From Plasmodiophora brassicae (Eukaryota; Endomyxa; Phytomyxea; Plasmodiophorida; Plasmodiophoridae): a stretch of 64,000 nt of DNA. Location of the stretch: the NCBI GenBank assembly GCA_039704465.1, contig JASFAU010000011.1:496001-560000 (forward strand). The letters run 5' to 3'. Under the pieces are notes generated by a model. The model made no database searches. It saw only the letters and a list, made by a program, of their open reading frames with translations, and was not told the DNA's origin. Within the stretch, counting starts at the first letter, position 1. The number at the start of each line of letters is the position of its first letter. This document shows, in pieces, positions 1 through 64,000 of this stretch. The position numbers and the translations under genes were made by a program.

Positions 1-67
1 AAAACCGTTCAGCGTCCGCCCATTCAAATCCTACCCTGTCAACGGATGGCACACATTCTATTCTGGG
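1..67. repeat. Left copy of a 67-bp direct repeat
   Basis: Positions 1-67 match 1445-1511 with only a few mismatches. The copy starts at the window edge, so it may extend further left. The two copies flank the foldback region. A 67-bp unit is too long for a normal target-site duplication, so they are more likely terminal repeats of an element or a local duplication. Confidence 0.85.
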
Positions 68-111
68 TGGCAAACCATGCACGAATTATCAGCCTCTACC
101 CAGGCATGGCA

Positions 112-1004
112 GTTCCGCCGGTCACATTGTACGTGGTGCGCTCCACAGAACAGACATGGACGACGGTCTTGCCGAAGACTACCTGAGTACTATGGTCGAA
201 CGATGTTCTCATTGTCGGGGCGCGAATGTTTCCAAATGAGAACATCAGTTGCTGTGGCCGGCCGCTACCACCATATCACGTTGCCGCTACGAACCGTCGC
301 CGACATCCCTCAGCAAATCTTATTTTCTGAAACGGAACAGGTATCGCTCCTCATTTCGTCAACCATAACGGCGGCCGTTACCGCAATGGATCCTGCTATA
401 CAAGACATTCACGAACATCAGTTGCTGTAGAAGCTACCACCATATCACGTTGCCGCTACGAACCGTCGCCGACCTCCCTCAGCAAATCTAATTTTCTGAA
501 ACGGAACAGGTATCGCTCCTCACTTCGTCAACCATAACGGCGGCCGTTACCGCAATGGATCCTGCTATTCAAGACATTCACGCTGCGATAGACGAAGTTC
601 GTTCGGCACAGTTGCAGTATCAATTTCTGGAATACGTAAAACAATTCGAGAAATTGATACTGCAACTGTGCCGAACGAACTTCGTCTCGTAATAAAGCTA
701 TCGCAGCATGAATGTCTTGTATAGCAGGATCCATTGCGGTAACGGCCGCCGTTATGGTTGACGAAGTGAGGAGCGATACCTGTTCCGTTTCAGAAAATAA
801 GGTTTGCTGAGGGATGTCGGCGACGGTTCGTAGCGGCAACGTGATATGGTGGTAGCGGCCACAGCAACTGATGTTCTCATTTGGAAACATTCGCGCCCCG
901 ACAATGAGAACATCGTTCGACCATAGTACTCAGGTAGTCTTCGGCAAGACCGTCGTCCATGTCTGTTCTGTGGAGCGCGCCACGTACAATGTGACCGGCG
1001 GATC
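112..1004. repeat. Large inverted (foldback) repeat
   Basis: The left arm (about 112-411) reappears as its near-perfect reverse complement at about 707-1004. A partial direct copy of the inner left arm lies at about 431-590. The arms share the stretches around ttccaaatgagaacatcagt and ccgcaatggatcctgctat. Open frames here run through both arms as mirror images and look non-coding. The structure resembles a foldback/MITE-like element or two inverted insertions of one element. No transposase is visible inside. Confidence 0.85.
591..686. repeat. Perfect 38-bp hairpin at the centre of the inverted repeat
   Basis: Positions 591-628 and 649-686 are exact reverse complements around a 20-nt loop. 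The pairing resumes outside with gctgcgata/tatcgcagc after a 12-nt unpaired insertion (687-698). The lack of any mismatch, against a few in the outer arms, points to recent formation or correction. Confidence 0.9.
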
Positions 1005-1444
1005 ACCGATGAATCCGATGACGCCTTGAAGCGTGATCGGGTGTTCAATGGTACACCGGGTCGCGGCCGTCGTAGGGCGACGCTAGACCTGCCTAGGGCA
1101 GCCGGACACCCGTGACGAGGGCAACCAAATAAGACACTGCAGCGTGCGAACTGTTGCCATTATACAGTGGTTGTTGTTTGGACATGCGACCCACTGCCAT
1201 GCCCGTGTGAGTCAATAGGGTTTGCGCCAGGCGTCACTGTCACCAAGTCATCCGCTACATAGTAGCGCCAAGCGGCGGCGTAGGAAGGCGCCAGTCGATC
1301 TCGAAGGACAGTCACAGTGCATGGCAGTACTGACGGTGCGTATTGAGTTGGCGCGATGGCTTCTTAAGGGACGATGTTCGCTCGTGACAATTGCGGTATC
1401 TGTTTTAATCCAACTGTTTACTTATTCCAGAAATCCCTTATACT

Positions 1445-1511
1445 AAAAACGTTCAGCGTCCGTCCATACAAATCCTACCCTGTCAACGGATGGCACACAT
1501 TCTATTCTGGG
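1445..1511. repeat. Right copy of the 67-bp direct repeat
   Basis: Matches positions 1-67. It ends just before recognisable copia reverse-transcriptase homology begins on the minus strand (about 1515), so it may be a remnant of the retroelement's 3' end or LTR duplicated by the foldback insertion. Confidence 0.85.
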
Positions 1512-1514
1512 ACC

Positions 1515-2760
1515 TGGTCAAACACAATCAACCACCGTCGCCGTCTGCGTCAGCCGCATCCAGAGGACCCATCTGGCAGGACCCATATCCTTGGTCTCGA
1601 ATCGTGTCGACAACATCGCCTTCACTTCGTCCACCAAGCCAATAGTGGGAAATCATCCACAAACACGCCAAGAAGTACGATATGCCTCCCGCGTCTGAGC
1701 ACGTACACGCAGGGATCGCCAAGCGCTCTCCCAAAACCGAAGCCAGACACAGTGGTGGAGCGCCTCGTATCACAGCGGAGGAGCTTCAACCAGGCCGTAG
1801 AGCGCCTTTGTCAGTTTCCACACGTACCCCTTGCTCTTCTGGTTGACGTTTCTCGGCTGCAACACGTCGATAGGTGCAGGAAAGCCGTCTTCACGTCAGT
1901 CTGATGAATCGTCGCTCCCATGACCGCTGCCATCGTGATCATCACCGTGAGCGTCGCGTAACGCAACGTCGGAGCAAACGTGTCTATCAGTGCCTTCCGG
2001 CTTCCAGGAGGGTCCGCACGACAACGCAGAACCTTGCCTTGTAGCGCAGGATGTTGCCGTCATCTCGTCGCGTTTCGTCTTATAGACCCTCTTCGACGAC
2101 AACACCGGCTCCGGCTCGTTGTCAGGGGGCGGGACCAGGTCAGCAACTTGTCCGTCCATGGCGCTCTGATGTTCGTCGCGTTCAGCCTCCATCCAACGAT
2201 GACGGTCAGGTTCGTTCACCGCTTCATGTTCCACCTGCGGGTCGGACGCTTCCGGGACTTCTCCCGAAAGCAGGCTCGCCAGCCCTTCATCATCGTCGTC
2301 AGGGACATCGTAGAACACGTCCACGTCCTCCCCACCTGACGACAGCGGTGCTTCGTCCTCCTCGGCGGCTTCATAACATGCTCCTTCTCTTCCGCCGGAA
2401 TCTCCATCTCGTCGTGCCAACTTCATCATCTCATCGAAGTCAACCTCCGCGAATCGATCAGGCTGGAACCTGATTCGCCTTGACCGTCGCAGTTCTGGCG
2501 AATAATGGTCGCCGCCCCCCTCCATCATCGTCATCATCATCATCGTCGCTTGCTGCATCATCATCGTCGTCCGCTGAATCATCGACATCGACAGCATCGA
2601 CCTCAGCCGCAGCAGCATCGCCCCCATTTTCCTCGTCCGCGTCCACATCCGTGGTCTTGAACGGGAATACCTCCCCGTAGAAGACACTTGACTTCTCCAG
2701 CCTGTACGCGCGCCTCGGTGACGACCATGAACGAAGGTGTCGCAAGCACTGCGCGGAAAC
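1515..2760 (-). mobile_element. Decayed Ty1/copia retrotransposon polyprotein
   Basis: Read on the minus strand in shifting frames, this is a copia pol remnant. Near 2660-2690 is an integrase C-terminal block (SSVFYGEVFPFKTT), followed by an acidic linker and RRSRRIRFQPDRF. The reverse transcriptase then begins: SSKRVYKTKRDE, TFAPTLRYATL, IHQTDVKTAFL, YVWKLTKALYGL, LLGVFVDDFPLL (catalytic YVDD box as FVDD) and KAMLSTRFETKDMGPARW. Successive blocks lie in different frames with internal stops, so no intact polyprotein remains. RNase H homology after the RT is missing, and the direct repeat at 1445-1511 starts there. Gag, protease and most of the integrase are not visible. This is a dead fragment. 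Confidence 0.88.
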
Positions 2761-3169
2761 AGGTGCATTGGTACCCTAGCTGGCGACAACGGTCTTTAAA
2801 AACCGTATCCCCTGAGGAGCTCTTCCCTCCTGCGATTGAGAGAGGTCCACAGCTTGCCCTGGATCAACGCTGGATGAACCGCCCTGCCAGTGGCATCGGA
2901 ATGACGTACCGCGAGAGACGGGTGTCTCAGTGACGCGCAACGAATCCGGCCCTTCACATTTGTTAGCCCAGAAGCGCTTCTCACATCACGCCCTACGAGC
3001 ACCTTCGTATTCGCACTCGGCGAACAATAACACGGCGAGCTTGTACAACCTCAAACACACGCTGAACGCGTACGTCGGTGCATGGTCACATGCTCGAAAC
3101 AACAAGGGCGGAAGGGCTCAGCCAGATCATTGTTGGTCGGTCGAAGCAGAGCAGACCAGCACGCGATGT
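2761..3169. other. Stretch without a recognisable gene
   Basis: This lies upstream (minus sense) of the copia remnant and may contain more decayed integrase. I could not align a clear motif. No convincing intact reading frame was seen. Confidence 0.5.
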
Positions 3170-3961
3170 CTAATACATTGACATTGACAGGACAATGACC
3201 GGCAGGATGTTTGTAGCGAACGAAATTCGTAGTACATGAGAGAATCCTGTGGCGGCGGGCGCATCCTGTCCGTTACTGTTGTCCTTCTGGGCCGCTCGAG
3301 GTGGCCCATCTGGACTGGAGGCAGGTTCAGCATGGCGGCTGCTGCGCACATGCTCATCGACGCGGTCTTCGCCCGGTCCAGGCAGGGCCGGCGGCAAGAC
3401 GAGTCTAGGGGGCCGCCGCTCGCCCAGCTGCTGCACGCCACGATAGGTCAGCATCGCGCCAATGAACGTCGCCACGGGCATGCTAGGAACAAGGATTGAA
3501 GGAATCAGGAACGTGACAGGCATGAACGGAATCATGACGAGAACACGAACGATCAGCAACAGGGCGCCAACCATGGCCACGAGTTCATCGGGATCCACCT
3601 GCCTCAGCTCTCGCGCAACGGCCGGGCACACGTTGACGATCGCTTTGCCGATAACAACGATGCCGGGGACGACCATCGTCATGATCGGGTCCGACCTCCT
3701 CGCGTTCCGGATCACACGCGTCGCATTCGTCCCCGACAGATCGAGCAGGATCATCGACACGGCAACGAGCGGCGCAACCGGCAGCATCGGCACCGCCATC
3801 GACATCGTCGCCGGCGACACCGCCGACGCTATCGCCCGCAGCACGACGCCCGACCCGCGCGCCCCCAGCGCCAGCACCACGGACACCAGCACCCGGCCTG
3901 CATCCGTCAGGAACGCCACGAACGCGTCCAGGTCCGGCCCGACCACCGTCACACTTTGCAT
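3170..3961 (-). CDS. Predicted multi-pass membrane protein, unrecognised
   Basis: This is a single-exon frame of 263 codons starting at the ATG at 3961-3959. It begins MQSVTVVGPDLDAFVAFL and has hydrophobic stretches consistent with four or five membrane segments, for example VLVSVVLALGA, MTMVVPGIVVIGKAIV and a long one around ALLLIVRVLVMIPFM. The C-terminal third is polar and rich in Pro, Arg and Glu. The frame continues open upstream to 4168, but the ATG at 3961 is preferred because a TATA-like box lies about 110 bp before it. I recognise no family. The opposite strand carries a long shadow frame (3462-4076) of Thr/Ser/Arg-rich composition, which I consider non-coding. Confidence 0.5.
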   Translation of the reverse strand: MQSVTVVGPDLDAFVAFLTDAGRVLVSVVLALGARGSGVVLRAIASAVSPATMSMAVPMLPVAPLVAVSMILLDLSGTNATRVIRNARRSDPIMTMVVPGIVVIGKAIVNVCPAVARELRQVDPDELVAMVGALLLIVRVLVMIPFMPVTFLIPSILVPSMPVATFIGAMLTYRGVQQLGERRPPRLVLPPALPGPGEDRVDEHVRSSRHAEPASSPDGPPRAAQKDNSNGQDAPAATGFSHVLRISFATNILPVIVLSMSMY

Positions 3962-4070
3962 GACGACCGTCGCCCAAATGAAAACGTGGGGGGGGCGTCC
4001 TGTCCCCGGGGGTGACCGGCGACGTCGACACGGCCGCGTTGGCACGGAGCACGCACGGCCCCGCGCGCCC

Positions 4071-4080
4071 CTATAAATAG
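4071..4080. promoter_or_regulatory. Palindromic TATA box between divergent genes
   Basis: The sequence ctataaatag reads as a TATA element on the plus strand and as ctatttatag on the minus strand. It lies about 110 bp upstream of the minus-strand start at 3961 and 255 bp upstream of the plus-strand start at 4335, embedded in very GC-rich sequence. It could serve either or both genes. Confidence 0.55.
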
Positions 4081-4334
4081 GCTCAAGTGCGCGCGGCGAC
4101 GGTCTGGGGGCGACTCTCGCGCGACACGCGCACTGCCGGACATTGCGCGGGTCCAGCACGTCACACACGGCGGGCGACGCTTCGTGAGGGCCCCGGTCCG
4201 TCGTCTTGTAACGTGGGCGACCGGGGGGCGGGTTGCGCGGGCGCGCGCGCGATGGGCGGACGTTGGCGGGTGCCGTCGCTTCGGACGCGGTCTCTGCGCC
4301 AGTTGGTCAATACGGGTCGTTGGACGAAACCGCC

Positions 4335-4930
4335 ATGTCGTTGTTCGCCGATGCGCCCGCGCCGTCGATCGTGGCCTCGGACGGCGTGCGCCCCGAGCCG
4401 CAGCTGTTCACGTTCCGGCACGACTCGTCGGGGAAGTTCGTGGCGGCGGTCGCGGCGCTGAAGACGGGGACGACCGTGTTCGAGGAGGTCGGCGAGGTGA
4501 GATCGCTGCCGGACAAGTACACGCTGCAGCTGGACGACGGGCAGCACATGCTGTGCGCCGGCCCGCTCATCTTCTGCAACCACTCCTGCGAGCCCAACTG
4601 CAAGGCCCAGGTCGAGTACGGCCTCGTGCGCATGGTCGCCATCAAGCAGATCAACGCCGGCGACCCGATCACGGTAACGTAGCGCGTGTCAGTGTGCCGC
4701 GACCCGCATGACCCCCCGCCTGACGGTCCGCCTGTGCGTCCCAGTTCGACTACAACACGACCGAATGGGACATGGCGTCGCCGTTCGACTGCATCTGTGG
4801 GGCGTCCAACTGCAAGAAGCGCGTCGCCGGCTTCAAGAACCTGACGCCGGCCCAGAAGGCCGACATCGACCGCGCCCTCATGTCGCCCTTCATCCTGGAG
4901 AAGGCCACGCAGCCGGCGAAGCAAGCGTGA
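4335..4930 (+). CDS. Small SET-domain protein (putative lysine methyltransferase fold)
   Basis: Two exons, 4335-4673 and 4745-4930, joined by a 71-bp phase-0 intron, give 174 residues. The start MSLFADAPAPS follows a good cgccATG context. The C-terminal half carries the SET core: IFCNHSCEPNCKAQVEYG (cofactor-binding NHSCxPN motif), then GDPITV joined across the intron to TFDYNTTEW (catalytic-Tyr FDY motif), then CICGASNCKKRVAGF, which matches a post-SET Cys cluster. The splice restores ITFDY exactly. The N-terminal region (about residues 20-55) fits the usual SET start only loosely, and no separate targeting domain is present. The protein is a minimal SET-post-SET enzyme. Its substrate, histone or other, cannot be inferred. 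Confidence 0.78.
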
Positions 4931-5130
4931 CGCGCCGTCGCCCCGATTACATCGACACGATGCCCTCTGTCTTAACACGCAACCCTATCCCATCCCATAC
5001 GTATAGGAGCAACGCACAGCATGCGCCCGTGTCGTCGACGCTCGCGCGTTGCACGCCGAGTACCGGGTTCTCCCGTCACAGTGGCACGACGAGTTGCTGG
5101 TCGCGTCCGTTCGCTGGCTGGCTCAGGCGA

Positions 5131-6754
5131 ATGAGCAGCGGCAGTCGGCCGCTGAAGGCGCTCACCGTCCACCTGTACGACACGTACTCGAAGATCAACG
5201 CGACGGCCGCGGCACCGCCCGACAACGCTGGATCGTCGTCGGACGACGCCGCCGCCCATGACTACGCGGTTCGCCCTGGGGAATGCATGCACCAGCGGTA
5301 CATGGTCGACAGCGTCATCGGCAAAGGGTCGTTCGGGCAGGTACTACCCGGTTGCCGCCTGCGTGACCCATGACGATCGTCGTGACGGGTGCGTGTGCCC
5401 CTGCCAGGTCGTCAAGGCGTTCGACCGGGTGTCGGGCACCTGGGTGGCCATCAAGCTCATCAAGCGCCTGAAGGTGTTCACGGCGCAGGCGCAGACCGAG
5501 ATCCGGATCCTGCGGCACCTGAAGCGTCGTGACCCGCTGCGGCGCTGGCACATTGTGACCATGATGGACAGTTTCGTCCACGACGGGCACCAGTGCATCG
5601 TCTTCGAGATGCTGTCCAGCAACCTGTACGAGGTGCTGCGCGGCACCCGGTTCCGGGGCCTGTCGCTGACCCTGGTGCGACACGTCGGCAGGCAGCTGGC
5701 CGAGGCCCTGCACTTCCTCGACAATGAATCCGTACGTAGCGGCCTGCCGCCCAGCGCCATCGGCTGTGCCATTGACAGTGGGCGGTGCTCAGATTATCAG
5801 CTGCGATCTGAAACCTGAAAAGTCAGTTGGCGCGCGCCGGGTGCCGGTACCCCCGTCACGTGACGCGTGCGATACAGTATCCTGTTGCAGCATCCGCACC
5901 GGTTCGAGGTGAAGGTCATCGACTTCGGGTCGGCGTGCTTCGAGAGCGAACAGATCTACACGTACATCCAGAGCCGGTTCTACAGGGCGCCCGAGGTCCT
6001 CATCGGCGATGTCGTCACGACCGCCATCGAGTACGCATACGGCATGTACGCGAATGCCCTGTCTGACCGTTCCCCAACAGCATGTGGTCCCTTGGGTGCA
6101 TACTCGTCGAGCTCTACACGGTACAGCACGTGGCCGGGTGCTGGCCGCAACCGTGTATGGCTAACCGGCGGGATCGGTGCAGGGCGAGCCGCTCTTCAGC
6201 GGCGGGTCGGAACTGGAGCAGATGCAACAGTTCGTCAGCGTCCTCGGCCTGCCGCCACGTGTCGTTGTCGACCGATCCCGGAAGGCGCACGTCTACTTCG
6301 AGTACGACCAGTTCGGCCATTGCGTACTTCGAGGCGGCGCACCCGGCAGGGCGGTATGCCTGCCATCACTCCCGGCCCGCTGTTCGACCGCTGCTGACCC
6401 GGGATCGCCCCCTTCGCAGTCGTCCGTGTCCAAATTAGCAAGCGTGATCAGCGAGCACGTCCCCATTGTGCGGCACAGTCAACTGGAGCACAGTACTCGA
6501 CCGACGGGTGTCCCCTGTGCATGCACCGCGCGCTGACTGGCCCGTCGTGCTCTCTAGCGGCGTTCCTGAACCTGCTGCACAGAATGCTGGAATTCGACCC
6601 ACGGGTGCGCATCCGGCCCAGCGAGGCGCTGACGCACCCGTTCCTCAGGGATGAGTACGCTCGTCCGCAGACGGCGAACGCTCGGCTACGGTCGGCCCAT
6701 GCCCGGCCTGTGCACATATCCGATCAGCGAGGGCCTTACTGTAGAGAACGATAA
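5131..6754 (+). CDS. DYRK-family dual-specificity protein kinase
   Basis: Eight exons (5131-5340, 5408-5731, 5793-5821, 5878-6030, 6081-6120, 6183-6353, 6420-6492, 6558-6754) with introns of 50-67 bp join in frame to 398 codons. The DYRK-specific region upstream of the kinase ([22 protein letters not shown]) is followed by [14 protein letters not shown], the VAIK lysine, [12 protein letters not shown], the loop CDLKPEN, DFGSAC, the autophosphorylation segment [36 protein letters not shown] and an ending around [12 protein letters not shown]. This is closest to the DYRK1/Yak1 type. Oddly, the catalytic loop reads [10 protein letters not shown], with Ser where DYRKs have His before CDLKPEN. The start at 5131 is the first Met after a possible 3' splice site, so a 5' exon may be missed. 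The C-terminal tail is short. It ends 225 bp from the convergent giant gene. Confidence 0.9.
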
Positions 6755-6979
6755 CAATGTCGGCCAGTGGACGACTGGGGGTCCCGTCGACCCCCGGAAG
6801 CGTCTGCTTTGCAAGTTCCCGTTCGGCGACGTGTCGAACAATAGTGTTGTCCCACTCAGCCGTTCAGTACACCCATGCGTTGACGATGGAAACAGCACTA
6901 CGTTGTAAACGACGTCTCTATCATCGATTTGGAAACAACGGCATTATTATTACTTGCTTAGAGATACGCTAAAGACAGC

Positions 6980-9190
6980 CTAGTCTTTGGCATCTTCTTC
7001 ATCGCTGGATAGGTCGTGTCGAACGGGACCCGGTTTCTTGACGGGAGGCAGGCGCTTCTTCTGCCGCATGTCCTTGAACTTCTTGCGGTCATCTTTACGC
7101 TCCTGCTTGACGTCGACCTTATCGTCATCGTCGTCGTCGACCTTCTTGGCCTTGACGGGAGGCTTCACGGGCGCCAGTTTCTTCGCCGGCCCGCCCTTGG
7201 GCAGCCGTTGAGCAATCGGCTCTGATGGCGGCGCCTCCAGAGGGATCTGGTCGTCTTCTGAATCGGACGAAATATCGCCACGCGCGGGAAGCACGACAGG
7301 CGTCGCCGATGGACGAGACGTTGGCCGCGATAACGATGGACTGATCGAAGCCGGGCGCGACAACCCTGGCTTCTCTGTGGAAGTCGTCCGTGATAAGCTC
7401 GGTTTCTCAGTCGACGGTGCCCGCAGCACATTTGGCTTCTCGGGCGAAGCAAGAGGCGGCAACCCGGCCCTCCGAGCGCCGGCAGGAGCAACGGGAGCAC
7501 CAAGCGGAGCAAGCTTACGGATCGGATCCTTGACTTCCAGGGCTGAATCATCGACCCTGCTTCTAGGGCTTTGCCCAACGATGGAATCTACCTGCTTCGT
7601 CTCTACTCGTGCGCGAACTGGTGCAACCAGCTCGACAGAAAGCGGTACCGATGGCGGTACGTCATCACCCAGCGTCAGTGGAGAGGCAGGCGGAGGCACT
7701 TCAGCGGGCGCAGCGACTAGGGACGGGGACTCTGGGACAACTGGGACCACGATCGTTGGGAGCCTGCCGGGAGTTTGCCCTTCTTGTTCTCGTGGTGATC
7801 GGGGTGCCGCAATGGGCGGTAGGGCAGATTCGGACGGAACCTCAGCGCCGGTTGATTCTACGACACTTGAACGTGAAGGCAGCTGCGTTGCTGGTGATGC
7901 CTCTGCCGAGGCTGGCGGTATGGCTGGCTCTCGGTGGGGTTCCGCCCTCCCCGACCCTGATGCACTGGGAAGCCGACGAAGTTGCGGCCTTGGTGAAGCC
8001 TGTCGAAATCATGGTAAGCACATGAAAGGTGACCCGAACGTATACATCGTCACTGACGATCGGAGGAAGAGACTGTAGGACCGAATCCCCTGGCGTCGGT
8101 GTAGAAGCCGTTCCTTCGGTGGAAGTGGGCTTAGGAGGCTCAGCCGAATCAGTTTTCGCACGCCTGTGACCATCTGCGGTCAGGCAAGATTCTGAGAAAT
8201 CCCGGAAGACAGCAACGATGTTACCTAGAGTCACGCGACGTAGACGCCTGTCGTGAAATCGTCTTCGATGGAGCAGCAGAAGGACGTCGAGACGCTGCTG
8301 GAGTTTGAGCCTTACTGGCCGGAGGCTACGACATGGTTAGCAACGTAGCATACAATGGATAACGTGCAACAGACCCCATTTGTGCGAATAATACAGTTCC
8401 GGCAGCGGGTTCTGAACACCTGCAGAGCAAACGTAAGTACGACGATTACGACTAGAAGAAGACGGGCCGCCGACTTGGTTTTCTCTGTAGAAGTTTCGCC
8501 ATTTCTCATTCTCGTTGAACTCCTTCATGAATTCAGGATTCAACTTCAGCTTATCGAACTTGTCGACGAGGTCCATGAATCGAATCAGCTGCTCGACGGA
8601 CAGGTTCATCACCGTGCCACACTGTTCACAAGCTCCTATGATTCGGAGTCTGAGCATCCGGCTATGTGGCTCCGGTCAAATGCTTCTATACCTTTCCGGG
8701 CGCCGAATGTGACCCCGGAAACCAACGCCCGCAGTCGTAGATGCTTGCGAGATCTTGCGAGCCACCATTCGCTGATAGACCTCGCAGCTTCAGAGCGATC
8801 GCCGAGGTATACCTGCATCACTCGTGTTATGAAACGGGATACAACCGGAAAACACTGATACCTCTTGCTTCTTTTCCTCATCCGAATGGAAGGCCTCGCT
8901 GTCAGAAGAAACATCATTGACGTTATCGAAGTGGCCGTCCGCTTGCTGGTGGATGAGGGTCTCGTATTGGTTGATTAGGTAAGGGCGGTTTCTCTCGATT
9001 GATCTAGAATCCATACGTTATCCTCTGACCATACGCACACGTGATAATTGTCTGACCTTGGAGTTAGAACTGATGTGAGATGGTGAAGGAGCCAGAGTTT
9101 GTTGTGCTTCAAGAATTTCATCCGAACAGCCTCCGACGTGATGTTGCTCCTCAGCTCATACTTCTCCTCGTATTCGCTTAGTTCCGACAT
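6980..9190 (-). other. Giant protein: cytoplasmic tail with CxxC pair
   Basis: Several small exons encode EYEEKYELRSNITSEAVRMK, FLKHNKLWLLHHLTSVLTPR, RNRPYLINQYETL, an acidic SSDSEAFHSDEE run and ISEWWLARSRKHLRLR. Next come CEQCG and, about 60 residues later across an intron, CRNC (VFRTRCRNC), a plausible two-part zinc knuckle flanking FNENEKWRNFYRENQ. The last segment (about 6980-8240) is Pro/Ser/Ala-rich with STEKPSLSR-like repeats, then VKAKKVDDDDDDK and a basic KKRLPPVKK stretch. The CxxC module and the VLTPR/RPYL segment are the parts most likely conserved in relatives. The Pro-rich end is probably lineage-specific. Confidence 0.75.
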
Positions 9191-12100
9191 CTCGTCCGCT
9201 TCGCCTTCCTCTTTCTTGGGAAGGTACCATAACTAGGACAAAACGTTGTGAACGGACTTGAAGCAGCCCATCGATATGGTTCCCACCTGGATCCAGTCGC
9301 CAAATAGGCAGAACAACTCGCGGAAGATATAGCATGTGAATATTGAGTACCCAATAACAACAGGAAACAGACTGTCGGAGAAGAGAACGTAACCCTGCCG
9401 AAGCATGATTGTCATCCCTACAGGTGCCAGTCTGTGACATGTACACCATGGTTCCGATTCATGTACTACCGATTATCAGCAGGACGATGCCAAGAGAGTT
9501 GAACCCGGCTATGAAGTAAAACTGGGACGAGAAGCACAAATGGTCCATGAGCTGGAGGTCTGGCTTCAAAGTAGAGTCCATTTCCGTTTCGTCTGGACGC
9601 CACCTCTCTTTTCGAATGCGGAATCGATATCTAAAACGATCCTTAGCAGGCATAAGACCTGTGCCTAGCAGCTAAGGTACCGAGAAAATTCGGCATAGTC
9701 GAATATAGGCCACGTATGGAACAGTTCTTGCAGGTTTAGGACGACCACGTCGATTCCTAACACTATATGAGTTGACTGTTGAAACGTCAGATATACGTGG
9801 TCAAGGTACCGAATTGGAAGATGATGATAACGATTGAGTAAATGAGGTAGATTCGAAGGTCCCCGGACGTAATGCCATAATTGAACGGGATTTGCGTTTC
9901 TTTGTTCCAGAACATAACGAATAACAATGTCATCGGCGACAATATTAGACCGATCGTGTCGTTCGCATAAGTGTTATAAGCGTCGAGCATGGGTTCGACA
10001 GTGGCGGAATCAATCTCTTCAAGCATCAGGTGGATCTAGCCAAAAGATTCAGAATGGCATTACGGCAAAGCCAACCACAAAACGAAACCTTCTTCTCCAA
10101 GATGGCCGCAGCTGCTTCTTTATCGCCGCGCTTAAGAGCCTTAGCTTTGAACTTCGCTTGCAGGATGGGGAACATTTCCTTTGCCCAATTTATAAACGGG
10201 TTGATGTATACTCGCTCGCCGCACTTTGCAACGACATTAGGAAACCACTCAAAGGAACCGTCGTGCTGGTAATACCAGGAAGGCAATGTCGACAAAGTAG
10301 GATAGGACGAAACTGAAGATGTCCGCAGCACCAACAGTGATAAGGAATTGGACAATGTTCACCGTCACCTAAGATTCGCATTCAGAGTGCGGATGCAAAC
10401 AACGTTACGGCGCAAATATGACCATTAGCGGAGACACAAGCATGAGATCACCAACCGTATTGGTCAGAACCGTCTCAAGGAAGATCGACATAACTGCGTT
10501 GCACGTGAGTTCGCCGCTTTACTCCATGGTGCCTTCTTACCTTTGTATACAACAACGAAACCGTACGTATATGACGCGAAGTACGATGTGTAGGAAAATT
10601 CCATTATGTACGTCAGGCCAAGTGTCAAAAGCGTTGCCATGAACACCAGCTGGATTCGTCGCCATTGAGTAGGGTTCCAGAACGTTGACTTCAAACTCCC
10701 CCGCTCACGATGTTTGGTGACAATCATCCGAGCACCTTAGAACAATGTGTCAGTGATATTCCAAAATTACTGCTTGTGATAAGACCTTGTATCAGGATGC
10801 AGTACGCCACCGTCATTATCATAATGGATAAACGACCAGTGCGATACAGGTCGACGGTCGTTTGAGTCAGAGTTGTTAAGTCAAGGTACGCGCCGGTGAC
10901 TGATGAGAACGGATATAGGACGTTGAAGAATATGTACCTGACGCCGAAGTCAATGACAAAAGCCCATACATTGATCCTGTACTTACACGAAGGCAGCAAG
11001 AGTGACCACTGGCCCATATATGCATATGCCCCCAAGCACAGGAGAGGGAATGACGATCTCAAAGTACTGGAAGAATTTGAAGGCCGGTGGCGTTCTATGA
11101 TGGATGATGATGCGGTTGATGAGGAAGAGAGTGAAGACTGAAGAGAATCCCATAAGGCCGACAACGCAGAACACAACAGCATAGAGTTGAAGCCCAAATG
11201 CGAACGAGTTCATCAGGTCGAACCAAACTATACACATCGAGGTTGGTGACTTCACAATCACATGGAACTAAAGCTTACTCATAGGTGCCCAGGTAATTTC
11301 GAGAGTGTAAGTCGGTGTGTAACCTGTGGATAGGTTCCCCAACACGGCTTCATCCAAGACGTACTGAGGCACTTGGACCCAGCCCGTCAGGTTGACCGAT
11401 GCGAGAATAAGCCGGCGCGTCGTCGCGGTGCGTTGGAAATATTGCAGTTGTAGCCCAACGTACCTGCCAACATTCAGACTCAAATGTCGGAGGACTGCCC
11501 CTGATACGTACGTTGGTGTGTAGATGTTCCCATCTTGTGGCATATCGCTTTTCACAGTGACTGGGATCATCGAGTCGGATCCAATCAGTGCCTCGTAGTA
11601 TTGCCAGCCTTTGAAAAACTCCACATTCGATTGAGGATCTACGACGACATGTCAAACGAACGCTGGGACCTCGTCCGCGGCACACAAACCTTGACTGAGA
11701 AAGAACATTATGGAATCCGATGGTAATTCGAACCATCGCACCTGAGGCGCAATGACATCCAGCTCTTCTTCAATGGCACACGTCGTCACGAAATTGCACC
11801 GGTCGCTGCTGCCAGCAAACCCGACTTGGAAATCGCCGACTGGAACAACAGGGTCGGCAAACGTGCAAGATGCTGGATCTGATATTGCGAACTCGACGGG
11901 AATGTGCTGGGAGAACCTTCAAAAGTGTTACCAGTAGTTGACGAATCAGCTACAGAGAATTCAAACCGTTTGCAGGCTGTGAAGAAAGGGAAGTATGGTA
12001 ATGGAATGATCCCACGAGCAGGATCTCCTCCGGGTCCATCGTTGAAATAGGTCGGCGACGGTGTCACCGAGTCCAGTGGCGGTTTAATCTGGGCAAAGTT

Positions 12101-15100
12101 CGAGTACGACGTCTCATTGACCCCGACGTCCAGGAACACGTAGGTGTTGTTAGCATTAGGCAGGTTCAAAGGCAACACAAGTCCCAAGTCATTTGCGACT
12201 TTCTGTACCATCCAGGGTCAGCTACTGCTCCCGCAAGGCAACACATCGGCATTACTTCTTGGTAGAAGGCGTAGAACGCAAAGTCGAACGACTCTTCGAG
12301 AGGATCAGTGTTTGATCGCTTAGGGCGAAATGTGCTAACTGTGATCGTATTCTTGAACTTGTCCATTTCGCTCATGTAGAACTCGTTGAATAACTGTGAA
12401 GCGTATATGAGCGAAGCGGCAGAAATGCAACTCTGCTGGGGGCTTACTTCGACCGTCACATTGACCTGTGCAGGCAGAACAGCGAAGATGTACAGGTCGA
12501 ACTTCATCTGTTTCATCGGGTCGGCCGTGTCGTTCCAGAACCAACTTGGGAGCATCATTCGGCTGGGATTCCCGTTCAGACGAAGGGAGAGAACGAATTC
12601 GGCGTCAAACCCGATTCTGAAAACAGGCGTGTAAGTGAATTCTGATCATAAGGAACAAGTGGCCGCTTCTACTGACAGTGGTTTGCGGGTCCAGTCGATG
12701 TGCATGATAGCCATTTCCAAGGGTTGTACATCAACGATTGTCAGGTTCACAACTGGATACACCGAGTCGATGACTTCGCACGTGTCCAGAGAGAAACAGT
12801 TCTTCGCGCAGGAATTCATGTCTTTGGCGCCAACTGGCGACGTTGTGCCGCCTGAATAATGCTAAGCAGGAAATCGGTAAACACCAAGAACTAAACGCTA
12901 CTTACGTGGACAAGCATAGCGCGAGCCAAGAGTTGACGGCGGAGTCCAAAGCCCTGGAGGGCAGTAGTAGCCTGCTTCGCAGGGGAATTGCAGGTATGTT
13001 ACAGCCGATGTGCCATTGACGCAATAGTAGCCCTCTGGACAGACATGCATGTACTGTGTGGCAGGTGTTGTTCCTAACAAAGAAATGGGTGAGTTCCGTA
13101 TTGGCAATGTCATGTGAACCTGCAAAGAACCTGCAGGACAGTAGTAGCCCCCAGGGCACGGGAATTGCTGCCACCATCGGTAAGTGACAACATAGAGCGA
13201 GACCATGAAAGCAATACCTGCGACATTTCCTGTGTGGTGCCGTTGGGACACACATTGCCAGGGGGACACTGAAGATTCAGGTCCAACTGCGGTGGCTTCG
13301 TGCGGCCTATAGTTTAAAGTTCAGTGTATGCCACAGAATATGAATCGCCGCGCGACGCCTAACCTTCTGTCCCGCAAACCCATCCAGCGTAGCAAACGTA
13401 GCAATCATCGACAGACGTTTGGCCAACTCGGTCACCCCAGCGTCCTTCCGGACACGACAGACAAAAGCGTTCGTTGGTTGAATCGTCTCTGTATGTGCCC
13501 TACGCGACAACACTGAACAACCAAGACCCTCGATTATAGAGTCGCTGCTTACAGGAGGGCATATTAATGGCTGAGTGGTTGCATCATAGCCACAAGAGTA
13601 ACCAGCTGGGCATACCCAGCAACCGTAACTGTTGGTAATATTCGAGTAATAGCCGGGCGGACACGGCGATGCGACGGGTTCGCCAGCTTGTCTGGCGTAA
13701 TATCCGTCTGTTCCGTGTCCGTCAGAAAATAAGCAAATACAGGCGCATCAACGTAACGGACATCCAGGCAAGGACGGCTGGTATGACCCTGCAGGACAGT
13801 GCTCTCCAGGTGGGCAAATTGCCGTCCCATAGGGTGAACAGCTTCCAGTTTGACAGTACCATCCTGAATGTGTCATCACATCAGAAGAAGGGAATGCGAG
13901 GTCAGCATTTGCACAAACCTTCGGCACAGAGCTGGGGAGTGGAAAAGTTGTACAGTTGAGGTACAGACGTGGCGGTTCCTTCAACACAGTAATATCCTTG
14001 CGGACAAGGAATTGGTTTCTGCAAAGTCGACGTATCGTTGGGCATTGCTTGTGTTCCTGGAAAATCGGCATGTGAGCACGTTTTGGGTCAACATGTGCAC
14101 CTGACTACATGTCAACCTGAATTGCAGAAATAACAAGGAGGGCACCGATGTGGGGGCGTCGCGCGTCGAAGCGTATTGCACACAAAACCGGCTGGACAAA
14201 CAAGAGGCGCCTGCGCTGGATCTGGGCAGATCTGATACGGTATATCGACTCAATGTCATAGAAGTTCGACTAAGTCATCGGTTTCGTACCATTCCAAATG
14301 GACAATACCGACAAATTGATTGTCCAGTGAGCACATTGAAAGTTCCTCGTTGACAAGGGATCGGATACGAATTCCCCGTTCCTACGGATCTAACGTCATG
14401 CTGTCGTTCTGCGGTGTGTCCAGCCATGATTACCAGGACAGTATGTTCCGACAGGGCAGATAACTGGAACTCCATCTGGACAATAGTAACCGGTAGGGCA
14501 GGAGCCATCACCTGGAAGGCTCGAGTCAGAGGGAACGCTGAGATACATCAGCCAAGTAACCTTGTCCAGATTCAGAAGCAACGCCGCACCAGAAACCTGA
14601 TCGACAAATAACGGGATATCTTTGGGCGATCTGCGTCCTGTCAAGGTAGGATGGTCCACTGGAGGAAACACCATCCCCAAAGGTCGTATTAGGAGTACCC
14701 TGTTCAATAATTAAGACATTGCTAAATAGGTGGACATATATCACATACCATAGAAACTCCAGAGCCGCAGTAGTAGCCAGCTGGGCAAGGTTGTGGGAAG
14801 CTATGAACCCTCATTACCGATGAAGGTCCGATTTCCCACATCGCTATCGACTGGTTAACTGAGTTAAATCCAGAAAGGTACAATAGGTGGATTAACCCGC
14901 CGTCAGACACTATAAGAACATAATTACATGATTACAGACGATAGAATCAACAGAACGCTACTCCTTGCCTGGCATGGCAGGAACCTTCCTCTCCGCAATG
15001 TAATTTAGCATGTAGGAACCGTCGGTTTGGCCGACGTCGATAAGCAAAGACGTTGTGGACCCAGAGCTGGTCCATATACGAGATCTCGAAACAGAAGAAC

Positions 15101-18100
15101 CATTCGCGAAGTTCCCTGCAAACGAATTAGGAGTGGAAGTGCAGTACATTACCAGTGCCATGTACCGTCGGTGACAAAGAGCATTGTCCTGGCATATAGC
15201 GAACCGACGTAGACTGGGTTAGACCCAAGGGACCCTACAGTTGTTATAGTTGAACCATCTGATTTGTAGAATGTCGAAGAAGAAGCAAAGTAAAAGCTTC
15301 CACGAAACAGGCAAAGGTACGTCGCAGCAGTTGCAAGAGAGTGGACAAGCGTTGATGGTGTCAGCCCATCGGTTTTGTAGATGTTATTGCCACTGTTGTG
15401 CCATTAATTAATGGCGGCCAGGGAATATTTTGACCATGCGCCAACTTACACTTGATAAATGGCAAATCCATTGTAGATCGCCCAGAAAGTGCTAACTGAT
15501 GCTGATATGGGCAAGCCAGGATGAAGAAGGATCTGGCTATTCGTCGCGGTTTTTGCTGAATACAAAGCTCTGGACGACGCCCCACTGACGGCAGTGAACA
15601 GGACGCGACCTGGACCGATACCACTCCACAGCTGAACATTTGAGTTGCCAGATGGGCTGAAATCGTAGATGAGGTTTCGGACACCGGATGTCACATTGTA
15701 GGAGTATAACTCAATGTCACTACCGTTGAACCAATCCAGTTTTAGGCCAACCCCTGTGTTGACATGAATGGGAGTCATCAAATGCGTAACAACGGTCCTA
15801 CCTGACACCGTAGCAGAAAGGTTAGCGTACATGGCGGTGCCGTTTTCAATATACATGAGTTGCTGGAAGAATCCATTCACAAAACTAACACCAAAATTGG
15901 CAGCTGCCAAAGACTTCTGGTGAGCGTAGACCTGTGTCGTAACGCTCAGTGAAAGGAGTCATGGCAAACACGTGCCCCCGTTAAATTCACCTTGACGTCG
16001 ACGCTGGTACCTGCGGGACACCAGTAGCCCCGTGGGCAAGGCTGAGTAGGGCGATCCAAACCCACGTCACCGCAGACGAAGCCTGAGACCGTGCTGTTAT
16101 GAGTATCCGTCCAGCAATGCACCTCATAGGTTACGCACCGGCTGTACAAGGGACAGGAACAGTGGATCCAAATCCTGGACAGAAGGAGCCGCGAGGACAG
16201 ACAGTGCATTGGATCTGGCCTGACGACGAATATGTTCCAGGAGGGCAAGGGAAAGAGGTCCCCATATCGGCGATCGGGCACCAGTCTCCACTGGGACATT
16301 GGGCAACTGTTGCCGGCGTACCTTGTAGTACGGTTGTGCCTCGAGCGCTCACCTAAGACATTCTGTTAGATTTAGCATTGTACGTACCGTAAGAGGAAAG
16401 ACCATACAGAACGCGTAAATGCCTGGCCACTTGATGTCCATTGGTAGCCGCCATCGTTGCTTATCTGTACCGTGTACACTCCCGAAACGGTGCTCGGCGA
16501 AACAAAACACTGCACTTCAGTGGATACGATAGTAACGGAACATGAGAGCAGTGGATATGCGGGTTGAGACTGTCCCAGCAGACCGCTCCGTGAAACAAGT
16601 TGAACAAAGAGGTCCGAGCCGGGCACAAAGTTCTGCCCATCAATAGTAATGACTGTACCAGGAAGCCCTACAAGAATCGTATGAGGAATGCAGCTGGATG
16701 TGGCCACGTTGCAACATTTACCACTCAGTGGACTGACGGAAGTTATCACCGGTGCAGCCCTGAAAGTAAACGTTCCATAGGACGATGGAGTCCAGCTTGC
16801 ACCTGAATTTTGCGAAACGGCAAACGGAACAGTGCTTGGCGCTAGCGGTGGCGTATTGCATGATATCGATGAATTGGACTGACAGAACGTGAGGCAGGGC
16901 ACAAAGTTATGCATACCCGTTCTTACGATGAATCTAGCGGGTACCGCAGTGCTCCCGAAAAGACATTGCAATTGTTGGTTGTCGACAAACAAACTTCCAG
17001 ATACTGAAACCACGGTGCCTCCGGATAATGGGGCAACCTTGGGAGCAAACCACGAAACGGTGTCGGAAAATACCTGCAGGGGAGCCAGTCAGAAGAAACC
17101 TTTGGATGGAAACGTTACGTTGACCTTGAGTTTGACATCCGAACTGGAGAATTGCTCATCGTTATATGATACCTCGACCGAGCACACCCCTGGAAGCAGA
17201 TTTGGCAGAGGACACTGAATTTGCTGACTGCTAATGAAGGTGGCCACCGATCGGACAGCTGAGCAGAAGATGCACTGCAGGAGCGGATGTGAAACGAAGC
17301 CCGCACCCAGCACGGTGATGGTAATGCCGCCGACTGTCGGGACCATATTGGGAGACACCGAAGATAGCACGATTGAATTGACAAAGCGGAAGTTGATTGC
17401 ACTTCCAGGAATGTCATCAGCAGCGTTGATGCGAGCTGAAACTGAAACCGTCCCCACTGTTTCTGATCAGAATGGGTATACCGACGATGAAATGCGATGC
17501 CTTACTCGTGGCTGCAGGCGACTTGCAACGTATTTGGGTGGAAGAAACCCATACTGCAGGAACCAGCGTTGTCCCGAATCTGCAGGTTAACGTCGACCCA
17601 GTGTTTACGAAGTTCGAACCAATGAACGTAACAGTTGTGCTTCCGAACGCCGGACCCAAGAGCGGTGACACCGATGTTATAGTCGGTGCAGCATAGAAGG
17701 AAAACGTATAATTCGCACTCAGGTCCATTCCTATGCAGTTATATTCGCTGAGGACGACAATATAACGATATCGCGTTTGAACTAACCGTTGTTGCTGATC
17801 ATCAGCTTCACAGTCCCTGGAGACCCAGCAGCAGGCGTCAAACAATCCGCTGAAGTGCTGGATATGAAAGTCGCTGGAGATGACAGCAAGGTACCGAAGA
17901 AACAGGTAAGCATGGCGGAGTTCTCGAATCCTGTTCCAAACAAATGCACACGGGTGCCGCCAGAAACAGAACCAAGACTAGGCGTTGCGCCAAGAACAGC
18001 GACTGGGCTCATCGATAACGACGATGGAGACCCTATCACGGCTGGTGTTGCTGAAGGCGTAAACCGGTACATTACCGTTGGCAATGACCAATCAGTGCCG

Positions 18101-21100
18101 TTATTGTCTGTGATCCGGACAGTAACATTTGCCGCAGACGGGAACCTGTGCAGTGTCAGAACATGTCGGCGCATCGAAGAAACAAGTACTGACGATGGCG
18201 TTTGGCACTTCATGGATGTGGAAGACATACAGACACCTGGGGCTGACGCTAACCTCTCATCGAAAAGGCAGGCGCACAGCGAGAAAGACGAATGAATGTT
18301 TCGTCCGGTGATCGTAATCCATGTTCCGCCTGTGGTTTCGCCAGACGTTGGTGTTATTGCAACAGGATATGGAGCAGTGCCTTGCTCTGTGAGACTATTA
18401 CGAAGCTAGCAACCAAAGCAAGCGAGAGACGCGTACCAAACAGAAACGATGCCGATCCAGCGTAGTCCTGACCATTGTTGCTGACCTTGACGATAACAGT
18501 TGTATCAGTTAGCCCTGGTGCAAACTGCCCCGTGGCGGCAGGAACTTGACAAGACGCGCTGGTCGAAGAAATATATAGTGACGGGCTTGTGACTCCACCT
18601 GTATCGCAAAGGTCAGGCGACATGAAAGGTCGCAGATCCTCGGACTGTCGACGTACCAAACGAACAGGCCAAGCTCGTAGAGTTCAAGAATCCACTACCA
18701 TAGACTGAAACGACTGACCCAATTTGGCCTAGGGGCGGGGTAACAGACAGCGCAGTTGCGCTCACTGAATCGACAGCAATTGAAAGAGTCGACGGAGAGT
18801 AGTCCAGCCCATTGTTAGTCACAGCTAGCTGCACAGCTGAGGATGCCGTAGCAATTGACGGCGCCCGGCATTGGATGTGGGTTGAAGAAATCCAAACCGC
18901 ACTGACGTTGACGATACCATTTCCGAAAGAACACAAGAGTCCAGGCGATGGCAGAAATCCTGACCCAAAGACGGCAATGTTGGCAGGAGCTCTGGCTGGA
19001 GATGCCGATACGAGAACGACCGGATTCTGGAACGAGAACGTCGCGACGTCTGTCGACGTGAAATCGTGACCGCCATTGAGAGACACCGATAAAAGTGTAT
19101 CATTGACAGGACCCTGGAAATTCGGAGTCGGACAATTAACGACTGAAGTCAAAGGAACGGGTAAAGGTGCAGTTGATAAGAGAACCGCTGCGGGAGCCGT
19201 AAAGCGACAGATAACGACCGCGCTTGGAGGAGGAACCGAACGCAAGTACACGCGAACGTTTGTGCCTCCAGTCCAAGGTCCCGTTGTTGGCACAATCAGC
19301 GAAATCCGGTCATCGTATACAGTGAAGGTCGAGGAAGCGCCGCCTCCGAATTCGGTTGCATAATCAACTCTGACGCGAACCGCGATGCTGGTTAACGATG
19401 GCAGGCCGCTAGGGGAGACACACAAAAGCGCAGTCGAGTTGATAACGACCGCCGGAAGTATGGGTGATGCACCATCTGGGACGAACCTGCACGATAGGTT
19501 AAGCCGTGGCGAGAAACCACTTCCAAGCACGGTTATTTGGGATCCACCACGGAGCGGTACAAGTGAAGGCGTCACGACAGTTACGGTCGGGTTCGGCAAA
19601 CGCACGTACACAAGACTCGTGGTTATGAACGCAGTCGATAACGAAGAACCAAAGGCGACACTAACGGTGACCCCCGACGGATACGTTGTCACCCCGTTTG
19701 GCGCCTCACATGTTAGTGAACTTGAGGAGGTTCTGCTACACTGAGTGATGGTTGATGAGCCCAGTCGGACGAATACTGGAAAAACATCGTCGAAAGACGA
19801 CCCAATGATGTCAAACCCTTGGTGTGCAAGGACCGAAACGGGTGGAACGATGGCAACGAACAGTAGGCTAGCCTTTTGTAAGTACGTGAAGGTGGCGTTC
19901 GGCCAAGATGATGCCGGCAGGATCGACGAGGACAACGTCAACGAAATTCGACCGGGAGGTAAAGGATCGTGAGGAGCAACGCATGTAACCTGGGTGTCTG
20001 ATACAACGTACGTCGTAGCTACAGCAGTCCCAAACAGGCATACAGTTGGGTCGGAGCTGTCATTGAAGCCAGTGCCAGTAATTGTTACGATGGTTCCAGC
20101 ATAACCACCGAATGGAGCAACCGACGATATCGTCATTGGAGATCGGTAATTGAAGGAATGCGAGGACGAAAGGGGCAGTGCCGACGAAGTACCAACAACG
20201 ACACTAGCAGGTCCAGGGATTCGGAACTCGGGAGCTATGCCAACAACCAGTGAACTTGATGCGAATGTGGCAGGTCCAGCGATTGTTGCATTAATTATGC
20301 AGAGTGCCGAGCCAGCAAAACTGGATCCGGTGAACGTGACAACGCTTCCGCCAGAGGGTGAAGACGCACTCGGAGCGACTGATAATATATAAGGCGCCGA
20401 CATCGTGAAGTTATATGTGAGAGATTTGGGAACAACAAAGGATTCCGCTACTAGGCCAACGAGGACTGGACCGACGACGGTAGCGGAAGGAGCAACACAG
20501 AGAAGTTCGGTGTCAGATAAGAGCACTGCCGCACTGGAGATGGCATCCCCAAACCTACATGCAGGGATATCGGGAAGGTCTGTAAATCCACTGCCATGTA
20601 CAGTTACTGGAGTACCACCTGTAATGGGACCAGATGGTGGATTCAGGAACGACAGGATGAGGGATGATCCGTTTGCTGTTCCACAAGGAACTGAGATGAC
20701 GCTTGCCGATGTCAGTGTTGTGAGACCGCCATCGACAGAAAGATGCAGTGCCCCGCACTGGACAGTTGTCTGACAAACGATACTTCCCGACGTCGTGATC
20801 GACGCATTGAGCCATGGCGACGACTGGCCGAATTTGCATTGCAGCGGTGCGACGAAACCACTTCCGCTGATTGTTGATGTCGAAACAGACCGTGACGTCG
20901 CTAGCGCTAGTGGTACGGCCGTGAAAACGGACGAACTTGCCACTCCTGCGAAGTAGTCACGTCCATTGACAGTGATTGAAATTGGGTACGAATCTGGAAC
21001 GAGCCCAGCAGGAACCCAGCACTGGCAGGTTGTACTGCTGACGAACATTGCCCGAGACGTGACAAAGGACCCAATGCGACATGCCAGGTCGGATACGTTC

Positions 21101-24100
21101 AGGAAACCAGACCCATTAATAGAAAGCCACTGGGAACCTTGACCAGTCGCGGGCGATACTGACGAAACAGTGACCTCGTCAAGGAACAACAGGGGAATCG
21201 ATGGCGCGGATATAAAATTGCTCTGGTCGTTTGCCACCTTCAGGAGATGGTATTTTCCCGCCGCGGCTGGATCTTGTGCTGGTATACTGCAAACAATCAC
21301 TTTACTTGAATAGAAGGCTGATAGCGAAACCGGCACGTCATCAAGAAGAACAGAAGACGTCGCAGAGAACATGTCGCCAACCAACGTAACTAAAGTCGTT
21401 GCAGAGCCAGGGTGGATACGCAACGGGTACACACGACTGACGGTTGGAGGTGCGGGACTAGGTATACTGGCGACGGATATCGGAAGCGCGGCGACATACT
21501 GCAAGGCACCAATACTAACAGACACATCGTTGCCGAGCACGGCAAAAGTAATATTGACAGGGGCAACTGTGGTCGAGTTGCTAGACGGTACTGTACAGGT
21601 TATAGAGGTCGAAGATACCACACGAACAGGGGCATTTGCTGTACCGAACTTGATTGAGGCAACCTTATTGTGTTGAGAAAGGAATCCACTGCCAAATAAG
21701 GTTATGACCGGCGATGAACGGATAGGCACCTGAAGTGGAATCGTTATGGACATCAGCGTGGGGACTTCAGCAATCAGAACCGTCCCAGGAACGCCGAAAT
21801 CAGTGCCATCACTAGATACTGAAACGTTTGAGGGTCCCCAAGGCAGTGTTTTGACAATGCTTGCAGGGAGCGTCATCGTAACAACAGATTGAGACTTGAA
21901 CGACGCAGGATAGACATGACCTTTGAAGAGGCCACAAAGTGTTGATGTGTTGTAGAACGATGACCCAAACACAGTCAATGCAATTCCAGCAGTAGAAACT
22001 ACGGATGGCATTATGATATCAGGGACGACGTGCGAGACAGATGAGCTATTGCACAGAGAGAAGCCAAGCCAACCGGCTACACCCTGTATCGTTAAGTTCG
22101 AGCCCAGCGCACTACACTGAATTTGCAGTGCGCTTCCACTGATAAGTGATGCCTGCGACGACGACGAACCGTCCCACATGCACACATACGACGTTGCGGC
22201 GGCACGATCGCAATCAGTTGCATTTCCGAGAAGCGTGGCTGTTACCAACGTGCCACGTACTCCAACAGTAGGAGAAAGTGAAATCAAGGACGCACGCTGC
22301 AATACGTATGTGAACGAGACAGAAGTGACTGAGGTTATCTGATCTACCACGACGCTCAGCGTTACAGATGACGCTGAAGGTCCCGGAGGAACAGTGCAGA
22401 CGATGGCAGTAGCAGAAAGCCATGCAGTGACTGGCACGCTCTCAAAAGGCCCAAAGAAGCATTTGATCTTGGACACCATGGAAGCGGTTCCGAACCCTGC
22501 CCCTGTTAGCGTGACTGCGTAGCCACCAGCGATACTGCCTGCCTTTGGCGATACGCTTACAACAGCGGGCTCTGAGACATACATGACCGTGCCGGCTCTC
22601 GTCCCAACAGTAACCGTAACTGTTCCAAGATGTGCCATTGTGGGAACAACACACATTAATGCCGATGTGGACAGCAACGACGTCGAGCCGCTGTTAAGGG
22701 TCACGCCAAATTTACATACGTCAGCCGACGTGAAGTTGGAACCGTAGACTGTTACGGTCATGCCGCTGACAACGGACAGCGGCGTGATCGTTAACGTCTG
22801 GGTAATAGGAGACAGCGTAGAATAAGCGAACGTCACGGTACTTCTTGACAGGGGATATATGCCATTCACGGATACGGTCAAATTCGCATAATACGGCGTT
22901 GAGCCGGAAACGTTCAAGGACGGAGCCACGCAAAGCACCTGAATCAACGTCAAACTAGAGAAACGGAACGCAGACCCGGAATTGTACCTTCGTATTCGAA
23001 GATCCGATGCCGTCCGCATACAGAGGTACATGCACATTTCCATTAAAAACGCATACAGAAGTTCCTGGCGAAAAACCAGATCCCGTTATCGTCAAGAGCG
23101 TGTCAGGCGAGCCACTCGACGGGGTAATGCTCGAGAGAGTGGGTCTGGAGACAATTGAAACTGCCAGACGCCCGCTGGTAATATACTCGGGGCGAAGGCC
23201 GTCAACAACAAGGCTCAGAATCCATGTCTGGTTACCTGGTAGGGCAGGTATACTACAGTTGATAGCAGTTGTGGATACCAAGGTGGTCGTGACCGACGAC
23301 CACGACGCATTACTGACGTTGTTCGTCCACAAGCAGCTTACTACGTTTGCAGGACCAAGCGAAATGCTACCAACGGAGACCGTAACGGAACCAGGTTGTT
23401 CCTCAGGCAATATCTGCGGTACCATAGAACTCACAATGTAGCCATCAGTGAAGGTCACAGCAACGCCGGCCACAGCACCAAACCAATCATGAGCGTTTTG
23501 TTGTCGCGATAAGAACAGCGACATGCGCATCGGCGCTTGGACTGCAGGAGATAAGCAGACAATGTAAGAGTCAGTCGTCAAGATGACCTTGGGCGATAAA
23601 ATATTGAGCCCAAATCGGACAGAAGCGACGTCAGAAAATCCACCTGAAGCTCCTGCGTAAATTGTAATCGGCTGGCCGCCTCTCAAAGAGAGAGGACCAA
23701 CTGGGGATACGGAACGGATTGATATTGGAGAGACAACCTCAAAGACGATGTCGTCGCTGCTGGTGTCAACCCCCACATTGTATCGACCAGCCAATGCTGA
23801 AGCGGGAACGACGCACTGAACTGAAGTGGCGGTGGCCATCGATGTCGCCGAGACAAAGGAGATGTCTTGTGACAGCGACAGTGACGTAAATATGCATTCT
23901 TTGGCGCGACCGAAACCATAACCTGTCAGGGTGATCGTTGCTAGAGGTGTAGCGAAGCTTGGTGTAACAGATTCAACTTGAGGTGCCTCGTAAAAGGTGA
24001 ACGTCTGGGCACAGCACGATACACCGAACAGCGTCACAGTATCAGTCCTAGGAAGCATGGATTGTGGATAAGCAGCGCGAGAAGGAACAGCGCAGAGAGC

Positions 24101-27100
24101 CGATGTGGATGTCATAGAGAGCACCGGGATGATTTCCGTCTGATTTGCAGACTTCCAAACGCATCCTCCGACAGAAGTAGGTGAGAACCCTGACCCAGTA
24201 ATAGTTGCAATAGTTGACGCGCTTGTCAGAGTGGGGGCAGAGCTTGGCACAACGGATCGCACAGTGGGAGCGGATACAACCTCCACGGTGGCATGGCCAA
24301 CAGCCTGCTGACCTTCCAACACGGAAAGCGTTCGGTGACCAAGCCATTGACCATTACTCGGGCTAGAGAAATTACAAGAAATCAAGCTCGTCGAAATCCA
24401 AACGGCGGGAACAGAAGTGGTTTCAAAGGCAAGCCTGCACGTTCGCGTTGCATTGGGGAACTGGGAGAACGAATATGTGGGGGACGATAACTGTATGACA
24501 GCGGGCATGCCATTATCGACAATATGAGACGGGTTTGCAACCAACACAGATAACGTAAACGAGGCGGAAGACGCTGATGCTGCCGGGGGCGAGGTTTTGT
24601 AGGTGAGGGCAAGTGAGAGAGATCCCATTGTCGCAACCGTACTTCCGTCAATCGTGAGAGATAATACGACAGGAGAATAAAGAGTGCTGTTGGCTAATGG
24701 TGCCACACACGAGATGAGGTTGGCTGAAACAACAATTCCTTGGGAGCGCCTCTGCCCATCAAAGTAGCAAACCGCGTTGGAGGTCAACGCGAATCCGCTT
24801 CCAATAATGGTCAGTGTTGTCGCAGGATACACAGGCGATATTGCCAGTGGCGTCACTGCAGACACCTTCGGAGGATCGACAATTGAAACGGTCCACGGCC
24901 ATGGAAGGAAGTCTACCGATCGCGATGGGCTGACAGATACGCGTAGGGGACATGGCACAGTAGATACAGTTACCGCAGCAGTGATGCGGGTGTTTGACAG
25001 ATATCGGAATGACGTTAGAGTTTGAGAGATTTGACCCACACGAACGCGATCAACGAGCTGCAGATCCGAACCGTCAATGATGACCTTGCTTTGGACGGCA
25101 TCAAACCGCACACTGGAGACCACGGGTGATCGTTCTCGATATTCGAATTGAACCGCACTGCCTGGAACTGTCTCGAGACCAGTGAGCATTAAAGCCACTC
25201 CGACAACGTGAGGCGACTGAAGAACCGGCATCCTGCACATGATCCAGGACGGTGTACACAGCGTCGGGTTAACTGTTGTCATATTTACAATCAAACATTG
25301 CGTCAATCCGCAAACAATGCCTGTGCCGGTAACATTGACAAGAGCACCTCCAACGCCAGACGACGGCGACACTGATAGAACGGTGGGTAGAGCGGCATAA
25401 TACTGGAGAGAAAGGGGCTCTGATGAAACAGCTGACTGGTTGATGCCAGTTGTCACTGCAAATGAAGCCCACTTCGCTGTTGGGTTTGGCCAGGGAGGTG
25501 ACACTATCACGACAGTCAGTTCACATGACACAGGCGTAAATATCTGACGTACGAAACGTTATTGTCTTCGAGTCGATGACATTCGCGGGGACAGAAACAT
25601 TAGTACTCCCAAGTGCGACGCGTATTTGGAATGACAAACTGTCATTGAAATTAGAACCCACAACCGTGATCAAAGCATTTCCGCGATATGAGGTGAATGT
25701 AGGAGTAAACGACGTGACCGTTGGGATAGGCAGGATCGTAATTGACCCTAACGATGAGAACACTTGAGCAAGTGCATCGTCGGAGTACTCCACACGAACT
25801 GGGCTTGAATCGGTTCCCAGTGCAGGCATAACGCAAGCTGGAGATTTCGACCCGAGTGACATGCTTGCCGTAACCAGAATAGAACCATGGAAACGGAAAG
25901 ACCCAGCAGGTGCAGGGCTTGTCAGGTTTCGAAGGGTCCCACCAGGAACGACGGTAGACGTGACAGTACTTCCACCAGTGTCAAACGAGTACTGCGATGA
26001 GGAACCCAGTACCATCGGCATGGTGCTGTGTCGAACATAGAAGATACGTACCTTTGCCGTATCAACAGGGGACCCAGCAATTGAGTCCGTTACAGTAAGG
26101 TCGCCTACGACATCCCACATTATCGGCGGCAAGATACAGGTCGCCTGGGCCGATGAAGCAAAGGAACATGATTGCAAGACTGCAAAAACTCCATTCGTGC
26201 TCAACTGAAATACCGAGTATGATGCGTTGAAACTAAGCAACAAGCCATGCATAAGAAAACAACGGGTGTTTCGAAAGAGTTCACTAACCTCATCCCAGAT
26301 ACTGTGACAATAGTCGACGAGTTTCCGACGGTAACAAGCCTCGGCCAGACTGAAGTAATGGTGGGCGCCGCAATAATATCAAATGTCATCCCGCCTACCC
26401 AGTCTGTCCCATTATTGATACTGACAGCAAATGAAACACCAGTCGAGGGAGTCGTATACTGCGGTGTCACGCAAGTGATTGAAGTGGAACCCACATCTCT
26501 TGCCATACGAATATCTGCGCCGCCAAAGCGGCACAGTACAGCCGACGAAAACGTGAACCCAGACCCAGTGATGACCATGGAAGTAGAGATTCCGACCAGA
26601 ACACGCGTTTGGGACAACGCCTGTATTGTGGGTGGGGCGGACAGCAAAAGCAGCTCTGGTGCGGATGTCCAACTAACCCCAGAGTCGATACTGATATAAA
26701 GAAGTACCGGGGTGGCGTTGTCCGTGTTGATTGTTACAGGACAGACGATGCGCGTAGACGAGACCGAATTTGGAGTAGAAGTGACAGTAAGCCCAAATCG
26801 ACACAAAGTGGTGTTGAAGAGGTTAGACGTTAAACGATCTGAACCAAGCCCGAAGAATTCTCCTATAACAGTAACAAGAGTGCTTCCACTATGAACCACA
26901 TTAGGGGAAAACGAGGTGATGCGCGGAGCCGTATAGACCTGGACAAATATCTTCAGCTTTCATGACATGAACAAATACACACAGGCCTACTTCGAGGATT
27001 CGCAGTGACCCATTGGCAGGAAGGTCTAAACAGTTGGGAGATACACCGACAGCAATTCGCTGGAAATAGGTAGGGGCGGTTGAACAAATCACAGTAGTTG

Positions 27101-30100
27101 ACGAAACGAAGAGTGGAACGACCAAGTTGTTGTTGATAGCACAGCATGAATATGTCGTAAAGTTTGATCCAGTGACAGTCAGAAGAACAGGGGAACCTCC
27201 AGGGACACGGAGTGGCGAAATCGATGACACGAATGGTATCTCCACGTACGAGAACGTCGCAGCACCTACTGCGTCATTATCACCCAGCGTGACGGGGATA
27301 TTGGTTTGAACGCGATCAGACGATGGAGACAGACAGGTAGCATGTGTTGAGGATGAAACCTTGGCAGGTGAACGGCGGCCGCCTGAGCCGAACACGCAGA
27401 AGGTTGCCGATGGGAATCCCGACCCTGTCAGTGATAGCACAGTGCCTCCCGAAAGAGAGCCAATATTTCCCGGGCGAATTTGATTGACGGCGCTTGGACC
27501 TCCCAGGTAAACAAACAAAGGAATGGATGAAACGTAATCAACCCCGTTGTAGCCGACACTGACGACAACAGGATATCCTATATCAAGTGCTGGGGCAACG
27601 CATAAAACTAGGTTCGTTGAGACGAATGTAGTCTGAGTTGACAGAACGGTCCCGAACCTGCAGACCAATGAGGGACCGTCCCGGAAACCAGTCCCGGTTA
27701 CGTTGATTATATCTCCGGCAATGCCAACCGAAGGGGAAATCATTAAATTGGAAGGCACATGCGAGACGTATTCCAAAGCGTTAGAGGCATCAAGACTTTC
27801 GTTGATCGTAACGCGGACTATAGAAGAGGAAGCCGCCATTGGTGGAACTTCGCAAAGAATAGTTGTAGACGATACGAAAGTTGTGCCCGTCACGAGTCCA
27901 GAGAATGAGCAGAGGGATGATGAGGCGAAATTTGTCCCAGTGACTGTGATCAGCGTGTCAGTTGTCCCAGTGACTGGAAGAATGCCCGAGATTGTCGCGG
28001 TCGGAGCAAGTGTGTCAAGTGCACCTATGAGGGCCTGTTACGAAACAATGCGGACCCATCGAGTATCGCTTTTACCTGCAGATAGAGATAATCCCTCAAC
28101 TTGAACACGGACAGGTGTCGAAGAAGACGATGAGAGTGTTGCACCGCTGGAATCGCAAACAATGGTAGATGAGGTCACTGAATTCGGCTTGCGTCGAAGT
28201 TCATTTCCTATCAGACACCACCAGGTGTCTGATGGACTGAAGTTGGAACCTGTTATAGTGACAAGACCACCGGGCGAAACGGAACTTGAAGTGACCGTCG
28301 GCGCAAGTCGAACGCTGAATGGTAAGCCTACAACCGTAAAATCTGCAGCATTATTGGATACTCTGACAACTTCGTTGACTGGCGACTGCGGCGGCAAAGA
28401 GCACGTAATCAGTGTAGAAGTATACCACACAGCAGAAACAGGGGTTTCTGCGCCGAAAAGACAACTAATAGCAGACTGTAAGACAAAACAGGGAACCTCT
28501 TCGCGACGACCTTACCTCAAAAGTGGAGTGCGAACAAACCCTGTTCCTGTTACCGTCACCGTGCTTGTGGCGAACGATTGAGTTACAGACGTGAGTGTGA
28601 TGTCAGCGTATACTTCCAGAGTAAGCTGATTGGAAAAATTCGCGCCACCGTTTGATACGTCCAGAGTGACGATACCAGTTGTCCCGAACAAAGGAGCCTG
28701 ACAGATGACCAGAGTGGAGCTTACACTCGTCTAGTATAATGTGTAAGAGGATCACGATCCAGCAACGTCCAATTTGTTGCAGACGTACCGCTGCAGATAT
28801 GGTCGTTCCGTTCCACCGGCAGACTAAGCTATTCGATATAAACGCAGTGCCCTGGACAGATACCGACGACTTGCTTGACTGCGGGATCAGCGACGGCACT
28901 ACACTTGATAGCCCCGGCAGTGCAACGTACCTGAAGGAAACAGATTACAATGTGCTGAAAAACAGTAAACACGATGCATACGCGAAAGTAGCACTGTCTG
29001 AAGAGTAGTCCTGTGCGTTGTTCGACATCGTCACTGATACACTAGAAGATCCATGCAAAAAGGCAGGGGACATGCACGTTGCGCACGTGACATTGCCATC
29101 GGCAAGATTGCCAGACTGCACAAAGCTTGCCGGAACAGCGAAGCCAGAGCCGAACCTGTGCAGTTATTCAGATCGCAGTTAATGGTTGAACAGCAATGTG
29201 TGCTGATCAGCTACGGTACCCGCAAGTCAATGATGACGAGTTCACGAAATTAAATCCGCACACGGTCAGTAGCGTTTGGCCTCCAAGGACTCCAAATGCC
29301 GGCGTCAACGACGAAACCGAAGGAGTCACGTATTTAAACAGTTGACCAGAATTGGAAAAATCTTGCGCGTTGTTGGACACTTCAACAGTCACGTCCCCTT
29401 GGGGGCTGCTCTGCAACGGTGCTGTGCACAGCAGTAGGGATGTCGACAGGTAAACAGCAGAAACAGCCTATTGTGTCAGCATTTAAAGATACAGCAACTC
29501 CTGAGAACTGTCACCAGTACCTTTTGCCCGAACTTGCATCGTAGCCCGAAAGAACTGATAAAGTTAGTACCGACAACGGTAATGAGAGAACCGGCAAAGC
29601 CAGTCGCTGGCAATAGCGACGTGACGGTGATAACATCATCAAATCGGAACTGCACTGTGGACTGCGATCGTTGCGCTAGGGTTGCTGGGGCAATTTCGAC
29701 AGAAGAGAATCCAGTTGCTGACGCAGGCGTCGATACCGTTAGCATGGTGGAGGATACGAACGTTGTGGACACGTTAACATCTGGTAGATCGACGTTAGAC
29801 GACAGACCGCTCACGAAAGCCATTTTTCTTACTTGCACTCGTGAAGAACACAATACATCCTTCAGTGAATCCAGACCCATATACCGTCAACGAAGTTCCA
29901 CCCCGAGTGAAACCGAATTCCGGATAGGTGTACGACAAAGTCGGGAACGCAGCGTATGTGAGACCCGCCATGTCGAAGAAATCATGACCGTTCGAAGTGA
30001 TGCTCAGAGTTTGTGGCACCAGAGCACCAACGGGTGACTGGCACTCTATCGACGAACCCGGAGATAAAGTCGTGGCGTTCACCTGACCAGCCATGTCAAT

Positions 30101-33100
30101 TTCGATATCAGGCCATTCTATGGCAACTTGTTACCATTATCGAGGAGCCAAGAGCATTTTTGAATCTGCACCAGACCGTTCCGGCAGTAAGGTAGTTCCC
30201 AGTGACCGTAACTGTTGATGTGCCAAGATTTGACAGAGGCCAATTTGCTGACGTTATACCATAGATCGTAGGCTGTGAGATATAGGTAAACGTAGCAGAC
30301 GTGTTGGTGAACTCAATGCCATTGACGGAAAGACGCACGGCCACGGATCCAAGTCCTTGGGCCGGTGCCGAACATATGACATGGTTGCTGTCGATAAATT
30401 TCACCGGCATGCTGGTGCAAGGTCAGAGCCAACGGAGCACCAATACCATTCCTGGGTCCTTACCTTCTCTTTGCGCCAAACATGCACACAAGGTTCGAGC
30501 TGTTAATAAAGCGCGTTCCCGTGATCGTAACCGACGTCACATTGGCGTATCCATAAGAAGGCGACAATGACGTAATCGCAATAAACGGGTGGAATACAAC
30601 GACGACTCCATCTTGAGTAAAATCTACTCCATTGAATGTTAGCTCGACTGTGAAAGAACCTGGATACATTGGCATTGGCGTCGCGCATGTCATTGTTCCC
30701 TCGGAAACGAATGTTGCGACGCTACGAATTCCAGCAGCAGGCCCACCGAACAGGCATAACATCCTGCAACCCAATGAATTAGCTTTCAAAACTTGCTGTA
30801 GACGACCGTGACTCACGTATCTGCCGCCCGTTGGACGAAGTTGGACCCCGAAATTGTCAGGAGTGTACCACTCCTGTACGGGTCGACAAGATTAGGGAAT
30901 ATTGAAGTGATATTCGGATCCATCTGGGTAAAGTATGTAATGGGCAATGACCACTGCCAGCCGTTTGAAGTAATACGCAACAGCGACGTTGACGCATTCA
31001 AAGTCGGGGTCCGACATTGAATAAGAGTGCTGTTTCTAAACGTTGCAGGCAGGAACCACGTCGAGTCGAAGCAGCATAATAGAGTCGAGGCGTTGCTAAC
31101 GCCAGCACATGCGATACTCAAGAGAGTGCCTCCTGAGAGGGAGCCGTAATTTGGAACAATGCTGACAATAGTTGGGTCAACCAAATAGGTAAATAGTACT
31201 GTCGATGAAGAAAAATCAACGCCGTTAGACGTAAGATCAACGTGAACGGCTCCGGTGCCACTTGCAGACGCCGGCGCAGTACAGACTGCAGACGTTGCTG
31301 TCAAGTACCTGTAGCTGGACGTGACTACCGTACCAAAACGGCACAGCGTACCGAGTGTTGTCGCGTGAGTTGCATTCATGAATCCTGACCCGAAAACGGT
31401 GACGGGGTACCCGCCGGACAGGCCGCCATGAGATGGAATGACCGATGTAACAGACAGATTCGGGTCATAGAGAAAAGTCTTGCCATAGTCGGAGAACTCT
31501 TGGCCGTTTGTCGAAACCTCGACAATCACTGGACCTGGGGAAACAACAGGCGGTACTGTGACCCGGACAACCGTCGACGATATGAATGTTGCTGCTACAG
31601 GATTGTGGACACCCGCGAACGATAGCAAGACGGTTGGCAAACGGAACCCAGTACCGGTGACATTGACACTGGAGCCACCACCAGCGACCGGTTTCGATCT
31701 TGGAAAGAAATCAGTGATGACGGGAAAGTCGCGGTATAGAAACGTGACTTGTGGAGAGCTCACAGAAACGTCAGCACCAGAGTTGACCGACACTTCAAGA
31801 GAGGCCTCTGTATTCGGCATACCTCCCGGAGTCGTACAGATCACTGATGATGAGTTAATCGTGGACGCAGACACAATAATTCCACCAAACACGCAGGACG
31901 TGACGTTACCAAATGCGACGCCAAGAACTGTAACCACCGTCCCGCCCTTAGATTTGCCATGATCCGGAATTGTGCTGGTTACTCTGGGTGTCGCGACGTA
32001 CATAAACGTGAAGCCCTGTGCGGAGTAATCTTGGGCGTTGCTCGAAATTTCGACTGTAACCAGCCCAGGAACGGAAACGGACGGTGTCCGGCAGACAAGC
32101 TCTGTACTCGATGTGACAGTCGCTGTAATGAATTGCGTCGCGCCAAACTTGCAAACCATATCCTGAGTCGCAGTAAAATACGACCCTCGTATGGTCAGCA
32201 ATGATCCGCCAGTAAGCGCTCCCCGCGACAAAGATAACGATGAGATCACAGGAAGCGAAGTAAAGTAGTATGCCACCTGACCAGATGTGTAGTCGACACC
32301 GTTTAGTGTTACTTCGATGAACATAGCAGACGATTGAGGAGACACAATAACCGGTGAAAGACAACGAACTGATGTTGAACTGACGTACACCGTTTGTACA
32401 GAAAGTTGGGCCCCCCCGTAACGGCATCGTAGTGCAGATGAAGGTGCAAACCCAACACCCGTAATATTGGCCCAGCTCGAACGGCCGTTAGCAGGCGCAG
32501 ATGAAGGCGAAACGGTAAGAATTTGTGGGTTTGCCGTATACGCGAAAACGATACCGAGTCCTGTGAAATCTCGACCGATGTTGTCTGTAACCTTAATCGT
32601 GACGGAACCAGGTGTAGCCTGTGATGGGGTTCGGCAACTCACGGAACTTGAAGTGAGGAACGTCGCTAGAACGATGGCATTTGGTGTTCCAATGAACTGG
32701 CACCACATTGACAGCGAGGAGTTGACAAACGATATAGCCGCGATTGTGACAATGGTCCCACCCAGGACAGTTCCATTAGTCGGGGAAACGCTGATGTAAG
32801 TTAGAGGGTCCTCATACGTAAAGTTCGCCGTCCCTGTGAACTGGACTGCGTTGTCACTAACTGCCAAACCGACATTTCCCGCAGAATTAGCGGCTGGAGA
32901 GGTGCACGAGATTGTGGTTGACGAAACCCATTTGGCGGGAGATGTCACACTGCCAAAGCGGCAAACCGCACTTGATGACGATTTTGTGAAATTTGAACCG
33001 ATAGCGGTGATGGGCGTTCCACCGTATACGGGTCCCCGGGGCGGGATGATAGATGTCAGAGTCGGCTGGTAAGCAACATACGTGAATGGAAGTGTAAAAG

Positions 33101-36100
33101 TCGACCATTCGGCTCCAGAATTACTGGAGACTGACAAGATGACGTCTCCAGATGATGACTGGGTTGGCGCCGTGCAAAGGACCTTCGTAGACGACATGTA
33201 ACTCGCGGGAACAACGATAACCCCAAATCGACATTGCGTTGTTGTTGGAAGAAACCCTGCGCCTGTGACATTGACGATGGCACCAGCAGAGCCGTAATCT
33301 GGATAAACGTTGGAAAGGCTAGTAGGGTGCTGGAAGTTGAACAGAAGGAAGTTACTGCTGAATACCTAAATTAACGTTAGTGCAAATGCCTGCAGATAAT
33401 CAACTCATAGGACTTTACCTGGCCATCATTCGCTACCGTCAGGTTGACGGCCATAGGTTGAGGAACCTTTGGGGATCGACAAGAAATTGCCGTCGAGTTC
33501 AAGAAAACCGCACTGACGACGTATTCTGAGAGCACGGAATACGATTTGAACGAGCACGCGAGGCTGGACTGATTGACGAACGTTGTGCCGATGACAGTGA
33601 CCCAGGCCCCACCTGGACAAAGAAAGGCTAGTGTCTGAGATTCATGCTATATCTTTGGGATGCTGCAACAAACCGTTGACAGAAGCGGTGCTGATCGTAG
33701 CACGCGTTACTGTTATCGCATTTGTGACAACGAAGTTGAATTGCGTAGTTTGGTACAGGTTCACATAGCCGTTCGAAAATCGAAATGAAAACGTTGACGC
33801 TGAACCGTGAGGAGGAACCGAGCACTTTACTCTCGTAGAAGAGTCGAATCTACGACACAGATAAGCACGTGGCTATCGAACAAGTTCACAAATACGCACG
33901 TACGAGGCCTGAGATGCCACACCAGAAGCAAAGCCACATCGAAGCAGCGCTGACGACTGGAAGCCAGCACCGGACACTGTTACGATTGTGCCCCCTGCAG
34001 TTGTCGATATACTTGGATAAACCGAGCTAACGACAGAAACAGGATAAATCGTGAACTAAGGAAGAAAGTAAATTGAAGCCACAAAACGTTAAAAGGCATT
34101 CGTGGCGGACCTCCATTGAATTTGAGGTAGACCAGTAGAGCTTATTCGTAAGAGACAAGAAGTAGGTACCATTGACCTGCGTTAAGATCAGTGCTGAGGT
34201 AACATAAAATGAAATGCATTGGCTTACGTTAACGACGGGAGAAACGCATTCTGCAGTTGAGCTTGAGATAATCGTCGCATTGGTATATATACCGCTTCCC
34301 CATTGACAGTAGATTTGGGACCGTCCCGTTGTCACAAAGTGTTCTCCGAATAAGGTTACGTTGACTTGTCCAGATTGCGGCCCGACGTCTGGCCACACTG
34401 CGGTGATGTTCGACTCAGCGAGATACTCGTATTGCGCGCCTGAAGAAGTGTACTGCTGCCCATTAAGCGTCACTTCAACCGCCACACTGCCAGCCGTAAA
34501 CGACGGTGCAGTACAAAGAATCGAAGTGTTGCTGACGAACGTTGGGGCAACTAGAGATTGACGCCCTCCGAATGAGCACAGAAGGGTTGATGTTGGCATG
34601 AAGTTGGTGCCGACAATGGTAACGACCGCCGTCGCGTCTGATGGTCCTTCTCTGGGCACAACGGCGGTGATTTCGACGTTATTAATATATGTGAATGGAA
34701 GAACATCCGGCGTCCAGTCGACACCATTGTCGGTGATAGACAACCTCGTGTACCCGGCCACGAGCTTTGGAGGCGTGACACAACTAAGATGTGTCGTGGA
34801 GAGGAGAGTCGCGGGTACGCTCCAGGTATAGTTTGACCAGCGACAAGCGAGCGATGGATGTTGGAAGAAGTTAGATCCGGTTACAGTAACAACGGAGCCG
34901 CCCTTGATCTCTGATATATTAGGACTAACAGAGGATACTGTCGGCATAGCCCTATAGGCGAAAGGTAACATGCTCGAAGTAGAATTGGTTTCGGCTTGGA
35001 CTGTGACGTTAGAGCCAAGGACCCCAGGAGGGGACGGACACGTTGCCGTTGAAATAGACTGGACCGTCGCTGTGTAAACGTGGCCTGATGACCATCGGCA
35101 TTGCATGCCGGTGGCGAAATCGGATCCGGACAATGTAACAACAGTGCCACCAGAAGGAGGCCCAAACGTCGGCGAAATACCGTCTATGTTGGATGCCTGG
35201 CCGATGGTTACGTGCAGATCGAACCGCTGTTTCTTCTGAATTCTTCCGCCATACGTGCTGGAACCAAAACCATCCACCTGCCAGTGGACGACATCGAGCC
35301 CGGAGAAGTAGGGGTCCCTGGTGTACAGTACGTCCGAAATGGCGTTGTTCATGGCAGTCACTGTGCCACTGTAGTTGAACACGCCGGACGGCGTGCCCGA
35401 ATTCTTCGACAAGCCCGAGTACGATTGCAGAACGATGATCCCTCTGTCGGCCTCAACAAGGCACTCCACATTCCGATTACCAATCAGAGCGGAATCCAAT
35501 ATCGAATTCGCCAAGAAGGAAACGTTCAACGGTTGAACATCACCAACACTCGTTACCAAACTGTTCACGCTGATGACGTTGACAGTAAGAGTTGCATTTG
35601 CAGATGCACTGGCACCGTCCGATACCCGGAAAAGGAATGTGTAAGAACCACTAGTGGCCGCCGAGAAAATGATGCGGTTATCAGGTCCAGTGATTACGTT
35701 TCCAGCGCGAATGTTGGAACCTCGGGCCCAGGAGCCCGAACACTGGTAAAGAGCCGCCCCAGATGGCGTAGGCAGAGACATGACCTGGACAAGAGCAATG
35801 GTGCCTGTCCCATTCAGAATGATGATCTGGTCCTGATTCGGATAGGCAATGACGCTTGTTCCGTATCCGCAGCCAGAGACGGGCCAGGCAGTTGTGCCGC
35901 TAACCGTCCCAGCGTTGAAGTTTCCTGAACTGTCACTGACAGGTGACGACCGAGAATCGAACGTCCAGCGAAGAATTAAAGTCGCCGGTACGACAATGTC
36001 GGGATAATCCATGGCGTCGGAAATGACTTGAGTGGACAGGGCCGATGCGTATATACGAAACTCGTCCATGGTTCCGTTGAACTTCAGAGTGGAATCTGAT

Positions 36101-36700
36101 CCGACACCGACATACAGCGGCTTTCCTGAGGCAGATGGGCTCCGGTATGCAATGGTGTTCACCTATAGGTATGTTAACCGAGCCTTTTACGCCGTCCATA
36201 AGGCCGTTACCGATGATGTAAGTACGCCATTTTCGAGAACGCTTATCTGGCCCGACGTGAACACAAGCGCAACGTGAACCCATACGCCGACCCCAGACAC
36301 GAGAGCGAAGTTCTTATCAAAACCTACTGAAACGAGTTACCTCCACGACAAGCGATGTAAAACGACAGGTACCTGAAGGTAGACGAACGCGAACAGCGAC
36401 ACCAGATATGATGTCAACGCGCCATTCTCCGTCCTTATGAGCCAAGGTGACGTTGCGATTAACGTTCACTTCCACCCACGACATTATAGTGAACGATGCC
36501 AGTCCTCCAGTGGTCGTGCAATTGTGCACGAAGTTCACATCGCGATTACATGACTCGGCGGAAGTAACATTGGTTGTCAGGCCGTCAAACTGCAACGCAT
36601 ACCCAGCAGTGCCGGCGATTGGGGACGAACGAACAAGGTAAACCGGAAGACAGAACGCAGAGAGAATCACAGCGAATGACGTGCGGGGATGGCGCATCAT
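6980..36700 (-). CDS. Giant LamG/IPT-TIG/GCC2-GCC3 multi-pass surface protein
   Basis: One gene of about 29.7 kb and, by my estimate, some 60 introns gives about 8,700 residues. It starts at ATG 36700 with a signal peptide (FAVILSAFCLPVYLV). Order: LamG domain, cadherin-like region, roughly 60-70 IPT/TIG repeats of about 87 residues (TSVSPxxG...VTITGxxF...CxFG...), Cys-rich GCC2/GCC3-like repeats, an extracellular beta-rich block, six or more membrane helices, and a cytoplasmic tail ending in a Pro-rich, then acidic/basic segment (SSDEEDAKD). I checked nearly all exon joins by phase. Introns of about 46-61 bp restore repeat motifs throughout, so I favour one intact gene over several. The C-terminal third resembles, from memory, uncharacterised large membrane proteins of oomycetes and ciliates. 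Surface adhesion, sensing or channel activity is inference. The gene is divergent from the coiled-coil gene at 36996 and convergent with the DYRK gene. Confidence 0.85.
9200..11262 (-). other. Giant protein: multi-pass membrane core
   Basis: Exons separated by 45-60-bp introns carry successive hydrophobic segments: LYAVVFCVVGLMGFSSVF, VLGGICIYGPVVTLAAFV, VWAFVIDFGVRYIFFNVL, IMIMTVAYCILIQGLI, LVFMATLLTLGLTYIM, LFVMFWNKETQIPFNYG, IYLIYSIVIIIFQFG, CFSSQFYFIAGFNSLGIV and FPVVIGYSIFTCYIF. The helix count (six to nine) is uncertain. The motif TYANDTIGLILSPMTLLF and the segment LMDHLCFSSQFY match what I remember of the oomycete/ciliate family. No known pore or enzyme signature is visible, so channel function is only a guess. 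Confidence 0.75.
11268..12860 (-). other. Giant protein: juxtamembrane extracellular block
   Basis: Read in order on the minus strand: CAKNCFSLDTCEVI, LPSWFWNDTADPMKQ, FDLYIFAVLPAQVNVTVEV, LPYFPFFTACKRFEFSV, RCNFVTTCAIEEELDV, QVRWFELPSD and VEFFKGWQYYEALI, ending just before the first helix at TLEITWAPMSK. It is rich in beta-type hydrophobic alternation, N-glycosylation sequons and scattered Cys. It separates the GCC2/GCC3-like repeats from the membrane core. I know no domain name for it. Its position suggests a ligand or gating module that transmits to the helices. Confidence 0.65.
12900..16370 (-). other. Giant protein: GCC2/GCC3-like Cys-rich repeats
   Basis: Repeated Cys/Gly modules of the ephrin-receptor-like GCC2/GCC3 type appear in short exons: CPSGDWCPIADMG, CPPGTYSSSGQ, CPRGSFCPGFG, CPRGYWCPAGTS, CPAGYYCGSG, CPTGYYCPDG, CPVGTYCPG, CPQGYYCVEG, CPPGEHCPAGS, CPPGYYSN, CPGGYYCPAGS, CPEGYYCVNG and CEAGYYCPPG. 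Between about 14,900 and 15,950 the Cys repeats are interrupted by a beta-rich insert with IYKTDGLT, FYKSDGST and LFVTDG, which recall ELWxxDGT-type propeller repeats. Intron density is far higher than in the IPT array. Confidence 0.8.
14910..14968 (-). other. Probable GC-AG intron in the giant gene
   Basis: No GT donor here keeps the frame between KVPAMP and VSDGGLIHLL. A donor reading ccag/GCAAGG (first intron base 14968) with acceptor ttatag (last base 14910) does, giving a 59-bp phase-1 intron. GCAAG is the usual form of a GC donor. It is the only non-GT junction I needed in this gene. Confidence 0.55.
16380..35180 (-). other. Giant protein: IPT/TIG repeat array
   Basis: An uninterrupted run of immunoglobulin-like IPT/TIG domains, about 60-70 by spacing (not aligned). 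Each shows the pattern ISxVxPxxGxxxGGTxVTITGxxF...CxFG...VxSSTxIxCxxPxxxxG.VxVxVSNNGxDF. Exons are long (about 18670-22990, 22990-25510 and 30810-33360 are nearly intron-free). Junction introns of about 40-61 bp usually cut inside a repeat, for instance restoring CxFGG at about 18,660 and NTKVLCVAPS at about 22,990. Sequons (NxS/T) are common, as expected for a secreted, glycosylated stalk. An apparent frame break near 29,830 is a normal intron (29781-29832). Confidence 0.88.
35180..36009 (-). other. Giant protein: cadherin-like linker region
   Basis: Within the large exon 34100-36162, after the LamG fold, the protein reads LILRWTFDSRSS, then GSYTFLFRVSDGASASANAT followed by LTVNVIS, a pattern seen in Ig/cadherin-like beta domains of surface proteins. 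It then has FNYSGTVTAMNNAISDV and a basic GRIQKKQRFDLHV leading into the first IPT repeat (ISPTFGPPSGGT). Domain naming here is tentative. Confidence 0.5.
36010..36700 (-). other. Giant protein: signal peptide and LamG domain
   Basis: Exon 1 (36700-36373) begins MMRHPRTSFAVILSAFCLP, a good signal peptide, then YALQFDGL and FTIMSWVEVN. A 46-bp intron (36372-36327), exon 2 (36326-36211, VWVHVALVFTSGQISV) and a 48-bp intron (36210-36163) lead to exon 3, which contains KPLYVGVGS and FNGTMDEFRIYASALS. Together these form a concanavalin/laminin-G-like domain with the typical W.HVA and G.MDEFRIY motifs. Both introns restore the motif order exactly, which supports the start at 36700. Confidence 0.85.
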
Positions 36701-36995
36701 GTCGCCGTAGCCTCAAGGTCGGCCGTCTGCGCTGGTGAATTCCACCAGGTTCCGCTTCAGGGGCGACCGGCGCTCATATCTAGTAGCGACGTCCCTCAGC
36801 GTAACGAAATGGCCCGCCAATCGCCAACATCAGTCGGGCAGAGCGGCCTTCGCCTGCGGTGCCCGCATACCCGCTGAGACGTGCCACTGATGGCATTACC
36901 GTAAACAAAATGGCTGACCCCGGGACTGGGCAAATTTCTTGCGGTAGCTCTCGTCAGTTGGCAAACCGGGGCAGTGGGGCAAGCTACCGACAACC
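36701..36995. promoter_or_regulatory. Divergent promoter region of the giant gene and coiled-coil gene
   Basis: Only 295 bp separate the minus-strand start at 36700 from the plus-strand start at 36996, so the two promoters must share this segment. I see no clear TATA box. Confidence 0.5.
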
Positions 36996-38881
36996 ATGAT
37001 GCGGTCGCGAGCCGGTAGCATCATCCTGCAGGCGGAGAGCGAGTTCCTCCAGATGCAGGAGGCGGTCCAGGAGGACCATAGGAAGATGGCGGAATTGGAA
37101 CGACGCATGCTAGACGAGCGCGACGTGTGGCAGAAGGGTACGAGCATGCGAACAAATCTGAGCAGGCATGGATGATGGGTCGTTCTAGCGCGTGATGAGG
37201 CGACCGCAGTAATCACCAAAACGAACGAGTTATCACAACGTATTGCAGTTGCCGACGGGCGATACCAAGCTCTTCATCAGAAACGCGTCAAACGTAGGAA
37301 TCCAGATCAGCGAATAACATCATGCAACCTGAATTTGCCACAGTGGATAATCACCTGAAAGAGCATAGGGCTCAGGAGGCTACCATCAAGACCTTGTCGG
37401 AAACGGCGTACGAACGGCTGAACGCAAACAGGTTTCATCTCTGGTTGGACAGGCGTCGCAACTCTGACCACGGTAGCAGGGTTTCTTTCGTCAAGGGCAT
37501 GGATGCATTATGCGATGAGCTCGAATTCTTCGTGGATCAGGGTCGTGGACAAAGTACTTGAGGCGAATGACCGCAACTGAATTGTAATGACTAGTTGATG
37601 CAGTTCGGTTCTCTAACGACATGGATCACGAAGGGCAGCTTCAAAATGGGCGGACATCTTCGGAAGAAGCTCTCTTGTCAAATTCTGTCGATTCGAAACT
37701 CACCGACACCCGGGTTTGCTATCCCAAATCTGAACCTCACAGTTGGCTCAGCGAATTACAGGGCTCAGAAGTCTCCGCGTCGGAAGTGCCCAAGAAGAAG
37801 GTTGCTGATGAAGTTTTAGAGTTCATTAGGTAACAAGCACCGGATGGAAAGTTATCGGTTCTATCGAAACCAACGGCTGACGCAGAGAAGGCCCGATCGC
37901 GTCCCCCTTATTTTCAGAGATGGAAGGTTTGATTTCCTCCATCGGCAACAAACGTTGCTCCACCTGTAACGCCGTTACGATTGTGGTCATCATGTCAGCA
38001 AGCCGCACTAAGCGCTCACAGGTGGCGAGTCATTCGATGTGGAAGGGGGTCCAGCATGCGAAGCCCTTCAAGCAGCCCTAACCCGTAAGCGTACCGTACA
38101 TGTCTCTTTATGATTGTAGTAAAGCGTGCTCGTTGCTGTTCAGAGTTGCAAAACGACAAGGCAGAGGCCTCCGCCCTAGGAGATGACGTATGTCGCGCGG
38201 TTTCTGCTTTGGCCTGCCTCGACATTCCAGTCGAAAGGGACCATCTGCTGCCAGACGACGGAACAAATACCGGTGTCCGTCCTGTGCATTCGACTCCATG
38301 TGAAGGATCCGACAATGATATCCCTTCGATTAGGAGCACAACACCGAACAAGGATGACGATTGTCAACTCGTTTCATGTCTCGAGGACCGTCCAATTCAG
38401 CGCCGCACTTCCATGAAACATCTTGACGATCACAGCTGTCTCAGCGCATGTATTCTAAACGTTATACGTCGTTGGACGCGATCTGCCCGAGGAATTATCC
38501 GGCGAATCGGGCCTCAGTGTCGTTACCAGATGTGCGGAGCAAACAAGCGAGGTAGGCCGCTCGAACTGACCACAAGTGCGCCGGCCGTTGCACTTTGGTC
38601 AAGTGATGCGGGTTCGCCGTGAGCAGCCGTGCCCGGTGTGCGGTCGTTCGTTCCCGTCGTCGACGATCGAGGCGCATGTCAACGTATGCCTGGACTCGGA
38701 ACAGAGCTTCATCGGGTCAGCGGCTAGCAATAACCGCCCTCGGGACTATGGCAATGACAGCAGCCGGTCGGGCTATTCGGGTCCTGTGGGCGGCGGTGGA
38801 GCCGGTCCCGAGTTTGCGCTTCGCCCCAATCGGCGCTCGCGTGCGCTAGATAGCGACTGGCATCCTATTGACACGCTGTAG
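36996..38881 (+). CDS. Coiled-coil protein with C-terminal C2HC (UBZ/Rad18-like) zinc finger
   Basis: Nine exons (36996-37137, 37189-37293, 37344-37431, 37480-37541, 37604-37829, 37886-37965, 38022-38095, 38146-38551, 38604-38881) with introns of 48-62 bp join in frame to 486 residues. The N-terminal part (about residues 1-120) is charged and helical (LQAESEFLQMQEAVQEDHRK, IAVADGRYQALHQKRVK), a likely coiled coil. The middle is polar. The C-terminal region has CPVCGRSFPSSTIEAHVNVC, a C2HC finger like UBZ4/Rad18 ubiquitin-binding fingers, then a Gly/Arg-rich tail. The last intron (38552-38603) ends in aag, which gives V-MRVRREQPCPVCG. If that join is wrong, the finger could start its own gene at a Met near 38604. 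Function is unknown; ubiquitin binding is inferred from the finger. Confidence 0.7.
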
Positions 38882-38967
38882 GCCCGACGTTACCTGCTTT
38901 CTGTTTGGTCTGAGACATTGGTAGGTTTGACGGCGACAACATACATCGGCTTTATCATGCAGGCGGT

Positions 38968-41900
38968 GTGATTCTTCTGCGACCTTCATGTCTACAAGGG
39001 AACGCCGATTCCAAAGATCGCTCGCTTATTAGCCGGATAACGCATCGGTCGGTCCGGAATCTATGTCGCCCTGCAAGGCGTCGTCTGTTCGTGAGGGCGA
39101 CGTTCGACGAGACAACGAAAGACATCGCTCTGCGGAACGAGTTCGACGAAGGTGCGCTTCTGCCCGTCCATGACTACTTTGGGCCGTCCAAAGTCGACGT
39201 TAAGGTGTGTGGATTACGTCCAGTCTGTGTGAACGTCCAGGCAACTAATGGAACCGTGCTCAGTTAATGCAACAGAGGCGGCTGCGAAGTGACAAATCAG
39301 TTGGATTTTGTGAGGTGCGCTTGTCGACCGGGTCGTTCAATTGTCGCCAGGTGCTGCAGGCCATGGGGGGCATGCTGAACGCCGACACTGATTCTCTATG
39401 CGCGACCCTGAGCCAGTACGACCGCAATGATCAAGTTCCGCTGGGGTTTGCTGTGTTTATCAAGAGCCAACTGCTGAAACTCCAGAAGAATCGGTCCGGG
39501 TTCGCCGGCATATGGATGGACTTCCTGTACATTCCCACTGACATCGAATCATTTTATGGTGGTTCAACCAAGGCCTCTTCAAGGTTGAGTTGCCGCTCCG
39601 GCTGTGAACGGTCGTCATCGCCCAGCCCAGATGATCCTTCGCGACCCAGTAGTTCAAAACGATGTCCTCCCGTTCTGCACTTCGTTGCCGCCCTTGGTTC
39701 ACGTTCCCTGACGGAATGGACGCTTCGGCACTGCGACACGTCGAACATGTCCTTGTTTGGAAACCGTTACGCGTCGCATGTCGCCGCTTTGTTCGGCCAT
39801 GTCGAATGTGTGGATCTCCTGCTCTCCCATGAGCTCAGCGCTCGTGCTGCGGAAAACGGATACATGGCTGCGTCGTCATCGCGTTCGCATCAGTCCCACC
39901 TGCGAACTGACACCGAGGGTCGGAACATCCTTCACTACGCCGTTATGGGCAACTCGATCCACTCTCGGGCGCTCGACGTTTTGAATGTCCTTTCGGGATT
40001 CGACGTGAACGCTACTGATAACAGCGGTCGAACCCCCCTGATGCAGCTGGCTTCACAGAACACCAGATTCGGCGACGAGATGTCACGGATTGAACTTGCA
40101 TTGGCGCTGCTGAAACGCGGCGCCTCCATTGACATACAGGACCTACAAGGCGACACCCCCCTGATCGCCTGTACTCGGCGCGGCGACCATCTTTTCATGA
40201 AATGGCTGCTGGAACGGTCGACCCAATCCCAGTCGATATTCAATTACATCGGCGAGAATCCTCTGTCTGTCGCCACGGAAATGCATTCGACGGAATCTCT
40301 TTCCGTTCTCGCCGACGTTGACGCATTCTTTCTTTGGCCTAGCCCGCGAACCGGGCGCACGGCTCTACATTGTGCCGCGGGTCTGGGCAACCTGGACTCG
40401 GTCAAAACTCTCCTTGACGCGCTTGCTCGTTGTGAAACACGCCATCCCAGTTCCTCCCGTCGTCAGACGCTGCTGATGAGAGACTTTGACGGGAAAACAG
40501 CGAGGCACCTGGCGCTGGAATACGCTCACTCGTCTCCATCACATCAGGCGATATCGGATCTGCTGACAGCCACGTGCCGGATCGATGAGGACAAGAGCGT
40601 TTGCATGCGTGACGATGACGACGACGAGGAAGGTGTCGATGACGATTATGAATACGTCGCCGCTTCCAATGGTGTCGATCCCCGCTCCATCGCAATAGGA
40701 AATCGTCACCCTTCCGAACAGCAAGAAGGTGTCGAACCTGCATCGCTGTCCGAGTCGAAACGTCTTCGCTCATTTGGCTCGATCGGGAATGACAAGGCGG
40801 TGCTGGAGGCTGCTGCGGTTGCCTCTGAGCACCTTCGGGAAGTTCAGGAAGTGGCATCGGTCTTGCAAGGTTCGTAGGTCATCATGCGACATGCTTCGAT
40901 GGTTTACCGAATCCACTGTTGCGCAGCAATGGCTCACCAGGACTTTCACGATCGACGACTCGATGGGCCTCTTCATGTCCCCATTTCCACTGCTGCTCTG
41001 CTTTTGCGTCACTTCCGATGGAATATGGATCGATTGCTTGCCAGCTTTGCCGAAGACCCTGTCGCCACTTGCTGGTACGTACTCATTGGGAGTCTCGTTT
41101 GAACGATAGCTTGTCTTAAGGTGGAATACAGTGCGGCTGGCGTTACGGTTCGGAACGATGCCGACTTGACGGACGACAGCAGCGAATACTCCCGCTCCGT
41201 TATGGATTTTACCTGCGTGATTTGCCATGAAACGTTCCCCAAGACTGCAGCCCTAGGACTTCCATGTGGCCACTATTTCGATGTACAGTGCTGGCGCGGT
41301 CATCTTCGTGCTCGATTGGCAGGTAACTGCCCTGGCTAACGCGATCGAATTGCTGTTCACTATAGTCCACGTGTGGGCAGATGGACCGAGCTGCGTGTTT
41401 GCGACCTGCCCTGCGGTCAAGTGTCGCGAAATTGTTCACGAAGACATGTGGCACCGTGTGTTCGAGGAAGAATCGAGGCAGATACAGCGCTATTCCGCTT
41501 TCCTGCTGAGGTCATATGTCGAGGTTGTTCATCGCGTAACGGTTTCCTGGACGATATACCTAACCTTCACGCAGCTAAACCCAAATTTGATCTGGTGCCC
41601 TTCGCCAACGTGCGACAAAGCCTTGATGTTTCGGGGCGGGAATCACGATGGTAAATCTCCTGATCTGCTCTGTGAGTGTGGATTTCGGGTGTGCTTCCGG
41701 TGCTCGTGTGCCGCCCACAGCCCCGTCGATTGCAAAATGATGAGCCGCTGGCGTCTTCAATGTGAAACTGATGGCGATAATGCTGAGTACATCATGAATA
41801 ACTCCCGCCAGTGCCCACAATGCTCCGTACCTATTCATCGCGCCAGTGGATGTAACCACATACGATGCGTCATGTGCAACTTTGAGTTCTGCTGGCTGTG

Positions 41901-42621
41901 CATGGGTGCATGGGCTTCTCATGGTAGATTGGTGCTGGGTTTATCTGAATTGCAATGTCTGACGAGTGAACTCTGGTTTGCAGGAGACGCTACTGGAGGG
42001 TTCTACGTTTGCAATCTTTACGATGAATCGATGGCAATGGCGCGCTGTCTCAGTGAGTACGCTTCGTTCCCTTTGCTATAAGCCCTGCGTCTGACACGCG
42101 TAGATCATGACCTTTCCCGTTTCGTGCATTATCTGAAACGCTTCCAACATCACGAGGAGTCCAGCAGGAATGCTGCTTGTCAAATTGAAGCTCTTCAGCA
42201 GCTCCCTGTGTCGTCAATGACAGAGTACGCGCGCATGAAGCACAATCTGACGTTGCGTGCGTTGAAAGAACTCACTGCGTCTCGTCACGCTCTCAAGCAT
42301 TCGTATGTCCTGACATTCTACCTAGAGGGTATGGGTCACGTCGAATTGCCGTATGATAACGCTGAGCCTGCCTGCTCAGATGGTTCGCAAAGACACCTCC
42401 TCGAGCACTTGCAGGAAATGCTTGAGAAGCATGCCGAGTATCTCCAAGAACTGGTATCGCTGCCTGCGCCCCAGAGCGAAGACGTGACGACGGAAATGAT
42501 TCGTAACTATACGTTCCTCACACATTCGTTCACCCGCAAATTGCTTGAGGGCGCGGACCATCTGAGTCTCACGTACGTTCTCGAATGGTTTATGACCTCA
42601 CGAACAGTGTTCTTACGTTAA
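38968..42621 (+). CDS. ANKIB1: Ankyrin-UBA-RBR E3 ubiquitin ligase, ANKIB1-like
   Basis: Exons ~38968-39204, 39264-40869, 40927-41078, 41121-41322, 41366-41523, 41575-41923, 41984-42052 and 42104-42621 join in frame to about 1,090 codons. Ankyrin repeats occupy roughly residues 220-480 (LHFVAALGS, GRNILHYAVMGN, SGRTPLMQLAS, GDTPLIACTRRGD, GRTALHCAAGLGN). Next is a UBA-like segment (ISTAALLLRHFRWNMDRLL), then RING1 (CVICHETF, LPCGHYFDVQCW), IBR (WCPSPTCDKAL, CECGFRVCFRCS) and RING2 (CPQCSVPIHRASGCNHIRC, FEFCWLCMGAW). RING2 contains the Cys expected to form the ubiquitin thioester. The C-terminal helical domain is Ariadne-like. This domain order matches animal ANKIB1. The first exon has no in-frame ATG, so the true start lies in an exon I could not find. 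Confidence 0.88.
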
Positions 42622-43293
42622 CCAGGCGGGATTCCAGGAGATCTGCGATGCCGCCAACTGAAATTGTAGACCGGCCTCTACTCAATCGCAGTCGAAGTAG
42701 CAGTCGCTCCGTCAACACGATGAGCGATGCGCGGATATGAGCGGGTCCTTTGCTGCATAGACTGTTCCCAGTTGAGATCAATACAGGAATAATATTGTCC
42801 TGGTCAAGTTCAAGCTCTTCACCTTCTCGGGAACCTACCTTTTGTTCACTTCACGGCTCAACGTCCCAATCAAGGGGGGATCATTGCGTTGTTGAATACC
42901 GTTATGGCCTAGCCGTTGGTAGAACATCAAGTTAGACAAGTTGTAGGCATTCAGTGGACGCAACGTTAGGAGCATGACTGCTGTAGTATATGATCAATTA
43001 GACAACAACCACAACATCAAGCAAATAGGGGGAGTGTGCGTTGCATAGCGAAGGGCTGACGGAAACGGGACATGTCCCGTGCACAACAACCAAACAAACA
43101 ACGATCATTCGTCATCGCCACGTTCACTGGCTTTAGAAGCCCGCGTCGACCTGGTCGACCTCCGAGGAGCAGGCGATTCGTCGCGGGTCTCTTCCTTGGG
43201 ACTCACAGGCACAGTAGCCGAGCGAGTCCTCTTGGGCGACCGTCCAGAGATGTCACCAGGTTCTTCAGCTGGATTTGAATTCGACGGCTCAAC
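42622..43293. other. Convergent intergenic region
   Basis: Lies between the 3' ends of the RBR ligase (plus) and the KH protein (minus). Short frames here look random. I see no gene or clear repeat. Confidence 0.6.
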
Positions 43294-45477
43294 CTATGAT
43301 CCACAGTCACGGAAGGTCATCCATCTGACAGTCGGTTGCAAACCAACATGTTCGGATGGCTCGGCGACTGTTTGCGCGACGGCAGCAGCATCGTTCGGTT
43401 CTTCGGCCGGTTCAGATGCAGCAGGTTCCTCAGGCGGCGGGGGCGGAGGTTGTTGGTAGTGACCCTGTTGCTGTGCCATGTGGTCGTGACCTTGTTGCGC
43501 CTGCATGGCGTACTGTTGGTAGGCCTCGTACGACTGCTGTTGTGCTTGCTGGTCAGCGGACATCGCAGAAGGGTGCGTCGGCGGAGCGCCCGCTGCATCA
43601 TGAGTAGGTGCAGGCGGTTGACCTTGCTGCGACGGGTCAGCAACAGTCTGCTGTTGCCCAGCAGCATATGCCTCAGCAGCAGGATACTGCCCTTGTTGCG
43701 AACCGTCCGCCGCCTGCTGCTGCTGCTGCTGTTGCATCTGCGCGTACGCCTCAGGGGTTGGGTACTGGCCATAATAGGCGTAGTACTGGGCACAGTAGTC
43801 GTGCCATTGCTGCTGGTAGGCGGCCATGTCAGCTTCCGTTTTCGGGGCGGCGCCTTCCGCAGGAGCCTCAGACGACGGGGCAACAGGAGCGGGTTCCCCA
43901 GTAGCCTGCTGCTGCTGCGGCGGCTGCTCAGTCGGAGCTAGGGCAGCAGGCGGATATCCATAACCGGGCATCGGATACGCTTGCCCTGCTCCGTAGTACC
44001 CAGCCATCGGGTACCCGTAGGGAGCCGCGTAGTATTGGTCAGAGCCATACATCGCCGCTTGTCTCGAGTACGGGTCCCCATAATCATACGAGTCGTTGTA
44101 CGAGCGGCGTCGGTCACCGCCGCCCCGATCCCGTTCTTGGCTTTCGCGCGCGATCTGCTCGATCTCAGCCCGAGCCAACGCAACGCCGGTGTCGCTTCCG
44201 GTGATGGTGATCTCGCGCTCCGGCTGGGTTGTGTCACGGGATACCTGTACACGGGCGCCCGTCTTGTACTGAATCGCCTTGATGGTTTCGCCCTGCCGAC
44301 CGATGACGCCGCCGACAACCGACTGGGGGACCGTGACAGTGATCATCGCCATGCCAGGGATCGCGACATCGCCTCCTTGCCCATCCATCGCGGGCCCGGT
44401 GAGCCCAGAGACAAGGTTACAGATCTCCCGTTTGGCATCTTCGATCTGCTGCTCCGTACCGCTCAGCGTCACGTCTCGCGTCGTCGCCGACGGGTCCGCC
44501 TCCACGTCCCGCTGGACTTGAATGTTGCATGCGGTCCTCATCTGCATCGTTTTGATCGTCATGCCGCCTTTGCCGATCAGGAGGCCAACCGAATCCGTCG
44601 GGATACGAATGACAACAGACAGCGTTCCATTCGCGCCGTACCCAACTCCGCCTTGGTCGCCCACCCTCCTCTGCGTCCGGGCCATTTCCCGCTGTTCGCT
44701 TTCATGCAGCATCTGCATGATTTCGTCCTCGGCATGTGCGATCTGCGAGTCGGAACCTTCGATCGTCACCATCTTCATGTTCGAGTGGGGGTCCGCTTCG
44801 CGGGACACCTGGATGGACGCCCCGGTCTTCGACTGCAGCATCTTGATCGTTTCGCCACCTCGCCCAATGATCAACCCGACCTGGTTGATGGCCACGTTGA
44901 TCGTCTTCGACTTGCCGCCCGACCCACGAAGCGGCGTGTAATCCAAATCGGGCGCGTACAGCCGCTCGGAGAGCAACAGCTTCTCAGGTTTCCGTTCTGC
45001 AACCGTTCTCAGCTGCTGCTCCTTCAGGCGAGACTGCGCGTCCCGGTTGTACAGGAGGTCGTTGACCAGCTGCTCGGCCTGTGCGACCTGGCTCTCCGTC
45101 GAGCCCTCAATCCATACATGCATGTCTTCGTCAGGGTTCTCATCTCTGCCATCCTTCGTCGAGCCTAGACAAACGCTGTCAGCGGGGGGGCGCAGCAGCA
45201 AACACTGACCACGAGATGCACCTCGGCCGCGAATCATTATTCGTGCACCCGTTGTCGCCTGCATGTCCTTGAGCGTTTGCCCACCCGGACCGCACAGCAG
45301 CCCAAAGTAATTCATCGACGGATCGTCCTTCGGGATCATGACCTTGCGCGTCGCCCGCTCCGCATGCCTGGACCCGTCGCTGACCGGCCACATCGGCTCC
45401 GTCCGTGGATGCTTGCCCAGCACCGACGACAGGCGCGACGCCAGCGCCAGCGCCTTCGCCCGCGGATCCGCGCTCAT
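43294..45477 (-). CDS. FUBP/KSRP-like RNA-binding protein with four KH domains
   Basis: Two exons (45477-45210 and 45164-43294) joined by a 45-bp intron encode 712 residues from MSADPRAKALALAS. The first KH is of SF1/STAR type (VMIPKDDPSMNYFGLLCGPG, then GARIMIRGRGASR; the intron falls inside its loop). Three classical KH domains follow, with GxxG loops in VGLIIGRGGETIK, VGLLIGKGGMTIK and VGGVIGRQGETIKAIQ. The C-terminal 250 residues are Gln/Tyr/Pro-rich, with polyQ, YYAYYGQYPTPEAY and QQPPPPPPEE, and resemble the FUBP activation region. It likely binds single-stranded nucleic acid in the nucleus, in splicing or transcription. The frame extends upstream to 45552, but MSADP is the better start. 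Confidence 0.88.
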   Translation of the reverse strand: MSADPRAKALALASRLSSVLGKHPRTEPMWPVSDGSRHAERATRKVMIPKDDPSMNYFGLLCGPGGQTLKDMQATTGARIMIRGRGASRGQCLLLRPPADSVCLGSTKDGRDENPDEDMHVWIEGSTESQVAQAEQLVNDLLYNRDAQSRLKEQQLRTVAERKPEKLLLSERLYAPDLDYTPLRGSGGKSKTINVAINQVGLIIGRGGETIKMLQSKTGASIQVSREADPHSNMKMVTIEGSDSQIAHAEDEIMQMLHESEQREMARTQRRVGDQGGVGYGANGTLSVVIRIPTDSVGLLIGKGGMTIKTMQMRTACNIQVQRDVEADPSATTRDVTLSGTEQQIEDAKREICNLVSGLTGPAMDGQGGDVAIPGMAMITVTVPQSVVGGVIGRQGETIKAIQYKTGARVQVSRDTTQPEREITITGSDTGVALARAEIEQIARESQERDRGGGDRRRSYNDSYDYGDPYSRQAAMYGSDQYYAAPYGYPMAGYYGAGQAYPMPGYGYPPAALAPTEQPPQQQQATGEPAPVAPSSEAPAEGAAPKTEADMAAYQQQWHDYCAQYYAYYGQYPTPEAYAQMQQQQQQQAADGSQQGQYPAAEAYAAGQQQTVADPSQQGQPPAPTHDAAGAPPTHPSAMSADQQAQQQSYEAYQQYAMQAQQGHDHMAQQQGHYQQPPPPPPEEPAASEPAEEPNDAAAVAQTVAEPSEHVGLQPTVRWMTFRDCGS

Positions 45478-45806
45478 CCCGTCCGACACGTCCCCCGCCC
45501 GCCCGAGACCAACGCGAAATGACGCGACTGGCAGCTGCCACCTCCCGCGCACGCACTTTTCAACCTATCCTCTGTCCGGCGGCAGGGTTGGCGGGTGGCG
45601 CAGTGTGTTCCCGCTGCCGCTGCTGCTGCTCCTGCTCTGCCTGCTGACTGATGATGGATAGGGCGATGGGGCGACTTCCCCAGCAGTACTACACATCACA
45701 CAGTGCTGCCGCAGATTCTATGCCAGTGTCCACCTCGGTTCATTACGGTTAGCAGTGTGTCGTCGACGACGTCTAATGAGTATCGTCGTCCGGGACGGCG
45801 ACCGCG
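45478..45806. other. Intergenic region with a short CTG-rich run
   Basis: Between two minus-strand genes. It contains a ctgctgctgctcctgctctg-type low-complexity run near 45,620-45,650. No gene was seen. Confidence 0.55.
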
Positions 45807-46368
45807 TCAGGGTGTGCACACTGGGACAAGGTTCAGAGACGGGGCGGCGTAAAGACGACAAACGGCGGTTACGTCGATGAGGCGGTAGTCGGCGTAGGCG
45901 TTGTCGCAGAAGAGCTTGTAGGACCATAGGTCGGCGGTGGCCGGTTCGATGGTACGGTGGAGCAACTGGCCGAATCGCTTGCGAAGCTCGGGGACCACGT
46001 CGGGGCCGCAGTATCCCGTCGACCTGCCCATAGGGTCAGACCGTGCGCCTGACACGACGCCGTACTACTCCCACTCACGAGCAGCACTGTCCATACGGGC
46101 CTGTTCGTCGGGACGGATCAGCGACCTGCCAGGAACGATCCAGATGGGGATACATACAGCGAACGTGCAGGGGAGCGCGACGACCGCACAGGTGGACGCC
46201 ACCGAACGGGTACAACGGGCCGTAGACGTTCGGGACGGAGCCGTTCACACAGCGCGGGGCAGAAACAGGGTCCGTGTCCAACGACGACGACGACGACAGG
46301 TCGGTCGCGGAACCGATCGCCGTCAGGACGATGAACACTACCGACAGCATCTCGGGCACCGACATCAC
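45807..46368 (-). CDS. Small secreted Cys-rich protein
   Basis: Two exons (46368-46158 and 46048-45807) give 150 residues. They are joined by a 109-bp intron with a gtatgt donor, longer than most here. The start MSVPEMLSVVFIVLTAIGSA is a good signal peptide. The mature part has about seven Cys (APRCVNG, HLCGRR, GYCGPDV, LFCDNAYAD, AVCRLYA, PVCTP) and no transmembrane segment, so it is probably extracellular and disulfide-bonded. It resembles no family I know. Small secreted Cys-rich proteins are common effector candidates in parasites, but nothing here shows that role. The long intron may hide a mini-exon. Confidence 0.6.
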
Positions 46369-46534
46369 CCTGACCCAGCCAACGCTATTTGGTAAATGAC
46401 CCTCGGCGGCCGGTCTGAGGTGGCCCCATCGACGGACGCCGTTCTGCCGCCCACCAGGACGAAACATTAGCACTGGGATGTCGCTGAACCCTTCCGAGGT
46501 GTACTGGAGCCTCGTTAGACGGTGGCCCACATCA

Positions 46535-47155
46535 TCAGGCTTTCCGGGTTGCGATTGTTTCCAGCTGGACGTGAATTGTCCCAGGCGTGATGCAGCGGTA
46601 CGCGATGGCTTGTATGGTGATGGCGACCATGGCGAAGAGCTGGAGGACGAACGAGACCGATGCAATGCCGGAGCAGAGGAACATTCCCAGCAGGAGTAGG
46701 CAGAGTCGCATGTTGACGGCGGTAGTCGACGACGTCGTCCCTGTAATGTCCAGTTGAATCCCGACACGCGCGCATGCCCACGAAAGAAGGAATGTGCCGA
46801 TAAGGAGTACGACGTTCACCAGGATCCGCAGAACATTCTTCACCGTCATGCCCCGGGGCGTAGGCGAGCGCTGGCTCCACAGGAGACGCAGGGCGACGTA
46901 GGCGACGGTGCTCGTGGCGGTCACAGGCCCAGCGAAACAGATCATCATGGTGGAAACCGCGGCGACCGTAAAGAGCACGCTGCCGACGACGCACAGGAAG
47001 ACGCCCAGAATGACGTCCATCGACGTGTCCGAGTCCACCTTCGCCCCAGCGTACAGGAGCAGGTCGGCGAAACGTTGCAACAGGACGGCGGAACCGACAC
47101 CAACAAATACCATCACGACAATGCATTTACCGCACCTCCTCCCATCGTTTCGCAT
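46535..47155 (-). CDS. Four-transmembrane protein, unrecognised
   Basis: A single-exon frame of 206 residues, with the start chosen at MRNDGRRCGKCIVV (47155) although the frame is open to 47368. There are four clear hydrophobic segments: IVVMVFVGVGSAVLLQ, VILGVFLCVVGSVLFTVAA, LVNVVLLIGTFLLSWAC and the long CLLLLGMFLCSGIASVSFVL/LFAMVAITIQAIAY. Loops are short and the C-terminus is short and polar. Topology resembles tetraspanin-like or small four-helix membrane proteins, but the diagnostic CCG motif of tetraspanins is absent. Family and function are unknown. It lies between SMC1 and the secreted Cys-rich gene, all on the minus strand. Confidence 0.6.
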   Translation of the reverse strand: MRNDGRRCGKCIVVMVFVGVGSAVLLQRFADLLLYAGAKVDSDTSMDVILGVFLCVVGSVLFTVAAVSTMMICFAGPVTATSTVAYVALRLLWSQRSPTPRGMTVKNVLRILVNVVLLIGTFLLSWACARVGIQLDITGTTSSTTAVNMRLCLLLLGMFLCSGIASVSFVLQLFAMVAITIQAIAYRCITPGTIHVQLETIATRKA

Positions 47156-47424
47156 CGTGGTCGCTTCGCTCTTGGTACCTAATCCGTTGAATGGCAACGT
47201 CGGCCGGTGATAACGACGTCCGGCGAATGTGCCGCGGCAGTTGCTACAGCGGCGATGTGGGTTGATACCGACTAGGTAGGTACTATTCCCGAGGCAAAGC
47301 GCACCGACAAGGTGTGTGCGCGCCTCTGTCGGGAACCTTTGGGGGACGGGCTTGCAGTGAATGACCAAATGGACACGAGAATGGATTATTAGTTACGGAA
47401 AGGGATGACGGTTGCCGATGACGG

Positions 47425-50400
47425 CTACTCGCCGTATTTGTTCAGGTCAAGAGTGACGCTGCCAGACCGGCTGGTCAGCCTGTCTTTGTAGACGCCGACA
47501 AGGGCGTCGGCCTTGTCGAAGAAGGTGTCTTTCAGGCTGATGACAATGCATTGCAGGTTATCCTCGTGTGCGCGGTATCGAACGTAGCGAGCGACCTTCG
47601 TCACGTTCGTCTTGTCCAGGGCAGCATCGACCTCGTCGAGAACGAAGAACGGTGATGGACGATAACTGTGGATCGCGAACAGCAGTGCAAGGGCGGCGAC
47701 TGTCTTCTCGCCACCGGACAGCTGCTCCATGTCTCTGAACCGCTTCATTGGGGGCATTGCATGGAATTTGATGCCACCAGCGAACGGGTCCTCTGCATTC
47801 TCCAGCGTCAAGTACGCGTTGCCGCCGAGCGGAAAACGTGAGCTTCTCGTCAGCTGCTTGTACACGTCGTCGATTGCTCCAGATACCTGGAAAATAGCAT
47901 TAGATGATTGCATTTCAAGTTTGCATACTGCATCAATAACGTGGTTGAATGCATCCATGAACAGCGACAAACGCTCCGCCCGGTTCTTCTGGAACAGCTC
48001 TCCTGCAGCCTTGGAACTGTTCTTCGCGTCCTCGAATTCCGCGCCGGCGCTCGCAAGCCGTTCTAGAAATTAACCGGTTCAGAACCCGGCTTGGGCGTCC
48101 TTGAAGTGGTTCGGCTCACCTTTGACTTCATCGAACTTGCCAAACGACTTCAGATTCGGCGCAAGGGCATCTATTTGAGCGGAAAGGCGTTCGAGCTCGT
48201 CTTCCAGCTGCGATTTCAGAGCGTTGTACTCCTCGGCAGTTGTGATGTTTCGCTCATAGCGAAGGCCGCTGAAATCGATCTCGTCTGTGCCTATAATTTC
48301 GACATCTTGCACATCGAGCTGCGACTGCGATTGCGACTGCGACTGCAACTGAGCCAAATCCTCTCGGGAAGACGATTCATCCGCTTCGCTCCCGACGGAC
48401 GGCGACCGTGGCCGCCCACGTCTCCGGCTCGAACGTGCACCGCGACGCTTCTTAAGCGGTATCTGAATTTGCTCAAGCTTGCATATCTGCAGCATGTCGC
48501 GGCGCCGCTGCTGGATCTTCGCCGTTTCTGCCTCAATCGACACGATCGTCGATTGCACATCCGCTGAACAAGGGGGCGTCAGCCGAGCAACACTACGACT
48601 CCGACGTGATTCGACGAACCGAGTTTCCGCATGTAGTCGTTCAGCGAGTCCTTGAGAAGCTTGACACGACCTTGATGATCGGCGACAGACTGCTTGGCGT
48701 CGGAAATTTCTTCAGTAGCCTGGATAATAGCCTCCTCGACAGCCTCGATGGACTCGTCAATGGATATTATCATTGCTGTGAACCCAAATCACAATCCGTA
48801 TACATAAGGATCTTATCCGGCATACCTCTCAATTGCGAGAGCTCGGCACGATGTTCCTCGATCGCGGCCTTTCGTTGTTCGAGGACGTCGTCCGTCAAGG
48901 CAACCGATTTCTGATATTCGAGCTGCGCGCGACAGCGGTTTAGACGCGTGGTAATGTCGAGTTGTTTTTCAGCACGGGCGCGCTGCTGCTCGGTATAGTG
49001 CTAACAAAACGGATGCTTAACAGCCAGCCAGCGACCGACAATAATGAACGCCAGTATCACCTCTTCAAACCGACGAACATCGCTGATGTTCACTGCTTGA
49101 GCAAAACTTGCATACACTTCATCCTCTGCCGATTCAATCTCGCGAACAAGTTGTGACAGTTCGGTGTCGCGTAGTTTCTCAATCGAGGATAAAGTATCAG
49201 CCAGCTTCGTTTCAAGCATCGCGGCTTGTTCCCGGCAGTCAGCGATGGATTCGTCAACCTTTGCCAGTTTCTCCTGCGCCACTTTCTTTTCCTGCTCTAA
49301 GTAGCGGACCTGGGAGGAGAGCTGCCCAATCGATGTGCTCAGTTGCCGCTCCTGTTACGCCCGATCAGTTGGGGTGGCCAATTGATTGACAACGATAATG
49401 CGAACCTGAATCACGGCACCATGCTCTGACTCGATCTTGGACAGACGCTCAATCAACCTGTCGCGTTGGTTCTTGAGATCGTTCAGCTTTGAACGATCCC
49501 AGGTGGAGGCCGAGGTAGACGTTTCATCGCGAGCAGCACCGCCAGACATGTTTCCCGACTTGTGCAGCAGTTCGCCATGGATTGTCACCACCTGAGCGAA
49601 CACACCTTTGAGCTAATCGGAGCACTAGCTATGCCTGAACAGACACACCTTGTAACGTCTGGAACCGAAGGCGATAACGCGTGCCTCGTCAAGAGACTCT
49701 GCTAATATAGTATCACCGCAGGCATATAGAAGTGCTTTCTGAACGGATTCGTCGGCCTCAATTACATCCTGAACAAGTTTGACGGCGATCCCGGTCTGAC
49801 AACACTCATGAGAAATTATGAAAGTCAACCTAAGAATCGGGCAACCTGTTGACGGATTGCATCTGCAGAGCTGGGCGGCACATGCAGTGCGTCAAGCGGA
49901 AGGAAAGTCGCTGTGCCGACGCGTTGTTCTTTAAAATAGCGGATGGCTTCAAGGGCTATTGGACAATAGACTCCGTTAAACGAGTCATGATCGGACTTAG
50001 CCACAGATACCGGTCCGCTTCGTGTCGACAACGATCGCATGTAGATTTTTCCCCAAAGCCGTTGCAACAGCGGAGTGGTATCTCCGTTGCGTCGGTCTGC
50101 ATAACGAGCTCAAACGCCCACGAACACCTACGGCACACATAAGTAACGGTACCAAACACAGCAATTTAGTGGACCTGGGTATAGACGCTGGAGAGCTGAA
50201 ATCGCAGCATTGAACCTCGTCTGAAAGTAGATACAATATTAGCTACAGCGACGGTGGCTGAGGCAACATCACCAATACCTCACGAGCCGACTCAGCGCGG
50301 TCGACGCGAATGCCTAAGAGTTGCTGCTCGATAGCTGCAAGCTCCGAGTTCAATTGGGAACGAAGCGTCGCATTCGTTGATTTCGAGTCCATCAGAGATT

Positions 50401-52382
50401 CGAGCTGCGATTGTAACGTGGAAAGCTTCCCGCTTGTTGACGCCAGGTTCTCGTCCAGCTTTTGGAGCCGGGTAACCTGCACTGCCCTAGATGATACTAA
50501 CTGCGCCTCGTGCTTATGTAGACCCTCCAGTTGTGTGCGCATGTCGTTTTCACTCGCGGCCAATGAACTGGACACCACAGTTGATTCCTGGTACACGTGT
50601 ACTGCCACATTGCTTGCAGTACCTTATCTGTAGCTCCAGTCGTTGTCGTTCTTGCCGCATGCCGGCGGTCTTCAGAGCCGCCTCGCGCTGGCATTCTTTG
50701 TAGCGAGCCAAGTTGGCCTCGCTCAACTCCAAAGCCTCTCTGCCAGACTCCTTTGAAGCGTTAAATTCTTCGTATTCTTTCTCCAGTTCCTGCAGCAGAC
50801 ATCGATGAGTCAGGGTTGATACAGACCGCAACGCGCCATTTACAATACCCTGAATTGTTTCTCCAATTTCGTCAATGCAGAACTCTCCTTCTTTCGCTCC
50901 TGAAGTCCCTACAACTGCAGCATAAGCATAGCACTAAGGCGAAACACAGATGAGACGCCTGTGACCTTGGACAGCTCAGCCTCTTCACTTTTGAGTGTTT
51001 CCTCCATGAACTCCTCTTCCTCCTTAAGCTTGATACGTTTCGTGGTCTGGAAGCACTCTGAGAAATCATGCGATTGTTCCGAACGGCAGGCAAACCATGT
51101 CATCAAGAGACTTCTTGCGGTCAGCGATGGACTGCTCAAGGGCGGAGCGTTTCCGACGTGCAGTACCGAGAGCTTTGTTAGACACGTTAATTTGCCGCTC
51201 AATGTCAGATCGCTCTTCGCTAAGCTGCAGGCCAATGTAGTCAATGAACCGGAGAGCGAATTGAAAATATTACCAAATACCTCTTCTTCATCCGCCCTAG
51301 CTTCCTTCAATCGTTCAGCTTGCGCCTTTAAGTCCTCTCCCATGTGAAAGAGTTGCCACAAGAAGAGCTGTTCCTTCAACTCCTGTCGCGATGCACATAG
51401 CTCCTGGAAGCGTTTAGCTTCTTCCTGAAAAGGACCAATGTAAGAAAATGCGCCACTGTGGTTCAATCAGGCACCTTTTGTTCTTTCAACTGTCGTTTCT
51501 CCTTCGCCAGCCCCTTCCTCTTCTCGAATGATCGCAGGAACTGCGTTTCAGCTTCTGAAGCGGATCTTTGTAGCTAGGTTACACGGTTAACCCTCAATCC
51601 GCCAATGACGTCATCGTCTCACCTCAGTGTACGTTTGCTGAAGCCTCGCGGATCCAGATATCTCTTCAAACAGGTTTGTCAGCTCTGATGACGACTTTTG
51701 GGCAATTGACTCGACATCGCCCTGGAAGACCAGAGAGTTTCGCGCACGAACCAGCACGCCAATGTCGGCGAGAAGGGACTCGTACTCCGACCTGCGAAGG
51801 CAACGGTAAGGTATGCCTCGATATCTGCCACGCTGTATGGTGACCATTTGATTGTCCTGCCATTGTAGGTGTACGTCGTCTTGCAGGACACCGCTAAAAT
51901 GAATTCGTCTCAGATATTCCCGATCGGCGATTCTGTTTACAGCCCTGTACCGGATATGGCTCGACGGAACGTTGTCACCATTCTGTCTGCATCTTCGTAC
52001 ACGATTTCAACAAATGCGCTGTCCGCCTGCGTACCGTCCGCCTGGAAATTCCTCAGCAACATTGCTATGAAGGCGCCTACGCCAAATCCAGTCTCACCGC
52101 ACGATGGATAAGATCCTTGACTTGGCTGCCGCGTAACTGCATTGTCTTCACGCCGAGCACGAAACTATCCGCATTGTCAGACCTGTGCGCGTCGTACCGT
52201 GTTGCCGCCGGCACCAACCTGATGGCATCCATCAAGTTGGACTTGCCGGACCCATTGCACCCGACGATGCAGGTGAACGTGCGGAACGGGCCGACGACCT
52301 GCTCCCCGCCCCACGACTTGAAGTCCTTGACGATCAGCTCGCGTATGCCGCCGCCGGCCTTCTCGGCGCGATCCGCCGCCAT
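47425..52382 (-). CDS. SMC1: Cohesin ATPase subunit SMC1
   Basis: A many-exon gene (introns mostly 40-60 bp) starting at MAADRAEKAGGGIREL (52382) and ending LDLNKYGE. The N-terminal head has KDFKSWGGEQVVGPF and Walker A GCNGSGKSNLMDAI. The first intron restores DAI-SFVLGVKTMQLRG. The segment NSLVFQGDVESIAQKSS is SMC1-typical. Long coiled coils flank a hinge around YCPIALEAIRYFKEQRVGTA and HKSGNMSGGAARDE. The C-terminal head has LSGGEKTVAALALLFAIHSY, the Walker B FFVLDEVDAALD and VISLKDTFFDKADALVGVY. It acts with SMC3 and a kleisin in sister-chromatid cohesion. The Walker A residue usually Pro (GPNGSGKS) is Cys here. All core motifs are present, so the gene looks functional. Confidence 0.93.
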
Positions 52383-52719
52383 CGCGACTCGCGACGACAA
52401 ATTCCCGAACTGCTCTGCCGCTTGGCGGGCTTGGGGACCCGACGGGGACCCCGGCCCACAATTGCCGCGTCGCAGTTTTCACCCCCAGCGCCCCCTACCG
52501 TACAGCGGGAATTACAACGGCATTTAGAATACCAGGTCGAACAATCGCCAGGTCGAATAAACAGTCATCAGGTCATTTGAAGGACGCCTGCAGTGTCGAA
52601 TCAAGGGCCTGGTCCTTGATATTTGCGGGACAAGCAGCGTCAGGCACGCGCGTGCCACAGATCGAGTTCAGAGGCATCTGGTGTCGTGGCAGGCGGCTTG
52701 GCGTAGTCTAATGTCGTCC
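52383..52719. other. Divergent intergenic region between SMC1 and the LRR gene
   Basis: This must hold both 5' regions. I see no clear TATA box or repeat. Part of it may be an unrecognised 5' exon of the LRR gene. Confidence 0.5.
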
Positions 52720-53830
52720 ATGTTTCACCGAGGTACGCGCCTGGAATCCAGGCGCAACAGGCACGATCTGACTGGCGATTCAGTCACATTGGCAATTGCG
52801 ATGGGCCTCGCAATTCGGGCGCAGGCCAACATTTGCACCTGGTATAATGTCGGGTGTTCGGGCTCCAGCACTGTCGTGTACATTATGGGATGACGAGGGA
52901 ATGTGGAATTGCGGACCTGACGCATACGCTGTGTATAGGTTGGGAAACTGGTCGATGCCCAGCGGTCACATTGACGCCACCTGGTTCTCCGGTTCGAATA
53001 TGACCCCAGGACAGTATACATCATTGTATGTTGTCCATATACTTGGCAATTCTACCGGTCGTGCTGACGTCTTTGTTCAGGCTGCTGAACAACCTTCAGA
53101 TCACCGGCATTGCAGCAGACACTTTCCGTGCCATGACCAACCTGCTAGAACTGTATGTACCCCAGCAAGAGTTCACCTACCCACATAGGACCCCTGACGT
53201 GATTTCACAGGGACCTGTCTGACAACCTGCTGTCCCAGATACAGCCAGGCACATTCGACAACTTATCAAAGCTTCAGCGACTGTACGAACACTTGGTTGA
53301 CCTGGCGAACCCTACAGCTCGTTAATCCCTGAACAGGAACTTGCAGCGCAACAAGGTCACGTTGATGCCGTCAGGGATCCTGGATGCACTGATATCACTG
53401 TCCTACATGTCCGTCCAATTTGTCGCTCGAAATCTTCCTGCTAACTCCACCTGCGCGCTTAGTGGCCTCGAATACAATCCGGATCTGGGCGCGCTTCCTC
53501 GGACGCTATTCTCCAAGCAGGCCCACTACACAGGCAACTGGCCGTTCCCTCTGTACGACACCACCAACAGCCACGCCGATGCTGGTGTTCGTTAACCAGC
53601 ATTTGACTGTCAGGACGCTTCGTCTTCGAATCGGCATGCCCAGCCTGAAATGTGTCCCATTGCCGCCGCCGAACATGTCGCTGTCGAACTATTGGAATGA
53701 CGGGCTGCAGACCTGTCCAGACGACGGGACGACGGGCGGGTCCTCGTCAGGGGCCGTCACGCACCGCTCCAGGAGCAACGTCGTTGTCACTGTGGTCGTC
53801 ACCATCATTTCTGCCGTGCTTCTCTTGTGA
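52720..53830 (+). CDS. Leucine-rich-repeat membrane protein
   Basis: Seven exons (52720-52848, 52898-53025, 53081-53152, 53211-53282, 53337-53408, 53463-53552, 53614-53830) with introns of 49-61 bp join to 259 residues. After a hydrophobic LAIAMGLAIRAQA (likely signal sequence) and a Cys-containing cap (NICTWYN, MWNCGPDAY) come 24-residue LRRs: LLNNLQITGIAADTF, LDLSDNLLSQIQPGTF and LNLQRNKVTLMPSGIL. A capping region (GLEYNPDLGALPRTLF, LKCVPLPPPNM, CPDDGTTGG) leads to a C-terminal helix (NVVVTVVVTIISAVLLL), so it is probably surface-anchored. The three core LRRs are each exactly one 72-nt exon with phase-2 introns. There is no cytoplasmic kinase. The first exon and true start are uncertain. 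Confidence 0.75.
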
Positions 53831-53958
53831 ACATGTCGACATCAATACAGAGCGTGTAACGGTACCCGAGAGGGTACGCTTGATGAGGAGGTCAGGCGCG
53901 GCGGTACCCTCGGGGGCTTGCGACCTGTCACAGTGGACGTCCATTGTACGCGCGCGCG

Positions 53959-54860
53959 ATGGAGACTGGCTCGCTGGATCGCATGAAGGATGTAGTGACA
54001 AAGGTGCTAGAGAAACGCGGGGTCCTAGCTCGTCTTCGTGTAGGCCAGGCTGCAGAGTTCGGTTCGATGCGCTGTGCTGATACGGGACGGTAGGCAGAGT
54101 TAAGGTCGGAGGTGTTCGCGGCTGTGGATGAGCACGAGCGTGGAGAGTCGGCCCCTCGCGATGTCGAACCCATCAGCAGCGAAGCTCTGCAGATTGTCGT
54201 TGACTTTCTCCGCGTTCATAAGTTGAAGCATACACTGTCGGTGCTATCGCACGAAGCCAGCGTCGGACAAGATGCGTTAAACCGGTCGGTGTCCGACAAA
54301 TCCATCCTCGAGGACATGCTCGCAAGTAAACGCAAAGCGTCCGTTGAGGTGAAAATACCGGTCGTACCTGGTGGCGTCCCGACAACCACGACATCGGCTC
54401 CTCAGCTCCCTGACATCACGAAGATCGATGACATGCTGGAGAGGCTTAATGAGAAACAGTCCAAGACGCTCGCAGGTATAACACAACATCCTCGTCAGCT
54501 ATGCAGCAACTAACGCGAACACCAGCACAAGCGGCGCTGGACCATGAACCAGCGAAATCGGTCGATGACCAGTATTCGGACGTGGACGACCTTGTCGTGT
54601 TGGATGATAACGACGAACTTGACTCGAGCCTGTACGCCGCATCTGACGCCAACCTGTCGATTAGCATCAGCACGGACGTTCTGTTCCCCAAGCTGCCGTC
54701 ACTGAGCGACGTACACGACCCGGCGGCGCCCATTCCATCCAGCAACGAGGACGACGTCCTCGAGCGCAGCTTCAGTGATGATCCCATCGTAGATGACGAG
54801 GCCCTTGATGCATTCGATATCGTTCAGGACGCACGACGGTCATCAACGTTCGCATTCTGA
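53959..54860 (+). CDS. CEP43: FOP/FGFR1OP-like LisH centrosomal protein
   Basis: Three exons (53959-54039, 54094-54475, 54526-54860) with introns of 54 and 50 bp give 265 residues. The N-terminus METGSLDRMKDVV, the segment VLEKRGVLARLR, and AELRSEVFAAVDEHE across the first intron match the TOF/FOP domain, in which a short helix is followed by a LisH dimerisation motif (ALQIVVDFLRVHKLKHTLSV). The C-terminal half is acidic and low-complexity (YSDVDDLVVLDDNDELDSS). Animal and protist FOP proteins sit at centrosomes, basal bodies and cilium bases, so this gene suggests the organism has a flagellated stage. Family assignment rests on the N-terminal 80 residues. Confidence 0.8.
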
Positions 54861-55347
54861 TACAACCTTATGCTGCTATCCTTTCGTTACCCAACCGTCT
54901 TTGCCCATGGGCGCATCGATGCGTAAACGGCCAGTTGCGACTCATTTCAACTTGCGCCTGTTGTCGATAGGCAACGCCACTTGCCTGGCAAGCTGTCCTT
55001 CCGCGTGACGGTGGGTCTGGTCGCTTGCTCGGGTTGCCCCAATAATGCCGACCAGGCTGACGTCAGGCGATAGGGTCGTCCGTAACCTGAGCTCGAACGA
55101 TATATCCTCCGAGGCATCGTCGCCTGCATCCGTTGCCCAGATAACGTTCGCCGGCTCTTGATACGACAGCGTACTTGTTGTTCGGCTATCAGCGCACCGA
55201 TGGCGTCACTGAATAGCGCTATGCATCGATTGGTTCCAACGGGTTGGCGACCCGTTTCTAATTCCGGATGGTCACGGGTGCCCAAACCGCGGGTTCACCA
55301 ACGCAGCAGCAGGGAGACACGTCTGCGCGACCTGCCGGCCGAAGCCG
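54861..55347. other. Intergenic region
   Basis: Between the FOP-like gene and the first ankyrin gene. Short frames on both strands show no recognisable motif, splice pattern or repeat. Confidence 0.6.
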
Positions 55348-56784
55348 ATGACATTCATTGCGCTGCCGCTGTGTGCGATGCTCGCTGCGTCCATGTCGAC
55401 GTGCAGCGCTGGTCTGTTTGACTCGTCCGTTGACGTGTGCCTGCGCAAATCATACGCCGATAACAATGGTCGGCGGTTCGCGCAGGTCGTCGAAGGGGCG
55501 ACGTATACGAGCCGCGGGTGGGCCTGCAGAATGTTCCACGATGCCGTCCGACGCAACCGAGTCGATCTGGTACGGAGCATCCTCACCTGGGGACAGCGGC
55601 TGAACGACATGGAGAACTGCGAAGCACGCGACGACAACGATCGCGTTCTCCACCAGTCCGCTCTCAGTCTGGCTATAGACAACAACAACCTCGACATGGT
55701 TAAGGTGCTGTTCCAGTCGCAGAACGGACCGAGATTGCCAAAAGGCCGATCCAGCGTACCGTACGCCAGCGCCAAGAAGGGCACAGCCGGGATCGTTGCG
55801 TTCCTGCTGGACAATGACGCCCATCTTAAGGACGACGACTGCTACTGGGCCAACGCCATGATCGCCGCCATCGGCACAGCGGGAGACGTCGCAATCGTTC
55901 AGGTTCTGCTCGACAAGATTTCGCCCTGGACGAAAGCGACACGATCGTATCTGCATGAAGCCGTTCAGCATAACAACGTCCCCGTCGCCAGGGTCCTTCT
56001 CGAGCGCAACGTCGTCCAGGTCGACGAACGCGGCGACTGCAACAACACGGCCCTTCATGTGGCCGTCGCCAAGCCTGGCCAGATCGAAATGGTTGCACTG
56101 CTGCTGGAGAAAGGCGCCGATCCACGCCTGCTGAACATCTACTGCAAGTCCGTCTACGACGTCTGTCATCAGGATTACCATTCCAACCTAGCGTTCGCCA
56201 AGAAAACCATCGCGAGCAGGGAAGCGAAGAAGGCCGCCGAGGCTCAGGAACGCCATAGACAAGCGAGGCTGAGAGAAGAAGAGCAGAGGCGCCTCGCTCT
56301 AGAGCAAGCTGAGCGCGACGCAGAGATCAAACACAAAGTCAAGCTGCAGCGACTACTGGACCAGACGAAGAATGCCACGTCGGAAGCAATCGACGCGTTT
56401 CGGCGTTCAATCCTCAAGCGGCAATCGGTCGACGAACCGGGACGTGACGCCCCTGTCAGCCAACCAACGTCCAGCGGCCGAATCATAGCCAAGCGCGCGC
56501 TTCAGGCGTCCGCCGCGCTGGTACTTGGCGCCACTGGACTGGTCCTTGCCAGCGAACGTTCCGTCGAGGAATCCCATCACGACCGTCCGTCGGGAAAGCT
56601 GTCTGATCTTGTGAACGTTCGTGGCGCCATTGCCCCCACTGCTGCTATCACGTTGGCGGTTGGTGCCAAGATCCTGCGCAGCCGTAAACGCTCGCCGGGC
56701 CGTAAATCCACATCGTCGTCGCCGTCCACGTCGTCAATACCAGCCTTCATCGCATTGTCAGTTGCCGCGCTGTTCTGCGTATAG
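55348..56784 (+). CDS. Secreted or surface ankyrin-repeat protein, copy 1
   Basis: A single exon of 478 codons starting MTFIALPLCAMLAASMSTCSA, a signal peptide. Ankyrin-type repeats cover about residues 60-290 (RMFHDAVRRNRVDLVRSIL, ALSLAIDNNNLDMVKVLF, YLHEAVQHNNVPVARVLL, NTALHVAVAKPGQIEMVALL). A charged helical segment (REAKKAAEAQERHRQARLRE) follows, then a C-terminal region with two or three hydrophobic stretches (ASAALVLGATGLVLAS, AAITLAVGAKIL, IPAFIALSVAALFCV) that could anchor it in a membrane. Repeats contain unusual conserved Cys and Trp. It is a tandem paralogue of the next gene. It is intronless, unlike almost all neighbours, which may mean retro-duplication or recent expansion. Function is unknown. 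Confidence 0.85.
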   Translation: MTFIALPLCAMLAASMSTCSAGLFDSSVDVCLRKSYADNNGRRFAQVVEGATYTSRGWACRMFHDAVRRNRVDLVRSILTWGQRLNDMENCEARDDNDRVLHQSALSLAIDNNNLDMVKVLFQSQNGPRLPKGRSSVPYASAKKGTAGIVAFLLDNDAHLKDDDCYWANAMIAAIGTAGDVAIVQVLLDKISPWTKATRSYLHEAVQHNNVPVARVLLERNVVQVDERGDCNNTALHVAVAKPGQIEMVALLLEKGADPRLLNIYCKSVYDVCHQDYHSNLAFAKKTIASREAKKAAEAQERHRQARLREEEQRRLALEQAERDAEIKHKVKLQRLLDQTKNATSEAIDAFRRSILKRQSVDEPGRDAPVSQPTSSGRIIAKRALQASAALVLGATGLVLASERSVEESHHDRPSGKLSDLVNVRGAIAPTAAITLAVGAKILRSRKRSPGRKSTSSSPSTSSIPAFIALSVAALFCV

Positions 56785-57017
56785 CGGCGTGTTTTAGCAT
56801 ACATGCCACTGAGACGTGACTGATACACTATCGACGAGGTGGGTTACAAATGGCACAAGTCCGAGACTGCATCGGCTGCACAGGCGGCCGGGACCATTTC
56901 TAATTCGGGCGGCTGAAGGAGCTGCTGGTTGCTAAAACCGAGTGAGGCAAACAGGGCAGCCGCCGCGTCCATCATCGGTGAGGAGGAGAAGCTTGGTTCT
57001 TGCCAGGCGCCCGCCGA

Positions 57018-58475
57018 ATGGCCGTCTTGGCACTGCGCGTGTGTGTGGTTCTTGCATTGCGCGCCGTGGTCTGCAGTGGATATCTGTCAGTGAGCCAATA
57101 TAACTCTAGGATGGCCATCGACGAAGCGTTTAGGACCGACGACGCCGGGCGTTTCCTCTGGTCGATAAGCGAGGCGTTGGATGAAGGATGGGCGTGCCAT
57201 TGGTTCCATAAGGCCGTCCGAGACAGCAAGCTCAACCTGGTGCGAAGAATCGTGGGAAGCCAGCTGAGCCAACTGGTGAACTGTCATGCACCCGATAGCA
57301 GTGACGTGTCGCCACTGCGCCTCGCCATAGACAACAACAACCTCGAAATGGTGAAGGTGCTCTTCCAGTCGCCGCACCGACCACAGCTGGGGGGACGCGG
57401 GCAACGGCTGTCTAGCGTGGCCTACTCCTGTTCCAAGAAGGGCGGTGCACCTATCGTGCGTTTCCTGCTGGAAGCCGATCCACAACATTTCGAGTGCTTC
57501 AGCTGCTGGGATGCTGCCATGTTCGACGCCATCGGCAAAGCACAGGAGGTCGACACCGTCCAGTTGCTGCTTGATGGGGTCAAATCCTGGAAGAAACCCG
57601 AACGGTCGTTCCTGCAAGAAGCCGTCCTGCACAACCATGTCCCAATCGCCAAGCTCCTTATTGAGCGCAAAGTCGTTCAAGTCGACGAACTCGACCACCA
57701 CAACAACACGGCGCTTCACATGGCAGTCGCCAAGCCCGGCCAGATCGACATGGTTATCCTCCTGCTGGAGAAAGGTGCCGATCCACGCGTGAGGAACATG
57801 TACTGCCAGACCGCCGAGGACGTCACCCGTTCAGACTACGTTTCGAACCTGGCGTTTGCCAGGAAGTCCATCTTGGAGAGGGAAGCGAAAATGGCACGCG
57901 AAGCTCAAGAACGAGACGCGTTGGCAAAGCAGGCCGCCGAAGACAACGAACGACTCACTAAGGAACAGGCTAAACGCGACGCAGCGAGACGACACGCCGC
58001 TGACGTACAACGGCGACTTGACATGAAGAGGAACGCTACCTCGGAAGCACTTCAGGCGTTCCAGCGTTCAGTCGCCAAGCAGAACCTGCAGGCCGACGCG
58101 CACGAGCCCGTTTCATCGGTGAGACAACCAACGTCCAGACCCCGAGTCGTGGCCAGGCGCGCACTTCAAGCCACAGCATTGCTGGTTGGTACTGCCGGGG
58201 CCGTCGTTATTCACGACTGGGTCGTCAAGCGAAGCGATGCTCGCCGATCTGGAAAGCGGCCGCGTCTCGTGAAGACTTGGCCTCTTACAAGTACTGCTGT
58301 TGCATCAGCTGCCGCCATCACGTTGGCAATAAGCACCAAGGTCATCAGCACACACAGGCCGGTCCCTGACTCACGCCACGTACCCACAATCTCGTCGTCC
58401 CCGGCACCGCCGTCAGGCGCGTCTGCCGTCGTCGCTGGGTTATCAGGCCTGGCAACCATGCTAATCTGCATTTAG
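57018..58475 (+). CDS. Secreted or surface ankyrin-repeat protein, copy 2
   Basis: A single exon of 485 codons from MAVLALRVCVVLALRAVVCS (signal peptide; upstream in-frame extension has no ATG). It has the same layout as copy 1: ankyrins (HWFHKAVRDSKLNLVRRIV, PLRLAIDNNNLEMVKVLF, SFLQEAVLHNHVPIAKLL, NTALHMAVAKPGQIDMVILL), a helical EREAKMAREAQERDA segment and hydrophobic C-terminal stretches (ALQATALLVGTAGAVVI, SAAAITLAISTKVI, VVAGLSGLATMLICI). Identity to copy 1 is highest in the repeats and weak at both ends. The pair, with the fragment downstream, is a local tandem array. Secretion or membrane display is inferred from the signal peptide. The target is unknown. Confidence 0.85.
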   Translation: MAVLALRVCVVLALRAVVCSGYLSVSQYNSRMAIDEAFRTDDAGRFLWSISEALDEGWACHWFHKAVRDSKLNLVRRIVGSQLSQLVNCHAPDSSDVSPLRLAIDNNNLEMVKVLFQSPHRPQLGGRGQRLSSVAYSCSKKGGAPIVRFLLEADPQHFECFSCWDAAMFDAIGKAQEVDTVQLLLDGVKSWKKPERSFLQEAVLHNHVPIAKLLIERKVVQVDELDHHNNTALHMAVAKPGQIDMVILLLEKGADPRVRNMYCQTAEDVTRSDYVSNLAFARKSILEREAKMAREAQERDALAKQAAEDNERLTKEQAKRDAARRHAADVQRRLDMKRNATSEALQAFQRSVAKQNLQADAHEPVSSVRQPTSRPRVVARRALQATALLVGTAGAVVIHDWVVKRSDARRSGKRPRLVKTWPLTSTAVASAAAITLAISTKVISTHRPVPDSRHVPTISSSPAPPSGASAVVAGLSGLATMLICI

Positions 58476-58524
58476 AACCCGGGCATTACACAACAGCAGA
58501 ATGTGATCGTAATGGGACGCCAGT

Positions 58525-58800
58525 GTGGGCGGGGATGGGCTCCAACGTGCCCAGATCGACACGGTGCGGTTGCTGCTGGAGGCTGGCACCGAGCGGCGCG
58601 TCCTCAACAGGAAGCAGGTGTCGCCGAGGACGTGTATGCTTTGTCTTCCGAATCGAGTAGTATACGCCAAGAAGGCCTTGACGGAGAGGGAAGCACACGA
58701 CGCATGCCACAGCCAGGACCTGAGGCTCAACGACGACCCGGCGCGACGGCCTCCCCGCCGTCCCACGTGTGGCTTACACGTGAAGATGGCAGTCCTTTGA
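58525..58800 (+). pseudogene. Decayed third ankyrin copy
   Basis: QIDTVRLLLEAGTERRVLN and, further on, VVYAKKALTEREAHDA match the last ankyrin and following helix of copies 1 and 2 (QIDMVILLLEKGADPR, LAFARKSILEREAK). Between them the homology jumps frame (VAEDVY lies in another frame) and upstream ankyrins and signal peptide are missing. It is a truncated, frameshifted remnant of the tandem array. Confidence 0.8.
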
Positions 58801-58916
58801 TCCATAACGTCACTGTCTTGGCTCATTGGCTAGCGCATGGACAGCGCGGTCGACATCCGCTGAATCGTTGTTCATTGAAGTACGTTTGCATGGTTACCGG
58901 GGAGCGCCGAACGTGC

Positions 58917-61001
58917 TCATCTGCGTAAGGCTTTGCCCGAGCGTCTGCCTGCACGTTTAGGCGCCTGATCGCGATGGAACTGCTGGACATCGGGATCCTG
59001 GTCCATGTCACCGCCACCGAAGCCGACGTCATCGAAGTCGTCGAAGTCCGGCGGCAGTGCCGACGGTTTGCTCTTGCGCCGTCCTGCCTTGCCAATCGAC
59101 CGACCGAAGTCCAGGTCGCCATCGTCGTCCAGGGCGGCGCCGAACCCTCCTTCGTCGTCGAAGTCGAAATCAAACGGCTTTCGAGATTTCAGCGCCCCAG
59201 CCCAGATATCATTGTCATCGTCTCCGAACGCCTTATCCACGTCCCCCATATCCCGCGTCATGTCCTCGAACGCCTTGAGGCCATTCCCGATTGTGGCCTT
59301 ACCGGCTACACCGGTCGCGGTGCCTTCCTTCGCGTAGCTTTTCAGGACCGGCGACGACTCGATACGGTTCTTGAGGAAGCGTTGCGGGGCCTGGCTGTCC
59401 GGGTAGAGGCAGGCGCAGACGGGGAACACGTCTCGAAAGTTCTCCCCCATCTTCCGTAACAGCTGGTCGATTGGCAGCGCTGTCAGTGGGGGCAACAGTC
59501 AGACCCATGAATGCACGGCCGAGTCCGAACATACGAGGATCTTTCGACGGGTCCCCAGGTCGACGACGTCCTGTCGCAATAGCGTCCAGTTCTCGGGAGA
59601 ACCCCACCAGGTAGTGAACCTTCATGAAGACGTCCTCAGGCAACTGTGTCTGGGTCAGTGACGGGTCACGACAATCGCTGCAGACGAGGCACCTGAAGAG
59701 CTTTCAGAATCAGGTGACGGAAAACAGGCAGCTCTTCATCGTCCACTCCAGGATAGTCGACGTGAGCGAACGGCGACAGGAAGCAGACGAAATGTATCCA
59801 CCTTCGCAGCTCTCGGCTGGTTTGGAGCCACGGCTCCCTGAACAGTCTGAACCATTCTCAGTCAAGCCGACCATGGCGGGGCCGGGAGTTCCAGGAGACT
59901 TACGCATCGGCTCGTTCCATTGCATCCACGGCACCCTGACCGAAGGTGTGCAGGTCCGGAATATCAATCGGTGGCGGCGCCAGACACGCCGGAGAATACA
60001 TCCCGAAGTCGGCAATGTGCTTGACGCATTGCGACGCTTTCATATGTGTGCCAAAGAAGATGTCGTGGATTTCGCTGCCGATCCGTTGCCGGTCCCGGCT
60101 GGTGGATAGGGCGTCGCGCGTCTCTGGGTCGCGAAGCGCGTCGGCAACTTCAGGGCACAGCCCGAAATTGAGACCCCCTGCGAACCGAATCGCTTCAACT
60201 GCCTTTGGCGGATCGTCCAGAAATGCCTTCTTCGGTTCGATCACGGTCCGGATGACGCGATCGCGAAGATCGGCGAGTCCCTTGCAATGTATCGTCAGTG
60301 TCAGCGGCAACGCGGTACAGTCGAGGACATACACTATTAGGCAGGTCTTCGACGGTCTCATTCTTGAGGTTGAAGAACAGGGCGTTGACCGTTATTCCCC
60401 GACGGACGGCGTCCTGCATGGGCGTTATCTTCACCTGATCGACAGCGTTAACGCACCGGGGGAACCCAGTCTGAACCACGCGCGCGTACCCGTTTGTCAG
60501 AGCGCTTTTTACCTTCAACGTACTGCAACCCGGTGATGTCAATTTCAAGGCCGCCTCGAGGGACGCAGGTAGCCGTCTGCTGGTGGTTCCGCTTCGTCTT
60601 CTTCACGTCGAACGGCTCTTTAGGCGCCCGCTCTAATCGATCGGCCCACGTTCATATGCGGTGTGCACGGGCGTCAATGGATGGATGGGGTGATGGCGTA
60701 CCGTTCGATTTGCGAAACTGGGACATGGCCTCGGCGAAATCGCCGCCGCTCATGTCGTCAACGGTCACTTCGATGCGCTCCTTCGTCGTCCGTCCCATCA
60801 TCTACAGCAAGCGGTGAGGCGGCAGCGGAGGGGATGGTGGGGCGGCAACCCGCATCGGACGACCTTGTCGCGCAGCCAGCCGCCGGCGAGCCGCACGACC
60901 GACTTCAGGCGGTACGCGGCCAGCATGGACTGGATCGCATTGATCGTCCGGATCTCCTTCTCATCCAGCCGCAGCAGGTGTCGTACGGGGACCTGCGACA
61001 T
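58917..61001 (-). CDS. CCA1: CCA-adding-enzyme (tRNA nucleotidyltransferase) homologue, divergent motifs
   Basis: A multi-exon gene from MSQVPVRHLLRLDEKEI (61001). The head domain has IRTINAIQSMLAAY, VVRLAGGWLRDK (first exon ends 60864), then MMGRTTKERIEVTVDDMSGG, MQDAVRRGITVNALFFNL, VEDLPNSGLADLRDRVIRTV and FLDDPPKAVEAIRFAGGL. The body has HVDYPGVDDEELPVFRHLIL and LPIDQLLRKMGENF. A D/F/G-rich tail (FDDFDDVGFGGGDMDQ) and a basic end follow. The architecture is that of eukaryotic CCA1/TRNT1, which adds CCA to tRNA 3' ends. Oddly, the catalytic DxD of GGxxRDxLLG...DID reads RIE, RRD reads RRG, and the PLR of the next motif reads PPK, so catalysis is doubtful. An active copy may exist elsewhere. 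Confidence 0.82.
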
Positions 61002-61248
61002 CTCTCGGCAACGGCTCCGGCGCGCGTTCGCACGGCTTCCCTCTCGCAGCCGCTGCTTCGCAGCACTGAGAATAGGACAGCAACGACGTCGAATCCGACG
61101 TCGGCACAGGCGCACGGGGAGCTCCACGTCCAGGTGCAGAGAGACGGGAACACGACCGCCTTCTACGGATGCATACCCAGAGCGTGCACTCGGGTGCACA
61201 GACAATCCAGACATGACGTTTCGTTCGTCGCCCGTGGCGTTATTCGAT

Positions 61249-61667
61249 TCAGAAAGACGGGTAACCCTGACAGGTCTTGAGCAGTTCCCTTGTTAGAAGG
61301 TCGGTGAGAATATGGGAGTCTTTCGTCGATTTCCAGTGCTGTTCCGTGTGGTCGTACAGGTACGTATGAACGCCCGACGTCGGCGATGACAAGACCACGG
61401 AATCCTGGTCGTCTGTGCGGCTCATCACCGTATAGCACCCGTGCTCCTCGCCCAGGTCAATCGTCAACCTTCGACGGGCAATCAGTCCCGCACGGTCGGC
61501 ACGCCCAACCACCCGTCTCACTCATGCGGCGACTGCCTGGACACCACCATGTTCCTGTTATACGTCACCATTGGAGCGACCGCGTCCTGCACCGTCTGCA
61601 GCAGCGCCGTCGAGTGCGCCCGGCGCCTCCACCCGCACCGCCGCCCCACCAGCACCCTCGCGAACAT
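61249..61667 (-). CDS. FXN: Frataxin
   Basis: The C-terminal exon is clear frataxin: RRLTIDLGEEHGCYTV, QDSVVLSSPTSGVHTYLYD, EQHWKSTKDSHILTDLL and TRELLKTCQ, matching the family pattern VLTxxLG..GTYVINKQ...WLSSPxSG..RYD....W...LxxLL. An upstream exon (61667-61569) starts MFARVLVGRRCGWRRRAHST, a plausible mitochondrial presequence, and continues ALLQTVQDAVAPM, which could be part of helix 1. The intron joining them is not resolved: phases do not meet with the obvious GT and AG, so the middle may hold another small exon. Frataxin acts in mitochondrial iron-sulfur cluster assembly. Confidence 0.75.
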
Positions 61668-61937
61668 TGTCGCACGCGACGCCGACGACGCACAATCACG
61701 TCGAGTGCTACAATTTCTGCGTTTGGGTGACCTCAGGAGAAGCTACCTATGCGTCGGTCGCTTCAGTGGAAGCTGCATCCGGAAGGGCAGGTTGGAAAAT
61801 GCGACAGTCTCTGTGTGTGCTGATAGTCAGGTTACTGGCCTCGCCCGGGCTCTAGAGGAGGCTGCGGTGCCTCGGGGAACTCTGGGTCGGGCAGGCATCG
61901 AGCAGCGCGCGTCGGCCGACTCGGTCGCGGAGACGCG

Positions 61938-63218
61938 ATGGATGCGGGATCGCGCAAGTACTATGCGACCCGATACCGATCCCGGCCCTGCCTGCAGGCG
62001 TTTCTTAGCGACCATTCCTATCTGGCGGTCGCCCTAGGCGTTCTTCTTCAGGTCGCGTTCTTCTACGTCGTGTTCGTGCCGTTTCCGTCCATGTGTCTGC
62101 CAGAGTTGCCGCCAACGTCGGCGTGGGAGTCGGCTATGGCACTCGCCGTCGACCGCGAATGCGACCACCAGGGCCTGCAAGGCACACCGCTGCCGTCCGA
62201 CGCCGTCCTGACGATGATGATCGCTCCTGATCGCGAGCGCTGGCTCCAGTACGACACGGACGACCACGTCCGTCGCCAGATCGACACGCTGGCGGTGTCG
62301 TACAGGCGCCTGGACCGTGTGGCGCTCATCGTCCTGACCGGCGACTGCTCGGTCAGGAGCATCGCCCATCGCGTGGGCCTGACCACACTGAAACCCGAAA
62401 GCGGCACCGATATCGGCGACCTGACCTACAACCACGCCTTCATCGTCATCGCCAAGTACGCCAAGACGTCCATCGTTGGGTTCGCCAGCGACACGATAAT
62501 CTTCACGAGAACATTGCAGATGGCCGCTGAAGCCATCGTCGAAGGTCGCAGACGTCACGACTGGGCAGACCTGTTCGCCGTTGGCGTCCGCCGCGACGTC
62601 ACCTTGGAACCGTTCGACCTCCTATCGCTTCAATCCGGGGAGGAGCACGTCCAGAAGAAGTCGTGGCGGGACCTGATGATGCGCTGCCGGGAGACGGGCG
62701 TCCCGTTCGTCAGCAGGTCGGCCGACTACTTCATCTGGAACCAGGACTGGTCTGGAAACTGGATCGATCAGCCGCCGTTCGTTCTGGGGGGCGACGGGTT
62801 CGATGTCTGGATGATCGGCTGGGCACAGGAGCGAGGCAATACGGCTACAATCAACCTGACGCCCGTGGTCGAAGCGTATCGACCCGTCCTGCAGCAGGCA
62901 GACGACGTCAGATTCGCTGCCGAACCATCCCTGGCCACGTTACTGAACAGCGGCGTGTTCCACGACCATGGCATGAAGGGCAGCGGCAACGTTCTCGACC
63001 TGCATTGGGTGGCGGCAAGGGCCGGCCAGGACAGGCACGTGGAGATCGTACGACAGGAACCAATGGCGCCGTCCGTTAACGCCAAAGAGCAGCGGCGACG
63101 GCATCGCGGTGGTCCAGAGCCGACTGGGAAGGCGGCAACCGATGCAGAAGAGGTGTCGGCACCAGTACCCGAACCCGTCAAGAAGGGCGGCGATGATGGC
63201 GCCCTCAGGGAGCAGTAG
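61938..63218 (+). CDS. Type II membrane glycosyltransferase-like protein
   Basis: A single exon of 426 residues from MDAGSRKYYATRY. There is a short cytoplasmic N-terminus, one hydrophobic anchor (SYLAVALGVLLQVAFFYVVFV, residues about 28-48) and a large lumenal domain. Sequence features of GT-A-type nucleotide-sugar transferase-like proteins are LTYNHAFIVIAKYAKTSIVG, FASDTIIFTRTL (a candidate xDx-type metal/sugar site), SRSADYFIWNQDW and PPFVLGGDGFDVWMIGWA. The last resembles the GRPGWDNWL motif of uncharacterised protist glycosyltransferase-like proteins. It probably acts in the Golgi on glycans. Enzyme activity and substrate are inferred. The tail (about 365-426) is charged, low-complexity and ends at a stem-loop overlapping the stop. 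Confidence 0.7.
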   Translation: MDAGSRKYYATRYRSRPCLQAFLSDHSYLAVALGVLLQVAFFYVVFVPFPSMCLPELPPTSAWESAMALAVDRECDHQGLQGTPLPSDAVLTMMIAPDRERWLQYDTDDHVRRQIDTLAVSYRRLDRVALIVLTGDCSVRSIAHRVGLTTLKPESGTDIGDLTYNHAFIVIAKYAKTSIVGFASDTIIFTRTLQMAAEAIVEGRRRHDWADLFAVGVRRDVTLEPFDLLSLQSGEEHVQKKSWRDLMMRCRETGVPFVSRSADYFIWNQDWSGNWIDQPPFVLGGDGFDVWMIGWAQERGNTATINLTPVVEAYRPVLQQADDVRFAAEPSLATLLNSGVFHDHGMKGSGNVLDLHWVAARAGQDRHVEIVRQEPMAPSVNAKEQRRRHRGGPEPTGKAATDAEEVSAPVPEPVKKGGDDGALREQ

Positions 63219-63245
63219 CGACTAACTAATCTTGTTAGTCGCTAC
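63215..63245. repeat. Stem-loop at the stop codon of the glycosyltransferase-like gene
   Basis: gtagcgactaac (63215-63226) and gttagtcgctac (63234-63245) are perfect 12-nt inverted arms around a 7-nt loop. The stem resumes outside with ggcgccctc and gagggcgcc. The stop TAG lies inside the left arm. A further near-copy, gttagtcgccac, lies about 45 bp downstream. It may be a 3'-end signal or a small palindromic repeat. Confidence 0.75.
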
Positions 63246-63450
63246 TCAGAGGGCGCCACCCACTGTATTAGTTCGCCGACATTCTCTGTTAGTCGCCACT
63301 GGTCAAACAGACGGAGCGCTCATTCCCTGTCGCAGGAATTACAACCCAAACACTCACTACTGATTCAATACAAACGAATTTGGCTGTGCTTAGTTTGCTC
63401 AAACTCTACAAGAATTTAAATGGAGCGAATCTATTTCGCCGTTCCTCCAG

Positions 63451-63751
63451 ATGATCCGTCCCAATCGGTTCGTCGAGCGACAATCGGGCATGATGCGCCA
63501 GTCGGCAAGGCCACACGACGACGAGCTCCTCGAAACCCGGGAAAGAAACCGGTGTCTTCGGGCGGATCGCTGACAGCGACGACGATAACGAAGACGACGG
63601 TTCGTCTACCGGCCCGGGCGACGACCCTGACGAGGACTGCTCTCGTTTCATCGAGCACCACCTGGCAAGGATGAGCGCCGACGACTACCATGAGTGGCGA
63701 CCAACAGAGAACAATGGCGAACTAACACAGTTGGTAGCGTCCTGTGAGTAG
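63451..63751 (+). CDS. Possible small acidic protein, model uncertain
   Basis: From ATG 63451 a frame reads MIRPNRFVERQSGMMRQSAR and ELLETRERNRC. A second frame then gives a more convincing IADSDDDNEDDGSST, then ECSRFIEHHLARM-like sequence (read DEDCSRFIEHHLARM), DYHEWRPTENNGEL and a stop at 63751. The switch needs a frame change, and I found no normal-length intron for it. Either the gene has an unseen upstream exon joined to the acidic part, or it is decayed. No family is recognised. Confidence 0.3.
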
Positions 63752-64000
63752 ATCGCTAAGGGAATAACAGAGCGAGGCGCCCGTTCCGCATGATAAAGAC
63801 GACGACGGCCGAACGGAGAAGGACAATGAGACAAATGGGCAACAGCGTGTGCAATCAAGAACACGAAGAGTCGCTAGCAGTGCGCTGATTCCCTGCCAGC
63901 TGGGATCGTTGGGAGGTACGCCCCCGTTGATATATAGTTAGCCATCGCGGGCATTACATGCTGGACCTGGAGAAGCGCCGGGAGGGCGCTCCTGAGCCAG
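63752..64000. other. Window end without a recognised gene
   Basis: Purine-rich sequence with no convincing reading frame. Any gene here would extend past the window. Confidence 0.5.

Follow-up and report, generated by a model that had tools for sequence, protein, structure and literature searches.

Proteins of the OSCA/TMEM63 and TMEM16 families belong to the Transmembrane Channel/Scramblase superfamily, of which TMC is a further relative, and we know of no OSCA/TMEM63 or TMEM16 member with a giant ectodomain. Within the TMEM16/OSCA/TMC superfamily an acidic Ca2+ site on TM6-TM8 is confined to TMEM16, where nhTMEM16, TMEM16F and TMEM16K are known as scramblases. In hair cells, channel and tether are assembled from separate proteins. 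Giant ectodomains are seen in fibrocystin-L/PKHD1L1 and fibrocystin, which carry IPT repeats on a single-pass anchor (with G8 domains in fibrocystin-L), and in polycystin-1, which carries other Ig-like repeats together with PKD, REJ, GAIN and PLAT domains and a polycystin channel. Another example of surface IPT repeats is found in the Tgr/Lag recognition proteins of Dictyostelium, which are single-pass and far smaller. In meckelin/TMEM67 a Cys-rich region, a beta-rich region, a polytopic core and a cytoplasmic tail follow one another, with, to our knowledge, no IPT array. A latent capacity to pass lipids is common to TMEM16 and OSCA, according to PMC11534332, and mating-type proteins of Tetrahymena are Cys-rich with five TM helices, according to passages of PMC10901506. 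In an expression table from a bacterivorous flagellate, IPT, Laminin G and fibrocystin-L are placed under cell adhesion or signal transduction (PMC7852580, tabulated part), and in Plasmopara secretomes PF01833 is differentially abundant, over- or under-representation being indicated by colour alone (PMC7217449).

A giant gene on the minus strand

The window analysed here is a 64,000-nucleotide stretch of the Plasmodiophora brassicae genome, in which the initial annotation had described a single intact minus-strand gene of about 8,700 codons for a giant IPT membrane protein. That observation is confirmed, with one weakening that concerns the GCC2/GCC3 family match, and its interpretation as a giant IPT membrane protein is supported. 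The gene occupies 6,980-36,700 (minus strand, as are all features below) and is modelled with 8,743 codons and 66 introns; alternative models give 8,739-8,776 codons and 63 introns. The longest of these, an ab-initio dynamic-programming model that starts at the ATG at 36,700, comprises 8,776 codons and 63 introns. A second dynamic-programming model, whose amino-acid and splice-site parameters came only from a paralogue at the C9 locus of the same genome, gives 8,739 codons and shares 50 of its 63 introns with the ab-initio model. Its minus-strand score is +489, the plus strand scores -1,054, and all 12 dinucleotide shuffles lie in the range -1,132 to -1,370. The 8,743-codon model was obtained by hand adjustment of seven sites to homologues; it ends at the stop at 6,980, its introns are 43-64 nt long with a median of 53 nt, and it retains a 1-nt exon at 14,909, which is not believable, plus a 19-nt exon. 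When exons shorter than 12 nt are forbidden, the frame remains open for 8,765 codons with 63 introns (43-110 nt), 57 of them as in the ab-initio model.

The reading frame is robust across models, and some exon joins are uncertain, most of them between 13,000 and 15,100. Because the splice models admit GT-AG introns only and penalise intron length, the GT-AG ends and tight lengths are partly built in; introns of about 60 bp are described for P. brassicae in PMC4471660. Dynamic-programming models whose intron penalty was flat or drifted were discarded for introducing introns that were too long or spurious. TRF finds no DNA-level tandem array and the IPT copies have a mean identity of 28%, so that collapse of repeats in the assembly is unlikely.

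Predicted ectodomain and tail

Along the model the leader, LamG, IPT array, Cys-rich region, membrane core and CxxC tail follow in the one order originally proposed. The open frame starts at 36,712, directly downstream of a stop, and the start codon (ATG at 36,700 or 36,697) begins a hydrophobic leader and putative signal peptide (36,623-36,700; hydropathy 1.61 over residues 10-28). This is followed by a Laminin-G-like domain (PF13385; 36,022-36,502, residues 67-195) that reaches 59.2 bits against a cut-off of 27.6 (E 6.7e-16), which bears out the LamG domain first noted. The IPT/TIG array (16,432-35,181, residues 476-6299) contains 58 domains detected by a profile built without the window sequence (i-E<0.01), 16 of which cross splice junctions. 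The 60-70 first estimated is close to this, as six domain-sized gaps could conceal some further copies. In eight exons scanned with Pfam (the ab-initio model has 64), PF01833 exceeds its 20.9-bit cut-off in seven, with a best score of 286 bits and a best TIG match on one exon of 5.9e-87; the eighth is part of an insert further along.

A first Cys-rich block (15,991-16,410) is separated by this insert, of about 280 residues with YKTDG/YKSDG-type repeats (14,985-15,931), from a second Cys-rich block (12,928-14,850), whose splice sites are the least certain of the whole gene. The Cys-rich repeats had been assigned to GCC2/GCC3; Cys enrichment is seen (4.4% vs 2.3%), but the family match is not, as Ephrin_rec_like (PF07699) attains 16.1 bits in the window copy, under its cut-off of 23.1, is sub-threshold in the first block, and gives no match within the window in a genome-wide search. 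Judged by eye, the insert is possibly a beta-propeller; a Pfam scan of its largest exon gives no family, and a stretch resembling it sits between the Cys-rich blocks of the relative P0014 (residues 3634-3704, BLASTP E 2e-4 for this pair). Between the second block and the membrane core lies a beta-rich extracellular domain (11,220-12,849), conserved in homologues; it forms strands in the P0002 core model and has low confidence in the other model.

We infer that the N-terminal 7,600 residues are extracellular and the tail of 623-624 residues (6,983-9,223) is intracellular. The tail carries two CxxC pairs, CEQC (8,619-8,630) and CRNC (8,393-8,404), the second of which depends on a splice site placed by comparison with homologues. 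An acidic serine motif, SSDSE, occurs in three copies (8,895-8,909, 7,256-7,270 and 6,995-7,009) against a mean of 0.03 in 1000 shuffles.

The window protein is like fibrocystin-L/PKHD1L1, fibrocystin and polycystin-1 in placing a giant repeat ectodomain on a membrane anchor, whereas its core is polytopic and the fibrocystins are single-pass. G8 has no match in the scanned exons and stretches, a set that leaves out several small exons; PKD, REJ, GAIN and PLAT are not over cut-off in the stretches scanned, and polycystin-1 profiles have no match in the core. The only PKD-like match in scanned exons is K319L-like and sub-threshold (18.1 vs 27 bits). By description, the protein may be likened to Tgr/Lag, both having IPT repeats, and it appears analogous to the Tetrahymena mating-type proteins as portrayed in the passages cited above.

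The membrane core and its relatives

Relatives with both an IPT array and the core C-terminal of it were found, a finding whose absence had been named as grounds for refutation: P0014 (5,918 aa, 36 IPT), P0015 (6,408 aa, 39 IPT), P0016 (6,661 aa, 44 IPT), P0017 (7,627 aa, 39 IPT) and P0006 (2,632 aa, 6 IPT), along with the C9 paralogue carrying array and core. P0017 is the Pythium brassicae hypothetical protein PybrP1_009425, so that the oomycete kinship first proposed is confirmed for one named species. P0005 (3,015 aa) has 12 IPT matches, the last within the region preceding the core, and stops inside the core; this incomplete sequence was left out of the tree. P0014-P0017 have the same core after 36-44 IPT domains as opposed to 58 in the window, where the LamG tip is a distinguishing feature, and the tail CxxC pairs are shared with P0014-P0016, whose tails also hold a W-motif. 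Inspected by eye, P0017 has a hydrophobic stretch at its start; it differs from the window in having about 1,000 other residues ahead of its IPTs, with a cadherin-like PF17803 match just under cut-off (23.5 vs 25.1 bits); its deposited C-terminus appears frame-shifted. P0007, P0010, P0011 and P0012, with no core match, and the fish proteins P0008 and P0009 were dropped as probable Cys-repeat look-alikes. Searches with P0002 gave three pattern matches in viral contigs and 18 in bacterial and archaeal contigs, none of them a relative.

The core (9,227-11,207) represents a conserved family without a Pfam entry, all relatives compared being 21-31% identical to the window. About 11 helices (TM0-TM10 by analogy) are indicated by family-averaged hydropathy, homologue models and fold matches, in keeping with the polytopic core first described. 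The Anoctamin, RSN1_7TM and TMC profiles find no match in the window core at E<=10 or in eight core members at E<=1, and a PDB sequence-profile search gives no E below 0.28. With hhalign the core has no significant match: E is 0.18 against OSCA, 0.18 against anoctamin and 0.59 against the other TM core of C2/C6, with reversed controls at 0.51, 0.21 and 0.51. Fold comparison used models of homologues of moderate to low confidence, for which Foldseek returns no match at E<=0.001; the top 17 rows for one model and the top 8 for the other are nevertheless TMEM16/OSCA superfamily members, over the same helices, the best being mostly nhTMEM16, TMEM16F and TMEM16K, with mixed families below. In the VIA lists other helical proteins rank below TMEM16, and channels missing from these lists exclude nothing. 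The channel-like character suggested for the core is therefore favoured by fold comparison and not by sequence profiles.

On these models the core is predicted to be an extra first helix (TM0) plus a ten-helix bundle (TM1-TM10) resembling OSCA/TMEM63 and TMEM16, with the extra helix and an N-out/C-in topology as in OSCA. The first residue of EPMLDAY (9,976-9,996), where TM7 is predicted to begin on the cytoplasmic side, is acidic in 11 of 11 rows, as is a residue at the TM8 end; a second TM7 site is acidic in 9 of 11, and the TM6 position is not conserved. The genome separately holds ordinary anoctamin and OSCA genes; a TMC was not found by a search that matched no control either. Meckelin was considered for the core, its domain order being the same, and was rejected: the core has no PF09773 match and the genome's own meckelin gene lies elsewhere (C3:875-877k).

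Possible function and alternatives

The best explanation, which we hold tentatively and at somewhat less than an even chance, is that a single gene makes a protein of about 8,740 residues that sits in the plasma membrane and has a LamG-IPT tether gating an OSCA/TMEM16-like core. The LamG tip would bind a ligand, either a sugar or a matrix component, presented by a surface, by prey, by the host or by a partner cell, and pull would be carried by an IPT rod of perhaps 200-260 nm, allowing about 4 nm for each Ig-like domain. This rod would be coupled to the first core helices through the Cys-rich and beta-rich domains, the core would open as a pathway for cations (or lipids) that Ca2+ might tune at the acidic TM7/TM8 residues, and the tail may recruit cytoplasmic partners.

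Several other readings have been weighed against this. That the core has a novel membrane fold unrelated to TMEM16/OSCA, its matches arising from generic helix packing, is doubtful but a serious contender: the empty Foldseek result, the silent sequence profiles and the limited model confidence speak for it, while a single superfamily heading both rankings over the same helices, with mixed families only lower, speaks against it. The core may instead be a stalked, TMEM16-like lipid scramblase and not an ion channel, acting at membrane contacts in phagocytosis or in plasmodium or zoospore fusion, as would suit the scramblases among the best rows and the latent lipid passage described in PMC11534332; we regard this as improbable, as TMEM16 members differ by 1-2 Z units, too little to tell scramblase from channel, and the extra first helix is OSCA-like.

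A giant adhesion or recognition receptor, whose IPT stalk binds cells, prey or host and whose poreless core anchors it or signals to the tail, is rather unlikely, yet it is favoured by the adhesion-type LamG and IPT domains, their tabulation in PMC7852580 and the conserved tail motifs; a plain anchor, however, needs no set of some 11 helices conserved in all relatives compared, and the fold comparison favours a channel/scramblase fold. Very improbable is that the models, built from sequence alone, have fused a secreted IPT-only gene and a separate core gene lying head to tail. The weakest splice sites, around 13,000-15,100, and the introns that differ between trainings (13 of 63, or 6 of 63 once short exons are forbidden) would allow it, but the ab-initio, hand-adjusted and short-exon-free models are all stop-free, introns interrupt 16 of the IPT domains, which splicing makes whole, and both parts are present in the C9 paralogue and the giants P0014-P0017.

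What emerges is a conserved family of polytopic membrane proteins of very great size, and the window protein, going by the sizes of known proteins, is plausibly among the largest surface receptors. Should its core prove to be a pathway of the TMEM16/OSCA type, the protein would amount to a channel bearing its own extracellular tether. It also offers a concrete candidate for surface sensing and grip by phytomyxids and oomycetes in their flagellate or amoeboid stages. A bolder reading, less likely than not, would see mechanosensory channels of Rhizaria and oomycetes as a protist class in which the link that bears the force belongs to the channel, with a covalent stalk (up to about 60 Ig-like domains, ~200 nm), a ligand-binding tip, Cys-rich and beta-rich couplers and a pore of a new OSCA/TMEM16-fold family. 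Targeted searches of open-licence papers returned no description of the core family in the portions available, nothing on the TIG domain with Plasmodiophora, and no account of this family in the passages covered from papers on oomycete TIG domains; the flagellar-gene paper PMC3471859 names no TIG or IPT domain in its accessible part.

The gene is also a test case for splicing and maintenance of genes this size in a 25-Mb genome. The assembly measures 25.34 Mb in 21 contigs, and PMC6823432 gives 25.1 Mb in 20+1 contigs for the published genome, with T4AG3 telomeres on both ends of 13 contigs. From those telomeres more matches were expected than the one run of three TTTTAGGG copies found near the C3 end, though the search skips simple repeats.

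A single reading frame on the minus strand

On the minus strand, a frame starts right after a stop at 36,712, and ATGs at 36,700 and 36,697 are followed by a hydrophobic stretch. A dynamic-programming (DP) splice model, combining codon scores, GT-AG weights and a penalty on intron length, runs from here to the stop at 6,980 (8,776 codons, 63 introns). When its parameters were taken only from a paralogue on contig 9 of the same genome, the model held 8,739 codons, with 50 of the 63 introns identical and a score of +489, as against -1,054 for the plus strand and -1,132 to -1,370 for 12 of 12 dinucleotide shuffles, each of which required 151-169 introns. The introns of the gene model are about 53 nt long, compared with about 60 bp given for P. 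brassicae (PMC4471660); their shortness and GT-AG ends are not independent evidence, since the scoring penalised length and admitted GT-AG alone.

Comparison with homologues revealed seven sites in the tail and the core (the polytopic C-terminal membrane region) where a neighbouring GT-AG pair restores the family alignment, giving a corrected model of 8,743 codons and 66 introns of 43-64 nt, whose core is thus not independent of the homologues, although these had been found with the uncorrected version. This model contains a 19-nt exon (13,288-13,306) and a 1-nt exon (14,909) that is not believable; when exons shorter than 12 nt were forbidden, the frame was still open over 8,765 codons; of its 63 introns (43-110 nt), 57 were unchanged.

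An unnamed core family with giant relatives

Four unnamed relatives came out of the first protein search, namely P0001 (E 2e-128), P0002, P0003 and P0004. A profile search returned eight proteins, among which P0005 and P0006 bear the core, both with TIG domains, and restricting a further search to proteins of giant length brought in P0014-P0017. The core profile (1,130 positions) was built from the window, the contig 9 paralogue, P0001, P0002, P0003 and P0006, so that these six match by construction; beyond them, the match is nearly full in P0014, P0015 and P0016 and partial in P0004, P0005 and P0017. The last is a 7,627-residue hypothetical protein of Pythium brassicae with 39 IPTs, which beyond about residue 6,850, soon past the core CFSSQ motif, becomes arginine/alanine-rich, as if the record were frame-shifted. 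The initial annotation had claimed one intact giant gene, and this observation is confirmed; homologues sharing both the IPT array and the membrane core were sought and found, which favours a single architecture. To this are now added a conserved unnamed core family, giant relatives including one oomycete, a paralogue and, as a lead for the membrane part, TMEM16/OSCA.

Core identity of the relatives to the window is 21-31%; a Pfam scan of the window core at E<=10 gave no family, and in eight core members no family reached its cut-off. An 11-row tree places the window beside P0001/P0014 (90/93) and the contig 9 paralogue on the oomycete-like side (84/83); support for both branches stays below the starred level, and long branches make these placements unsure.

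Ectodomain, topology and tail

The ectodomain carries a LamG domain (PF13385, residues 67-195, 59 bits), followed by 58 IPT domains (residues 476-6299), 16 of them completed across introns, detected with a profile from the contig 9 paralogue and P0005/P0006. The copies share a mean identity of 28% (maximum 51%) and TRF found no DNA-level tandem array, which suggests that the array is old and diverged and that mis-assembly is unlikely. Next come Cys-rich blocks, and between them lies an insert some 280 residues long (window 14,985-15,931) with YKTDG/YKSDG repeats of the KTDG/KSDG type, propeller-like by eye; a similar stretch is flanked by Cys-rich blocks in P0014 (pairwise E 2e-4), and the insert pieces scanned matched no Pfam family. 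GCC2/GCC3 repeats are below threshold in the window gene and above it at contig 2, 3 and 6 loci.

Family-averaged hydropathy and two structure models indicate about 11 membrane helices. The ectodomain is enriched in sequons (113 versus a shuffled mean of 73, a count reached by 0 of 500 shuffles) and the tail is not (2 versus 2.2), as expected for an N-terminus outside and a C-terminus inside. The protein may be a cell-surface tethered channel or scramblase. TIG is among the top Pfam domains reported as unique to Phytophthora cinnamomi zoospores (PMC8360494), an indirect hint at use in zoospores, the kinship of these TIG-bearing proteins to the window family being putative.

Among nine tails examined, at least one acidic serine motif occurs in eight (P0006 is without it), W-x-x-x-[AS]-[RQ] in all nine, and at least one CxxC in eight, with both conserved sites in six and P0003 cut short. 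The SSDSE/SSDEE motif, which recurs in the window at 8,895-8,909, 7,256-7,270 and 6,995-7,009, has a form common to eight of the nine, alongside W-x-x-x-A-R helices. Binding of CK2 or calmodulin by the tail would be a guess.

Related loci and genome setting

The contig 9 paralogue (1,141,438 to about 1,166,000) has about 59 IPT domains, a Cys-rich region and the same core; it starts with a hydrophobic leader, by eye, with no LamG seen, and its DP model overruns the 3' end into adjoining sequence. On contig 6 (about 1,289,000-1,305,000), IPT and GCC2/GCC3 repeats accompany a differing TM core, and further on the same DP model holds, by eye, putative GAF repeats and a putative protein kinase. 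On contig 2 (1,341,000-1,353,000), an IPT array and many GCC2/GCC3 repeats are joined to another membrane core, of KMKILLGFFQI type, resembling by eye that of contig 6.

The genome comprises 25.34 Mb in 21 contigs, the window being bases 496,001-560,000 of contig 11; the P. brassicae e3 assembly is described as 25.1 Mb in 20 nuclear contigs and one mitochondrial contig with T4AG3 telomeres, both telomeres being present on 13 contigs (PMC6823432). A genome search that skips simple repeats returned a single match to the telomere-type triple TTTTAGGG, close to the contig 3 end. A meckelin gene on contig 3 (875,011-877,548; PF09773, E 1.3e-51), matching exon by exon, is consistent with an organism having flagellate stages.

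Within the window, GC content in 2-kb steps is 0.48-0.53 across 8,001-38,000 and 0.60-0.66 across 2,001-8,000. A partial protein kinase lies at 5,156-5,818, plus-strand open frames with ankyrin repeats at 39,249-40,877 and 55,213-58,475, IBR domains at 41,257-42,081, and four KH_1 stretches on the minus strand at 43,294-45,564.
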